Source: Chaetoderma sp. LZ-2023a
Lineage: Eukaryota; Mollusca; Caudofoveata; Chaetodermatida; Chaetodermatidae
Direction: 5' to 3'
DNA length: 64,000 nucleotides
NCBI GenBank assembly: GCA_034401795.1
Contig: CM067367.1
Span: 29,411,690-29,475,689 of the forward strand
Below, piece by piece: positions 1 to 64,000 of this stretch. A model generated the notes under the pieces. That model saw only the letters and a list, made by a program, of their open reading frames with translations, ran no database searches and was not told the DNA's origin. A program made the translations under genes and the position numbers. Every line of letters begins with the position of its first letter. Position 1 is the first letter of the stretch.

Positions 1-92
1 ACTTTCAGTCAAATTGTTTTCAAAATATTCAGTATATCCAGAGTTATTGCCCAGTTAGATTGTAGTCTGCAGAAATTCACCCTGCAGACGTT
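1..92. mobile_element. TP2 right half, cut by window edge
   Basis: Begins inside a hairpin arm (ACTTTCAGTCAAATTG) and continues through the TATCCAGAGTTA and GTCTGCAGAAATTCA blocks that form the right side of TP2. The left half lies outside the window. Confidence 0.75.
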
Positions 93-424
93 TAACAAAG
101 ATGTTGCTTCAATAATTTATTCTCATCACAACAGACTCGGTATGTAAATTATATATATAATATATTTACAAAGTTATATACACCTGCAATTTATCAGCTA
201 ATAAATACCACACAGCTAAATATAGCTGTTGGTTTCATATTACAAAATTCTCAGTCAGACGCGAATAATTAAAAAGATTCTCCTATTTCTGATGTATTTA
301 GCTTGTCCACCTTATATTCTATGTCATCGAAATAAGGCTATATTTAAAGGCTGAAAAAACTGGTTATCGATTTTACTAATTTCGAACTGCAAGACACTTG
401 TTGTAGTTTACCTGTTTTAGAATG
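93..424. other. Non-repetitive AT-rich sequence
   Basis: No ORF, repeat or RNA gene recognised; a short run of TATATA near 150 is the only low-complexity feature. Confidence 0.5.
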
Positions 425-668
425 TTGAACCCTTTATTCCTTGAATTTGTTCAAGAAAATTTTAATTTTTTCATAGAAAATGACCATTTGCATACCAAGA
501 GCGGACTCAATTTTTTTAAATTTAACATTGGAATTACTGTCTCGGTTATCGAGCCAGTCATTCCAGTGGTAAATTTTCAAAATAGTCTTCTCTTGGTCTG
601 CAAATCGACATTTCTCAAGACTACTACACAAGCCGTTTTTGCCTGAGATGAGACTGTTAAAAGGTTAA
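425..668. mobile_element. TP1 palindromic element
   Basis: Starts TTGAACCCTTTATTCC and ends AAAAGGTTAA. The GAGCCAGTCATTCCAGTGG right arm is intact, whereas the left arm has several substitutions, so the copy is old. Confidence 0.8.
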
Positions 669-811
669 TTGTCAAATTGAGTCAAGAAAATTTAAATTTT
701 CTCATAGAAAATGGTCATTTTCTGGCCATGAGACTATATAATTTTTTTTGGCCAGCAAATCTACATCGTTCACGATCACTGCAGTCGTTGGCTGCATGGC
801 TGGCTATTAAA
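665..811. mobile_element. TP1 fragment abutting the previous copy
   Basis: Shares the TTAA of its neighbour. The TCAAGAAAATTTAAATTTTC outer block and an ATGAGACTATATAA arm remain; the loop is lost. Confidence 0.6.
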
Positions 812-897
812 GTATTTTCAAAGTGAAATACTGGGGTACCTGGAATAAAATGGTTCCCACGATACATTTTAGTTATATAATAATAATAATGTATATG

Positions 898-1100
898 TTA
901 ACTCACTGACCGATAAATTCCCCAAATCTCATTTTCAATGCAACCATGCAGGAAAACTGTTGAATATTTTGAAATTAATTTGACTGGAAGCGGTTGCTGC
1001 CTTAGGCAGCAACAGCTTCCAGTCAAATTAATTTCAAAATATTCAACAGCATACTTTTTATATCGTAAAGAAGATGCTTTCCTGGATTTATTAGTGAATT
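898..1100. mobile_element. TP3 palindromic element
   Basis: A near-perfect hairpin at 957-1049 (arms CTGTTGAATATTTTGAAATT / reverse complement, loop CCTTAGG) lies between TTAACTCACTGA on the left and a decayed right end around 1100. Confidence 0.8.
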
Positions 1101-1742
1101 ATGGAGGTTTTTCTTGATGCCCAAAGGTTTTGCGTTTTCCAGAGTATATCGTTGTAAAATAATAAAATATATATCATTCCCTTGTTCATCTATCCTTATC
1201 ACAACCTTGTACATATCCAGGACAAACCTAAATTTAAATTTAACAACATTTTTTAATTATATTTGTGAATGGTATTAAAAGCTCATAAAATAATCTTATC
1301 CTTTTGCAAAACACTCTTTTATGTAATAAAATTTGCTTAGCGTTTATAATTAAATTTAAAGATTATGAGTTTTAAAATATCCTACAAATAATTATTCTGA
1401 CATTCTTGACCTAATTTTTTTTCACGTCTTGAACTTTTATGTACTTGGCTCCGATTAAAAACATCTAAATGTTAGTGATAGAGTTGTCTCCCCTATAAAC
1501 CAATTAACCCTTTTCATTCTGAATTCCCGGAAAATTTGGTCAATTCAATGGCGATGAATATATTGACGGTTATCAAAGATCTTTAAAATTAATTAGATGA
1601 GGTTATTGTGTGCGGCCTATAAGGTAGAAACAACCTTCAAATAGATTGTTTTCAAAATAATCTGCATGGATTTTTTATATAATTTTGCGTATTGTCAATA
1701 TCAATTCATGGATGGTGTTTAGGATAAATTGGATGAAATCTC
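1101..1742. other. Non-repetitive AT-rich sequence
   Basis: No credible coding potential. Contains GAGTTGTCTCCCC at 1481-1493, a variant of a short motif also seen at 6133 and 56308. Confidence 0.5.
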
Positions 1743-1940
1743 TTAATTGTCTGACAGGCACCAGCCAATATTCCATGGGGTTTGACTATGTTAAATATTT
1801 GGCAAACAATTTGACTGAAAGTTGTTGGTGGCTAAGCCACCAACAACTTTCAGTCAAATTGTTTGCAAAATATTGACTATATCCAGAGTTAAACCCCATA
1901 GAAAATGTGGTCTGTAGAAATTCAGCTGTCAGACAGTTAA
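1743..1940. mobile_element. TP2 palindromic element, nearly complete
   Basis: TTAATTGTCTGACAGG at the left is mirrored by CTGTCAGACAGTTAA at the right. The inner hairpin pairs GTTGTTGGTGGCTAAGCCAC with a tiny loop. The whole 198 bp reads as one palindrome. Confidence 0.85.
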
Positions 1941-2837
1941 TCTAAGCACATGTTCAGGCCAGATGGGTGAGTGTAAGAGCCGGTTCAGAAGCAAGCAGAT
2001 AGCTGGTAAATCATGGGCGCTCACATACAACCTCCATCACCTCCCACCCCTCCTCCTTCACTTCTCCAAACTACATCCATCCAGCCTCTTTAAGAAGCCA
2101 CCTTGCCCCCTGTTGAGTTGTTTAACCATGCGCGAAACCTGACCCTGCTTCTGTTAAGATAACCCAATGTCAGATTAGGTCAACCATATGGCGCGCTAGG
2201 GTAGGGACAGTGGATAGTGTTTTGGTGTGGATGGGGGAGTCAACTTGGTGCCATATGAGTGAAGAAAACTCCGCCTTGTATAATTGCTGTGATGAGATGT
2301 AAATGGTGCTTTTTTCTCGGAGTTTTAATTTCATTTTAGAATATTTTTTTTAGATAAATTGAGTTGTTGTTTAAATCCGAAAATCTACTGTCTAATGTTT
2401 AATGCTTTTGACACTAGTACCAGCTTCCAGTGAAATTAAGTTCACAATTTCAACCATACCTGTAGCGTTGTTTTAAAATTGAGACTGAAGATAATTATTT
2501 ATATTTTTTCTTTAACCATTTTGTAGTCATCTTACAAATACATGTTGCCAGGTTTTTGGAAAAAATGTCCATTGCAAACATAGAGATTAAATGTTGGAAA
2601 ATTTATCAATTGATCCAAACCAGTCATTCTGTTGATAAATTAAAGCGTTAATTTAAATTATTAACAATAGCAATATATTTATTTCACTTACACAATTCTT
2701 GTCAGATCTACAGTAAATTTGTCACACAATTTTTAAAAGAAACCACTTTTGCGGACTTCATTCGTAATAATTAACCTATAAAAATCGTGAAAATCTTTGA
2801 GCACACGCACCCATACATTCACATAACTCTAGAGCGA
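1941..2837. other. Non-repetitive sequence
   Basis: C/T-rich stretch near 2035-2115, then ordinary AT-rich sequence. No ORF above background and no recognised repeat. Confidence 0.45.
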
Positions 2838-3029
2838 TTAACTGTCATCTGCTGAATTTCTGCAGACGACATTTTCCATGGGGTCTCACTCTCATTATGC
2901 TGAATATTTTGAAAACAATTTGACTGAAAGTTGTTGGTGGCATAGCCACTAAAAACTTTCAGTCAAATTGTTTTCAAAATATTCAGCAGGTCCAGAGTTA
3001 TTCCTCATTGAAATTATTATCTGTTAGCT
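2838..3029. mobile_element. TP2 palindromic element
   Basis: TTAACTGTCATCTGCTGAAT left end; hairpin GAATATTTTGAAAACAATTT paired across GGTGGCATAGCCAC. The right end has drifted (ATTATCTGTTAGC). Confidence 0.8.
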
Positions 3030-3684
3030 AAGAATCATCCATTTGGACACTGAGTGGGCGTCCATTTGGACACTGAGTACTTATAAATGCCACGGTCTTA
3101 TTACAGTTATGAGATGGCATGGCGTGCTGGGTGAACTAGGAGGGGGTGGGTGAGGACAAAGCTCTTCCACCCTTATAATTAAGCCCGCAGTATGGGGGCC
3201 AGAGGTTATTGGTAAATCTGTTTATAATGGCCACCTTAGGTGGGGAGTTAAGAAGTGATTACTAGAAACCTAGTGGTCAGTTAATAAATATAATATTGAT
3301 GCACTAAATTACATTTTGGGTGGTCAAGCTTGTGGTTCCTTAAGACAGGTGGTTTTTCAAGCATCTGTCTTAAAAGGCCGTTATCCGGTGGTACCTAAAA
3401 GCTGCGTGTCCTTAGTGCCAGGTTTGACTGTAATTTTGGCAGAACACTCTGTCATATCCTTGACATGCTGTCATTTGAAGAAAAAAAATTGTTTAATTAA
3501 TGACCCCAGGAAATGTCTTGTGAGAGGTTATAATGGTTCTTGTTTTTTTTCTTTGGGCAGAAATTTGACCAACTGGCATTCATTTCTTGAGAGGCCACAT
3601 TCTAATGATAGGGTGTTGGGTGTGGTTGGGGAGAGGGGAGATTAGGAATTATTTTTCTATAATGATCTTTTTCAGCCATTTTCT
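3030..3684. other. Non-repetitive sequence
   Basis: Holds a 109-codon open frame at 3316-3645 that begins at a non-ATG codon and has no recognisable domain, so I do not call it a gene. GGGTG-rich patches around 3130 and 3620. Confidence 0.45.
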
Positions 3685-4660
3685 CAAGAAGCATTACACA
3701 TGATAGTTATTGTGATAGAGTACTGTACTGTAAATCTGTAGTTGTAGCCATGCTTATAATAATGTGTTATATTTAATAGGACTAATTTAATCCATCCATC
3801 CATCCATACACCCACCCACCCACCCATCCATCTAGCCATCCATCCATCCATCCACCCGCCCACCCACCCACCCACCCATCCATCCATCCATACACCCACC
3901 CATCCATCTAGCCATCCGCCTGGCTGCCCACCCATCCATCCGTACACCCACCCACCCACCCATCAAGAAACATTACACATGATAGTTTATCGTGATAGAG
4001 TACTGTACTGTAAGTCTGTAGTTGTAGCCATGCTTATAATAATGTGTTATATTTAATAGGCGTAATTTAATCCATCCATCCATCCATACACCCACCCACC
4101 CACCCACCCATCCATCTAGCTATCCATCCATCCACCCGCCCGCCCGCCCTCCCACCCACCCACCCATCCATCCATCCATCCATCCGCCCGCCCACTGACC
4201 CACCCACCCACCCATCCATCCGTACACCCACCCACCCATCAAGAAACATTACACATGATAGTTTATTGTGATAGAGTACTGTACTGTAAATCTGTAGTTG
4301 TAGCCATGCTTATAATAATGTGTTATATTTAATAGGAGTAATTTAATCCATCCATCCATCCATCCATCCGTACACCCACCCACCCATCCATCTAGCCATC
4401 CATCCACCCACCTGCCCACCCACCCGCCCGCCCGCCCGCCCACCCACCCATCCATCCATCCATCCATACACCCACCCACCCACCCATACACCCATCCATC
4501 TATCCATCCGCCTGGCTGCCCACTCATCCATCCTTCCATTCACGCACCCACCCATCCACCCATCTGCCTGTCCATCCATTCGTCCATCCATCCATCCATC
4601 CATCCATCCATTTGTCCGTTCACCAGCCCGCCCGCCTCCCCATCCATCCATCTAGCTGTC
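3685..4660. repeat. Higher-order tandem repeat with CCAT/CCAC microsatellites
   Basis: A unit made of a unique block (CAAGAARCATTACACATGAT... to ...GTGTTATATTTAATAGG) followed by CCATCCAT/CCACCCAC runs starts at 3685, 3964 and 4240, giving periods of 279 and 276 bp. Tracts expand independently in each copy. Reverse-strand Met-Asp-Gly-Trp ORFs here are artefacts of the microsatellite. Confidence 0.9.
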
Positions 4661-5004
4661 CATTACATACATGTTGTCAGTTTTTATTGCATCTACTAAA
4701 TATTTATTCCTGTTAATTGTTTTAAAAAGAAATTTTAAAGAAGCGAAAATGTCAATATATTAATCTTTCTTTTTGATAAACCTTTTTTTGAAGTTTTTAA
4801 TTGTGACTCAAAGCTAGTATAAACCAGTCTGTCAGTCAAATTCTTTACGTTAATGACAAAGCTACCTAAGCCGCAACTAATAACGAATTTCACTTCAGTT
4901 TTTAAACAAAGTCACAGAAATATTTTGTCTAAATTTTGAGTTTCTTGTCCAATTGCAGCACGGATATTGATGAAACTTTGTATCTGTATATATCAGTTGA
5001 ATTA
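4661..5004. other. Non-repetitive AT-rich sequence
   Basis: Nothing recognised. Confidence 0.45.
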
Positions 5005-5240
5005 ATTAACCTTTTAAAGGTCAAGATTTGTTAAGAAAATCTCCCTTAGAAAATGTCAATTTACAGGCCAAGAGAAGACTATTTTTGAAAATTTACCACT
5101 GGAATGACTGGCTCGCTTATCAAGCCAGTCATTCCAGTGGTAAATTTTCAAAAATAGTTTTCTTTTGGTCTGCAAATGGACATTCCTCAAGACCACTGCA
5201 GAGGCTGGTTTTGGCCGGCTTGATCATTAATGTGTTTATG
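5005..5240. mobile_element. TP1 palindromic element
   Basis: Left end TTAACCTTTTAAAGGTCAAG and right end GGCTTGATCATTAATG. Arms AGAAGACTATTTTTGAAAAT and complement pair around the loop GGCTCGCTTATCAAGCC. Confidence 0.85.
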
Positions 5241-5663
5241 GCTATGAATCAACTGTTCTCCATATGAAATCAGAAGGAATAACATTAGGCTTGATAAACA
5301 TCAGTTATATTTTCCTCAAATTCACTTCTTCTGAGTCATCTGTTTCTCTGGCTGTGGTGCCTCTGCTATGTGGTAATCTTCAGTGTAGACAAGATCACAG
5401 GTGCTTATTGCAGAGCAAGTGAACTGAAGAAGACTTGAGGTCAGACACATGCATACTGAATTTAATTACTTACAGCGGGGAGGGGAGGGCTGGGTGGGGT
5501 TCTAAAACATGGTGATGGGTTAGAGTGTGTTGTGGGTGCAATGAATGATGTATTTAGCTTTCATCATGTATCCTCAGACATCAGAATTGGAAACTAGTAA
5601 CACTCGCCAATTCACACATCATAAATATTTTTAAATGGATATCAATGTAATATTAATTTTGTT
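5241..5663. other. Non-repetitive sequence
   Basis: No ORF or repeat recognised; GGGGAGGGG patch near 5476. Confidence 0.45.
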
Positions 5664-5746
5664 GTATATTTTGAAATTAATTTGACTGTAAGCTGTTGTT
5701 GCCTATGGCAGCAACATCTTCCAGTCAAATTAATTTCAAAATATTC
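5664..5746. mobile_element. TP3 hairpin core
   Basis: Arms ATATTTTGAAATTAATTTGA and complement around GCCTATGGC. Outer TTAACCC ends are not visible. Confidence 0.75.
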
Positions 5747-6175
5747 TTAATTATGTGTGTAATTGGAGTTGTGAAATTGAGATAATCCAATTTCTGAAAT
5801 TACAAGTTTAATTAATCTACAGTATGGTGGAATAATTTAGACCAGATGTTTTTGCTGATTAATTCTTACATATAGTTTATGATCTCCACTAAATGCTTGC
5901 TAATTATTTTGAAAATGGTTTACTGAATATCATTGATGCCTCATCGGGCAAAGCTGGTGACAATTTCTGTCAGATTGTTTCAGAAATGTTTTAATTAGCA
6001 GAATAAAAGAATGCTGACTGGGTGGTGACTGTGGTGGCAATACAAAGTTAGGATGGCCAAACCCACACACAAACCACAGCACCTTCACCTAAATAGCAAT
6101 GATTTCTTTATCAAAATGGCTATTATCATATAGAGTTACCTCCCTTGACAGGCAGAATAAGAATGCATTCTGAAC
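5747..6175. other. Mostly non-repetitive sequence
   Basis: A very decayed TP2-like hairpin may lie at 5900-5990 (TTTTGAAAATGG ... CAATTTCTGTCAGATTG). GAGTTACCTCCCTT at 6133-6146 matches a short motif found elsewhere in the window. Confidence 0.4.
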
Positions 6176-6540
6176 AGAGTTAGATCAGTAGAGTGCTCAT
6201 GGCCCTCTCAAAGTTCGGTATTTTCTCGCCAGATCTATAGTCTCAAAATTATGTGTTTTTAACTAATTTTGTTACATTGTCGAGTAAAGTGTCAGATTAA
6301 AATAGTCAATACTATTTTATTTCTAATAAAAATATATAAGTTTGCATCTGTTCAATTTCTCTTCCAATTACCAAAAGAGAATTGTGTCCCTTTTGGACGC
6401 TATATATGCAGCTAATCATCTGCATCAGCCAGGACACAATACCTGAACATGCACACAGACGATTTAGGAAACTCACGTCAGTCGGAACAACTAGACCCAT
6501 AGTAAAGTTATGCGCATGAGCACTCTACGGATCTAACTCT
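6176..6540. mobile_element. 365-bp element with 26-bp terminal inverted repeats
   Basis: AGAGTTAGATCAGTAGAGTG... at 6176-6201 matches the reverse complement of 6515-6540 at 25 of 26 positions. The interior has no recognised domain, so this looks like a non-autonomous DNA transposon of a family distinct from TP1-3. No clear target duplication. Confidence 0.7.
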
Positions 6541-6604
6541 ATGATTCTTAACACCATTATTAAAGCTGAACCGATTCACAATATCACAAAATCTAACCAT
6601 CTTA

Positions 6605-6808
6605 GCTCCTTAACACTCCAAAACACATTCTGCAGTGGTCTTGAGAAATATCCATTTGCAGACCAAGAGGAGACTATTTTTGAAATTTTACCACTTGAAT
6701 GACTGGCTCGAGTCATTCCGGTGGTAGATTTTCAAAAACAGTTCTCTTGGTCTTTAAATTGCCTTTGAACAGCTCTCTGTCAAATTAGTTTCAAAATATT
6801 CAACAGAA
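6605..6808. mobile_element. TP1 fragment followed by a TP/CE right arm
   Basis: 6605-6762 keeps both TP1 arms but has lost half the loop (GGCTCGAGTCATTCC). 6771-6808 is a lone CAAATTAGTTTCAAAATATT arm. Confidence 0.7.
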
Positions 6809-6989
6809 TGTTTATTAAATTATACATTCCCCAAAAACTTACAATTCATACAGCCTCGTGGGAGATGGTTTGAGTTTCGTGATGAAAAGCTACATCATTT
6901 TGATTGTGACGTCAGCTAGCTATGGCGATGTAATTAATTATGATATCAGATACTTGAGTTACAGATTGGATCCCTCTACTGTACACCTT

Positions 6990-7207
6990 TAATGGTAAAA
7001 CTATTTTTGACTATTTTTGAAAATATACCACGGGAATGACTGGCTCTGTTACTGTGACCAGAACTTGTCTTTTATTAATTTTGTCTGAACCCTGGTGTTA
7101 CTGAATTCTAGAATCTACTGACTATTTTGAAGACAAATTGACTAAGAAATTGTTGCTACCTGTGGCAACAACTTTCAGTCAAAGTGTTATCAAAATAGTC
7201 AGCAGAA
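6990..7207. mobile_element. TP1 left-arm fragment and a TP2-like hairpin
   Basis: 6990-7056 carries a single TP1 arm ending in TGACTGGCTCTGTTA. 7118-7207 is a decayed hairpin pairing TTGTTGCTACC with GGCAACAACTTTCAGTC. Confidence 0.65.
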
Positions 7208-7549
7208 CATTTACTTTCTAGTGTGTGATAAATACCTGTAGTACCTCTATGTAGACAAATTGGGTTATTTATTAAGTACGGTAACGTTGTTTATCAAGTC
7301 AAAGTAACCTAAGTAAACATTTAAAAAAGAAAGGAAATCTAAACAAATACTGGATGAGTAGTTCTTAAAACCGTTAAAATTCCACAAAATATCTGTTTAA
7401 ATTTTAAAACTTCACTAAGTCGCCTGGTTAAATTTGTCAAAACCATACTATGTCAATATTAGATGGTGATGGAGCTTTCATTGGTCTTGGTAATATATAT
7501 ATATATATCTGCGCTCGGCCAGTCGTTACGATCTCTATCTGGAAATATC
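7208..7549. other. Non-repetitive sequence with a short AT run
   Basis: AT dinucleotides at 7491-7508; otherwise nothing recognised. Confidence 0.45.
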
Positions 7550-7641
7550 GCTGATTATTTTGACAATTAATTGACTGAAAGGTTTTGCAGCTTTGGCAGC
7601 AATAACTTTCAGTCACATTGTCTTCAAATTATTCATTATCT
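7550..7641. mobile_element. TP2-like hairpin core, decayed
   Basis: TGACTGAAAGGTTTTGCAGC pairs imperfectly with GGCAGCAATAACTTTCAGTC. Confidence 0.6.
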
Positions 7642-7711
7642 TTTAAATTTATACGTTTTGGAAATAATTTGCTTTCTAACTTTAGAATGAAAACATTTTC
7701 AGCAGTTATAC

Positions 7712-7900
7712 TTAACCCAGCCACACTTCAGTGGTCTTAGATGTCAATTTGCAGACAAAGAGAAACCTATTTTTCAAAATTTGCCACTGAAATGGCAGGC
7801 TCGAGAACCAGCCATTGCAGTGATAAATTTTCAAAAATTGGTCTGTAAATGGACATTTTCTGGGAAAATAAAAATGTTCATGAACAAATTTAAGGGTTAA
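7712..7900. mobile_element. TP1 element with both TTAA ends
   Basis: TTAACCCAGCC at the left and TTTAAGGGTTAA at the right. Internal deletions shorten the arms; loop GGCAGGCTCGAGAACCAGCC. Confidence 0.75.
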
Positions 7901-8533
7901 CAGTTTAGTGGCTTATCGCACACAGGCTCTGAATCTAAAGAAAGGTTATTAAGATTAATTTACTAATTTTCGTTGCTATGGCAATGCTTGATTATAACGG
8001 GATAATTACTGTAATATCTGCTGAATAACGTCAACGTCTCCTAGCTGGGTGACTTCCTTTCTCACGCTCGTTGCAGACTTTATTATGGAGATAATGAAAT
8101 TAATATCTCATCATTTGCAAAGGTCACGGCCGACGACTTCCTCTAGAATATTTCTGTTAGCCATTCTCATCGGGTAACCTTTGTTTTGAGAATGCATCGA
8201 AATAATAATAATCGTTATTAGTATTAGAGTCTTCAGTCACTTTTGCGGAAGAGGATGATGAGATAGAGCAAGAGGTGGGTAGGTGGAGAATAACGTCTTC
8301 CGTCTGTTGCCTTTGTTTTAGGATTTAATGAAGAAACAGACGCTTCTGAACGGTAAACAAAATCAAACAAATTTATGTTGTTTTAATAAAATTTTTCCCA
8401 ATCTCTAACATTGATCGAGTGACTGTGTGGCTAGCGCCGACTGCATCCCGAGTTGACGGGGCAGACAATATATCTGTAACAACAATGAATGGAAAGTTAC
8501 CAGGGATTAATCTCGACAAACATAACGCTTCTT
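7901..8533. other. Non-repetitive island, candidate regulatory DNA
   Basis: Free of the palindromic repeats. 8113-8126 reads ATTTGCAAAGGTCA, combining an octamer-like and a nuclear-receptor half-site-like sequence. Motif matches alone are weak evidence; conservation with related genomes would be the test. Confidence 0.35.
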
Positions 8534-8720
8534 TTAACTGTCTGCCTGCTGTAAGCCACCAGACACTTATTTCAATGGACAATAACTTTGTACCTGCAGA
8601 ATATTTTGAAAACAATTTGACTGAAAGATGTTGGTGGCTAATCAGTCAAATTGTTTTCAAAATATTTAGCATATCCAGAGGTAATCCCCATGCAAAATAT
8701 AACTGTAGTCACACAGTTAA
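8534..8720. mobile_element. TP2 element with both TTAA ends
   Basis: TTAACTGTCTGCCTGCTG left end and ACACAGTTAA right end. The hairpin loop side has lost the GCCACCAAC half (GGTGGCTAATCAGTC). Confidence 0.8.
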
Positions 8721-8782
8721 ATATCTTAACTGCACAAAATGAATCCTGTTGAATATTCATCATGTCATCACTGATATTTAAC

Positions 8783-8912
8783 CAATTAATGGTCAAGATG
8801 TATGCCAAGAGAAGAATGTTTTTGAAAATTTACTAATGGAATGACTGACGCTTGGTTATCGAACCAGTCATTTCAGTAGTAAAATTTCAAAATTGGTCGG
8901 CTTGACCATTAA
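8783..8912. mobile_element. TP1 element, internally deleted
   Basis: TTAATGGTCAAGATG start and CTTGACCATTAAG end mirror each other. Loop TTGGTTATCGAACC. Confidence 0.75.
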
Positions 8913-8955
8913 GAATTTAAATTTATATTCTTTTCATATCCACCACTTTTTCTTT

Positions 8956-8956
<1 letters not shown>

Positions 8957-8987
<31 letters not shown>
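8957..8987. repeat. (ATC)n microsatellite
   Basis: About ten ATC repeats. Confidence 0.9.
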
Positions 8988-9298
8988 ATTATTATTGATT
9001 TCTGTTTCTTGTTGTCATCAAGATTTGCGTGCAAAGCGAGTGAACGTTTGTAACTGTTTGCTGCTCGATTCGATTGTCAAAGTAAATTTGTACATTGTCA
9101 CTCGATGTTATGAGATGATTTCCCCGCAACGTGCAATTAACATGCCCAGGGTGTGAAGTACACGATGTGGTCGTCAAAGCGCGACCATCCTGGATTGATG
9201 CTCCAATGCTGCTTTACTCTTGTAACCTGCATCAATTATCCCATGCAATTCAGAATATTGAAGAATTCTGCGATTCTGGAGAGTTTAGTTTGAATCAT
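8988..9298. other. Non-repetitive sequence
   Basis: Open frames on both strands are short and unrecognised. Confidence 0.4.
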
Positions 9299-9391
9299 GT
9301 AGAATATTTTGAAAATAATTTGACTGAAAGTTGTTGCTGCCTATGGCAGCAACAACTTTCAGTCAAATTGTTTTCAAAGTAGTCAGCAGAA
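9299..9391. mobile_element. TP2 hairpin core, near-perfect
   Basis: GAATATTTTGAAAATAATTT arms around GCTGCCTATGGCAGC. Outer TTAACTG ends absent. Confidence 0.8.
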
Positions 9392-9937
9392 TGTTAGACA
9401 TACTATTTTTTCTCAACAAGGGTTCAGAATCAATGATTTTATCACCGTCACTTTCCTTTATTTTAGAGGGTTAATATCTTTGAAGACGTGGCACCAATTT
9501 AAGCATAGAAGGCATTCATTGCGGCTGGCTTAATAATTCCCCTTGAGGACAAAATGTGTTCCAATTTTTTGAGAATTTAATTTAAATTCGGCTAAAATGT
9601 GTAATCCTTCCTTGTAAGAGATCTGAAATATGACACTCATTACACTGAATTGTGGATGGAAGCTTTCTCGCTTTTCTGTTTGAAAATTAAGATTAAAATT
9701 ACTGTTTTGCATGAAACTTATTGTATGTTTGATAATATCTCAAATTCAAATATAAATATATTTATACAGATAAATTAACATATTTCTAGGTATTTAAATC
9801 GACCATAAACAGTTTCGACTCTATTATTAAAGGAAATACGACAAATTCATAGGTGGGTGAGGTGGTGGTGGTGGTGGTGGTGGTGGTGGAATTCTATAAT
9901 TGTGTTTCTATAATTTGGTTAGAATTTATTGCATCAC
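9392..9937. other. AT-rich sequence with a (GGT)n run
   Basis: (GGT)n at 9861-9889. The rest is unrecognised. Confidence 0.5.
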
Positions 9938-10320
9938 AATGGACCATTCCACTGTATCCATCCATCATATGATGTCATAATCAACTATGTGAAGTATAGA
10001 ATGACATCACAATCAATAACGTCATGAATGACGGAGGTAAGTACGTCACGAATGCGTAAGTTGAAGACGGACTATGCGCTGTTGTACGAATTGTATGGCT
10101 AATATTTAATAAATAGTCTGTTTAATATTTTGAAACTAATTTAACTGGACACAGTTGCCCAGTCAAATTAGTTACAAAATATTCAACAACTTAAACAGTA
10201 TAGTTTTCAGGAAATTGATAGTCGGGGCATTCAGGGATCAATCAATCCCAACATCAGTGTGGTGTGGGTGGAGCTTAGCTAGAGGTGGGTGGGGTGTAGG
10301 TAAAACCAGGAAGGTCCATT
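9938..10320 (+). mobile_element. CE element, complete
   Basis: Bounded by AATGGACCATTCC and GGAAGGTCCATT, which are inverted repeats. Contains two ATATGATGTCATAATC-type blocks, a shortened central hairpin and the GGATCAATCAATCCC / GGTGGAGCTTAGCTAG blocks. No ORF, so a non-autonomous element. Confidence 0.8.
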
Positions 10321-10427
10321 AAGATATTTTATCAGATTGCCAATTTTATATTATCCATGTGTTGAGTTTTGTTAACACTGTAATGGACAAGTAGGGCAGA
10401 AATATAGCCTCAACATTAGTCATCAGA

Positions 10428-10557
10428 AATATCCATTTGCAGAGGAAGAGAAAACTATTTTCCAAAATTATCTTATCTTGGTCTCCAAATGAACATTTTC
10501 TATGAGAAAATTCTAATTTTTTACTTGACAGAATTTTACCATTAAAATGGTTAATCT
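10428..10557. mobile_element. TP1 fragment lacking the loop
   Basis: TCCATTTGCAGAGGAAGAG runs directly into the opposite arm (ATCTTATCTTGGTCTCCAAA), a deletion of the loop and inner stem. Confidence 0.65.
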
Positions 10558-10949
10558 TAATTAGATATTACTCCTAGCTTATATGATATATATAAAAAAT
10601 ATGGCTTTCATTTACATTCTAAGCTTGCCAATCTGATAATTAATGGCACTAATATTAGCTGTCCGGTGCTGCGCAGGGACATGTGCGGCTGGGCTGGCTA
10701 GCTAGCTATGTTGCTATTTCTAGCAATTATATTTAGCGAGGAAAATGATGAAATCTGATCAAAAACACAAAATCTCTGCACGTGTTATGATCAACGTATT
10801 ACTATTGGCGTTTGCTGGTTAGTGCCCTCGCTCAATATAAACATGCCAGTTGGTTCCCTCTCATAAGGTGTATATTAGTAACGCTTTTAACTCTGAAATT
10901 ATGTTACTGTATATATATATATATTCCAACCGAACTGGTATTTAACATC
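10558..10949. other. Non-repetitive AT-rich sequence
   Basis: Nothing recognised; TATATA run near 10910. Confidence 0.45.
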
Positions 10950-11230
10950 TTAATGGTCAGATTTGTTCAAGAAAATCAAAATATATGTTTATTGAATGTC
11001 CATTTGCAGGCTAAGAGAAGAGTATTTTTAGAAATTTCTCACTGGAATGACTGGCTCGGTTATCGAGCCAGTCATTTCAGTGATAAATTTTCAAAAATAG
11101 CTGTCTTTTGGCATGTAACCGAGCCAGTCATTTCAGTGATAAATTTTCAAAAATAGCTGTCTTTTGGCATGTAAATGTGCATTCCATAGACCACTGCAGA
11201 GGCCAGTTTTAGCAGGCTTGAAGACTAAAG
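10950..11230. mobile_element. TP1 element with a duplicated arm
   Basis: The block from CGAGCCAGTCATTTCAGTG to CTTTTGGCATGTAA occurs twice in tandem with a 56-bp period (11064 and 11120). Only one copy can pair with the left arm. Confidence 0.85.
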
Positions 11231-11242
11231 AGATAAGTTGTT

Positions 11243-11311
11243 ACATACATTGAAATTAATTTATTTTGAAGCTGGATAGTTTCCAGTCAAATAAATTTCA
11301 ATATACCCCAC
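11243..11311. mobile_element. Short TP3-like hairpin
   Basis: ATTGAAATTAATTTATTTTG pairs with the ATAAATTTCAAT side; loop around GCTGGATAG. Confidence 0.55.
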
Positions 11312-12245
11312 ATTTGAAAAATTTCATTTTAATTATAATTTGTTTTCTCTACGGTCCTTTGAGCTGAAAGTGTTACTGGTCTCTAAGAGCTTTTGCTGTC
11401 AGTGGGGATGGGAGAAAAAACCCTATGTTTTAATTTGCCCACATGTTTGTTGCTGGGCGATATTATTATATTCATATGTAATGTATAGTCGCGTTTTCTT
11501 TTCTTCATCTGCCTGATTCATATATATCCACCCCGAAGAAATTTCCATCTTGTTAGTACGGACTCCATCCGTTTGTAATTAATACACCCTCACTGCTGGA
11601 GTGGTGGCGGTGAGTTGAGTGGGTAGGGTGTGGTCATAAGCTAGGGGTAGGTAGCTGATTATACTATGCATATCTATGGTAGAGTATGGCGGCTGAAATT
11701 GAGTGTGGGGAAAAATCAGATGGAACCGGATTGAGTTGTTTAAAAACAATGTCAGCCCTCTGCGCCCCTCGAGGAATCTGAGTCTGTGAAACAGACTTAT
11801 CTATTAATTAGATATGTGCAAATTATTATTTTTCTCATTCGTGCCATCAGTTTGATAAGAAATACTAACACGCACATACTCACATACCAACGCACATACA
11901 CACTATCTCCAGACAAGCTGATTTGCGGTTAACAGAATTCAACATTGCGTTGGGAAACAGTAGCTATATTTCCTGACCGATGTAATCACGGGGCCAATCT
12001 TAACAAGTATCTCAAGGCTCATCATCATTATCATCATCACTCAGCTAGTGGTGGAACCCTTAGCCCTATGTCCCCCCACCCCACCCCCTCCACTCATCAG
12101 CTAACCATATTGTATGTACTGCTTAATGAATCTGAGTCTGACCTGGATAATTGGCTGGTGTATGGAGATTTTGTGTAAACTCATGCCACTGTTTGACCAG
12201 TTTCGTTCTTAATGATGTTGAGGTTAAACTCTGGATTGATTACGG
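11312..12245. other. Non-repetitive sequence
   Basis: A 77-codon frame at 11945-12178 opens at a non-ATG codon and includes a His run from an ATC-rich stretch; not credible. Nothing else recognised. Confidence 0.4.
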
Positions 12246-12316
12246 TACTGTGAAAACATTTTGACTGAAACTTTGGCAGCAACAGCTTTCAGTCAAAATG
12301 TTTTCAATGTATCGAG
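12246..12316. mobile_element. TP2-like hairpin, shortened
   Basis: GAAAACATTTTGACTGAAAC pairs with GCTTTCAGTCAAAATGTTTT. Confidence 0.7.
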
Positions 12317-13084
12317 GCATCAGTTTTAGGCAAAAAAAAACAATGTCAGAATCGTGTTTTTCAGTATTGCTTGTTGTAGTTTGGATAATCAGGGTTTAAT
12401 TAACAGCACAGCAGGAGCAATGGTCCATATTGCACACACAGCAAGGGGAAAACAGAAAAAGAAATTACCAACAGAGATTCCTGTAGAACTCTATAGAGCA
12501 TCAGACATGTGGTCAAACCGATTATGAAGAGATTTCGCCAGCTTTCTCCACCCAGCCACACCTCCTCTTTCCCTCCCTCTCCCTCACTTGCTCACAGTGC
12601 CTGTGCACTTTCCCTCGCATGAACGGGGCCACGGGACCATGTCGGTGGCCAGCAGAGGCACTTTATCCACCCAGCACCAAGCAGCAGATGTAATCTCTGT
12701 GATTAGCTTAATGAGTATGATTGGGATATGAGTCAGTGTCTTCTCCTCTGCTCGATGTTGAGGAGAATTCTCTCAGATTTCTCGTCCCATAAAATTCTTT
12801 AGAATAAATGTGTAATTCGTTATGACAGCACGTTCAGAATCTTGTTTTTTGAGCTGCAAATGTTAGGTTCTCGGTTAGTGATATATTTAGTGATTTATTA
12901 ATTAAAAACAAAGTTTTATTTCCGGTTGTATTTATGAATTATTTAAAAATTAATTCTTAACGCGTTACATTTTGACTTTGTTGGGCTGATTTGTGCTGTG
13001 CGCGTGAATAGAGAGATTGTTAATGTGACAAGCATTTGGATGTTCAAGGGAAGTAATTCTCCTCCTTTCAACAGCAATTTAAAG
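12317..13084. other. Non-repetitive sequence
   Basis: C/T-rich block 12540-12620; otherwise nothing recognised. Confidence 0.45.
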
Positions 13085-13395
13085 CAGTAGTATTCAGACA
13101 GCGGCATGCAGCAGTATTTAGACAGCGGCAAGGCAGCAGTATTTAGACAGCGGCAAGGCAGCAGTATTTAGACAGCGGCATGCAGCAGTATTTAGACAGC
13201 GGCAAGGCAGCAGTATTTAGACAGCAGGAATGCAGCAGTATTTAGACAGCGGCAAGGCAGCAGTATTTAGACAGCAGCAAGGCAGCAGTATTTAGACAGC
13301 GGCAAGGCAGCAGTATCTAGACAGCGGCAAGGCAGCAGTATTTAGACAGCAGCAAGGCAGCAGTATTTAGGCAGTGGCATTTAGACAGCGGCAAT
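13085..13395. repeat. 24-25-bp minisatellite, about 12 copies
   Basis: Unit GCAGCAGTATTTAGACAGCG plus GCAAG or GCAT; phases at 13111, 13136, 13161 and 13185 give 25, 25 and 24 bp. Variants (GGC/AGC, GCATG/GCAAGG) are interspersed. Confidence 0.92.
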
Positions 13396-13566
13396 ATAGT
13401 GGGTCCATTGATGCAGATTAAGGCTTCCATTTGGAATGTTTTTGAAATTTTTAATAAAGCTGCTTCTTTAATCGATATTGAAGTAGTAAAAACCCAGTCA
13501 ATTATAGCTGATAACAAGTACACTTTCAGAAAGACAGAGATTGTTAACATAATACTCCTTAACCGT

Positions 13567-14004
13567 TTAACCCTCAAATTTGTTCAAGAAAATTTTGATT
13601 TTTGCATAGAAAATGTCCATTTGCATGCCAAGAGAAGACTATTTTTTAAATTTTACCACTGAAATGACTGGCTCGGTTATCGAGCCAGTCATTCCAGTGG
13701 TAAAATTTTAAAAATAGTCTTCTCTTGGCCTGCAAATGGACATTTCTCAAGACCACTGTTGAAGCCATTTTTGGCCGATATGAATATTAAAGGGTTAATG
13801 GTCAGGATTTGTCAAGAGAATTTATACATTTGCTTTGTGATTGTCCAATTTGCAGACTAAGAGAAGAGTATTTTTGTAAATTTTGCACTGTAATTACTGA
13901 CTCGATAACCGAGCTATTCATTCCAGTGGTAAATTTTCAATCTTGGGTCTACAAATGGACATATCTGAAGCCCATTGCTGGATTGACCTTTAAAGTCTTA
14001 AATG
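13567..14004. mobile_element. Two TP1 elements sharing one TTAA
   Basis: The first (13567-13798) runs from TTAACCCTCAAATTTG to TTAAAGGGTTAA with a near-perfect stem. The second starts at the same TTAA (13795) with ATGGTCAGGATTTG and is more decayed (ATTACTGACTCGATAACC). Confidence 0.85.
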
Positions 14005-15436
14005 TGTGATTCTTGCATTTTTCCATATAACTGAAATGCTAGACAAAAACTGGTAACTGCTATTACAACTACAAATCAATAGAAACACAACTACCAAATA
14101 CAGCTCTGGCTCAATTTAATGTTACTAATGCTAAGCATTTTGTCTTCGAATTAAGATGTTCCAATGCTATCAAAGTTGTTGTGAAACTAATTTTTTAGTT
14201 CCTTTCAATTTACTCAGTCTAGATGAGTCATCGTATATAGCTGTATCAGGCAATGGACACATGAGAGTCTTTATGCTAAAGCAGCGGTATAGCAGTGGAT
14301 TAGCTTAACATTGTGACAAAACGGATAATTCAGCGCAACTACTCGAACCACAGCTGTTCGTACGTAGAGCATTGCTGGATAAACTACATCACTGCCTGGG
14401 CAGTAGTAAAGCTTATTTAGCACTGCTTAAGTAGCTACAGTGGAGTTGATTAGCAGCTGCATAACAGCTCCGCTGCCTGAGGAAGTAATGCTGGCATTTA
14501 GGTTAATTTGTGTTGGTTTGGTTTAGGTTTTCTTGGGTTGGAGATAACTTGGGTGTGTGTGTTTAGTGTTGGTTTGATTTGTTTAATATTGATTCTATCA
14601 GTGAGTCAGTCCGTCCGTCAGTCAGTCAGTCGTAATAATAATAATAATAATCCAGCATTAATAAATTATAACTACGTAGATATCTCTCAACACTTTATGG
14701 CACATAGCAGGAATTTTATCAGGAAATATGCGAGTGTCTGATCTATAATTATTGGAGGCAAGATCTATTCGGATTCTATCTGGTCATTACTCAAAATGCC
14801 TTCTAGCAAAGCAAATGTTCTTAAAAACCTGTGCTCCTTACACTGGATCACTAGTTGATGAGTTGATAAGAAAAGCTGACTGCATGGTTAGACCCCTTCC
14901 TTCTCATGCTCATTTCAAGAGTGATTAGCCTGGGTTAGCTCGTTAGCATCAAGCGAAGTGGCCATAGTCTTATTAGCATCATTACTACACTTTAGAAGAC
15001 GTCTAACTGAGGTGAATTTGATGATGACTATATCATGATGTATATAATATCGTGGGCGAGTATAAATAGGCACCAGTCCTGATTCATCGAAGAAATACAG
15101 AGCCAGCACGACCGACTCGTATGTGTGTTAATTTTTCCGTGTGAAGAGTTTTCTGAATAATATCACTTATTATCGCTTATTAACACAGATGTTAAAAAGG
15201 TCAGTTTCCTAATTTCAGACTACGAATGGAATCTGTGTCGCTATATTGGGAATTTGCGGAATCCTTGAAATGAGTTTTTTTCGTAGATTTCTTCATTTGC
15301 AATTAATGCCAGTTTTATCTAAATGTGTTATTAATGCAGAACAAATGTTTTACACTGGATTAAGGAATTGTGCATTCATATAAGAGGATGATGACTCCTC
15401 CGTTATTTTGATCAGTCTGTTGAAGTGCTTCCTTAG
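14005..15436. other. Non-repetitive island with a small microsatellite
   Basis: About 1.4 kb without palindromic repeats. CAGT/CCGT and AAT runs at 14602-14652. No coding signature recognised; possible regulatory DNA. Confidence 0.4.
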
Positions 15437-15664
15437 CCATTTAACCCTCGAATTTGTTCAAGAAAATGTAAATTTCTCATAAATAATGTCTGTTTGTAGA
15501 CCAAGAGATTATTTAAAAAAATTTATCACTGGAATGACTGGCTCGGTTATCAAGCCAGTCATTCCTATGCTAATTAACAAAGAATTGCCTAATTAGTCTA
15601 CAAATGGACATTTCTCAAGACCACTGCAGAGGCCTTTTTTGTTGGCTTTAGGGTTAAAGAGTTA
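15437..15664. mobile_element. TP1 element
   Basis: TTAACCCTCGAATTTGTTC left end; loop GGCTCGGTTATCAAGCC. The right inner arm is replaced by ATGCTAATTAACAAAG. Confidence 0.8.
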
Positions 15665-15728
15665 AAGTCTGGGTTCTAGATTATCTATTATAAATTAATG
15701 TCATATTCTATGTTAATGTCTATCTGAG

Positions 15729-15975
15729 TTTAACCCTTTACTAGACAAGATTCGGCCAAGAAAATCAAAATTATTGCTTACTAAATGTCCATTTGCAGGC
15801 CAAAAGAATGCTATTTTTGAAAATTAAATACTAGAATGACTGGCTCAGTTATCGAGCCATGCAGTCATTCTAGCGGTAAAATTTCAAAAATAGCCTCATA
15901 GCCTACAAATGGACATTCCTCAAGACCACTGTAAAGGCCTGCTTTAGCGGTGTTTATGGCCAGTGAATGGTTAAT
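15729..15975. mobile_element. TP1 element
   Basis: TTAACCCTTTACTAGACAAG left end. The loop carries a four-base insertion (GAGCCATGCAGTCATTC). Confidence 0.8.
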
Positions 15976-16009
15976 GTATACCAATGCATATATGTGGCTT
16001 AGTTATTTT

Positions 16010-16222
16010 AAGTTATTTGACTGAAATTCATGGGTATAGCAATGAATTTCCATCAAATAGCTTTCAAAATAATTCGCTCTGCCAAGCCGACCTAAACTAG
16101 CTTCTGCAGCTAGGAGCCTTGATAAATGTGCATTTAGAGGCCAAGAGAATGCTATTTTTAAATCCTATCATTGCAATGACTGACTCTGTTATATAAGTTT
16201 TAAAAAATAGTCTTTTGTTGGA
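16010..16222. mobile_element. Decayed TP2 hairpin and TP1 fragment
   Basis: 16010-16080 pairs TTATTTGACTGAAATTCATG imperfectly with its downstream complement. 16112-16222 keeps TP1 arms with a degenerate loop. Confidence 0.55.
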
Positions 16223-16387
16223 TATTTTGAAAAGATTTGAACCTGTGGCTGTTACCTAGCTATCAGTGTTTATATCTAACGCCATGAATAACCACTTATT
16301 GGGAAATAATTTTCTTCATTTCCTCACGGATATTACCCATCCAATTGAGTGCACCATCAAATGTCACTATCATGATGCAATCTATCG

Positions 16388-16590
16388 TAACCCTTTAATG
16401 GTTAAATCTGTTCAAGAAAATTACAATATTTGCTTATTTTATGTCCATTTGCAAGCCTGGAGATTATTTTTGAAAATTCACCACGGGAATGACTGGCTCG
16501 GTTATTGCGCCAGGCATTCCAGTGGTCAATTTTAAAAAATAGTCTTCTGCCCTGCGAATGGACATTCCTCAAGACGATTGTTCAGCATCA
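16388..16590. mobile_element. TP1 element, right end lost
   Basis: CCCTTTAATGGTTAAATC left end; loop GGCTCGGTTATTGCGCC. Breaks off after CATTCCTCAAGACGATTG. Confidence 0.75.
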
Positions 16591-16613
16591 TCATTTTTCT
16601 AAGGCAAGTTTTG

Positions 16614-16855
16614 AACTCTTTATCCCTTGAATTTGTTCAAGGAAATTAAAATTTTTTCATAGAAAATGTCCATTTGCAGACCAAGAGAAGCCTATTTTTA
16701 AAAATTTACCACTGGAATGACTGGCTCGGTTATCGAGCCAGTCATTCCAGTGATGAATTAAAAAAAATAGGCTTCTCTTGGTCTGCAAATTGACATGTCT
16801 CTAGACTGCTGTAGAAGCCTTTTTTGGCTGATATAAGCGTTAAATGGTTAATTAA
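16614..16855. mobile_element. TP1 element with covarying stem
   Basis: Arms GAGAAGCCTATTTTTA and AAAAATAGGCTTCTC carry matched changes relative to the usual GAAGACTATT / AATAGTCTTC. Confidence 0.85.
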
Positions 16856-16959
16856 TGGAGGCATTGGTGGATGGTCTCAGTTATGGGTGTGAGTTTGTTT
16901 TGAAAATGATTTTGCATAGCACTCAACAGTTCGCAGCAACATCATTTTCAAAATTAAGA

Positions 16960-17678
16960 CACCTGTTAAACATGGTATTGAATAAATATAATATGAAGAT
17001 GAAAATTGATCAGTAAATGTGTCTCATCTCCATCTTGACTGCTTATAAAATAACGCTATTGAATTATGCCTCGATCTTTGTTTGAAAGATTTCCGTAGTG
17101 ATTTTATGGTATTTGAATGAATAGCGATATCCTCCTTTCCGTGTCTTTAGCGATGACTTAAAACAGGAATGTTTTTTAAATCTTTAAGCCTCACAGTTTA
17201 TGAATGCTGTTAAAAGAATGAAGCGACTGCATAAATTTCTTCGTCAAATGAATAAAATAGCTTTAACTATAGTTTCTGTCATTGAAGTTTTCGAGAAATG
17301 ATCAGACAAAGAGGAAATTGCCGAAACATGTCCTGTGCTAATATTTGAATTCGTATTAGCGGACACAAAAGGAGGCCTATTTATTATCTCCTGTGGGGTG
17401 TCGATTTTTGAACGATGTATAATTATCGTTGAAAAGCCAGCCACTATCATCTTATTCTGATGAGATCTTTTCATACCCATGAACAATGAGACAAGATTAA
17501 AATGCACGCCAACCGCCTTCTATATGGTTTTAAAAAGTAGGTTATGAGATTTCAAATGAATAGAATAAAAAAAAAACTACAGAGTTGCCATTAGAACTAT
17601 TAAAGGCAGTTTAAATTTGAGTCAATTTGAATTTTGAAATACACGATGTTATATGATTAATATATTAAGTCCTGAAAT

Positions 17679-17681
<3 letters not shown>
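16960..17681. other. Non-repetitive island, candidate regulatory DNA
   Basis: One of the longest repeat-free stretches near the coding exon, about 4.5 kb upstream. Contains a GAACAATG SOX-like site at 17481. Open frames here are short and unrecognised. Confidence 0.35.

Positions 17682-17749
<68 letters not shown>
17682..17749. repeat. (AT)n microsatellite
   Basis: About 34 AT repeats without interruption. Confidence 0.95.
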
Positions 17750-17754
<5 letters not shown>

Positions 17755-17794
17755 CAGTTTTAAAGCAGCTATAAATATATACAAATAAGTTGTT

Positions 17795-18045
17795 GATTAT
17801 TTTGTGACTAATTTGACTAGAAGCTGTTGAAGAAGTTTAGTTGCAAAAAAAAAATTAAGATTTTCAACAGAATATTTCTGAGATTTTGAAGAACTTGTTG
17901 TGTCTGTTTTGGTTGAAAGTGTTTATGCTCACAAATGACATTGTTGTTAATTAATTTCAGAAGTAAATTTTCAAAAATACTGGCTGTCAGATGGACATTT
18001 GCTGTGAAAATAGTTAGATTTTCTTGACCAAGTTTTGCCATACAA
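17795..18045. mobile_element. Decayed hairpin plus TP1 right arm
   Basis: ATTTTGTGACTAATTTGACT lies near 17800. TAAATTTTCAAAAATACTGG and TTTTCTTGACCAAGTTTTGC at 17960-18045 resemble a TP1 right half. Confidence 0.45.
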
Positions 18046-18439
18046 AGATGATTTGAGCACATGCATGTCAAGTGAGAACCGACCTTGGCTAAACTTAGTG
18101 CTTCCATAAATTAGCGACTACATCCATCCTCTCACTCACTTTCGCACTGATATTAATAACCCACCTGAGCATTGTTGGAAACGCGTCAATTTTAAACAGG
18201 TGTAAAAAGATGAATGGCTTTATTGTCGCCTGGCCAGGTGTTTAATTATTTCACAGATTCAATCTTAAAATTGACAAATCGTAATATGCAACAACAACAT
18301 TCTGGTTAAATGAAAACGTATTGGTTAAAAATAAGATGTCAATTAAAACAAAAGCTCGTTAACCTATTTCGATCTTCTTGTATGGTGTAGGTAAAGCGTT
18401 GTTACTTCACACGACATGTGTTTGGTTTTTGAAATTCTG
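18046..18439. other. Non-repetitive sequence
   Basis: Nothing recognised. Confidence 0.45.
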
Positions 18440-18515
18440 TTAATTAGTTTGGAAAATAATTTGTCTGAAAGTTAATAGTGCCTTCAGCAAATTGTTTTCA
18501 AAATATCCAGCAGAT
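18440..18515. mobile_element. TP2-like hairpin, decayed
   Basis: GGAAAATAATTTGTCTGAAA pairs with CAAATTGTTTTCAAAATATC. Confidence 0.55.
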
Positions 18516-18557
18516 TTACTGACTAGTCTTTTGAAACTGGCTGAGGGATTTTATTCA

Positions 18558-18994
18558 ACCATTTAATGGTTAAATCGACCACAGCCAGCAACTACAGTGG
18601 TGTTGCAGAATACCCATTTGCAGGCCAAAAGAATGAATACTACTTAGACCACAAATTTATCATAAAGAATATAGTTTTTCCACGATTTGCCGGTGAAAGG
18701 ATTAAATTTTGTTTATGAATAAACTTTGCATGAACTAAAATCATAATCTCTTAGTATTTTAACCCTATAATGGTCATGCCAGCCAAAACCATCCTTCGTT
18801 ATGGTCTTGTGGAATGACCATTTACAGGCCAAGAGAATACAATTTTTGAAAATTTACTGCTGGAATATCTGGCTCGATAACCGGGCCAGTCATTCCAGTG
18901 ATACATTTTCAAAATTTTTATTCTCTTGCCCTGTAAACGAACCTTCAATATGCATATATTTAAATTTTCTTGACCAAATTTGACCAATGGTTAA
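18558..18994. mobile_element. TP1 fragment and a fuller TP1 copy
   Basis: 18558-18700 is a loop-less remnant (ACCCATTTGCAGGCCAAAAG). 18759-18994 starts TTAACCCTATAATGGTC, has loop GGCTCGATAACCGGGCC and ends TTGACCAATGGTTAATGG. Confidence 0.75.
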
Positions 18995-19014
18995 TGGCCA
19001 AGCCAGGCAAATTA

Positions 19015-19310
19015 GGTCTCTGCAGTTGTCCCGAGAAATATCTATATGCAGACATGGAAAAGACTATTTTGCTTTTAATATACAATAATATCAAACGATT
19101 CGGGCATACAAACAAACAGACAATACATTAGAATAATACATACGTTCAGCATGGTTATAACGTGCAGTCACCCTTCAATCCTGATTCGATAAATGGACCA
19201 GTTATTCTATTGGTAGAAGTTTAAAAAATAATCTTCTCTTGGCCTGCAAATGGACATTCACTGAGCAACTGTTTTCATTTTCTTGTCCAATCTTGACCGT
19301 TAAAGGGTCA
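19015..19310. mobile_element. TP1 copy split by an inverted-repeat arm
   Basis: The left arm ends near 19067 (GAAAAGACTATTTT) and the right half resumes near 19190 (GACCAGTTATTCTATTGG), ending TTGACCGTTAAAGGG. The gap is filled by the arm described in the next entry. Confidence 0.65.
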
Positions 19311-19536
19311 AGTGTTCCGCCATTTCCTTTGGCACCTTAAAGACATGCTTTTTCTCCACAACGTATATCTTAAAGGTTAAAAACTGGTTGCGCATAGTTT
19401 ATAGAACTTCCATATCACATTTGAATCAGGATCCAAGGTCGATTGCGAGCTATAACGATACTGAACCCTCATATTTTTCTAGCGTTTTTGTCTGTATTTA
19501 TGCCAGAATCGCTTTGATATTATTGTATATTAAAAC
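19072..19536. repeat. Inverted repeat with arms of about 115 bp
   Basis: 19073-19095 is the exact reverse complement of 19513-19535 (23 bp). Similarity continues inward with drift to 19187 and 19423 (AATCCTGATT / AATCAGGATT). The loop holds the right half of the split TP1. Origin unclear: a large foldback or two opposed insertions. Confidence 0.7.
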
Positions 19537-19641
19537 CATATTGTCCGCGTAATCATTGTATATGGCTAGTCTAATGAATACATCATTGATAATACAACCT
19601 TACACCGAATGAGGCAGATACTGTTATGCTTTTTACCCACG

Positions 19642-19864
19642 TTAACCCGTAGATTTGTTCAAGAAAATTTTAATTTTCTCATAAAAATCTTAATTTTCAG
19701 ACCAAGAAAAGATTGTTTGAAAATTTATCACTGGAATAACTGGCTCGATTATCGAGCCAGTTATTCCAGTGGTAAGTTTTAAAAAAATAGTCCTTTCTTT
19801 GTCCACAAACAGACATTTCTTGAGACCACTACAGAAACCATTTTGGCCAGTTTGAGTGTTAAGC
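19642..19864. mobile_element. TP1 element
   Basis: TTAACCCGTAGATTTGTTC left end. The loop stem has a matched change giving TAACTGGCTCGATTATCGAG and GAGCCAGTTATTCC. Confidence 0.8.
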
Positions 19865-20273
19865 GATTTAGAATATTCTTTCCATCTAGACGTTTTAAAT
19901 CTATTTGTAGTCAATAATAGACTCATCCTGATATAAACTCATGCTGGTTATTTAGTAACATTTTTCACTGAAGGTTATTGCTAAAATAACAGTCAGTTAA
20001 ATTGTTCTTAAAATATCCCGCACAGATTTAATATTTCTCATCATCATCAGCATCATAAAACAGTGATTTTCAGAGTGAAATTGCTTATATAGCACCTCAT
20101 TGTTTTGTAATGTTTATAATCCTATATTTTAGACTAAGCCTTGTAGACAAAAATCGTTGACATTCCAGAGGATTGTTGCTGTATCTGAAAATCAGGACTA
20201 TACTTATTTGTGATGTCTTTCTATGCTGCGCGAGACATGGTGTTTATTCTGTGATTTCTGAGAACTTGATATA

Positions 20274-20275
<2 letters not shown>

Positions 20276-20347
<72 letters not shown>

Positions 20348-20362
20348 TATATATATAGATAT

Positions 20363-20400
<38 letters not shown>
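20276..20400. repeat. (AT)n microsatellite with ATAG interruptions
   Basis: About 125 bp of AT dinucleotides, interrupted by TAGATA between 20344 and 20370. Confidence 0.95.
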
Positions 20401-20403
<3 letters not shown>

Positions 20404-20448
20404 TAAATTGTTATCGGGAAGATCGCAATTCAGTTACAAATTTTAACA

Positions 20449-20680
20449 CTAACCCTCAAATTTGTTTTAAATATTTTTAATTTTTTCATAGAAAATGTCC
20501 ATTTGCAGACCAAGAGAAGACTATGTTTTAAATTTTACCACTGGAATGACTGGCTCGGTTATCGAGCCAGTCATTCCATTGGTAAATCTTCAAAAATAGT
20601 TTTCTCTTTGTCTGCAAATGGTCATTTCGCAAGACCACTGCAGAAGCCGTTTTTGGCTGATATGAGTGTTAATGGGTTAA
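20449..20680. mobile_element. TP1 element
   Basis: Near-perfect stem around GGCTCGGTTATCGAGCC; ends TGAGTGTTAATGGGTTAA. Confidence 0.85.
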
Positions 20681-20725
20681 GTAAGATCTCATTCGGCTTT
20701 ACTAAATGAGTGCGCCTTTAACATT

Positions 20726-20873
20726 TAAGTCAAATTTTGAAATTTTACTGCTGGAATGACTGGAAGTCATTCCAGTCGTAAATTTTCAAAAATAGTCCTC
20801 TCTTGGTCTGCAAATGGACATTTGTCAAGACCACTGCAGAAGGCATTTTTGGCTGACATGAGTGCTAGTTAAC
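20726..20873. mobile_element. TP1 right half with a minimal hairpin
   Basis: The loop has collapsed to GGAATGACTGGAAGTCATTCC, and the left outer half is missing. Confidence 0.75.
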
Positions 20874-20957
20874 CATTTTTGGTTAAAGATACAGGAAAAC
20901 TTGTTCTATAATTGACATGGTATGAACCATCAATACGTGGACATCAAATACTGGCAT

Positions 20958-21166
20958 TTAACCTTTAAGCTATGAATTTCTGGTGTCTCAATTTCAGGAC
21001 AATAATACAGGAAAGCTGTTGAATATTTTGAAATTAATATGACTGAAAGTTGTTGCTTCCTAAGGCAGCAACAGTTTCCAGTTATATTAATTTTAAAATA
21101 TTCTAAATGTTCAACAGAATGTGATATGCGTCAACTTTTTCGGGGATCTGTCAGTGAAAGGGTTAA
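20958..21166. mobile_element. TP3 element with both TTAA ends
   Basis: TTAACCTTTAAGC to GTCAGTGAAAGGGTTAA. The hairpin at 21015-21118 has an 11-base insertion (CTAAATG...) in the right arm. Confidence 0.8.
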
Positions 21167-21230
21167 AACTAAGTGTTTGATTTTTGTAAATAGCTTTTTG
21201 AGACCTAGTGGTGGTCATTCTTATTCTTTT

Positions 21231-21672
21231 CAGTGGTCAAGATTTTTCAAGAAAACCTTGATTTATTGTTAGTGAAAGTCCATTTACAGGCCAGGAGAAG
21301 ACTAGTTTTGAAAATTAACATCAGGAATGACTGGCTCAATTATCGAGCCAGCCATTCCCATGGTAAATTTTCAAAAGTGGTATTCTAGCTTACAGATGAA
21401 CGCCGGTCAAGACTATTGCAGCGGGCTGTTTCGCCGGCGTCACCATTAACCCTTTAATGGTCAAGCAGACCAAAACCTGCCTCCCTAGTGGGCTTGAGGA
21501 ATGTCCATTTACATGCCAAAAGAATATTGATTTTGGAAATTTACCACTGGAATTATTGAGCCAGTCATTCCACTGTTAGATTGTCAAAAATAGTGTTCTC
21601 TTCGCCTGTAAATAGACATTCAGAAAGCGATAATTGTGATTTCTTTCACCAAACGTGACCATTAAAAGGTCA
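21231..21672. mobile_element. Two TP1 elements joined at one TTAA
   Basis: The first (21231-21449) ends GTCACCATTAA. The second (21446-21672) begins at that TTAA with CCCTTTAATGGTCAAGC and ends GACCATTAAAAGGTCAA; its loop has lost one GGCTCG half. Confidence 0.8.
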
Positions 21673-21875
21673 ACCGTTTCACTGATGACCCTATATCTCA
21701 TTTTCAAGGGAACCATACAGGAAAGATGTTGAATATTTTGAACTTAATTTGAATGGAAGCCGTTGCTGCCTAACGCAGTATTGGCTTCCAGTCAAATTAA
21801 TTGCAAAATATTCAACAGTATAAGTTGTATATCGTAAAGAATAAACTTTTTCAGGCATTTGTCTGTGAAACGGCC
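21671..21875. mobile_element. TP3 element next to the coding exon
   Basis: Terminal CCGTTTCACTG is matched by GTGAAACGG on the right, a paired change from the usual CCCTTTCA / TGAAAGGG. The hairpin at 21728-21816 has a disrupted tip (CTAACGCAG). It ends 70 bp before the splice acceptor. Confidence 0.8.
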
Positions 21876-21904
21876 CTATTTGCATCATAATAACTAATTC
21901 AATG

Positions 21905-21945
21905 CAAATATATTAACAGATCTGTTTTTCTTATCTGTATTACAG
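21905..21945 (+). promoter_or_regulatory. Splice acceptor of the ZFHX exon
   Basis: TATTAAC at 21911-21917 is a plausible branch point, followed by the pyrimidine-rich TCTGTTTTTCTTATCTG and TTACAG ending at 21945. Spacing from branch A to AG is about 29 bases. Position just upstream of the ATG implies at least one earlier non-coding exon. Confidence 0.7.
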
Positions 21946-22008
21946 GGGAATACGAGGACAATCCTGCCATGGCTTAGATACTTGCACCTGTGAGTCTTGA
22001 GCGCTGGC
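21946..22008 (+). other. 5' untranslated part of the ZFHX exon
   Basis: 63 bases between the predicted acceptor and the first in-frame ATG. A stop codon in the coding frame at 21991-21993 rules out extension of the protein upstream through this exon. Confidence 0.65.
21969..21977 (+). promoter_or_regulatory. Two-codon upstream ORF (ATG GCT TAG)
   Basis: The ATG sits in a strong initiation context (GCCATGG) and is followed after one codon by TAG, 31 bases before the main ATG and in another frame. Such minimal uORFs generally reduce initiation at the next start, so it may set ZFHX output. Seen directly; effect inferred. Confidence 0.6.
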
Positions 22009-25000
22009 ATGATGGAAGTTAGTCGTCTTGACAGTCCCGCTAACTCGAGTAATTCACCATATACGCTGACACTACCATCGAAACCAACATTGGACCATTC
22101 CAGTATAGCGAGTATGGCACATTTAGATTTTAGTAACAGACTGCCAAGCAATGGCATACTGGGTAAAATTGGCGGTGTTGAGTCAGGTGTGTTCGTGAAA
22201 TCATCAGGCATTGTGAATAAGAATCCGGCGGTGACGATTCTAAATCACCACCATCTCGGATCAGCATCAGAGTTTTACCTACCTCGTAGTTCACTGAATA
22301 GCTGCTCGTCGGAAAGACAGACCACGAATGGTCCGATAGATATTCATCATGAAATGATGCATTCCGGAATGTCACGTAACAATTCAAGCACATCTTCGAA
22401 TAGTGTTAGTCCGACGGATCAGCTCTCAGATAAAGACGATGATTTAATTGAATGTGGTGACTGTGGAGGTGAGTTTAATAACCTTTCACTTTATATGGAC
22501 CACAAATGTTCCAAATGCTTGACTTCAGCACGACCGTCTGAGATCTCGGAAAAGACGGGCAGTAATAATACACAGTTTGTTGGCAATCGTCAAGCAAATT
22601 GTGAACTGGGTAGCAGTAGTGACGATGAACTTAGTGATGTTGAAAGTTTTGATGGTAGAATTGTCTATAATCCGGATGGATCTGCTTATATAATAGAAGG
22701 TGGTGCTGATTCTAACCTTGGTGAACCTGAATCGTTATTAGCGCTACCTGAAGGATGTATAGTGGATAAGAGAGGACTAGAAGTTAGTGATAAACACACA
22801 CTTCCGCAAATTGCCAATGCCGTTTTCTTGCCAAAGAATGCATTATCACATTTTCATAATTTACTCATTTCTCCGTTGGAGAATCATACACCCACCATGC
22901 ATAGCTACAAAGTATTCAATGTCCGAGGTGCTGTGATGTCTGGATGTGACGAAAACGAGAACAGTAAATCAGAGGACGATGCAAATGGTTCATTGAATGA
23001 GTTTGCATCCACTGTACCAACAAAGCCAATTCTTATGTGTTTTATTTGCAAGCTTTCTTTTGGGTTTTCTAAATCATTTGTTGCGCATGCTATTAGTGAA
23101 CACTTACTGTCATTGAATGTGAGAGAGAATGAGCTGATGTCCCAGAGAAACACGTCTGCGATAATACAAGGAGTTGGTAAAAATAAGAACCCATTACTGT
23201 CATTTCTTAAACCAAACTTTTCTCACTGCAAAACCACCGAGTCAAAAAAAAGCCAAAGTATGCAGTTGACTTCATCAAAATTGTCTATTTGTTCATCAAC
23301 TTTATCCGAGGATAATACGAATGTAAGTTTTGTTTACAATAAACCAAATGTATCGGACAGCATTAAAACTGGTGGAGCCAAATCATATGTAGCAAATGAT
23401 AGGTGCAGTATTACGGATGGAGCTAAAGAGCTGAATCTCAATTTACGTCATAGTCTCACAAAAGATGTTATTCTTTCATCTCAGGACAGTAAGAATAGTG
23501 TTCTGGATTTGAAAGCATCTCAGTCCTTAGAACATAGTTTGAACAGTATTGTTAATAACTATTATACCTCGTCTCACAGATCCAATGTGTCAAACAGCAT
23601 TAATGCGCACAACAATCTCAATAATAATCATAGCAGTATTCCTTTAATCAAATCAGAAGATAGTGATAATAAACCAGTTCGGATTGATTTGAATCTCAGT
23701 ATTCCTCCCTCATTGGCTGAATCCATCGTTGAATCTGCCAATCATATTCAGGCTCATTCTTTCTTTGGCGCTTGTGATGAGCACCCTCACGGTCGAACAC
23801 ATGGTGTGGATTGTCCGAAGTGTGACTTGTTACTCAGCTCATCACGATCACTCGGTGGTCACATGACTATGATGCATTCTCGGAACTCATGTAAGACGCT
23901 AAAGTGTCCAAAATGTAACTGGCATTATAAGTATCAGGAAACATTGGAGATTCACATGAAAGAGAAACATCCGGATAATGACACACAATGCGTCTACTGT
24001 ATCGCGGCTCAGCCCCACCCACGTCTCGCACGAGGAGAGAGCTACACATGTGGATACAAACCATACCGATGTGAAGTATGTAATTATTCAACGACAACCA
24101 AAGGTAACCTCAGTATTCATATGCAGTCGGATAAGCATCTGAATAATATGCAGGAGCTGGCTAATGGTGGAGATTTAAGCAAGATTGCGGCTTCCCAACA
24201 AGCTTCACAGCAGGCATACAATGTACCACCACCTCCACCACCAATTACAACTGCAGCAAATATTCCAGCTAGTTCAAGTCCATCGATGATACCATCCAGT
24301 GCAGTTGATACTGATTTACAGAAAAAGAATAAGCCTAAGCCAACGTGGCGCTGTGATGTGTGTAACTATGAAACAAATGTTGCACGGAATTTGCGCATTC
24401 ACATGACAAGTGAGAAGCATACACATAACATGCTGGTTCTACAGCAGAACATGAAGCACATGCATCGCGACATGCACATGCAGATTGGTGGTGCACCTCT
24501 CGGAATGTTTGCGGCACACCAAGATAGCTCTTCGGTTGCTGCGGTTACCACTGCTGCACTGTTGGGACTCCCTGCTGCATTTCCAGGTCCACCTCCTGGT
24601 TTGCCATTCTCATATGATATGTTCCTTGCCGCTGGGTTACAGCCAGGACTCGGTTTAAATCACCTCCCATTAACACTCCCCAAGGAACAATTGGAGTCAC
24701 TTAGTTTTATGAATAGTGCTGGAACCGGTAGCTTTGTGTCTACTAATTTCGAAGCCATGAAATTGTTTCAATGTTGTGTGTGTAATGTGTTTTTCTCGGA
24801 TAGTATTGAAGGACTTCACCAACATATGCAGTTGGACCGAACCAAACATCGTGAACATGAGAATATTGCTGTTTCAAATGGAACCTATCTCTGTAATCTT
24901 TGCACCTACAAGACTAATCTCAAAGCAAACTTTCAGTTGCATTGCAAAACCGATAAACATCTTCAACGACTCCAACAGGTTAATCACATTAAAGAGGGAG

Positions 25001-25414
25001 GTGGGCCGAATGAGTGGCGTTTGAAATATCTTAATGTCAACAACCCTGTACAAGTACGGTGTACGGCATGTGATTATTTCACGAACAGTATTCATAAACT
25101 GCAAATTCACACCGCAGACCAATGCCATGAAGTGAATTCTCGATTGTACCATCACTTGCAAATCTCTGAAACACGTCTGTCATCGGCATCATCAGAACCA
25201 AAAAAAGTGTTCTACGAATGTGTTCTTTGTCAGTTCCGGACACGCACTAAACTTGGACTTATCATGCACATTCGCACGGTTCGTCATCTGCAGTGTGAGG
25301 GGGTCATGCAGGCACGGCTCTGTGAGCACGGCAAGGCAGAGGACCTTGATATGCGGGATGTCTTCACCGTCCACAAGTACACCAATGATGATGATATCAA
25401 ATTTGATGATGAAG
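22009..25414 (+). CDS. ZFHX3/4: ZFHX3/4-type zinc-finger homeobox protein, N-terminal coding exon (partial)
   Basis: This exon encodes about 1135 residues of a large nuclear transcription factor of the ZFHX3 (ATBF1)/ZFHX4/zfh-2 family, DNA-binding regulators of neuronal and muscle differentiation. Finger-start cysteines lie near residues 149 (C2HC-like, in CGDCGGEF), 344, 602, 633, 688, 782, 922, 962, 1018 and 1071. Between them are family hallmarks: LSSSRSLGGHMTMMHSRNSC, CPKCNWHYKYQETLE, QPHPRLARGESYTCGYKP, CNYSTTTKGNLSIHMQSDKH and YKTNLKANFQLHCKTDKH. Linkers are Ser/Asn-rich, with a Pro run near residue 740 and a hydrophobic Ala/Pro/Gly stretch near 850-890. Start: ATG ATG at 22009/22012; the second has the better context (A at -3, G at +4). 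The exon stops in phase 1 at 25414 after an acidic DDDIKFDDE; reading on gives only 10 codons before TGA. The homeodomains and later fingers that define the rest of the family are not here, so this is one piece of a protein probably about three times longer. Vertebrate genes likewise place these fingers on one large early exon. Family call very secure; ZFHX3 versus ZFHX4 orthology is not meaningful for an invertebrate. Confidence 0.96.
22466..22474 (+). promoter_or_regulatory. Strong internal donor-like site, same phase as the real donor
   Basis: GAG|GTGAGT lies inside the codons of the first finger. Splicing at 22468/22469 would remove 2946 coding bases, a multiple of three, so an isoform lacking all fingers of this exon would stay in frame. 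Whether it is used is unknown. Confidence 0.4.
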
Positions 25415-25420
25415 GTAGGT
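25411..25420 (+). promoter_or_regulatory. Splice donor of the ZFHX exon
   Basis: AAG|GTAGGT; the intron starts at 25415 and interrupts a codon after its first base. The position coincides with the end of family similarity (after the VFTVHKY segment and acidic tail). Confidence 0.8.
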
Positions 25421-25457
25421 CGTTTACATCATGTAATACATGCTGAATTTTTCTTTA

Positions 25458-25458
<1 letters not shown>

Positions 25459-25506
<48 letters not shown>

Positions 25507-25507
25507 G
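25459..25507. repeat. (CTGT)n microsatellite in the intron
   Basis: About twelve CTGT units, beginning 45 bases after the donor. Confidence 0.95.
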
Positions 25508-25530
25508 ATCACACAAGTTTAGGCTCTGAA

Positions 25531-25930
25531 ATTAACTCTAAAATTTGTTCAAGAAAATGTAAATCTTTTCAAAGAAGATGCCCATTTGCAAAGGAAAAGG
25601 GGACTTTTTTTGAAAATTTACCATTGAAATGCCTAGCTCGGTTGTCGAGCCTGTGTTGAGTCATACCAGTAATAAATTTTCAAAACTAATCTGATGTTCG
25701 GCAAATGGCCATTTCTCAAGACCACCCCAGAAGCTGCTTTTGGCTGGCTTGAGTGTTAAAGGGTTAGTGATCATAATTAGTATGAAAATCAAAATGTTTG
25801 CTGCTTACTTTCCACATGTCCATCTGCAGGCCAGGCGAAATTTATTTTTGACAATTGAGCACTGGAATTACTCGCTCCTCTTGGCCTACAAATGAACATT
25901 TCTCAGGACCATAACGTGGCAAAATTTTGG
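25531..25930. mobile_element. Two TP1 elements just downstream of the exon
   Basis: 25531-25767 starts TTAACTCTAAAATTTGTTC and ends GTGTTAAAGGGTTAG, with a five-base loop insertion (TGTTGAGTC). 25768-25930 is a reduced copy with the loop lost (ATTACTCGCTCCTC). Confidence 0.75.
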
Positions 25931-25941
25931 CCAACTTGACT

Positions 25942-26142
25942 TAACTATCTGACTGCTGAGTTTATGTAGACAATATTTTCCATGGGACAGAACTTTTTAA
26001 CCTACTGAATATCTTGAAAACAATTTGACTGAAAGCTGTTGGTGGCTAAGCAAAGTCAAATTGTTTTCAAAATATTGAGTATTTACAGAGTTACGGTTCC
26101 TGGAATGTATTATTCGGTGGGTTGTACCAGTCTGACAGTTAA
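25942..26142. mobile_element. TP2 element with both TTAA ends
   Basis: TTAACTATCTGACTGCTG to GTCTGACAGTTAA. The central hairpin lacks most of the right inner arm (GGCTAAGCAAAGTC). Confidence 0.8.
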
Positions 26143-26234
26143 CGGGTTGAGTCTAGCATATAGCTACTCAAATTTTCCAGTACAATTTCAGAATTGACAC
26201 ACTCAGAGTAATAATTTATATCTTGTACCTAAGA

Positions 26235-26455
26235 TGTAGGCTATATATAATGAAGTGATCCGATCCGTCAATCAAGTATCGGATGTCATAATCAAATATT
26301 TCACTCATTAGCTTACAGCACAATCAAAATGACGTGTCTGAATGGTATGGCTTTGATGAATTTACAATTTAATAACCATTTTGAAACTAATTTGACTAGG
26401 AGTTGTTGCTGCCTATGGAAGCAACAGCGTCCAGTCAAATATGTCTCAGCTACTA
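26235..26455 (+). mobile_element. CE variant, left part and hairpin
   Basis: Begins with GATCCGATCCGTCAATCAAG and a TCAAAATGACGTGTCTG block, then a hairpin around TGCTGCCTATGGAAGCA. This left end differs from the AATGGACC type and recurs near 28360, 55330 and 61853. Confidence 0.7.
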
Positions 26456-26478
26456 ACTGATTAAAGAATATGGCGGTT

Positions 26479-26998
26479 TAAGGACCATTCCAGTTTATCC
26501 ATCAATCATATGACATCATAATCAACTACATGATGTGTAGGATGACGTCATTATCAATTATGTCATGAATGAGGTAGATAAGTTTGTCACGAATGCTTAA
26601 TTGATGACGGACTAAGCGTTGATGTACGAATTGTATGTCTACTATTTAATAAACATGCTGTTGAATATTTAAAAGTAGTTTAAATTGGCGCTGTTGCTGC
26701 CATAGGCAGGCAGCAACAGCACCAAGTCAAATTAGTTTCAAAAAGCTCAACAGCTTACCTGTATATTTTTTTGGAAATTGATAGATAGGCAGTTCAGGGA
26801 TCGATCGATCCCAACACAGCAAAATGGCAGCAACATAACCCAGTCAAATTAGTTTCAAAACGTTCAACAGCTTACCTGTATATTTTTGGGGGAAATTGAT
26901 AGTCAGGCAGTTCAGGGATTGATCGATCCCAACAGTGATGTGTGGGTGGGTCTTTGCTAAAGATGGGCGGGGACATAGCTAAAACTGGATTCCTCCAT
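26479..26998 (+). mobile_element. CE element with internal duplication
   Basis: GGACCATTCCAG to GGATTCCTCCATT. The block from the right hairpin arm (CAGTCAAATTAGTTTC) through GATCGATCGATCCCAAC is present twice, about 110 bp apart, explaining the extra length. Confidence 0.85.
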
Positions 26999-27492
26999 TG
27001 AGCAGCTACTCGCAGCTCAAAACACAACTACAACGAGTCCTGCTTGATATATATGTATACATGTGACAGACACATCAAACGTTCCCTCAAAGAGATACTT
27101 GAAGACAACAGTTGAAAGGAAAAATCATAAGATTAATTATCATATAAGGAACCGCATATAATATATTGTTTTGAAAAGATGTTCTCTTAGATCTATAAAG
27201 ACTACGCGTTGTTCATATGTTAGATGCTAATGGGTTCTTTCAGATGATTCAGATAAATGCGATAATGCCACAATCTTCCAGGACAGAATGCGCCTAGATG
27301 AAAGCGTTCAATGAAACATATTTATGAAGTGCTAGAATCTTAACGGTGAAATGGAAGATTCTGTTACACAGTTATAATAATGATTTCATTCGAGCGAAAT
27401 CCCACCAAATTGGTGCTTATAGTTTGTCGGATGCTGGGTGGTAACTGTATAGGCAACAGTTGTCCTACATTGTATTATTATTATTATGGCAT
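26999..27492. other. Non-repetitive sequence with a candidate small exon
   Basis: Contains GTTCTTTCAG ending at 27243, followed by 71 bases that continue the ZFHX frame in phase (see findings). ATT run near 27475. No other signal. Confidence 0.35.
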
Positions 27493-27800
27493 TTTTTTAG
27501 CTCACCTGGAAAATTGAGCTTATGCCATGGCGGCCATCCATCGTCCATCCGTCTGTCAAATTGCGTCTTCTCTTTAATGGTTTGACCAATTACAACCAAA
27601 TTTGGCTGGAATGGTCCTAAGCTGGTACCCTCCAGACCATATTTTCAGAATTTTGATTGATAGATTTTTTTGGCTGACAATCTCAGATTTTATGAAAAAT
27701 CTACCGGAAACGGTCAAAATGCTACTCCTCAGCTGCTTGTCATATTTCAACCAAATTTGGCTAGATGCATTCTATGTTGGTAGGCTCCAGTTCATGTTGG
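27493..27800 (+). mobile_element. Dispersed element, 5' end (AGCTCACCTG type)
   Basis: TTTAGCTCACCTGG, GAGCTTATGCCATGGCGGCC and ACCAAATTTGGCTGG are hallmarks of a repeat I recall from many molluscan genomes. Matching internal modules and the opposite end appear at 37080-38652. Confidence 0.6.
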
Positions 27801-27814
27801 TTTAGCTCTGGATG

Positions 27815-27915
27815 TGTTGAATAATTTTGAAAACAATTTGAACTTTCAGTCAGATTGTTTTCAAAACATTCAGCTGGTCAATTGTTATTGACCATTGAAA
27901 GTATTGTCCAGTGGC
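27815..27915. mobile_element. TP2 element, collapsed hairpin
   Basis: The stem tip is deleted so that GAAAACAATTTGAACTTTCA runs straight into the right arm. A TTGTCCAGTGGCTTACA right flank remains. Confidence 0.65.
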
Positions 27916-27927
27916 TTACATCAGTTT

Positions 27928-28253
27928 CAGGGTTTCTCATAAAGGTCCTTTTGAGGTTATAGACCCCCAAATTGTAACTGGGGACCACCAAAAGTTGTGG
28001 TAGTGGGTCCCATTGGATGCCTGACAATCTTGCGTAGTTTTATAGGCTTATGCACAAATATACACAGAAAATCATCTCTGGGGCCTCGTAATTCATATCT
28101 GTGCACTCATGGTACTATCTATTTATAACATGGATGAGAAAAACTGCATGAGAATACCAAATTTCAGATATTGGGGCCGCCAAATTTGAGGTTGGGACCG
28201 CTTGATTTCTAGGTGCGGGGACCTCCAATATTTAGATGCCATGAGAAACACTG
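27928..28253 (+). mobile_element. hAT-like non-autonomous element
   Basis: Ends CAGGGTTTCTCAT and ATGAGAAACACTG are inverted repeats of the CAGNG...CNCTG type seen in hAT transposons. No ORF. A second copy is nested in a CE element at 31523. Confidence 0.7.
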
Positions 28254-28349
28254 CAGTTAATGTGTCATAGGTTCAATGGATTAGGTCATTTCGGTGGGTG
28301 GAGTGCAACCTATCAAATTGATGATGATTCGCATCACAATATATGCGCC

Positions 28350-28505
28350 AAACACTGAATAAAGCTATAGGATCTGATCTTTCACTCAAGTATCTGATGT
28401 GATAGTCAAAATAGCTAGGAATTGGTGGGGCTTAGCTAGGAACTGGCAGGGCTTAGCTAGGAATGGGTAGGGGTTAGCCAGGAATGGGTGGGGCTTAGCT
28501 AGAAA
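28350..28505 (+). mobile_element. CE variant with tandem GGGGCTTAGCTAG block
   Basis: Starts GGATCTGATCTTTCACTC; the central hairpin is deleted. The GGTGGGGCTTAGCTAGGAAT motif is repeated about four times at 28415-28502 with a 21-22-bp period. Confidence 0.7.
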
Positions 28506-28614
28506 TAGATCCCTGTATTGATTTCCGATTGATATCGCCACTCAGGTCTGGTAAATCTGGGTGGGGTTTCATCGGCTATTAGAATCAATCTGGGGATGAA
28601 ACATATCAGAATTT

Positions 28615-29100
28615 ATGATGCTCCAAAATTACATATGATGACCATAAAAACTTAGATTCACCATGAAAAATATACTGCACATGGTGGGTGGTCGGGGTGG
28701 TGGTGGTGTTCTGACTCGAATGTACTCTGTTTTCCAATGCAATTAGGGACCCTGTGACCTAGATATTGGACTATTTGACCGTAAAATCATGTAATTCTAA
28801 ACGGCCAGAATATGAAGGTGTGCCATTTAATCTTGTGATTCTACCATCTTTCATACTGGTATTATGGCCAAAAATGTGTACTCCGGTATGCACTTAGTGT
28901 CTTCATGACCTAGACATTTGACCCTTTGACCTAACGGTAAGATTTTTCTCGCCTGCCACAATATGAATGGATGTGCAAAATTGGATGATTTTACCTTCTT
29001 GCATTCAGGCGATGTGATGCAGATAAATAGACATACAAGACAAACAAATAGACGGAGAGTTGGCATCGACCATAATACTCACACCAGCATTCAGCGGCAT
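28615..29100 (-). repeat. Probable dispersed repeat with duplicated halves
   Basis: Two related stretches (GACCTAGATATTGGACTATT near 28758 and GACCTAGACATTTGACCCTT near 28908) suggest an internally repeated element; the end is ACAAACAAATAGACGGAGAG. Family not identified. Confidence 0.4.
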
Positions 29101-29344
29101 GTGTAATAAACAGTGCCCATTATGCGGTAATACTGGGATTTAATTTGGATGGTTACAGTTTTTGCGATATGTCATAATCCCAAGACCATGCTATTTACAT
29201 GATTAGGCCAGATCAGTTTAATGTTTTGTTTTATAAAAATTCCCACCCAAAACACAAGATCAGAGCTGCTGAAACAAAATAAAAATAATGCATAATTTCA
29301 GTCTCAGAAGTTTTAAGCTATTGCAGTATTAATCTTTTCATCGC

Positions 29345-29574
29345 ATTAATTGTCAAGATTGATCATAAAAATTCTAATTGTTTCTTGGTGAGTGTCCATT
29401 TTGCAGACCAAGAGAAGACTATTTTTGAAACTTTACCACTGGAATAGCGGGCTCGTTATTGAACCAGGGTTCCAGTGGTAAATTTTCAAAAATAGTCTTC
29501 TCTTGACCTGCAAATGGGCTTATCTCATGACCATTGCAAAGCGATTTTGAGCGGCTTGACCATTAAAGGGTTAA
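29345..29574. mobile_element. TP1 element, well preserved
   Basis: Long stem (AGAAGACTATTTTTGAAACT) with an altered tip (GCGGGCTCGTTATTGAACC). Ends GACCATTAAAGGGTTAA. Confidence 0.85.
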
Positions 29575-30027
29575 CACAGCTACAGAGAACAAAAAGAGTT
29601 ACAGAAAATTCTGAGGAATTCTGAGTGATCAGATTTGGCTGCCAAAAATTGTTAGATGTAAAGAATGTTGAAAATAATGGCTTAAAATTCCAGCTTTATT
29701 TTCTCTATATATGGAAAAATTAAGTTAGAAGGGTTTGTAAAACTAAAAGAATTAAAGGAATACTAATCCCATCTCTTGATAGCTGTTCAGGTGATCTAAC
29801 ACGCCGACCACAAACTATCCAGGTAATTTTAAGCTTTGTATCACGCCGCTAAGGAAAGATATTCAGGATTTAGTAGTTAAATGTTGGTACATTTCTACAC
29901 CCTATGATGGCTGTCATGATTTACTTTTCAACCAATCAGAAAAACCCTAGTGTGTCTGCCTCGGTATATACGCTCAGTCATAGAGGCTTCAGCTTTGGTA
30001 ATGTGGTATAAAAGCAATCCTACATGT
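29575..30027. other. Non-repetitive sequence
   Basis: A TATAAAA box-like string lies near 30006 but no gene follows it. Confidence 0.45.
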
Positions 30028-30123
30028 AAGCTGTTGAATATTTTGAAACCAATTTGATTTGGAAGTTGTTGCTGCCATAGGCAGCAACAACTTCCAGTCA
30101 AATTAGTATCAAAATATTCAATG
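30028..30123. mobile_element. Near-perfect TP/CE hairpin core
   Basis: GTTGAATATTTTGAAACC pairs across GCTGCCATAGGCAGC; about 45-bp arms, no recognisable outer ends. Confidence 0.8.
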
Positions 30124-31170
30124 GGATGAGCATTACATAATAAAGAAAGTGATGCATTGGAGCTTACATGACATCACACACAATAGCTTGAGGAGACAAA
30201 ATGGTGTCGATCACTGTTCAACATTTACTCGATGTTACAAAACAGATAATTGCGATACAGATTAGGGAATGTGACAGGATATGAATGATATGGAATCTAT
30301 AAACAATATTCTATCCGTGCAATACAACATTTGAGATGAGATTAGTATTGCTTTAATGTACCTTTGTAAGAAATGTCAAATTATGATCAACTACGGACTG
30401 TCGACGTAGCGACTGACCGACCATCCAACAGACTAACCACAGACAGATTGACAGACAGACAGACTGACCAACTTATGTTGGGTTGTGACTCACAATTAAA
30501 AAATATGGCAGGTGCCTACCTTTGATAATAAACATATTTATCTGCGAAATGTTTTTTCCTGGCGCAAGTTAAAGCATCAAATATAGGTATATACTAGTAA
30601 GAACTGAGATGAACTATGCCTGGACTTACGTCTCAATTTTCAAGACAATTATACAAGAAAGCAGTTGGCTATTTTGGAACTAATTTAACTGAAACCTGTT
30701 ATATCCACACCAACTCCCAGTCAAATTAAGTTCAAAAGTTTGAACGGAATATTTCATACATTATAAAAAAAGATTTAATTAGTAGACCTAGTTCAGTAGG
30801 GAAAAAAGACATTGTGTTTCAGAGATGTTCGACAGGTGTCGAAAGATGCCATTCTCCTCTCTCTCTCTCATGTGTACGTTTGTTGATAAATTCTTCAGTT
30901 TCTTACCTATTTTTTTTTGCCTTTTAATTAATTATTTATCTCCAGCATTGAAGACGGATGATGATGAGTATAAAGGAATGTAGTTCTGGTAAATAAGGAT
31001 GAATCAGGTAATAGATTCTCGAAGATTTCTGCACAGGCAGGTGTGCCCGGTATCTGTGGTGGGATCACCCTCGCAACATTAAACAATATTGTCTGCATGC
31101 TGGTGCGCAGCTCCATTACACGTGCCAGGGTTTCACATGTTTTTAATTTCTAATTGAGGAATCCGGTTTA
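30124..31170. other. Mostly non-repetitive sequence
   Basis: ACAGACAG run near 30450 and a decayed hairpin at 30635-30750 (CTATTTTGGAACTAATTTAA). Reverse-strand frame 30928-31116 is short and unrecognised. Confidence 0.4.
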
Positions 31171-31990
31171 TAGGTTAATCATATGATGTCATATTCCACT
31201 ATGTCATTTATATGTTGACGTCATACTCCACATTCATAATTGACAGAAATAGTGTGTCTGTAACCTGGAAAATTTAAATTTTCTCATAGAAAATGTTCCT
31301 CTGCAGACCAAGAGAAGACTATTTTTGAACACTTATGACTGGAATGACTGGCTCGATAACCTAGCCAGTGAGTCTGTCAAGTTGTATGAATTGTTTGTCT
31401 TTACAATTTAATAAACATTCTGTTGAATATGTTGAAACTCATTTGACTGGGCGCTGTTGCTGCCATAGGCAGCAACAGCACCCATGCAGTCAAATTATTT
31501 TCAAAATATTCAACAACTTACCCAGGGTTTCTCATAAGGGTCCTTTTGAGGGTATAGACCCCCAAAGTGTAACTTGAGACCCCAAAAAGTTGTGACAGTG
31601 GGGCCCATTGGACCCCTGAAAATCTTGTATGATTTTAAATGCTAATAAGTTTTATAGGTTTTTGTACAAACACACCCACAAAATCTAGCACTGGACCCCC
31701 ATAATTCATAGCTGTGGTACTCTCTACTTTAACATGGATGAGAAAAACTGCATAGTCATCTCAAATTTCAATTTGGGGCCCACAGATTACAGGTTGGGAC
31801 CGCTAGGTTTTGTAGGTGTGGGGCCCCATGAACTTATCAACCTGTATAATTTTCTGGAAATTGTGATTCAGGGAGTGCTTGGATCGATCGATCCCAACAC
31901 AAGAAAATGTGTAGGTGGAGCTTAGGTAGAGATTGGCGGCGGAAAATCTCAATCTGGATTCCTCCATTACCGTGGGCTAAATAAGAAATT
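31171..31990 (+). mobile_element. CE element carrying two nested insertions
   Basis: Left CE block with TTGACGTCATACTCC, then a TP1 left half (31262-31375), the CE hairpin (31420-31514), a hAT-like copy (31523-31830) and the CE right block GGATCGATCGATCCCAAC to GGATTCCTCCATTACC. Confidence 0.8.
31523..31830 (+). mobile_element. hAT-like element inserted in CE, 8-bp flanking repeat
   Basis: CAGGGTTTCTCATAAGGG start, 3' terminus trimmed after GGCCCCATG. Flanks AACTTACC (31515-31522) and AACTTATC (31831-31838) match at 7 of 8 bases, as expected for a hAT target duplication. Confidence 0.75.
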
Positions 31991-32083
31991 TGTTGAATAT
32001 TTTTGGAAACAGTTTCACTGGACACTGTTGCTTCCTAGGGCAGTAGCAACTTTCCGTTAAATTGTTTTAAAACAAATTCTCTT
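31988..32083. mobile_element. Decayed TP/CE hairpin
   Basis: GTTGAATATTTTTGGAAACA pairs imperfectly across TTGCTTCCTAGGGCAG. Confidence 0.65.
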
Positions 32084-32269
32084 TCTGTACCAGCTTGTTT
32101 ATTATGTTTAATAACGTACCCTTGTTGCCATATATCACCAGTGATGACAATTATTTCTAAGTGCTGATTTTACCAGGGGTCTGATTAATTATGCAGATGG
32201 GAATTACAGCCGCCATGAATTTGAGGCTGCTGAAAACTTCCCTCCTCATCATGCTCTCAGAACAGCATA

Positions 32270-33370
32270 GGTGTAACAATGGGTGAGTGACAGAATTTGT
32301 GGTTTGTTAATGGTGATTGATTGACGGTATGTGCTTGTGACAATGGGTGCTAGACAGGGTATATGGGTGTGACAATGTCTGATAGACAGGGTATATGGGT
32401 GTGACAATGGGTGATAGATAGGGTATATGGGTTTGACAATGTCTGATAGACAGGGTATATGGGTTTGACAGTGTCTGATAGACATGGTATATTGGTGTGA
32501 GAATAGGTGATAGACAGGATATATGGGTGTGACAAGGGTGATAGACAGGGTATATGGGTGTGACAATGGGTGATAGACAGGGTATATGGGTGTGGCAATG
32601 GGTGATAGACAGGGTATATGGGTTTAACAATGTCTGATAGACAGGGTATATGGGTGTGACAATGGGGGGGATAGACAGGGTATATAGGTGTGACAATGGG
32701 TGATAGACGGTATATGGGTGTGACAGTGGGTGATAGACGGGGTATATGGGTGTGACAATGGGTGATTGACAGGATACGCAGCTGTAACAATGGGTGATTG
32801 AAAGGGCATGTGGCTGTGACAATGGATTGGGCAATTGATGGTCATGTTCCAAGCCATGTGAGTATGGCATGCCCAGTAATGGCAATGACCATACAGTCCA
32901 TGTGGCAATGCATGGTGGGTATGGCATATGTACATGTATGCCGATGATGATGGGCAGGGCATATGCGATGACATAAATTTTGGATAACAGGGAAATGTGG
33001 GTGTGGCATTCAGTGGCAAGGACGATGGGAAGTGCACATGGGAATGGCAGTGATGATGGGAAGGGCATGTGGGCAATGACTTGAACACATTTGGGTGGCA
33101 TTGTTTCTGGGCATGACATGTATAATGTGAGTGATGTTGATGGGTAGGGCATATTGATATGGTGATGATTGATGGGCAGATAAGGTGGGTGTGGTAATCA
33201 TGTCTCCGGGCACTTGGTGTGTGTCAGTGACTGATGTAAATTGAATCTTGGTCAACAAATCAAGCGGTGGATAGGTCATATTGTTGTGATATTTGATTTT
33301 GGCATTGTGGTTGTGATATAATATTATGGGCAACTGAAGTGTGCGGGGTGTGCCTATAAGTGGTGGCCCG
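32270..33370. repeat. 32-bp minisatellite with a decayed extension
   Basis: Unit TGATAGACAGGGTATATGGG plus TGTGACAATGGG, about 14 copies from 32330 to 32800. From 32800 to 33370 related words (GGGCATATG, GGCAATGG) recur irregularly, an older part of the array. The unit has no stops in any reverse frame, which creates several long overlapping ORFs that I do not regard as genes. Confidence 0.9.
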
Positions 33371-33399
33371 ATGATGGGTAGTTGTATAACTCATGAGAA

Positions 33400-33595
33400 T
33401 TAACCACCAGACAGTAATTTAAATGGGCAATAACTCTAAACCGGCTGAATATTTTGGAAACAATTTGATTGAAAGTTGTTTGTGGCTTAACCACCAACAA
33501 CTTTCAGTCATATTGTTTTCAACATATTCATCAGGTCCTGAGTTATTACGCCATTGAAAACATAGTCTGCAGAAATTCAGCAGGCAGATAGTTAA
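33400..33595. mobile_element. TP2 element with both TTAA ends
   Basis: TTAACCACCAGACAG to CAGGCAGATAGTTAA. The left outer half is of the CCACCAGACAATAA type, the right of the TCTGCAGAAATTCAGC type, so the outer arms do not pair with each other. Confidence 0.85.
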
Positions 33596-33598
33596 CAC

Positions 33599-33829
33599 TT
33601 TAACCCTTGAATTTGTTCAAGAAAATTTCAATTTTCTCATAGAAAATGTCCCTCTGCAGACCAATAGAAGGCTATTTTTTAACGTTTACGGCCGGAATGA
33701 CTGGCTCGGTTATCAAGCCAGTCATTCCAGTGGTAAATTTTCAAAAATAATTTCTTGGCCTGCAAATTGACATTTCTCAAGACCACTGCAGAAGCCGTTT
33801 TTGACTGATATGTGTGTTAAATGGTTTTA
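33599..33829. mobile_element. TP1 element
   Basis: Only a few bases after the preceding TP2. TTAACCCTTGAATTTGTTC start; loop GGCTCGGTTATCAAGCC; right end TGTTAAATGGTTTTAAG. Confidence 0.85.
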
Positions 33830-33891
33830 AGGAGGGGGAAGGCTGATTATACATGACACAATTGGTGTTGGAAACAACAATAGGAAGATGT

Positions 33892-33964
33892 TATGTGTGT
33901 GTGTGCATGCGTGTGTGCGTGCATGCATGCGTGTGTGCGTGTGTGCGTGCATGCATGCGTGTGT
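33892..33964. repeat. Alternating purine-pyrimidine (GTGC/GTGT)n
   Basis: GTGTGTGCGTGCATGCATGC-like run, with Z-DNA potential. Confidence 0.9.
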
Positions 33965-34045
33965 TAACCAGACTAAGCCTTTGAACTTTAAGGACCCAAT
34001 GCGATGAATCATTTATCGATGATATAAGAAATATTCTAATAATAA

Positions 34046-34163
34046 CTGAGACAATCATTCCAGTGGTAAATTTCTAAAAATAGTCTTCTTGGCCGGCAAA
34101 CAGACATTTAATTAACAAAATAATTTGATTTTCTTTACCAAATCTGACCATTAAAGGGTTAAT
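34046..34163. mobile_element. TP1 right half
   Basis: CATTCCAGTGGTAAATTTC through CTGACCATTAAAGGGTTAA; left half absent. Confidence 0.75.
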
Positions 34164-34878
34164 ATCCTGAAATTGATTTGTACTATGGCGGCAAAAGTTC
34201 CTCTCATATTGGCTTCTAATTATTCACCTTGTTGCCTGTGTATGTTTTTCATAAAATTGATGTTCTTGGACTCCAGAGTTCAAAGGGTTAAGACACTAAA
34301 TTAGATGCACTTTAGATACATCATATTCATTTTAAAACAATACCTAGAAATATCTTGTCAAATTTGTCCAAAAATGTCCTCGATTGATGTAACATTGACT
34401 ATTGTATTGCTCCCTAAAGTAGCGTAGATTTACGTTAGCTTTGCTCGGTTAATTCGCCGAAATTGTCCGCTGTCAGTCTGATGTCGGTAACTGGTCATTA
34501 AGCACGGATTCTGGGTGACCAGGGGTCAAGATTGCGCTATAATCTAGTTAAGTCCAGCAACGCTAAGGACCTCGGTTTGCTCGAGGGAAATTACCAATCA
34601 CATTTACTGGTTAAATAGCATTAATCCGGGTATCAATGCTGTTGTCCAGTTCAAGCTGATGATGTGCATGGCAGTGGCGGCGTCAGAGGATGCTTTCGGA
34701 TGATTCGAGCAAATCAATGCTCGTGTTGAATTGTCCGCTAAACAAGACGATATAATAATTATTAGCTGGCCTTCGAATTAAGTAGGATGAATGAAGCAGT
34801 AAGTGTCAGTACCTATATACTCTCTTAGCCCTAATGAGTATCTTCTAGCTATTGGCGGATTTGGGGAAATACCTTTAG
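34164..34878. other. Non-repetitive island, candidate regulatory DNA
   Basis: Repeat-free and comparatively GC-balanced. Includes TTAATCCGGG at 34621 (TAATCC is a bicoid/Otx-class core) and the perfect palindrome TAATAATTATTA at 34753-34764. No ORF. Confidence 0.4.
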
Positions 34879-35102
34879 CCCGTTTACGATTTTCTGGTCA
34901 AGCCGGCGAAACCAGCCTCTGCAGTGATCTTCATGAAAATGAAACTATTTTTGAAAATGTACTACTGTAATGACTGATTCGATAATCGAGCCAGTCATTT
35001 CAGTTGTAAATGTTCAAAAATAGTATTATTTTGGCCAGCAAATGGACATTCACTGAGCAAAAATAGAAATTTTCTTGAAAATTGTTGACCATTAAGGGTT
35101 AA
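34879..35102. mobile_element. TP1 element
   Basis: Loop GATTCGATAATCGAGCC; right end TTGACCATTAAGGGTTAA. Left end drifted (CCCGTTTACGATTTTCTGG). Confidence 0.8.
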
Positions 35103-35134
35103 ATATTTAAGGTCCAGCCGGCCAAAAAAGGTGT

Positions 35135-35359
35135 TTTAGCTGCCTGACTGCTGTATTAGCCACCGGACAATAATTTCAATGCCCAGGCAATGACTCTGGA
35201 TATGCTGAGTATTTTGAAAACAATTTGACTGAAAGTTGTTAATGGCTTGGCCACCAACAACTTTCAGTCAAATTGTTTTAAAAATATTCAGCATATCCCA
35301 AGTTTTAATATACCTGATGGAAAATGTATTCTGCAGAAATTCAGGAGCGAGACAGTTAA
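35135..35359. mobile_element. TP2 element
   Basis: TTAGCTGCCTGACTGCTG to GAGACAGTTAA; strong stem CAACAACTTTCAGTC with a two-base tip mismatch (TTAATGGCTTGGCC). Confidence 0.85.
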
Positions 35360-35794
35360 AGAATCTTCTTTTGACACCTCAAAGTACATATGACTTCTAT
35401 AAGTGCACTTAGCTATATAGTAGACAGCATGCATCTTTGGTTAAATTCCCTACTCATGACAATCATACATTTGATACCGAATATAATATATAATGCTAAT
35501 GAGATATATTGACTATTCTCTGTACTCCGAGCATGTAATAGGTAAACACGGATGTGCGGCCAAAGTATTGTAATAATGACAATAATTTAATCAGCCGGCA
35601 GCCGCGCAGATATATATTGGCTGACGTCATCTCATTTATGCATGCCTGTTGATTGCGATATTCTGTGTGTTTTATCTCGATCTCCGTAAAGACTAGTCAC
35701 AGATGGCACTTCAATTATCAGCATCGACGTGTATGCTTATCATTTAATGCCTTGAACGTGATTAACCGGATTACAAAAATTTACAATTTAAGAA
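35360..35794. other. Non-repetitive island with a consensus CRE
   Basis: TGACGTCA at 35622-35629 followed closely by ATTTATGCATGC (35634-35645), POU/octamer-like. Plausible enhancer DNA; no ORF. Confidence 0.4.
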
Positions 35795-35955
35795 ATATTC
35801 TATTAAATTATTTGAAGCGAATTTGACTGGGAGCTGTTGATGCTTATAACAGCAACAGCTCCCAGGCAAGTTAGCGTCAAAATATTTAGCAGGTTACCTG
35901 TATAGTTACCTTGAATTTGAGAGTCTGGGAATTCAGCCGTCAGGCGGTTAAGCCA
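35795..35955 (+). mobile_element. CE-like hairpin with right flank
   Basis: GAATTTGACTGGGAGCTGTT pairs with its complement; followed by TTACCTGTATAGTTACC and TCAGCCGTCAGGCGGTTAA. Confidence 0.7.
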
Positions 35956-36474
35956 TACATTGATCCGTTTTAAATTAAACGCTGGCAACAGCAACTCATG
36001 ACCAACTGTGCCCATTATTCCCGCATGCCTGCATATGTTTTAAGATTGTCCTTTTTGTCTTGTTGGGCATACCATTCTTTATCGGTAATATTGGCTTTCT
36101 TTTGTATACATGTCATACATGTTTTTGTTTAATTGTATATTCTGCCTCTGCCGTGACCCCTCCCCCCCCCCCCTCCCAAACTCCACCTCACAGAGGCATT
36201 CTCAGGATATTGTCTAAGGAGTATAGCGTGAATGGTTATCGATATATAACCGGAGCATAATATGAACGGTCTGTACACTTCATTAGCATGTAACATGTGT
36301 TGTTATTGTTAATGAAAATTACGGTTTTTGATGAAAGTCTTTTTATAGGCAATAATCGCAGAATGAGCGGACCCATAACGTTTCTGACCTTTTATCGTCT
36401 GTTTGTGTCTAAGAAGACATTGTAAGCCATCTGTTGAATATTTAACGAAAATTAATCTGGTTTCCAGTTGAATA
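35956..36474. other. Non-repetitive sequence with a C run
   Basis: C-rich tract at 36158-36176. A TTTGTATACATGTCATACATG string near 36101 is locally palindromic. Confidence 0.45.
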
Positions 36475-36650
36475 AACGGACGTGTTTCTAACTACGCCCC
36501 GCCCATTTCTAGATAATAGCTCATCGTTTTGGAATCGATTTATACTGTGAATTCCCAGAATCCCAATTTCAAAATAACTGTACGGGTAAGGTCTTGATTA
36601 TAGTGAAACTAATTTGACTGGGTGTTATGATTTCAAAATATTTGACATAA
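36475..36650 (-). mobile_element. CE fragment, reverse orientation
   Basis: TAACTACGCCCCGCCCATTT and GGAATCGATTTATAC precede a hairpin whose tip is deleted (TGACTGGGTGTTATGATTTC). Confidence 0.7.
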
Positions 36651-36656
36651 TGTCTT

Positions 36657-36956
36657 TTTAACCCTCGAATTTAGTCAAAGAAAATTTCCATTTGCAGACC
36701 AAGAGAAGATTATTTTTGTAAATTTACCACTGGAATGACTGGCTCGTTTATCGAGCCAGTCATCCCAGTGGTAAATTTTCAAAAACAGTCTTCTCTTGGT
36801 CTGCAAATGTATATTTCCCAATCCTGACTGCTGCAAGGCAATAATTTCAATGGACAATAACTCTGGACCTGGTCAAATTGCTTTCAAAATATTGAAGATG
36901 TCCAGAGTTTAACCCCCATGGAAAATGTAGTCTGCAGAAATTCAGCCGGCACACAG
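36657..36956. mobile_element. TP1 and partial TP2 side by side
   Basis: 36657-36820 has a long clean stem around GGCTCGTTTATCGAGCC but no right outer end. 36824-36956 is a TP2 whose central hairpin left arm is deleted (GGACCTGGTCAAATTGC). Confidence 0.8.
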
Positions 36957-37079
36957 CTGCGGTGGAATGAGCGTATGAGTAGAGAGTTCATGCCAGTTCA
37001 AGAGACACACATGGAGCATGGATCTTGGCATAGTTAGGCATCCTAAGCTTGGATTTTCTTGGGTGGGAGGCCTCAGAAC

Positions 37080-38060
37080 CTCTACAGGCCTACCTTTTTG
37101 GGTGGTGGTATCTCAAATTTCCACAAACATCCAAGAAATTCTTTAAAATATCAATGTCTTTAACCCAGAGGCTGATTTCAACCAAACTTGGCTGAAAGGA
37201 GGGTAGTAACTTTCAGAACTTCAGTGCCTAAATTTGGTTGATCAATTCTTTCGGTGGCCATCTTGTATTTCTGAAAATGTTTGCGAAATTGATTAACAGA
37301 CCAATCGTTAACATTAGCTTGCTTCTTATGAGGTGCGAGAGATGATTTCCTCATCCAGGAAGTGTAGCCTTTGGCTATGAGTGACTTTTGAATGTGTAGA
37401 TGTACTTCTGTTGTGTCTGGAGGCATCTACAAGATAGAGTGTGACCGATGCAAGGGAACATATATAGTCGAACACAAAGGTCCCTCAGCACTGGAGTGAA
37501 ACAACATCTTTAAACATATTCCAACTCAGCTGTGGCAGAGCACACTGAAACCACAGGACCTACCATCCCCACCACCAATGCCTCGGTCATCAACATCCAG
37601 ACCAATTTATTCAAACTGAAAGTTAAGGAGGCCATTGAAATTTACAAACATCAACCAACCATGAATTGAGAAGAGATCTACGATATACCAGCAGTCTATC
37701 AATCAATGTGGTCACATTACTCTTCAAGAACTGACTAGAGTGATGTCTTAATGTTAATGGGCTGACTGAGATGGTCACGAAAGCTACACTTAAACAATTT
37801 CTACATCCCAGAGAGATAACTAATTTTCATTATCATGACTCATTGCGGGATTGCTACCAAGATTTTTGGAAATATTTTCAAAATATTTACCAGTGAGTTA
37901 TTGGCCATTGAAATTATTGTTGGGTGGCTTACAGTTACGAGACCCTCCTCATCATTAACCATTGGTCTGATTTCAGCCAAGTTTGACAAATATGTTGGTT
38001 CAATTTGCTCAGTGGCCATCATGTATTTTATTGGCTTTGCCATCTTGTATTTTATCTGCG
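37080..38060 (+). mobile_element. Internal modules of the AGCTCACCTG-type element
   Basis: CTGATTTCAACCAAACTTGG with GGTGGCCATCTTGTATTTC (37169-37270) and again CTGATTTCAGCCAAGTTTG with GCCATCATGTATTTTATTGG (37968-38035) repeat the ACCAAATTTGG-type module of the 27493 copy. The GIY-YIG remnant lies between them. Confidence 0.5.
37412..37740 (+). pseudogene. GIY-YIG endonuclease remnant, Penelope-like
   Basis: Conceptual translation gives GIYKIECDRCKGTYI, then after a frameshift NSAVAEHTETTGPTI, NASVINIQTN and KEAIEIYKHQP, ending with an EEIYDIPAVYQ tail. This layout is that of the C-terminal GIY-YIG nuclease of Penelope-like retroelements. It is dead: the YIG glycine reads as valine, the frame breaks near 37480 and there is a stop at 37667. 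No reverse transcriptase part was recognised upstream. Confidence 0.75.
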
Positions 38061-38074
38061 TTCCAATCAATCAT

Positions 38075-38271
38075 TTAACCCTTTCAATGAAAAAATACTG
38101 AAAAAAGTTAATTCTTTATGATTTATAGCATATTCTGATGAATATTTTGAAATTAATATGACTGGAAGCCTTTGCTGCCTAAGGCAGCAATGGCTGTCAA
38201 AATATTCAACAGCTTTCCTGTGTGTCTGCCATGAGTTTGAGATATGATGAATTTATCAGTGAAAGGGTTAA
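38075..38271. mobile_element. TP3 element flanked by TTAA
   Basis: TTAA|CCCTTTCAATGA ... TCAGTGAAAGGG|TTAA with 11 of 12 terminal bases inverted-repeated. The hairpin right arm is partly deleted (GGCTGTCAAAATATTC). Confidence 0.88.
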
Positions 38272-38300
38272 AAGCTTTCTTGACCAGTATTCGCCAAACT

Positions 38301-38537
38301 TTAACCCTTTAATGGTCAAATTTGGTCAAGAAAATAAAAATATTTCCTTAATGAATGTCCATTTGCAGGCCAAGAGAAGACTATTTTTGAAAATTTACCA
38401 CAGAATGCCTGGCTCGATAAATGAGCCAGTCATTTCTGTGGTAAATTTTCAAAAATAGTCTTATCTTGGCCTGCAAATGGACATTCTTCAAGATGACTGC
38501 AAAGGCCAGTTCTGGCCGCCTTGATCATTAAAGGGTT
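38301..38537. mobile_element. TP1 element, very well preserved
   Basis: TTAA|CCCTTTAATGGTCAA at the left, CTTGATCATTAAAGGG at the right. Arms of about 65 bp pair almost perfectly around GGCTCGATAAATGAGCC. A good reference copy. Confidence 0.92.
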
Positions 38538-38559
38538 GTTGGGAGAGGCCTAAGTTGTA

Positions 38560-38652
38560 GGCTTCGGAATTTACTATGAGCTTTAAGATTCTAGTTTTTG
38601 TTTAAAAGTCTGTAGTTCCAGGTGAGCGCCACAGGCCCTCGGGCCTCTTGTT
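38560..38652 (+). mobile_element. 3' end of the AGCTCACCTG-type element
   Basis: AGGTGAGCGCCACAGGCC followed by CTCGGGCCTCTTGTTTC, complementary in its first bases to the AGCTCACCTG start at 27493. If it belongs to the modules at 37080, nested insertions separate the parts. Confidence 0.6.
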
Positions 38653-39811
38653 TCAAAAAGAAATTTGCCTTTTTATGATCCAAACAATATCATCACCTGA
38701 TTATGATATAATTTGTGCTTTTCATTTAATCAAATTAACCACGCTTCTCCCCTTCAACTCCACCCTCCATTGCCCCTCTCCCATGTACGTTAAATCATCC
38801 CTCACAGATAGATATATGTATGTGCCTTTGTTAATTGGCTTATGTAAACTTAGCATAACCTATATTTTTCTAAATATGAGTATGATCACTGTTTGCGCAG
38901 GCCAAATGACGTTAATGTTTAATTGAAATATGTTGAAATATAAAACTCATCAGGGATCTTCAATGATCTGTCGTCCCAATGTGGGAAAATGTAGATTATA
39001 AATTAAAGACATCCGCTCCTTTCATTCTTAGTCTATCTCAAGCGGGCTATTATTTATGCTCTTTTCATTTTGGAAGCCATAAAAAACCTGTTTACCCTTG
39101 AATGAAAAGAAATAGATTTCTATAGTCACCCTGATTAATTTCAGCGCACACTCAAAATCAAACAATGACGCTTTTATTTTATTCCCTGAAATAGTGTATA
39201 GAATACGAAGCATCGGTATGTAATAATAATAATAACGCCGAATATTAAAGGAGGCCCATTAAAATATATAGAGCCTTGTTAAGTGTGAATGGTGGGCTTG
39301 AACTATTTGATACGACTCACTGCTTGGTCGTTTGCTGTCTTTTCAAACCAAATTTTCTTAAGTCAATTGACATACAAAATTTCCACACTCATTATGGCGT
39401 CTCGGGTAATATTGGCTTGTTTAGGCGACTTCTTTCTTTTCAACCGGTCGTTCTTTTGTGCCCAAACTTTATGTTTCCCATAGCAACAGATCTCTTCTTT
39501 TGTATCGTGTTTTGTGTCAATATTCGTAAACACTATCTTTATAACTCTTCTTGGTTTTTAGAATTTTTTATTTAAATCTTGCACATTTTGGGTCAGGATG
39601 AACAAGGCAGTGATGAATTTCGTATTATTAAGAGTGGGGAGGCATCGGGGTTTATTAGTTTTATGTCACACGCGCTAAGCAGGGTGCATCTTTTGATAAC
39701 CACAACTACAATATTTTGTATAGCAACGCTAATATATGACGCAGAAATATATATAACTTGTTTTAATTTCAGTTCACGTTAGATTGAATAAATGATTAAA
39801 ATTTGAAACTC
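38653..39811. other. Long non-repetitive island
   Basis: More than 1.1 kb without palindromic repeats. A 99-codon frame at 39276-39575 has overlapping alternatives and no domain, so no gene is called. Candidate conserved non-coding region. Confidence 0.4.
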
Positions 39812-40355
39812 TCCATGCACAGGCTAAAAGAAGACTATCTTTAAAAATATAAAAATAACTCAGATTTTGGAATCACCCATCTACAGTGACTGTTTAGTGT
39901 AATTACCGGCTACACCAAACAGACCAATCAAAAATCTAGTTACACCAAACTTATTTCCTGCTACAGAATTTTACAGATCTGGTTACACTGTAGACAAATC
40001 CCGTTACAAAACAAAATTTTTGGTTACAAATACATTTCCTGTTACAAATAAAAGTTTCTGGTTACACATAACCAGATTTTTTCTGATCCGGTTACACCAA
40101 GGAGCAACCGTAAGTGGATCCGAGAGTATGAAAGCAAGTGCAGAACACTAACATTCGTATTTCAATCTAACAAGATCAAACATAAGAAAGCTTCCAATAG
40201 AGTTCCTGACCAGTCGATCAATAGCTTAAAAAATATATCACTAGAATGCGTGGGCTCAATGATGAGCCATTCTATTCCAAGGATAAATTTTCAAAAATAG
40301 TCATCTCTTGGCCTGCTAATGAAAAATGTAAGTTTTCTTGTCCAAGCTTAAACAC
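39812..40355. mobile_element. TP1 copy interrupted by a GGTTACA-rich block
   Basis: CAGGCTAAAAGAAGACTATC (left arm) stops near 39850 and TGAGCCATTCTATTCC with the right arm resumes near 40215. Between them 39890-40112 holds nine GGTTACA-like words, mostly about 20 bp apart, and is bounded by GGCTACACCAAAC and GGTTACACCAAGG. Confidence 0.65.
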
Positions 40356-40387
40356 TAAATTCTTCAAGCATGCTATATAATTTGACT

Positions 40388-40796
40388 CATGGGCCTTTCC
40401 ACTTTATCAATCCATCATATGACGTCATAAACAACTAACTACGTGACATGTAGGATGATGTCATTATCAATGATGTCATGAATGGCGTAGATAAGTACCT
40501 CACGAACGATTAATTGAAGACGGGCTAAGCATTGTTGTACAAATTGTATCTTTTTACTATTTAATAAACATGCTGTTGAATATTTCGAAACTAATTTGAT
40601 TGGGCGGTGTTGCTGCCATAGGCAGCAACAGCACCCAGTCAAATTAGTTTCAAAATATTCAACAGCTTACCTGTATAGCTTTTCTGGAAATTGATAGTCA
40701 GGGTGTTTCGGGATCGATCGATCCTATCATGAGCGAGGTGTGGATGGAGCTTAGCTAGAGATGGGCGGGGCATAGCTAAATCTGAACAGGTCCATT
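40388..40796 (+). mobile_element. CE element, complete
   Basis: ATGGGCCTTTCC to GGTCCATTA. ATATGACGTCATAA near its left end contains TGACGTCA; perfect-looking hairpin around GCTGCCATAGGCAGC; GGGATCGATCGATCC block on the right. Confidence 0.88.
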
Positions 40797-41533
40797 ATTA
40801 ATCACCAAACTAACAAAGCTATCAAAGCATTGACTGTGCTGACTGAACTTAAATGGTCAATCTTAGTTTATCTTTTCATTGTCAGAAGTATATTTTCACT
40901 TGACTTGTTCCACAGAATAAAGAGAACACCCCCACTCCCACCCCACTTTGTTCTGACTACAATTCATATTTTAGCTTACGCCAGCTTTGTGTTATCTCAA
41001 CCTCACTCCACCTCTCACCAATGTCCCTCCCATCTCGGATTTTCCAAAATTATCAGGAAATTGCAGTTATGATTATTTCTCATTAGGCACTGGCCTGATT
41101 TGAATAATCCCCTCGGGTAGGAATGACCATATGATGGGAGCCATCAGAGATTTGATGCAGAAATCGGATTGGTCCTTTTATTTGGTTGCCATCTAAGATT
41201 TTCTAAGAAGTTGTTTAGGACCGCTTTGAATAAGACATGGCTGTAAGAAGCGCAGAGTGGTACAGTTGGCTTCAAAATAGCTATACAGAAATCTGTTTAG
41301 ACAATTTTATCATCAGTCATTCTTGATTTTCCAAGATTTCCAGGAATTTTTTTCCTCCTGTTTGTTTTCCATCCAATCTTTGGCTTAGCTTCTCATCCCA
41401 CACTCCTTTGTCTGTCCATCTATCCATTGTCTGTCTTATTATCCTAACACTGTTCTTCCCATCCTCTACCTGACTTGTCTTCTAATCCTATCACTCATGC
41501 ATCATTCCATCGTATCACTCATTGTTCTTTCCA
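40797..41533. other. Degraded sequence, partly dispersed repeat
   Basis: TTTTATTTGGTTGCCATCTA near 41175 resembles the modules of the AGCTCACCTG-type element. From 41350 on, C/T-rich words (GTCTGTCC, ATCCATT) begin. Confidence 0.4.
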
Positions 41534-41912
41534 TCTGGTTCCAGTTTTGGTTATGCCCCACCCATCTCTAGCTAAGCTCCACCCACACGTCACCATGTTG
41601 GAATCGATTGATCCCTGAACAACCTGACCATCAATTTCCAGAAAAATATGCAGGTAAGATGTTTACTATTTTGAAACTAATTTGACTGGGCGCTGTTGCT
41701 GCCGCCCACTCAAATTAGTTTCAAGATATTTGACAGAGTCCTGTTTATTGAATAGTAAAGCCATACAATTCATACAACATGTCAGACTATTAAGTGGTTA
41801 AGACGGACTAAATCAAGTCATTCATACTGTAATTGATTATGGCATCATCCTACACGTCAATTAGTTCTTTATGATATCATATGATGGAATGATAAACTGG
41901 AAAGGTCCATAA
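41534..41912 (-). mobile_element. CE element, reverse orientation
   Basis: Mirror image of the 40388 copy: GCCCCACCCATCTCTAGC first, AACTGGAAAGGTCCAT last. The right half of the hairpin tip is deleted (GCTGCCGCCCACTC). Confidence 0.85.
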
Positions 41913-43394
41913 CTGGCCTGTGTTCCTGCACAATCTGCATCTCCCCATGTATCGCTTGCTTGCTTTCCCCACACCTCATCTGATGCCTTTCCTTGCTTAC
42001 AATTTCTTTGTTGATCTTATCACCTGCCTAATATGAATGGATTCACATCTTATCCTTTGCTTCTCCTTGCATCCTATCACATGCTTGTCCCTCAATTTTA
42101 ACCCTTTCATTAATGTTAAAATTTACTTCCCTTGTTTTGCACAAGCATACGCTTGTCCATCCATTCCTTGTCTTCCCATCATATTGTTTACTAAAGACTG
42201 ATTTTCCACCTCAATCTACCAATGGTACGTGCATGCACACACACGCACACATGCACACACTCGCATGCACGCACGCAGGCAGGCATGCACGCATGCACGC
42301 ACGCATGCACGCACGCACGCACACACCTCTTTATTCTTTTACAGGAACCCTTCTTTCATTTTCATTGACCTACTGATCTGGCTTTTTCTTTCATGTACAA
42401 GTTCCTCAACCACTCAACTCCACCAATTGCTTACTCTCCCAATGGTGCCTTAACCAAATCAACCCCGTCCATTGTTCACCTCTTCCAGTTGTGTCGTCAG
42501 CCACTCATCCCCACCCATTGCAAATCTTGATCCTAAGATGCCATTACCCATGTTACACAACCCATGGCATATCTGTCCTAATGGTGCCATTGTCCACTTT
42601 GACTCGGACATTAAATATAATTTGTCATAATGGCGCCATCAGTCACCCAACACAACTCATTTCGCATGTCCCCCAATGGTGCCATCACTTACTCAACCAC
42701 ACCCATTGCAAATCTCTCAAGCTAATCGACCCCATCTATTGCATACTTCTCCAGATTGTGCCATCAGCCACTTGTCCCACCCATTGCATATATCTCCCAG
42801 TCTGCACAGTATTGCATAATTTGTTCTCAATAATCTATTTGTTCTTTCCTGACCACACTCATTGTTCCCATTGGTGTTCTTCATGCCGACACAACCATCT
42901 GGGTATCCATTCATTCCATCAGTGTCGATAGAATGAAATTATGCTTGGAGGGACGGAACACATTGGGTGTGGGCTCGGGAGGGAGTGTCCCCCGTCGGCG
43001 AATGTTGGATGTCCTCAAGGTCATGATTGAGGGGGACGTGTCCCCCCTGCTTCCGGCGCCTATGTATTCCAAGATTGTATCTCATATCCTACCCTACATC
43101 AAACACTTATTTCTTGCTGCCCATACCACATCTTAACCCAGAACATAGGCACCTTGTTTGCTTCTTTCACCCATCTCCACCCTTTCTGGTCCAATCACAC
43201 CCTTTGCTTGTCTCGAGTCAATCTCATCCGTTATTTTCCTCACCCAGCCCTTGTTTGTCTGTTCTTCGCCTAATCCATCTGTTCTAATCACAAAGCCTAT
43301 CTTTTATCTATCTGTTTACTATGGGACAATAAGAGGGATTTTAAATGTGTTGTGTCGATATGAGAGCCTTATTAACCCCAATGTAACACACCAA
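41913..43394. repeat. Pyrimidine-rich decayed minisatellite region
   Basis: Irregular repeats of CACCCATTGCAAATCT and CCAATGGTGCCATCA words (42430-42870) and of CACCC/CTTGTCTGT words (41930-42200, 43160-43320). Overlapping plus-strand ORFs (up to 146 codons) come from this composition. 42228-42328 is an (ACGC/ATGC)n run. Confidence 0.6.
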
Positions 43395-43492
43395 GCTGGT
43401 AAGCATTTTGAAAACAATGTTGCGGTAAGCTGTTGCTGTCTTAGACAGCAACGGCGGCTTCCAGCAATATTGTTTTCAAAATAAATACTAGT
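43395..43492. mobile_element. TP2-like hairpin core
   Basis: CATTTTGAAAACAATGTTGC pairs across GCTGTCTTAGACAGC. Confidence 0.7.
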
Positions 43493-44661
43493 CAGGTAAT
43501 TGACACGACTGGGATTGAATTTACATGGAATGCTGATAATTCAGTACTGCAAGGAATATATTATGTTCACGGAATTAAATGAGTTTACACGGCAGCGTGA
43601 GCGTTGACCTGTCGCCTGATTGGAACAATAGCACTCTAAAAAGACATAGGCTTTGAATGCCATCGAGCCATTTTACCCATTCAGGTGTTCTGTGTGTTTG
43701 TAAGCTTGCTAGCTAGGACAAATGACAACGGTGACGGTGAATAATCATAATAATAAAAGCAGACTTGAATAGGACAGGCTAATTCTGAAGAAGAACGGCC
43801 TAGACTAGGTCTTCTTTTTTGCCTGGGAAAATTAAAATCAGAATGTATGGCTTAGTTTGGTAATGAGAGATGGGCGATATCACAGGTAGTATAACTAAGT
43901 GGAGGGAATTAATGTATTGACGATTCAAGGAAGAAGATGTTTGCTTGACTGCTTGGTTTGTTAAAGCTTTAAGTTTACGACTTTATAGCTGGTTCAAAAA
44001 CTTCTAGAGAGAAAATCACCAGTACAACATATTGTCTTTTTCTAGGACAGATTTAAGCTTTCTCGAAAGTATAATCAACAGGTTCTGAGGTGTGCTGGCT
44101 TATTAATGAAGAGAGCAGACGACAAACTCATCATAAGAGTCCTGTCGTTGTATTTATTTGTTTGCGGCTTGTTTAGTGTCTAGCGAGCGCGAGTATATGC
44201 TCAGGTATTTGCAGGCGCTGTGCGCGGTATTATCTGAAGTTGTTTTTACACAGTTTTGAATGTATTAAATTTAATATTATTGTCTTTCGGAAGTGATCAG
44301 GAGTTTTTATGGTGTTGTTTTTGCTTCTTTTAAATATTAAGAATTTTATTGTGCCGTTATATATTGCTTCTTCTTTAGGATTGGTCTTGCGCTGAATTTA
44401 TTTATATTACAGGATGTTTACACGCAATTACTTGTGCCATAATTTTGATAAGGGGTTTGGGGATGAATGGACGGAGGGGGGGTAGATGGCACTAAATTAC
44501 GCACCGGCCTCATGCAGAGTATAAATGACCCTGCTTTATTAGATGGTAGTGACAGAAAAATGCCTTACAAGAATTAATCTGTGATTTAATGTTAAACTTC
44601 TAAATCTTTGTACCTAATTAACTCTTTAAACACCAAAACTGAAATATGAGTTTCACAAGGC
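43493..44661. other. Long non-repetitive island, candidate regulatory DNA
   Basis: Nearly 1.2 kb free of palindromes. TGGAACAATAG at 43621 is SOX-like. No coding signature. Confidence 0.4.
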
Positions 44662-44900
44662 TTAACCCTTTCACACTCATATCAGCAAAAAACGGCTTCT
44701 GGAGTGGTCTTGAGAAATGTCCATTTGCAGACCAAGAGAAGAGTATTTTTGAAAATTTACCACTGAAATGACTGACTCGATAATCGAGTCAGTCACTCCA
44801 GTGGTAAATTTTCAAAAATACTCTTCTCTTGGTCTGCAAATGGATATTTTTAATGGGAAAAGTGAACTTTTAAAAACAAATTCAAGGGTTAAAGGGTTAA
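44662..44900. mobile_element. TP1 element with covarying stem
   Basis: TTAACCCTTTCACACTCATA to TTAAAGGGTTAA. Stem GAGAAGAGTATTTTTGAAAA pairs with AAAAATACTCTTCTC, and tip TGACTCGATAATCGAGTC is also matched; both differ from the consensus in paired positions. Confidence 0.9.
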
Positions 44901-44984
44901 ATCATACAGTACAGCTCTATAATAAGTTACCATGTTTCCAAAAAAAACCCAGAAACATGATAGGTTAGTACAATTTCGAGCATG

Positions 44985-45273
44985 ATGTAAAATATATTCT
45001 GTTGAATAGTTTGGACTTAATTTGACTGGAAGCCTTTGTGGCCTTAGGCCAAAATATTCAACAGTGATATTGTTTTGGAAACGTGTTATGCTATTTCTGA
45101 GCTTAACTGTAGCCATAGGTAGCAACAGCGCCCAGTCAAATTAGTTTCAAAATATTCAACATCTTGCCTGTATAGTTATCAGCAAATTGATAGTCACAGA
45201 GTTCAGGGATCGATCCCAACACAAGCGAGGTTTGGATGGTGCTGAGCTAGAGTTGGGCAGAAAGGTCCATTGT
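44985..45273. mobile_element. Decayed TP3-type hairpin and CE right part
   Basis: 44995-45068: GTTTGGACTTAATTTGACTG with most of the right arm gone. 45110-45273: CE right arm, GGGATCGATCCCAAC and AGAAAGGTCCATT end. Confidence 0.7.
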
Positions 45274-45482
45274 CCAGGCATTTCTTACACACTGCATGGG
45301 AAAGAGAATTTTCTCTCCACTTTTGGAGGAGAGATTTCAAGATCCAAGCACTGGATCTTATTAACACAAACTAAACCTCGGGTGAGAGGATCATTTGATC
45401 CCCATGGTGATCGACGCATTAATCAACATGTACCCACCTGTGGCAACGAACCTGTTTCATTATGCACCATGTCACACCATTC

Positions 45483-46127
45483 TTAACACTTGAATTTATT
45501 CAAGAAAATTTCAATTTTCTCATAGAAAATGTCCATTTGCAGACCAAGAGAAGACTAGTTTTTACTAGACGGTTATCGAGCCAGTCATTCCAGTGGTAAA
45601 TTTTCAAAACTAGTCTTCTCTTGGTCTGCAAATGGACATTTCCCAACACCACTGCAGAAGCGGTTTCTGCCTGATATGAGTGTTATAGGGTTAATGGTCA
45701 AATTTGGTTAAGAAAAGCTATATATTTGTTTTGAATGTCCATTTATTTTTTTGGAAATTTACCACTGTAATGACTGACTCGGTTATTGAGCCAGTCATTA
45801 CAGTGATAAATTAAAAAAATAAAATTTCTTAGCCTGCACATGAACATTCTTCAAGACCACTGCAGAGACCGGTTTTAGCCGGCTTGACCATTAACCCTTT
45901 TACACTCATATCAGCAAAAAAACGCTTCTGCAGTGGTCTTGAGAAATGTCCATTTACAGACCAAGGGAAGACTATTTTTTGAAAATTTACCACTGGAATG
46001 ACTGGCTTGATAACCAAGCTAGTCATTACAGTGATCAATTTTCAAAAATAGTCTTTTCTTGGCCTGCAAATGGACTTTTCCTACCAAAAAATTGACATTT
46101 TTGAAAACAACTCAAGGGTTAAAGGGT
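45483..46127. mobile_element. Array of three TP1 elements sharing TTAA junctions
   Basis: Copies 45483-45694, 45691-45895 and 45892-46127. Single TTAA sequences at 45691 and 45892 serve as the end of one copy and the start of the next. The first has a paired change (GACTAG / CTAGTC) in the stem and a shortened tip. Confidence 0.88.
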
Positions 46128-46344
46128 TCAGAAGGAACCGCAAATTCTCCCATCAGTAGGGAGAAAACCCATACTGGATCTATCTACTCCACACCATGAA
46201 ATCTCTAGTCACCTGCCCTATAGGATGAGGGGGGTCCATTTATCTTCCCTCCCCCCCCCCCCATACCCCCACATTTTATTTCTTTACCTGTATCTTTACT
46301 TTGAAATTGAGATTCTGGGTATTCAGAGTTCTGAGGCTTAAGTC
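46128..46344. other. Non-repetitive sequence with a C run
   Basis: Thirteen or so C at about 46250-46262. Confidence 0.6.
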
Positions 46345-46582
46345 AATGGATAAATCCAGTTATAACTACGCCCCGCCCATCTCTATAGCTAATCTCCACC
46401 CACTCTTTGTCTGTGTTGGGATCGCTCAATTCATGAATCTCTATTTCTAGAAAACTGTACAGGTAAGCTATTGAATATTTTGAAACTAGTTTGACTGGGT
46501 GCTGTTGCTGCCATAGCTGTTGCTGCCAATCAAAAGCGCCCAGTCAAATTAGTTTCAAAATATTCAACAGAATGTTTATTAA

Positions 46583-47151
46583 AGGTGCATATTCACACTG
46601 AGATGCTTGAAGATAAAATTCTTAAAATTTTATATTTTTAGAGATTTAAATTATGAGCCTAGATCCAATGACATGAAATAAATCTTACCATACATGTATG
46701 ATGATATAATTACATATAGATTAACATTTATTAAGCTATGAAATTAAATTAGAGACAAGTCCCTAATTCAACTTCGCAACTAAAAAAAAAAATGTAATTT
46801 TATGGTGAATGAAATCATATGTTAAGATTTATTTCATTTCATTACATCATAAATTAAGCCTCTAAAAGTACACAATTTTAACCCTTTAACCCTGATATCA
46901 GCCAAAAACGGCTTCTGTAGTCGTCTTAAGAAAGGTCCATTTGCCGACCATGAGAAGACTATTTATGGAAATTTACCACTGGAATGACTGGTGCAATAAC
47001 CGAGCCAGTCATTCCAGTGGTAAATTTTCAAAAATAAACTCTTGGTCTGCAAATAGACATTTTCTATGAGAAAATCAAATTTTTTAAAAACATTCGAGGT
47101 CTAAAGGGTTAACAAGTTTATCTTCAAGCATTTTGGTGTGAATATGTACCT
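46583..47151. mobile_element. Element with long TIRs, inserted at TTAA inside CE
   Basis: TTAA|AGGTGCATATTCACAC ... GTGTGAATATGTACCT|TTAA; the inverted repeats run about 34 bp to GAAGATAAA / TTTATCTTC. Further inward inverted segments around AGATTTATTTCATTTC suggest a long foldback. It is itself split by a TP1. Confidence 0.85.
46882..47108. mobile_element. TP1 element nested at TTAA
   Basis: TTAA (46878-46881)|CCCTTTAACCCTGATATC ... GAGGTCTAAAGGG|TTAA (47109-47112). Innermost level of a three-deep nest. Confidence 0.9.
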
Positions 47152-47419
47152 TTAAATAGAAAAGACACAATTTGTACAATGTGACAGACCATTAAGTGTC
47201 TATGACTGACTAAATTGTGTCATTCATGACATACTTGATTATGACTTCAGCTTACACATGATGTAGTTGATTATGACATGACATGACATCATATGAGTGA
47301 CTGCGAAACTGGATTCATCAATTGGATAGTATTATATGGGGATTGACATTATCACAATTTATATTAGTGCACTATGGGGCTTTATTTTAAAGAAATGAAA
47401 TAGGTAATTTGTGTCAACT

Positions 47420-48040
47420 TAACCCTTTAATGGTCAAACTGACCAAAAACCACTTTCGCAGTGGTCTTCAGACATGGCTATTTGAAAGGCCTAGAGAAGA
47501 GTATTTTTGAAAATTTACCACTAGAATGACTGGCTCGGTTACCGAGCCAGTCATTCTAGTGATAAATTTTCAAAAATACTCTTTTCTCAGCCTGCAGATA
47601 GACACTGGTTAAATTAAAACTTTAATTTTCTTTACCATTACCCCTTTAATGGTCAAGCCGGTGGGAAAAATAATTCAGTGGTAAATTTACAGAATAGCCT
47701 AAAATTCAAATATCCTGAAAAATATTGACCATCAAAATGTTTAATTGATATATGAAGTAATATTTTGAGGGCTTTGAGGCATTATTGACACAAGAGCGGT
47801 TTAAGGCGTAAAGTAAGATTAATTATTCAAGAGAATTGTTACCAGCAGTAAACTGTCTTTTTGCAGGCCAAGAAAATACTATTTTTTAAATTTTACCACT
47901 GGAATGACTGGCTCGATAACCAAGCCAGTCATTCAAGTGATAAGTTTAGAAAAAAATTGCTCTTCTCTAGGTCTCCAAATGAAAATTTATTAATCAGAAA
48001 TTTTAATTTTTAAAGCATTTTTGCACGTTAAAGAGTTAAT
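47420..48040. mobile_element. Cluster of three TP1 copies of differing decay
   Basis: 47420-47642 is well preserved with stem change GAAGAGTATT / AATACTCTTT. 47643-47750 is a remnant with a single CAGTGGTAAATTTAC arm. 47818-48040 has loop GGCTCGATAACCAAGCC and ends GTTAAAGAGTTAA. Confidence 0.8.
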
Positions 48041-48201
48041 TAGGTCTGAACACAAGGAGAATTATGATGATAGACTGAAAACAATTTCATTGCTTATACC
48101 TGTGTTGTCATGGTAAACTTGATTAGATAACTTCAAAGAAAATGATCTTGTATGGCTGACTAACAAGTATGCATCTAATGAACAGGTAAGAATATTATTA
48201 T

Positions 48202-48662
48202 TTAACCCTTTAACCCTCGAATTTGTTCAGGAAAATTTCAGTTTTCTCATAGAAAATGCCCATTTGCAGACAAAGAGAAGACAATTTTTGAAAATTTACC
48301 ACGGAAATGCTTGGCTCGATAACCATGCCAGTCATTCCAGTGGTAAGTTAAAAAAAAAAGCCTTCTTGATCTGGAACATTTTCTATGATAAAATTGAAAT
48401 TTTTGAACAAATTCGAGGGTTAAAGGGACCCTTTAACACACATATTAGCCCAAAATGGCTTTTGCAGTGGTCTTGAGAAATGCCTATTTGCAGACCAAGA
48501 AGACTATTTTTGAAAATTTACCACTAGAATGACTGGCTCGGTTATCGAGCCAGTCATTCCAGTGATAAAATTTCAAAAATAGTCTTCTCTTGGTCTGCAA
48601 ATTTACATTTCTCAAAACCACTGTAGAAACCGGTTTTTGCTGATATGAGTGTTAAAAGGTTA
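48202..48662. mobile_element. Two TP1 copies end to end
   Basis: 48202-48427 starts TTAACCCTTTAACCCTCGAA and ends GAGGGTTAAAGGG. 48428-48662 begins ACCCTTTAACACACATATTA directly after it and ends TGTTAAAAGGTTAA. Confidence 0.85.
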
Positions 48663-48724
48663 ATACCTATTCTTTGTAAACCAGTCCACATATTCGTTAG
48701 TACAATTTTAAAAATGATGTTAGC

Positions 48725-48985
48725 TTTTTCTGCTGAATATTTTGGACTTAATTTGATCGGAAGCTATTGCTGCCTTCAAATGAAATGAAGTCCAAAATAT
48801 TCAACGTTTAATTTTTTTTTGGAACCATGTTGTACGTAATTTTGGAGCTCTGCTGGATCTATAACTATGATCTTGTTAAAACGCAAAATCATGAATTTAC
48901 ATTTCACAGCAATATGTTGGATATTTTCAAATTAATTTGAGTGGAAGCTTCAAGGCAAATTTAAATTACAAACTCTTCAACAGTT
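48725..48985. mobile_element. Two decayed TP3-type hairpins
   Basis: 48738-48806 pairs GAATATTTTGGACTTAATTT with AAGTCCAAAATATTC. 48915-48983 has TTTTCAAATTAATTTGAGTG with a degenerate partner. Confidence 0.65.
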
Positions 48986-49009
48986 GTATGTTGGTTTTTC
49001 ATTGACATT

Positions 49010-49290
49010 ATTAGCTCTTCTGGTCAGAATGGCTAAGTGAGCTTACGCCATGGTGACCATCCATCCACCGACACATTCAAAACCATCAACTTTTGCTTTA
49101 AAATATGTCTCCTAAACTGCTTGGTGAATTTTATCCCAATTTGGTCGGATGGGTCCTATTGAGGTAGGCTATAGAATGTCTTCTATTCAGAATTTTGATT
49201 GGTCAAATACTTCGACGACCATCTTAGATTTTCTAATATTTTTTCGGAATATTTTAAAGTGAATGAAATGCATACCAACCCTCGAACTAG
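49010..49290 (+). mobile_element. Second AGCTCACCTG-type element, 5' part
   Basis: TTAGCTCTTCTGGTCAGAAT, GTGAGCTTACGCCATGGTGA and CCCAATTTGGTCGGATGGG correspond to the 27493 copy in order. Confidence 0.6.
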
Positions 49291-49766
49291 CTCATACCAT
49301 TCTAAGCCAATAGGTATAAATTGATATGGAATATATTGATGATGTCATAACAATCGATTGAGTCAAATTTATAACATTCATCAACAGAGATTGAAAAGTG
49401 AAAAGGTGTTGTTTCCATGGTGACCATAATGTGGATTTGCATATCTATAGACTCAATAGCTTAGAATCGAACCTGGTTTTCACCAAAATTGTGATTAAGT
49501 AAAAGTTTTCCGAGAACTTATGAATTGTTGATACACAATTTTTAAGTCGGGTAGGATTAACGTAAATAATTTACCAGCGTGAAAACCATATCATTGAATC
49601 ATGACATACCATAAGTGTCATGAAATTTGATTAACGTCTTAGTTTTTAAACACGTTATCACGGGAATCTACATAACTTTATATCTTGCTTTGATTGAACT
49701 TAACTTATTTAATTTCCTAATCAGTACATTATTAGAAGGACATGCTCAAGGATTATAGCAAAGATT
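49291..49766. other. Non-repetitive AT-rich sequence
   Basis: Nothing recognised. Confidence 0.45.
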
Positions 49767-49970
49767 TTAACTGTTGAGTTTCTGAGACTGCAGTTGTCGT
49801 GGGGATTTAACTCTGGACCTGCTGAATATTTTGAAAACAATTTGACTGAAAGTTGTTGGTGGCTTTGCCACCAACCACTTTCAGTCAAATTGTTTTCAAA
49901 ATATTCTGTAGGTATAGAGTTATTGCCCATTGAAATTATTGTTTGGTGGCTTGCAGCCATCAGGCAGTGA
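49767..49970. mobile_element. TP2 element
   Basis: TTAACTGTTGAGTTTCTGAG left end; long stem around GTGGCTTTGCCAC; right end of the CTTGCAGCCATCAGGCAG type. Confidence 0.85.
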
Positions 49971-50007
49971 AGTAGTTTATCAGACTACATTTTCATGATA
50001 TTGGTGG

Positions 50008-50214
50008 TTGGACATGGGCCAATCTACAATCAATCAAAAGACATGTGTATCAGACCTGTGCTGCCTTTGGGGCTCGAATGTAGATGGTGGTTCGGTAAAA
50101 GATGTTGAAAGTCTTAGAGAAGGGCCATCTTTTGACGACAATTATCAACATTTCTTACGGAAACTGAGTTCTGTAAATAAGTCAATCTATATAGCAAAAT
50201 ATTGTGGTAAATAG
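50008..50214 (+). other. Unrecognised 68-codon open frame
   Basis: Free of repeats and reads as a mixed-composition peptide (for example ESLREGPSFDDNYQHFLRK), but it opens at a non-ATG codon, has no recognised domain and no clear splice sites. Chance ORF is the default explanation. Confidence 0.15.
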
Positions 50215-50340
50215 TTTAGATAAATTTCCTTGAAATCACTCACTGCTAGGCAAGCTAAATTTAAAATATTTTTGAAATTTATAGGAAATCCTTAAATTTG
50301 TTTACCGATAAGAAAATTTAAAGTTGTCATACAAACCGTT

Positions 50341-50686
50341 GATGGATGAATTCAGTTTTAGCGATGCCCAGCCCATCTCTAGCTAATCTCCACCCAGGCT
50401 TTGCCCATGTTGGAATCGATCGATCTGTGCACTCCCTGAATCTCAATTTCCAGACAACTGTGCATGTAAGCTTTCGAATATTTTTAAACTATCTTGACTG
50501 GGTGCTGTTGCTGCCTGTCAGAATGTCATTAAATAGTAATGACAAAATTCGTCCAGCTTGACAGAGTATTAAGAGTTTATAACGGACTTAATTACATCAT
50601 AACGTAGTGGATTATGACATCAGCCTGCATGTCACATAAATGATTATGATGTAATCTGATTGATCGATAGATTGGATTCGTCTATT
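50341..50686 (-). mobile_element. CE element, reverse, hairpin right arm deleted
   Basis: GCCCAGCCCATCTCTAGC, GGAATCGATCGATC, the left hairpin arm ending GCTGTTGCTGCCTGTCAG, then GATTATGACATCAGCC and GATTGGATTCGTCTA. Confidence 0.8.
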
Positions 50687-50718
50687 TGCATACCTAATAT
50701 ATTATATTTGAAATTTTG

Positions 50719-50929
50719 TTAACTGGAATGACTTAAGACTTGTTATCTTTTTCTTGGTCTGTAAATGGATATAAACAAAAGTTTATCCCTGGAATGACTG
50801 GTTCGGTTATGGAGCCAGTCATTCCAGTGGTTGATTTGCAAAAATAGTCTTCTCTTTTTCTGCAAATGGCCATTTCTCAAGGTCACTGCAGAAGCCGTTT
50901 TTGGCCGATTTCAGCATTAAACGGTTAAT
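50719..50929. mobile_element. TP1 element, rearranged left side
   Basis: The left side begins with right-arm-like ACTTGTTATCTTTTTCTTGG sequence. The tip GGTTCGGTTATGGAGCC and right half to TTAAACGGTTAA are intact. Confidence 0.7.
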
Positions 50930-50997
50930 GTCTTAATTGTTTTCTTTCTAAATTAATAAACATGGAACCTCAACTCATCACACAGGTTAAATGATAT

Positions 50998-51466
50998 GAA
51001 TTTTGAAATTAATTTGGTTGAAAGTTGGGGTTTCTTCAGTAAAAGAGATTTCAAAATAACCAACATTTAACTGTGTTAGTGAGGAAATGCTCACATATAT
51101 ACCAGATAACAATTACAAGCGTTTAAAAAGATATGGTAATGGTCAATGTTCTTAAAAATGGAGTTGTTAAATCGAGGAGTTGATTTCAAGTTTGACAGAG
51201 ACAGAAACCTAATTATGGCACATTGGCCTATCTCGTGACTCAGTCATGATTACCTGGTAGTGATTACAGGTACGCAAGCTCATTTACATGTGAGTTATTA
51301 TCTTATTGCGACGGTCAGGTACGAATGAGTATATATATATATATGGTAACTGGTAAGAAGTAATAAATATGGGTTGTTGAAAATGGGCACGAAATTGGAG
51401 CGATTTTTTTTTTGCAACACAATTTATAAGAGTCACATTGCTTATTTGTGTTGAGGTATTTATTAA
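50998..51466. other. Decayed hairpin followed by unique sequence
   Basis: 50998-51065 pairs TTTTGAAATTAATTTGGTTG weakly with AGATTTCAAAATAACC. The rest is unrecognised, with an AT run near 51332. Confidence 0.45.
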
Positions 51467-51670
51467 TTAACTGTCTGACTGCTACAATGCCACCAGACAA
51501 TAAGTTTAATGGTGCAATAACTCTTGAAATGTTGAATATTTTGAAAACAATTTGACTGAAAGATGTTGGTGGCCTAACTGGTTTTAATTTTTCTACAAAT
51601 TTGATGGAAGATGTTGCTGTCATCGACAGCAACATCGTCCACCAAAATTGTTGAAAACTGTAGACCGGTT
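51467..51670. mobile_element. TP2 left half fused to a different hairpin
   Basis: TTAACTGTCTGACTGCTAC through GATGTTGGTGGCCTAAC is TP2. From 51576 a separate hairpin pairs GATGTTGCTGTC with GACAGCAACATC, with flanks ACTGGTTTTAATTTTTC and AAAACTGTAGACCGGT. Confidence 0.7.
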
Positions 51671-51746
51671 TCTTTGCTATTGATGCAGTAAAGGATAGAA
51701 TATTAACATTAGAGTAGAATATTAACATTAGAGTGGTAAGGGTTAA

Positions 51747-51854
51747 CCCAGCAGGCACATGACGATGTTTCAACATTGAATCCACATTGAAATCACGTCA
51801 TGACGTGATTTCAACGTGGATTCAATGTTGAAACAACGTCATGTGCCTGCTGGG
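51747..51854. repeat. 108-bp near-perfect palindrome
   Basis: CCCAGCAGGCACATGACG... to ...CGTCATGTGCCTGCTGGG; the arms differ at only two of 54 positions and meet without a spacer at CACGTCATGACGTG. It resembles foldback elements I recall from other aquatic animals. TP1 sequence lies on both sides (GGGTTAA before, AATTTGATCAAG after), so it appears inserted in a TP1. Confidence 0.9.
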
Positions 51855-52308
51855 AATACTCAAATTTGATCAAGAAAATTTATTTTGTAGAAAATATCCA
51901 TTTGCAGACCAAGAGAGAACTTATTTTAGCAGCGATGGTAATGCAGGTTACTGGGCCACTATTGCACCAATACCAGGTCATATTGGCCCAGTATTTGTCC
52001 AGTTCTGGCCCAGTAGCCTCTGTTAGCGTTATCGGGGAGGTTGTCATCTTAGAACTGCAACAGCTCTTGATTTTCATAAAATATGTGTCTAAGATTAATT
52101 GTTCAAGTTCTTCCCATCAATTCACCCCGAGAACAAACACACTCTTCCACCCTATAGCAATTGCCACTCAATTATTCAGACAAGTTAAGAACAGACTCGC
52201 AGGATCAAAAGAATTATCTCCCCTGATTGCTACCAGATTATCTCCCCTGATTGTTAAAATGCATCATAGTATCTCTCTGATTTAAAGCAGAATACTGTTT
52301 TTTATCGC
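51855..52308. other. TP1 left fragment then unique sequence
   Basis: 51857-51930 holds TCAAGAAAATTTATTTTG and CCATTTGCAGACCAAGAG, then stops. A 139-codon plus-strand frame at 51866-52285 starts in this fragment and is not credible. ATTATCTCCCCTGATTG occurs twice near 52216 and 52237. Confidence 0.5.
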
Positions 52309-52526
52309 TTAACACAAGCTGGGCAAAGGCGGCCTCTGCGCTGGTCTTGAGAAATGTCCATTTGCAGATCAAGGGAAGACTATTTTTGAAAATTTACTAC
52401 TAGGATCACTAGCTCAATTACTGAGCCAGTCATTCCGATGATGAATTTGCAAAACTAATCTCTTGGCCTGCAAATGGACATTTTCGATGAGAAAATTAAA
52501 ATCTTCCAGAACAAATTTGAGGGTTA
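52309..52526. mobile_element. TP1 element, decayed
   Basis: TTAACACAAGCTGGGC start, TTTGAGGGTTACGGG end; tip AGCTCAATTACTGAGCC. Confidence 0.75.
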
Positions 52527-52614
52527 CGGGCGTAATAATTTGTTGCATGTCAGTTTCATTAACCCTTTCAACAGAATGGACAAGAAACAAAATCTAATTG
52601 TAGTCTAAATTTTA

Positions 52615-52700
52615 AATATGCCGCTGAATATTTTGGAATTAATTTGACTAGAGAGCAAACAGATTATAGACAAATTATCTTCAAATAATCAAAAATTTCT
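52615..52700. mobile_element. TP3-like hairpin remnant
   Basis: GAATATTTTGGAATTAATTT on the left; only ACAAATTATCTTCAAATAAT remains of the right arm. Confidence 0.5.
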
Positions 52701-52723
52701 TACATTTTTTTGGAATTTGTTAT

Positions 52724-53048
52724 TATCCCCACATATTTTGGTAACACGGAGGGAATATTGCAATCTCTGTCCATCCATCCTTTCACCTAATCCATCTATC
52801 CATCCAGACGGATGCTGGTCAGCCGACCAGCTATCTCTTCTGTAATTGGGTGGTGGAATTCAATCAAATTTGTTATGTGAGTTACCCATATTATTGGGGA
52901 TTGTGAGACAATGTTTACATTAGGCTCCACCCTCAACATGGGTGGGGTGGGGTATGGTGGGAAAGGGGTGGGGTTAGCAGAACATCAAAGTTGCCGAAAG
53001 CATGGGGATTTGCGATGTGTTACCATCGAAAGCACATTCTAATTTCTA
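52724..53048 (+). mobile_element. Dispersed TATCCCC-type repeat
   Basis: TATTATCCCCACATATTTTG, a CTGTCCATCCATCC stretch, GTGGGGTGGGG blocks and CATGGGGATTTGCGATGTG follow the order of a repeat I recall as common in molluscs. Identification by memory only. Confidence 0.45.
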
Positions 53049-53636
53049 GTCTATAGGGTTGAAAGAGTTTTATGATAAGTAAATCTTTTCTTGTTTTCTC
53101 TCTATGAGGTTTTTGTACTTAAATTATCAGAGTGGAGCTAATTATTGTATTGAGATAGTCGGGGAAATATTCAAATAACTAATAAATTACTGTTTTATTT
53201 TTTGATGAAAAAAAATGCTATATACATTGTTGATTTAACGAAGATGTTCTTAACAGTGAAGACATTAAGCTCAATTGAATACTAATTAAAATTTATATAC
53301 ATTCACTCACTGACACTTGTAACTCTATATAAACCAGACCTGTAAATTTTTTAATGAGTAGAAAATATTATTTTCCTACGGCAGCGACAGCTTCCAGTCA
53401 AACTGGTATCAAAATATTAAACAATGAACCTGCATGGATTAATTTGAAATTGATATCCCGGTATTTCATGGGTGAAAAAGTTAATACAGTTCTATCCTGG
53501 ATTCCAAAATAGCCTGTCATCATGCATGCTGTATGTTTTTGAAAACATTTGGCTGCTCAAGTCATCAATAAATTAATTAAATAATAAATTATTAACTAAC
53601 TATATATATAGGTGTCATGAATTACAAAATGTTGTC
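53049..53636. other. AT-rich sequence with a TP/CE right arm
   Basis: 53375-53425 is a lone right arm (GACAGCTTCCAGTCAAAC). The rest is unrecognised. Confidence 0.45.
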
Positions 53637-53705
53637 TAAGGCCGTGTTCTCACTGGAGTGTTTGGCGTTATTCCTAATTAAGTCTCTAGTGAGAACATGG
53701 CCTAA
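53637..53705. mobile_element. Short element with 20-bp inverted ends
   Basis: AGGCCGTGTTCTCACTGGAG (53639-53658) matches the reverse complement of 53684-53703 at 18 of 20 bases. Only 25 bp lie between, including CTAATTAAG; a miniature DNA transposon. Confidence 0.75.
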
Positions 53706-54129
53706 GATTTATGTGTAGGTGAAACATTGACTCTTTAAAATTGTTAAAAAAAAATTCCAGACAAAAAATATCATATTTAGTTGTTTATCAAGCAGATCGT
53801 AGTACGAGATAGCGTATTGATCGCAATAGCGGATCGATCGTTATTTTTCCAAAATTAATTAATGCTATATGTTTAACTTGATAACGATGGTTCTATTTGA
53901 TTTATGTGTGATATCGCGAGCAGACTCGCATAAATTTACATAGCTAATTTGGTTTACTCAGCCATTAAAGAGATTAATATGGAAAGAGAGGGAGGAAGCC
54001 AATTTACACCTGTTCCGCATTTTAGACATCTTGTCATCATTTCGGAATTGTTAATTAATGTATGCGATTAGCCCCATTTCCGCATATATATTCTCTAAAA
54101 ATATAAATCATTATGTGATACATATGTGA
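53706..54129. other. Non-repetitive island, candidate regulatory DNA
   Basis: Contains GGATCGATCG at 53831 and several TTAATTAAT strings. No ORF. Confidence 0.35.
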
Positions 54130-54220
54130 ATTTTTGCTGATTATTTTCTAAATAATTTGACTGAAAGTTTGTGACAGCAACAACTTTCTTTCAAATTATT
54201 TTGAAAATATTCAGCCTGTT
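54130..54220. mobile_element. TP2-like hairpin, short tip
   Basis: TAATTTGACTGAAAGTTTG pairs with CAACTTTCTTTCAAATTA. Confidence 0.65.
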
Positions 54221-54377
54221 TCACAATTACCTCCATTGGAACCAAGTGTCTATGTATGAAGAGGGTCAGAATTGGTTTTAGTTTCTCCTGATAAATGATA
54301 GATGTATAACTGACATATTACAGGTACTGTTCCACTGAGTAATAACAATTCTGGTATCACCTACAGATGGACTATCC

Positions 54378-54395
54378 CTGTTACCTAGGTAACAG
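54378..54395. promoter_or_regulatory. Perfect X-box-like palindrome
   Basis: CTGTTACCTAGGTAACAG fits the RFX-family X-box pattern GTTRCC-N2-RGYAAC with both half-sites exact. No nearby gene start, so it could be an intronic enhancer site or chance. Confidence 0.4.
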
Positions 54396-54446
54396 TACAG
54401 GTGTACCTTAAGAATAATATTGTTGAATTATACGTTTACAGCAGCC

Positions 54447-54884
54447 TAGGCTTGCGCGATTATTGCCTTCAGTAATCACGATCGATTATTTAATAATAAT
54501 CACGATTACTCGATTAATCAGCTTGAGTACAAATTACCCAGTTATAACAGAAAAAAAGCATATCAATGACGAAAGCTGCAATGATGTTGAGAAAGGTCGA
54601 TTTGCAGGCCAAGAGAAAATTATTTTTGAAAATGTAGCACTGGAGTGACTGGCTCGATTCTCGAGCCAGTCCCCCCGACCATGCCTGCAAATGGGCATGC
54701 ATTCGCTGAGGGAAATGTAAATTTCCGTGACCGATCGCAATAAAGAATAATAAGGTAGGTTTTGAAATATTTTATGCTGTAGAATTATTCACGATTATTC
54801 GATTATTTAATTTTTAATCATATAAATTCACGATTTAAAAAATAATCATGATTTTCCATTTAATCTCGTAATCGCGCAAGCCTA
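54447..54884. mobile_element. hAT-like element with perfect 8-bp target duplication
   Basis: TAGGCTTGCGCGATTA / TAATCGCGCAAGCCTA termini, flanked by CAGCAGCC at 54439-54446 and again at 54885-54892. The interior is full of ATTATTCGATTATT-type words. A TP1 (about 54570-54742, tip GGCTCGATTCTCGAGCC) sits inside it. Confidence 0.88.
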
Positions 54885-54944
54885 CAGCAGCCATCGCCCC
54901 ACCCGCTACCCAGTAGCCACACCCCTTTGACATGAAATTTAATC

Positions 54945-55177
54945 ATTTAATGCTCAAATTTGTTCAAGAAAATTTAAATATCTGCCTGTTGAATGTCCAT
55001 TTACAGACCAAGAGAATACAATTTTTGAAAATTTATCAATGGAATGACTGACTCGGTTATCGAGCCAGTTATTCCAGCAGTAGATTTTCACAGATTGTAT
55101 TCTCTTGTCCTGTAAATGGACATTCCACAAGACAATAGCAGAGGCTGGTTTTGGCCGGTATGACCATTAAAGGGTTA
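54945..55177. mobile_element. TP1 element with covarying stem
   Basis: GAGAATACAATTTTTG pairs with GATTGTATTCTC, a matched departure from consensus. Ends GACCATTAAAGGGTTAA. Confidence 0.88.
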
Positions 55178-55329
55178 AATAATTTTAACCAACAATCACT
55201 GTTGCCTTAAATGAATTAATGCACAGATTATGCAGTAACATTTTTATCTCACCTGTGTGAAGTAGTGATTCACGATCCGTCATCCATAATTTATAGCTGT
55301 TATGCATATCATCCGTATGTTTGTCAATA

Positions 55330-55676
55330 ATAGAGGGATCCTATCTGTCACTCATGTATCTGACATCATAATCAAATATGTCAGAGGTTATCTAACATCA
55401 CAATCAAAATTGCGTATATCTGTGTCATGAAAATCGAAAAGTTTGTCTCTTAAGTATGCGAATTGTAGGTATCTGATGAAGTTACAATTTTATAAACATT
55501 TAGTTGAATATTTTGAAACTAATTTGGCTGGGAGCTGTCATAGATCTTACGAAATATCCATTGACTGAGCCAGTCATACTAGTGATAAATTTTCAGAAAT
55601 AATCTTGGTCTGCAAATGGACATCTTCTGTGAAAAAATTGAAATATTCGTGAACAAATTGGAGGGCTAAGGGGTTA
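55330..55676 (+). mobile_element. CE variant truncated by a TP1 right half
   Basis: GGGATCCTATCTGTCACTC start, left hairpin arm to GGCTGGGAGCTGTCA; from 55548 TP1 sequence (GAGCCAGTCATACTAGTG) to GGCTAAGGGGTTAA. Confidence 0.75.
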
Positions 55677-55724
55677 AATTCCCCCTCCACCGTTTATCCT
55701 GATCTAACCGTACTCCTGTTAAAT

Positions 55725-56628
55725 TACCATAGGTTTTTTTACCATGGTTTGAGCATGGTGTAACCATAGTCAACGATGGGTGGTAATGGCATCGTGGTGA
55801 AACAATGGTCAGTCATGATGCAAAAGATTTGGCTCGAGATTGCAGGCCACCATGGTTCGAACATGGTCGACCAATGGAAAGACAACTTTGACCAATGTCA
55901 CCCATGATTTGACCATGGTCAAACTTAATAGTTTTGACCATGTTTTGACAGTGCCATTGGCCTATGGATCGACCATGGTCGACCGTGGTTTGTAATAGTA
56001 TATATAAAATGTAGATATGTATTTAATAGCAGCAGAGCATGTTTTATGTTCACATGTCATTAAGTCAGCAATCTAAGTCAATAATGATCAGGATTACTGC
56101 ATATGAAGGACTGAAAATATTGCATAGGTTGATCTACAGTGGCATTGTTTGAGATAAAGTTTATACATTCGTTGGTTAGATTATTATGTTTCTATGTATA
56201 TGGCATTTACTATTCAAATGTCATTATTAATGATGATTATATAATTTATGTGTAATTGAATAATAAAGATGTTCTAAATGCAAAAATACAAAGATTTATA
56301 ATTAAAGAGTTGCCTCCCTTAGTAAATTATGTAAACCATGGTCAAAACGTGGTCGACCATGGTCAAATAATTTTTCTCATCTTGATTAACCATTGTAAAA
56401 ACATGGTTGACTATATACAGTTTTCTTAAAATTTGTTTACCTGTTAAGTCAGAAATTTTACCTTTTTTATTTGACCATGGTTAAGACATGATCGACCATG
56501 GTCGATGCATATTATCACAGTTAGTACCATGCTCAAAACAGTGTCAACCATGGTTAACATTCACTGTAGTCAGATTCTGACAATTTTCAAGGGTGACCAT
56601 GGTACCATGATAAATATTTTGCAGGGCT
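55725..56628. repeat. CCATGG-palindrome-rich block
   Basis: Ten CCATGG sites (e.g. 55742, 55850, 55913, 56336, 56472, 56597), most in GACCATGGTC or TCGACCATGGTCGA (55969-55982, 56492-56505), plus many ACATGGTCGA variants. They fall in two flanks, 55740-55990 and 56330-56610, around a plain AT-rich centre, like long complex termini of one element. GAGTTGCCTCCCTTA at 56308. Confidence 0.8.
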
Positions 56629-56887
56629 CCCCCACACCCCGTTATGTTGTGCATAAATTAATGCTAAATATGTTACTATGTAGACTCATTGGCACGGAAT
56701 ATACAGCACACCCTAATAAAAGCCACATGTGTCATTATTATAGGCTCTGGCAATTAAGATACAGGCTTTTCATTAGTGATGTACATTTGCTTTTGAAATC
56801 TAATAGCTAGAATATAAATGTTCATAAAATATGAAAAATTATAAACCTATTAGTTCTATTCAAAAATACTGTAAATATGCTTAATTT
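56629..56887. other. Non-repetitive AT-rich sequence
   Basis: Nothing recognised. Confidence 0.45.
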
Positions 56888-57006
56888 GAGAGGGAGGGAG
56901 GGAGGGATAGAAAGAGAGAGGGAGAGATGCAGGGAAACAGGGAGGCAGGGAGAGAGCGGGGGAGAGGGGGGGGGGCAGGGAGAGAGAGAAGGGAGGGAGA
57001 GAGAGA
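56888..57006. repeat. Purine-rich (GGGA/GAGA)n tract
   Basis: About 120 bp of almost pure A/G on the plus strand, able to form triplex DNA. Confidence 0.9.
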
Positions 57007-57114
57007 ATTTTACCTAGCTAAGTATTCACCATGAAAAATGATTTCAACGGAATTAAATACAAAAAGAAATAAAGTCTAAATTGTATGAAAACAGAAGAAT
57101 ATTTAGATGAGTGT

Positions 57115-57351
57115 TAACTCTTTAGTCCTCATTTGTTCAAGAATATTTGAATTTTCTCATTGAAAATGTCCAATTGTGGACCAAAAGAAGAATGTTTTTG
57201 GAAATTTATCACAGGAATGACTGGCTCGGCTATCGAGCCAATCATTCCAGTGATAAATTTAAAAAGAAATAGTCATCTCTTGGTCTGCAAATGGACATTT
57301 ATCAAGACCACTGTGGAAGCCATTTTTGGTCAGCTAACTGAGTGTTACAGC
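57115..57351. mobile_element. TP1 element
   Basis: TTAACTCTTTAGTCCTC start; tip GGCTCGGCTATCGAGCC; right outer end drifted (CTGAGTGTTACAGCG). Confidence 0.8.
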
Positions 57352-57953
57352 GTGAACTGACTTTGTCTATGGTCAGGAGAAAACCTCCAGATCGGTTCAA
57401 TCAGATCAAATTCTGGATCTATGGATATCTTGCAAACTATTTGTCTGATTTGACTCAATCTTAACACAAAAAGATGAGGATCTACAATCTCTGATTTCTC
57501 TTGTCTTTATCAGGGTGATTGAGGTGGGTGGGGTGGGGAGGACAATAGTCCTACTGGAGCCAGCAGTTGTGTTTATTGGTGGTAACATGATGATACGAGT
57601 TGGATCATTTCGCTCACTATTATAAAGCGAAATCTATATGTAAGAATTTTTCTCGTCACTGAAATTTCGCTGTGTTTAATTTGAGGATTTAATTCCGCAA
57701 TGTCTAGCTTAATTAGGACACATGTAAAGTCACATGGTGTTTTGTGTAAACACTGTTTTGTTGTCTGTGTGTCAATGTTGAATATGCACTGGCATCAGAT
57801 CAGGTCGGGTATACACAAGTCAGAAATTTCAGTTTTAACTTGATTTATGAATTTTAACTTAAAACTGTAAAAGACTGTAAAATTTGTTAATGTTTTAGTA
57901 GATAAATCCTCAGCTATACATTATAAGTAGGGCTGTCAAATCATTTACAGTAC
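57352..57953. other. Non-repetitive sequence
   Basis: GGTGGGTGGGGTGGGG near 57522; otherwise unrecognised. Confidence 0.45.
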
Positions 57954-58436
57954 CTTAAGCCTTTAACTTTCAAGCCGGCAAAAAAATGCTTCTTAAGTGG
58001 TCTTGGGAAATGTCCCTTAAATGCGGACAAAGAGAAGGCTACTTTTTTTAGTTTCTCCACTGGCCAAAAATTCTTCTGCAGTGGTCTTGGGAAATGTCCA
58101 TTTGCTGACAAAGAGAAGACTACTTTTTTAGTTTCTCCACTGGGCAAAAAATTTTCTGCAGTGGTCTTGGGAAATGTCCATGTGTGGACAAAGAGAAGGC
58201 TACTTTTTTTAGTCTCTCCACTGGCCAAAAATTCTTCTGCAGTGGGCTTGGGAAATGTCCATTTGCTGACAAAGAGAAGACTACTTTTTTTTAGGTCTCC
58301 ACTGGAGTGATGAGCTCGATAACTGAGCATGTCATTCCAGTGATAAACTTTAAAAAAATACTCTACTCCTAGCCTGCAAGTGGGCATTACTAAGCAGCAA
58401 AGACTTCAATTCTCTTGACCAATCTTGGCCATTAAC
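57954..58436. mobile_element. TP1 element with a four-fold expanded arm
   Basis: The outer left segment (CTGCAGTGGTCTTGGGAAAT ... AAGACTACTTTTTT ... CTCCACTGG) is repeated in tandem at 80-82-bp spacing (58056, 58136, 58218, 58298). The tip GAGCTCGATAACTGAGC and the right arm are single copy. Confidence 0.88.
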
Positions 58437-58591
58437 CAATAATTAAGTGTTTATAGAGAGTGTTATAAATTCAGGAAATAATGTTGCTTTAACCTGTTAC
58501 TGTCTACGATGTATATCATTGTATTGATTCGATGTCGATCATTATTACCCACAATCCTTAATTCAATTTCATCACCACCAAAATGGCGGCT

Positions 58592-58593
<2 letters not shown>

Positions 58594-58649
<56 letters not shown>
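58594..58649. repeat. (AT)n microsatellite
   Basis: About 28 AT repeats. Confidence 0.95.
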
Positions 58650-58653
<4 letters not shown>

Positions 58654-58789
58654 GTGTCCGGGGTGAGTTTCCACCGCTGATGTAGTCTTAACATTGCAAA
58701 AAGTTAGCAGTGATTTAGTGCAGCTCTGATTAAACTATGGGTGGCAACTATGGCAATCTTACTCTAGCAATGTTGGAAACATTATCACA

Positions 58790-58985
58790 TTAACCCCTTT
58801 AAGCACACATATCAGATCTATATCAATTTTCCTATAATGTAGGAAATATTCTGTAAAAAATCTTGAAACTAATTTGTCTGGAAGCTGTTGCTGCCGATGG
58901 CAGCAACAACTACCAGTCAAATTGGTTTCACAATATTCTACATCCTAATTCCCTGTGTATAAGTTGCTTTAAAATTACAATACTG
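58790..58985. mobile_element. TP3-like element
   Basis: TTAACCCCTTTAAGCACAC start; hairpin 58855-58945 around GCTGCCGATGGCAGC. Right end not defined. Confidence 0.75.
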
Positions 58986-59296
58986 GGATTTGGAATTGAA
59001 ATGGTTATGTAGACAGATGTATATTATTGACGGGAGAGATCAGAAGATAGAACGACCTGAGATGGTTATGATACCATTGGAATATCTCACTGATAGCGGA
59101 AGATTTCTTACTTAATTTTGTTGTAAATATTTAGAAATTTGCGACATTTGTATATTACTAAGAGTGTATAAAATTTTCCAGCTTAATATCATCATTTTCA
59201 TTATCGATGATGCATACATTTATTTATTTACCTATTGTTGGGAGTTGATGTCACAATTTTATCTCGTGGTGTATAACTCAGGGAGGGTGGTTGGTG
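58986..59296. other. Non-repetitive sequence
   Basis: Nothing recognised. Confidence 0.45.
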
Positions 59297-59450
59297 CGAT
59301 CATCATCATCATCATCATCTTTGTCATTGTTATTGTCATCGCCATCATCATCATCATCATCATCGTTATCATCATCATCATCATCATCATCACCACCACC
59401 ACCAGCACTGCCATCATCGTTGTCATCATCATCTTCGTCATCGTCATCTG
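59297..59450. repeat. (ATC)n-rich tract with CACCAC
   Basis: Imperfect trinucleotide tract. It generates poly-Ile, poly-Ser and poly-Met frames on both strands, which are not genes. Confidence 0.92.
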
Positions 59451-59799
59451 TGTGTTTACATTGGTTACAGGTATGCGTAACTTTTGCATATTTACACAGA
59501 ATATTTAATGACCACCATTTCTAATTTATAGTAGGGCGTACATTAGTGTTTTCTCTCGAGATACTAATCTGATTAAAGAACAGGCTGCTCGAGGTAGTCT
59601 GGTAGTCAGTGCAGGGTTATCTTAAGCTAGTATTTGGATGATCATTATCATATCCCTCGCTAATCGGCATGAAAGATGTGTTCATACGAACATTGACAGT
59701 GCAGCTGTTGGAATGCAATTTTAGTCCACACACGCGGAAAAAGAATATTTGATATTTTCATGGTTGTATTTTCACCACCAACATCTACGTTTTAACCAA
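59451..59799. other. Non-repetitive sequence
   Basis: Nothing recognised. Confidence 0.4.
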
Positions 59800-60049
59800 C
59801 TAATTGTCAATCCATCCAAGGAAAAAAATGTCCATTTGTTGAACAAGAGAAGACCATTTGTTGAACAAGTGCAGAACAAGAGAAGACCATTTGTTGAACA
59901 AGAGAAGACCATTTTTAAAACATTTATCACTGAAATTACTGGCTCGTCATTCTAGTGGTAAATTTAAAAAAAAAAGTTTTATCTTGGCTGGTAAAATGGA
60001 CGTTTATTAGAGGGAAATGTAAATTTTCTTGACCACGCTTGATCATTAA
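59800..60049. mobile_element. TP1 element with a triplicated 5' arm motif
   Basis: GAACAAGAGAAGACCATTT occurs three times (59840-59912). The tip is reduced to TTACTGGCTCGTCATTC. Confidence 0.75.
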
Positions 60050-60099
60050 TGGTGTAACTCTGAAACATCTCTACCTAATCTGTTTTTATTGGGCACATT

Positions 60100-60195
60100 G
60101 ACAGAAAGGCTGTTAAACATTATTTGGAGAATAATTTGGCTGTAGATTGATCATTAACAGTCTGCAGTTATAGTTTCAGAATATTGAACTAACTA
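60100..60195. mobile_element. Decayed TP2-like hairpin
   Basis: GGAGAATAATTTGGCTGTAG with a weak partner GTCTGCAGTTATAGTTTC. Confidence 0.4.
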
Positions 60196-61140
60196 TAAAC
60201 ATAAGGGAATGTTTTGAGATCCTGTAGATATATGGAATGGTGTTTCCTTTGTTCAAATTTGGTTGAAATTCAACCAGTAGTTTCAGAGAAAGTGACATGT
60301 ATACACAAACAGATGGATGGCTAGATCTAAAAGCAATAATACTGTTTTTGATATCCTAAGCTGCGAGGGTAATACTTATTCACACGTCTACAGTTTCACA
60401 AAATTGACCAATTCTGACTATCCCAAATTCATTTTATTCTTTCCTTCTTTATCATAGTCCCCATCCTGCACCCCCTTCTACATCTACTTCTACCCCTACC
60501 CCCTGTTGCCCTTATGTGTGACTGAAACATTTTAGTGTGTGTTAATCTAACAAGAACCCACATATGTAGTGCATGAATTTTTGCCCTGAGATCAATATGA
60601 GTGTCGGAGAAGACAAAACCTTGATGGCCCCCAACATGGAATTATCAGACCTGCAATAAGCTCTCCGCTACAGATGGTGGGGCTGATGGCGGCATGGTGG
60701 CAGCACCGCTCTCTTATGTCAATATTTATGTAAGATGTTCAGTAATAATACTGCTGAAAAGACGAGATCAAATCTTTGGCAACTGGGATTTTCTTTCGCC
60801 ATTTGGTACTGGTGTCTAGCGTAGATCTGATGAAGACACTGTGGATGCACACATCACTGATGATGGCGATTGCAGAAAATCTACAATTCCGACTCAGGTC
60901 GGATCGTCTCACAAAGGCAGGTCCGGGGCCAAGCACTAGCGACGGGATGTTATGTTTACGCGCAAACAATGCAAGACTAGTTTTCGTAACTTAAATGATT
61001 ATTTTTTCTGAGGGTTAGTTAGTGTATAGGTAGTGAGTTTAGATGAAGCCGCAACAGTTGGTGGAGGATCCATTGGTTCTATTCTGTAGTCCTATGTGCT
61101 TATAGAGTATTTGGTTGTATAAACATGTTATCAATTTACC
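60196..61140. other. Non-repetitive island with overlapping ORFs on both strands
   Basis: 60660-60990 is less AT-rich than its surroundings and open on both strands (76 codons minus, 72 plus). Neither peptide was recognised. Could be conserved non-coding DNA, an old exon or a repeat remnant. A degenerate AGCTCACCTG-type module may lie at 60240-60320. Confidence 0.35.
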
Positions 61141-61345
61141 TGTTCGCCTGCTGAATTTCCGCAGACTGTTTTCCATGGGTTTTAACGCTGGATATGCTGA
61201 ATATTTTGAAAAGAATTTGAGTGAGTTATTGGTTGGTTAAGCCGCCAACAAATTTCAGTCAAATTGTTTTCGAAATATTCAGTTGGCCCAGAGTAATTGC
61301 CCATTGAAATTATTTTCTGGTGGCTTTGAGCATTCAGACAGCTAA
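61141..61345. mobile_element. TP2 element
   Basis: GCCTGCTGAATTTCCGCAG left part; stem ATTCAGTTGGCCCAGAG; right end TTCAGACAGCTAAG. The hairpin has several mismatches. Confidence 0.8.
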
Positions 61346-61418
61346 GCTGATATTTATTACACCATGTAATAATCTGGCTCAGTTAATGCACATATAACAA
61401 CATGTATTGGACAACCAA

Positions 61419-61552
61419 CCAACTAACTAAACAACCAACCAACCCATTCCACCAACCAATAAGTCAATCAATCAATCAACCAACCACAATGAATCAATCA
61501 ATCAATCAATCACAATGAATCAATCAAAATTAATCAATCAATCAACCAGCCA
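61419..61552. repeat. (CAAC)n/(CAAT)n tetranucleotide tract
   Basis: CCAACCAAC then CAATCAATCAAT, with ACAATGAATCAAT interruptions repeated. Confidence 0.92.
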
Positions 61553-61694
61553 GTGAACCAGCTAACCTCGATTGATCAATGAGATGAACAACTTGTGACC
61601 TCGTATGGTATTTTGGTCCTATTTTCATGAATAACTTGCGCTACATTGTCATATTTTACTGCTATAGTTCATAACTGTATCATTAAACCTCGAG

Positions 61695-61787
61695 CTTATT
61701 ATTTTGGAAACAATTATAAATGAAAGTTATTGGTCCATAAGGCAACATTGACTTTCAGTCAAGTTGTCTTCAAGGTAATGAGCAGCT
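61695..61787. mobile_element. Decayed TP2-like hairpin
   Basis: TTTTGGAAACAATTATAAAT pairs loosely with CAAGTTGTCTTCAAGG. Confidence 0.55.
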
Positions 61788-61852
61788 TTCATATTTATCT
61801 GTCTCGAGTCGAGTTGTGGATAAAATCAGTGATTGACTAATAAGTAATTGAG

Positions 61853-62130
61853 GGATTATGATCTCTCACTCAAGTATATGATGTCATAATCACATATGTC
61901 ACGTGTTAGCAGACATCAATCAAAACAGTGTACACCTATCAAGAACGTGGCAACAGCCCCTAGTCAAATTAGTTTCAAATTTTTTAACCGCTTACCTGTA
62001 TAGTTACCTTGAAATTTTGATTTTGGGAATTCATGATTCTAAGTTTCAAATTGATTCCAAACATGCCTACAAGGTGGGCAGAGCTTAGCTAGAATTGGGT
62101 GGAGCATAGATAGAAATGGATCCTTATATT
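61853..62130 (+). mobile_element. CE variant, left hairpin arm deleted
   Basis: TGATCTCTCACTCAAGTATA and ATGTCACGTGTTAGCAG, then only a right arm (CCCTAGTCAAATTAG), then GGTGGGCAGAGCTTAGC and AAATGGATCC. Confidence 0.75.
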
Positions 62131-63317
62131 CATTTATGGGAGACTTATTTTAAAACAGCATGCAATGAAAATGACATAAGGACTCGATCATTCGTCTCAA
62201 ATCAGCAAGCCAGAACGAGAAGGCTTAGTAATTGTTGTAATTTCTACTTATATGCCAGTTTTCAATCTGGTGGCATGTAACTCTACACGCCATTCATTAT
62301 CCGCAAATCAAGGTATGTTTTTGTTCAGGTCCTCTACTAACAGGGGACAAAAAACAAGAAATTGAGGACAATAATTATGCATGGTGTGCTCTGGGTAATT
62401 TAAGAGTTATTGTGTGGTTGGGGTGGGGGTGGGTTTTCCACAACTGGGATGGTACCATGCAGAACAAAAGATCTGTGTGCTGGAATTTCTTTAGACCTAG
62501 CCAAGCAGAAATGTTGCTGTTTATTTCCCTGGGTAATAATATAGTTTTTAGATCTTTTCTTTCTGAACAAACTTTGAATGCAGTGTCTCTTGAGCGACTT
62601 GATTTTAATGCTTTTTTCAGGCAAAAGTGAATAATATGAATTTTAGAGTAAATGACTAGAGAGAGGGAGAGACAAGAAAGTGCTATGAGTTTTTGTTTGT
62701 CACCTTTATGGAGATCTGAATGAGTGACAATAGCGTGGTTGGGGGCAAATATTGACGAAGACACATCCTGTTTGACCCGAGATCGTAAGACAAAGGCGAC
62801 CGAGTCGAATATGAAAACAAAATACGGAATATTTGGGATTTATAAGGATTTGGGCACAGCCAACATGACGGCTAGTGATCAGGGAAAATTAAACGGGGCA
62901 TCTTCAGAAAACATTGCCAATGAGATATAAAGACGGCTGTTAGAAGAAAGGGGGAAAAAATAAATTCAGCCGTGATGATTGGAATTTTTCGCGGCAAGGG
63001 TTCATTAAAAGGACAGTTGTAAAGATCTGTTATTTCATCCATGCTTGGATTAAGAATCGTGAGAGTTGAACAAATGCACGGTCGCACAATGCAATCAGGT
63101 TGGGCGTTTTTGACATTCTGCATTAATCCAGTATGGCTTTTGATATGCGCTAAATTGCTCAAATCTCTAATCCTAACCGAAGTCTAAAACAAAGCTGCAT
63201 CTCCCTCCCTGGAACATCTGCCACTCCCATACTGCGCAGAGTTTAATGATTAAAAGATTTTGATTTTGTTTCTGTAAGTTTTTGATAAAATAAATTTATC
63301 ATTTTATCCTACATTCA
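62131..63317. other. Long non-repetitive island, candidate regulatory DNA
   Basis: Nearly 1.2 kb without palindromes. Frames at 62375-62764 (minus) and 62724-62930 (plus) overlap and encode nothing recognisable. 62740-62930 (GACCCGAGATCGTAAGAC...) is less AT-rich and a good conservation candidate. Confidence 0.4.
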
Positions 63318-63549
63318 TTAACCCTTTTAATCACAAATCCATGAAAATGTAAATTCTTGATGATGTATAACGTAATCTATTGAACATTTTGAAAATAATA
63401 TCACTGGAAGCCACTGCTGCCTATTCTATTTAATACTTTGAAATTAATTTGACTGGGAACTGTAGCTGCCAACACCAGCAACAGGTTCCAGGAACAATTG
63501 TTTCCTGTAAATTGTGGTGAAATTGTGACAGTCGAATTTCAAGGGTTAA
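63318..63549. mobile_element. TP3 element with both TTAA ends, rearranged core
   Basis: TTAA|CCCTTTTAATCAC ... ATTTCAAGGG|TTAA. It contains two left hairpin arms in a row (63380 and 63436) and one degraded right arm. Confidence 0.75.
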
Positions 63550-63560
63550 AAATTTGAACG

Positions 63561-63742
63561 TTAACCCGTTCACTGATGTATTCCCTAGATCTCATTTTCA
63601 AGGCAACTGTTCAGGAAAACTTGAATATTGTGAAATATATAGGCAACAACAACTTCCAGTGAAATTAATTTCAAAATATCTAACAGGATAAGTTTTATAG
63701 TGTAAAGAATATACTTTTTCAGGGATTTGTCAGTGAAGGGGT
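63561..63742. mobile_element. TP3 element, left core deleted
   Basis: TTAACCCGTTCACTGATG to GTCAGTGAAGGGGTTG. The right arm CTTCCAGTGAAATTAATTTC is intact. Confidence 0.8.
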
Positions 63743-63842
63743 TGCATCATGGAGATTTAATATGAAAAGCAGATTTCTATTTTATTAACTTTTCATGAAA
63801 ATGTAAAAAATAATTGATTGTTAGATGATATCTTTAACACTT

Positions 63843-64000
63843 TAACACTCATATCAGCCAAAAATGGCTTCTGCAGTGGTAATGAGAAATATCCATTTGC
63901 AGACCAAGAGAAGACTATTTTTGAAAATTTACCACTGGAATTGACTGGCTCGATAACCGATAGTCATTCCAGTTGTAAATTTTCAAAAATAGTCTTCACT
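63843..64000. mobile_element. TP1 element cut by the window end
   Basis: TTAACACTCATATCAGCC start; stem AGAAGACTATTTTTGAAAAT with tip GGCTCGATAACCGATAG; right outer end outside the window. Confidence 0.85.

What the first reader, a model, noticed from the sequence alone, without database searches (positions are those of the whole stretch)
16614..55177. Stem arms covary between copies
Copies differ from consensus by changes that are mirrored in both arms: GAAGCCTATT/AATAGGCTTC (16614), GAAGAGTATT/AATACTCTTC (44662, 47420), GAATACAATT/TTGTATTC (54945), GACTAG/CTAGTC (45483), TAACTGG/CCAGTTA (19642). Independent drift would break pairing. Either the arms are homogenised inside each molecule (foldback gene conversion or template switching), or the RNA hairpin is under selection, or subfamilies spread after paired changes.
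Basis: partly seen in the sequence, partly recalled or inferred. Interest (0 to 1): 0.7.

Follow-up and report, generated by a model that had tools for sequence, protein, structure and literature searches.

The report
Palindromic mobile-DNA subfamilies with mirrored arms
Copies of a short palindromic mobile DNA show mirrored changes in their two arms mainly because they descend from a few source elements whose arms already matched, while copies sitting in the genome mostly decay one base at a time.

Summary
The mirrored changes are real, but the examples are selected. The repeat is a 240-bp non-coding element with TTAA-CCCTTT…AAAGGG-TTAA ends (piggyBac-type MITE hallmarks) and a perfect internal palindrome (63-bp arms, 5-nt loop). 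Of 208 usable copies, 203 fall into four subfamilies (A1–A4) by flanks alone. Within subfamilies one-sided changes far exceed paired ones (1420 vs 124 cells; about 58 paired expected from shuffles), so drift does break pairing. Between the four consensuses the pattern differs: 7 pairs differ by paired change, 6 by one-sided change, 1 by an unmatched double change. A second palindromic family (B) replicates this more strongly: 9 of 45 pairs changed on both sides, none on one side only. A roughly twofold excess of private paired changes remains; it is transversion-rich and one-sided wobbles show no strand bias, against RNA-hairpin selection, but no conversion-tract signature was found. Best reading: arms stayed matched in the mobile source lineages, probably by arm-to-arm copying (template switching), and those lineages then spread; resident copies drift singly. 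A loop-inversion test was suggestive but weak, and its genome-wide version did not complete by the tool.

The parts
16608..16856 (+). Family A copy (A1 branch with GCC, pair 79)
   Evidence: Model alignment and paired state at pair 79; motifs at 16687 and 16766
16666..16728 (+). Left palindrome arm of that copy (model columns 54-116)
   Evidence: Read from the sequence against the consensus
16734..16796 (+). Right palindrome arm of that copy (model columns 122-184); loop 16729-16733
   Evidence: Read from the sequence against the consensus
44657..44904 (-). Family A copy (A1 flanks) with GAG, pair 80
   Evidence: motifs at 44738 and 44817
47414..47643 (-). Family A copy, subfamily A3, with GAG, pair 80, and an inverted loop centre
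54935..55183 (+). Family A copy, subfamily A2 (GAATACAATT)
   Evidence: motifs at 55014 and 55095
18754..18992 (-). Family A copy, subfamily A2, sharing the paired changes at 64, 68, 78 and 81
45477..45699 (+). Family A copy with GACTAG (pair 83) and a central deletion shared by relatives
   Evidence: motifs at 45553 and 45610
19633..19870 (+). Family A copy with TAACTGG/CCAGTTA (pair 107)
   Evidence: motifs at 19737 and 19757
15725..15965 (+). Family A copy, subfamily A4 flanks

Best explanation
Family A is a piggyBac-type MITE (TTAA target, CCCTTT...AAAGGG ends, no gene in its 240 bp) with a long internal palindrome. Its copies descend from a small number of source elements (A1-A4 and sub-branches). 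In the source lineages the two arms changed together: a mutation in one arm was copied into the other, most probably by template switching or hairpin-primed synthesis, and the matched source then spread with a transposase supplied in trans, carrying the paired change into many copies. Once inserted, copies mutate one base at a time and pairing decays. Shown: subfamilies, paired divergence between them, mostly one-sided decay within them, transversion-rich paired excess, no RNA-strand bias. Inferred: arm-to-arm copying as the cause in source lineages, and mobilisation by a piggyBac transposase.
For: Shared paired variants far above control (9 against 0.6 in 6 or more copies). Internal-branch co-changes 12 against 1.1, terminal 39 against 16.1, tree of 137 copies. 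Four flank-defined consensuses differ by 7 paired, 6 one-sided and 1 unmatched double change, with 0.02-1.59 chance co-changes per comparison. Within groups 1420 one-sided against 124 paired cells. Family B consensuses: 3, 7 and 9 of 45 pairs changed on both sides, none on one side. Three of the 7 paired source changes in A are transversions (78, 80, 81), and the private paired excess is transversion-rich (29 against 11.4 expected; transitions 27 against 16.7), which fits copying better than G-U intermediates. Inverted loops: full inversion in 3 of 189 copies against 0.29 expected. Template switching is a described cause of arm homogenisation and loop inversion (PMC8794818, PMC8604942). 119 piggyBac transposase matches in the genome.
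Against: A3 sources spread with 5 one-sided and 1 unmatched pair, so matching arms are neither always restored nor needed. No long matched tracts around 56 private paired changes (13.3 against 13.1 pairs, p 0.42). Inverted-loop copies are not clearly richer in private paired changes (6/12 against 48/171, p 0.10; group-unique 6/12 against 35/171, p 0.028; stratified permutation p 0.13). Paired change per pair relative to flank change varies widely between subfamily comparisons (1/63 against 18/92 for A1-A4; 3/63 against 7/90 for A2-A4). The same paired change at 80 lies on A1, A2, A3 and A4 flanks, so exchange between copies or recurrence blurs the tree. No parent transposon found in six loci.
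Confidence: 0.6

Rival explanations
1. Ongoing arm-to-arm conversion or template switching inside resident copies is the main cause.
For: Twofold excess of private paired variants (66 against 35), transversion-rich; 12 copies with inverted loop; young inverted-loop copies carry paired changes in 6/10 against 27/124 (p 0.015, one-sided, chosen after seeing the data).
Against: One-sided changes outnumber paired 1420 to 124; no matched-tract signature; in A2 and A4 some of 500 shuffles reach the observed private number; part of the excess can be unsampled subfamilies, as seen in family B.
Confidence: 0.2
2. The RNA hairpin is under selection and compensatory mutations keep it.
For: Paired changes between source consensuses; two of the observed source-level one-sided states are G-T on the plus strand (A2 pair 97, A3 pair 54).
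Against: No strand bias of one-sided wobbles (394 against 367) and a transversion-rich paired excess; most copies have decayed stems; no Rfam match in the window. No RNA data were available.
Confidence: 0.1
3. Chance coincidence at mutable sites plus selective reading.
For: Some pairs are changed often on both sides (pair 97: 50 left, 27 right, 11 paired of 177); about 58 paired cells are expected within groups by shuffling.
Against: Shared paired variants exceed every re-pairing control; B consensuses differ on both sides of 9 pairs with no one-sided difference.
Confidence: 0.05

Closest known systems
piggyBac-type MITEs (non-autonomous TTAA elements)
   Same: TTAA flanks, CCCTTT/AAAGGG termini, short, no gene (family traits recalled)
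   Different: Most of the length is a perfect internal palindrome; no parent with the same ends found in six loci
Foldback elements (such as Tetris and Galileo; seen only in search listings)
   Same: Long inverted repeats that can fold back
   Different: Foldback repeats are terminal (recalled); here the palindrome is internal and asymmetric flanks lead to short TTAA termini
Template-switch homogenisation of inverted-repeat arms (PMC8604942: abstract and Introduction; PMC8794818: abstract and Discussion)
   Same: Predicts matched changes in both arms, including transversions, and loop inversion
   Different: Described for short repeats in yeast genes and for RNA genes; here the strong signal is between transposon subfamilies and little is seen in resident copies
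DINE-1 stem-loop in Drosophila (PMC2374699, passages only)
   Same: A stem of a mobile element that differs between species while staying complementary
   Different: 7-11-nt stem near one end; here 63-bp arms and many subfamilies in one genome

Membership tests
piggyBac-type MITE | TTAA at both ends with CCCT/AGGG termini | tested here: met
   Consensus ends; 66 of 208 copies keep TTAACC and GGTTAA at both ends, 105 the 5' and 118 the 3' end
piggyBac-type MITE | piggyBac transposase available in the genome | tested here: met
   119 matches to PF13843, several with frames of 540-660 aa without stops
piggyBac-type MITE | Autonomous parent with matching terminal sequence | tested here: inconclusive
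   Six of 119 transposase loci fetched; none with the family-A ends
piggyBac-type MITE | Empty target sites showing TTAA duplication | not tested
   No empty sites were sought
Foldback element | Long terminal inverted repeats making up the element ends | tested here: not met
   Outer 54 and 53 columns are not palindromic in the consensus
Structured RNA under selection | Strand-specific tolerance of G-U pairs | tested here: not met
   394 G-T against 367 A-C one-sided mismatches
Structured RNA under selection | Transcript or small RNA from the stem | not testable with these tools
   No RNA data; the Rfam scan of the window gave no match at gathering scores

The most novel reading that the evidence does not exclude
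The palindrome is rebuilt as part of the element's own life cycle: an excised or replicating hairpin intermediate copies one arm onto the other before reinsertion, so source elements evolve as perfect palindromes and each new subfamily is founded by a freshly re-palindromised molecule, while inserted copies are left to decay.
Probability: 0.2. Interest if true: 0.7.

Novelty: new member of a known kind. Interest (0 to 1): 0.4.

Why it matters
Covarying stems are often taken as evidence of RNA function. Here two families of non-coding palindromic elements show strong covariation that is carried mainly by subfamily descent, with no sign of RNA selection in the tests made. A genome with this many long palindromes is also a natural experiment for measuring how often inverted-repeat arms are corrected against each other, and whether that happens in resident DNA or only in the mobile lineage.

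Tried and rejected
Rejected: 'changes are mirrored, so drift is not acting' (one-sided changes dominate). Corrected on the way: a first control suggested that private paired changes are near chance (33 against 24.4+-4.2); with subfamily consensuses and age-stratified shuffles they are about twice chance (66 against 35), and I report the latter. Considered and not accepted: the private paired excess in family B (18 against 5.2, 19 against 5.6, 14 against 3.3 in B1, B2, B3) as conversion; the paired cells gather in few copies (three copies hold 16 of 23 in B1, 14 of 33 in B2 and 12 of 20 in B3), which look like members of unsampled subfamilies, but this was judged by eye. Not decisive: the loop-inversion association (post hoc). 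The axis column of the loop is A-rich among its changes (15 A, 4 C, 2 G; p 0.0002 against the other T columns pooled), but 11 other T columns are also A-rich, so that alone proves little. Negative: matched-tract test; parent transposon in six loci. Clustering by distance at cut 0.2 left 40 of 43 clusters with one or two members, so assignment by flanks was used (5 of 208 copies unassigned and dropped).

Dropped rows: L001 (repeats part of the window) from then on; second members of identical contig pairs among L140-L148 from then on (210 to 208 rows); copies below the coverage limits (fewer than 35 complete pairs; later counts: fewer than 42 pairs or 150 columns, 251 aligned copies to 210). 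One search ended in a script error; its count was redone. Ten of the 66 private variants equal another subfamily's mark and were left out (56 kept).

Paper searches listed no work on paired divergence between subfamilies of palindromic MITEs that I could recognise from titles and abstract starts; the library lacks most subscription journals, so this is not proof of absence.
Full report
WHAT IT IS. The window lies in a 2.44-Gb genome and holds a ZFHX3-like zinc-finger reading frame. The finding concerns a repeat (family A) whose consensus, from 89 copies, is a 240-bp element TTAACCCTTT…AAAGGGTTAA. Such ends are typical of piggyBac-type elements (recalled). Model columns 54-116 and 122-184 form a perfect 63-bp palindrome around a 5-nt loop; the outer parts are not palindromic and give each copy an orientation. 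nhmmer gave 62 hits in the window and 67 in 200 kb from 20 places that I spread over nine large contigs; 7 of the 20 places had none. These hits include fragments.

CHECK OF THE OBSERVATION. The mirrored motifs are present at the positions, except that the 47420 copy lacks the stated right motif. GAAGAGTATT also occurs twice (11017, 13863) without that partner. In the first count, of 111 copies, 1075 changed pairs were one-sided, 136 compensated and 73 changed on both sides without pairing; 63 compensated were expected from independent columns. One pair (68/170) supplied 30 of the 136.

SHARED OR PRIVATE. For 177 copies I listed each paired variant by its number of carriers, with a control that re-pairs each left column with a non-partner right column of the same base (300 draws). 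Variants in 6 or more copies: 9 against 0.6; in 3-5: 5 against 3.4; in two: 10 against 5.9; in one: 33 against 24.4. On a FastTree tree of 137 copies, complementary co-changes on internal branches were 12 against 1.1 and on terminal branches 39 against 16.1. The signal is strongest where it is inherited, but terminal branches show it too.

SUBFAMILIES. Genome searches returned 40 scored places per query; for each I fetched 20 short stretches: relatives of the copies at 16608, 44657, 54935, 47414, 15725 and 45477. These sets are chosen by similarity, not at random. A2 (GAATACAATT; 23 copies) differs from the main consensus by four paired arm changes and one one-sided change. A4 has a perfect palindrome. 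A3 has an inner stem with paired changes and a decayed outer stem. Assigning 203 of 208 copies by flanks alone to A1 (99), A2 (25), A3 (24) and A4 (55), the four consensuses differ at 14 arm pairs: 59, 64, 68, 78, 80, 81 and 102 paired; 54, 57, 62, 65, 91 (A3) and 97 (A2) one-sided; 71 (A3) unmatched. Among A1, A2 and A4 alone the count is 4 paired to 1 one-sided.

WITHIN SUBFAMILIES. Totals over the four groups: 10393 unchanged pair cells, 1420 one-sided, 124 paired, 75 unmatched double. Shuffling right-arm letters within age strata, which keeps column hot spots, gives 57.6 paired cells in sum, and private paired variants of 13.4, 4.0, 2.5 and 15.2 (sum 35) against 26, 7, 9 and 24 observed (sum 66); the highest of 500 shuffles were 23, 10, 8 and 25, so A2 and A4 alone are not beyond the shuffles. 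Of the 66, 36 are unique among all 208 copies. Leaving out 10 that equal known subfamily marks, private variants are 27 transitions (16.7 expected) and 29 transversions (11.4 expected). One-sided changes are 761 transitions and 659 transversions, with G-T 394 and A-C 367. This does not look like RNA selection through wobble pairs. The matched span around 56 private events is ordinary (13.3 against 13.1 pairs, p 0.42; transversions alone 15.6 against 14.1, p 0.15).

LOOP INVERSION. Relative to the flanks, the loop reads inverted in 12, forward in 171 and ambiguous in 4 of 203 copies, 16 being uncallable. The complete inverted loop was found in 3 of 189 copies against 0.29 expected from its three columns. 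Copies with an inverted loop carry a group-unique paired change in 6 of 12, forward copies in 35 of 171 (p 0.028, one-sided, chosen after seeing the data); the broader definition gives 6/12 against 48/171 (p 0.10), globally unique changes 4/12 against 25/171 (p 0.10), and an age-stratified permutation p 0.13. I stated a genome-wide test in the notebook, but the search did not complete.

GCC at 16614 is carried by 10 of 208 copies, 8 with a common left-flank mark and two on other flanks; GAG by 30 copies, on A1, A2, A3 and A4 flanks. GAATACAATT is A2. GACTAG (pair 83) is unique: of 20 relatives (three pairs of them identical) none has the pair, one has the left half and one the right half with its left arm deleted. 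TAACTGG (pair 107) is in 2 of 208 copies and may be chance.

REPLICATE. Family B, different in sequence by eye, is also palindromic (45-bp arms). They differ on both sides at 3 (B1-B2), 7 (B2-B3) and 9 (B1-B3) of 45 pairs and on one side at none; B1 keeps one T-G pair, so one of these changes starts from a mismatch. Private paired variants within B groups also exceed the re-pairing control (18 against 5.2, 19 against 5.6, 14 against 3.3). They gather in few copies that look like other subfamilies, and 23 of 36 B1 copies have none.

MECHANISM. Two-step compensation needs a mismatched source to persist and then one specific second mutation. Between A1 and A2, paired change per pair is about a third of the flank change (4 of 63 against 20 of 95); the other comparisons with A4 give 1/63 against 18/92, 3/63 against 7/90 and 3/63 against 14/75. 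Three of the seven source-level paired changes are transversions. A one-step copy of one arm to the other fits this better than G-U intermediates. Template switching does this and can invert the loop (PMC8794818, abstract and Discussion read; PMC8604942, abstract and Introduction read). Because resident copies show little of it, I place it mainly in the mobile source lineages; this is inference. A3 shows that sources with mismatched outer stems can spread, so perfect pairing is not strictly needed. The terminal repeats also differ in a mirrored way between A1 (AACCCTC, AACACTC on the other end) and A2 (AATGGTC on both ends).

MEMBERSHIP. TTAA and CCCTTT termini are met in the consensus (66 of 208 copies keep both ends) and piggyBac transposase genes abound (119 matches), but no parent with these ends was found in the six loci looked at. 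DINE-1 is the nearest printed case of a mobile-element stem staying complementary while its sequence differs (PMC2374699, passages only).

Noticed in passing
window 957-63504; e.g. 49819-49907, 40573-40665, 957-1049: A second palindromic family (B), with at least three subfamilies B1-B3 whose arms differ only in a paired way, plus a more distant relative (L010:6471, L019:7955, L027:131).
   Followed up: partly
window 45743-48577 and model pairs 78-81: Pairs 78-81 of the family-A stem hold four of the shared paired variants, all transversions; the pair-80 change sits on A1, A2, A3 and A4 flanks, suggesting recurrence or exchange between copies.
   Followed up: partly
window 45477-45699; L129-L148: A branch of family A with an asymmetric central deletion in the left inner arm; the deletion ends differ between its members.
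   Followed up: partly
window 21994-25446: Open reading frame of 1150 aa with ZFHX3-type zinc fingers.
   Followed up: partly
window 57977-58305: Four-unit tandem array of about 81 bp made of family-A left-arm-like sequence (CAGTGGTCTTGGGAAATGTCCATTTGC...).
   Followed up: no
window 32336-32825; 3684-4500; 13084-13379: Tandem arrays: 32-bp unit (about 15 copies), 280-bp unit rich in ATCC (about 3 copies), 25-bp unit (about 12 copies).
   Followed up: no
L140/L141, L142/L143, L147/L148: Identical or nearly identical element copies on two contigs each, likely second-haplotype contigs; usable for allelic comparison.
   Followed up: no
G000, 119 places: Many piggyBac transposase genes, several with frames over 540 aa without stops; two elements fetched (L151, L152) have CACGTTGACTGCCA-type ends next to TTAA.
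   Followed up: partly
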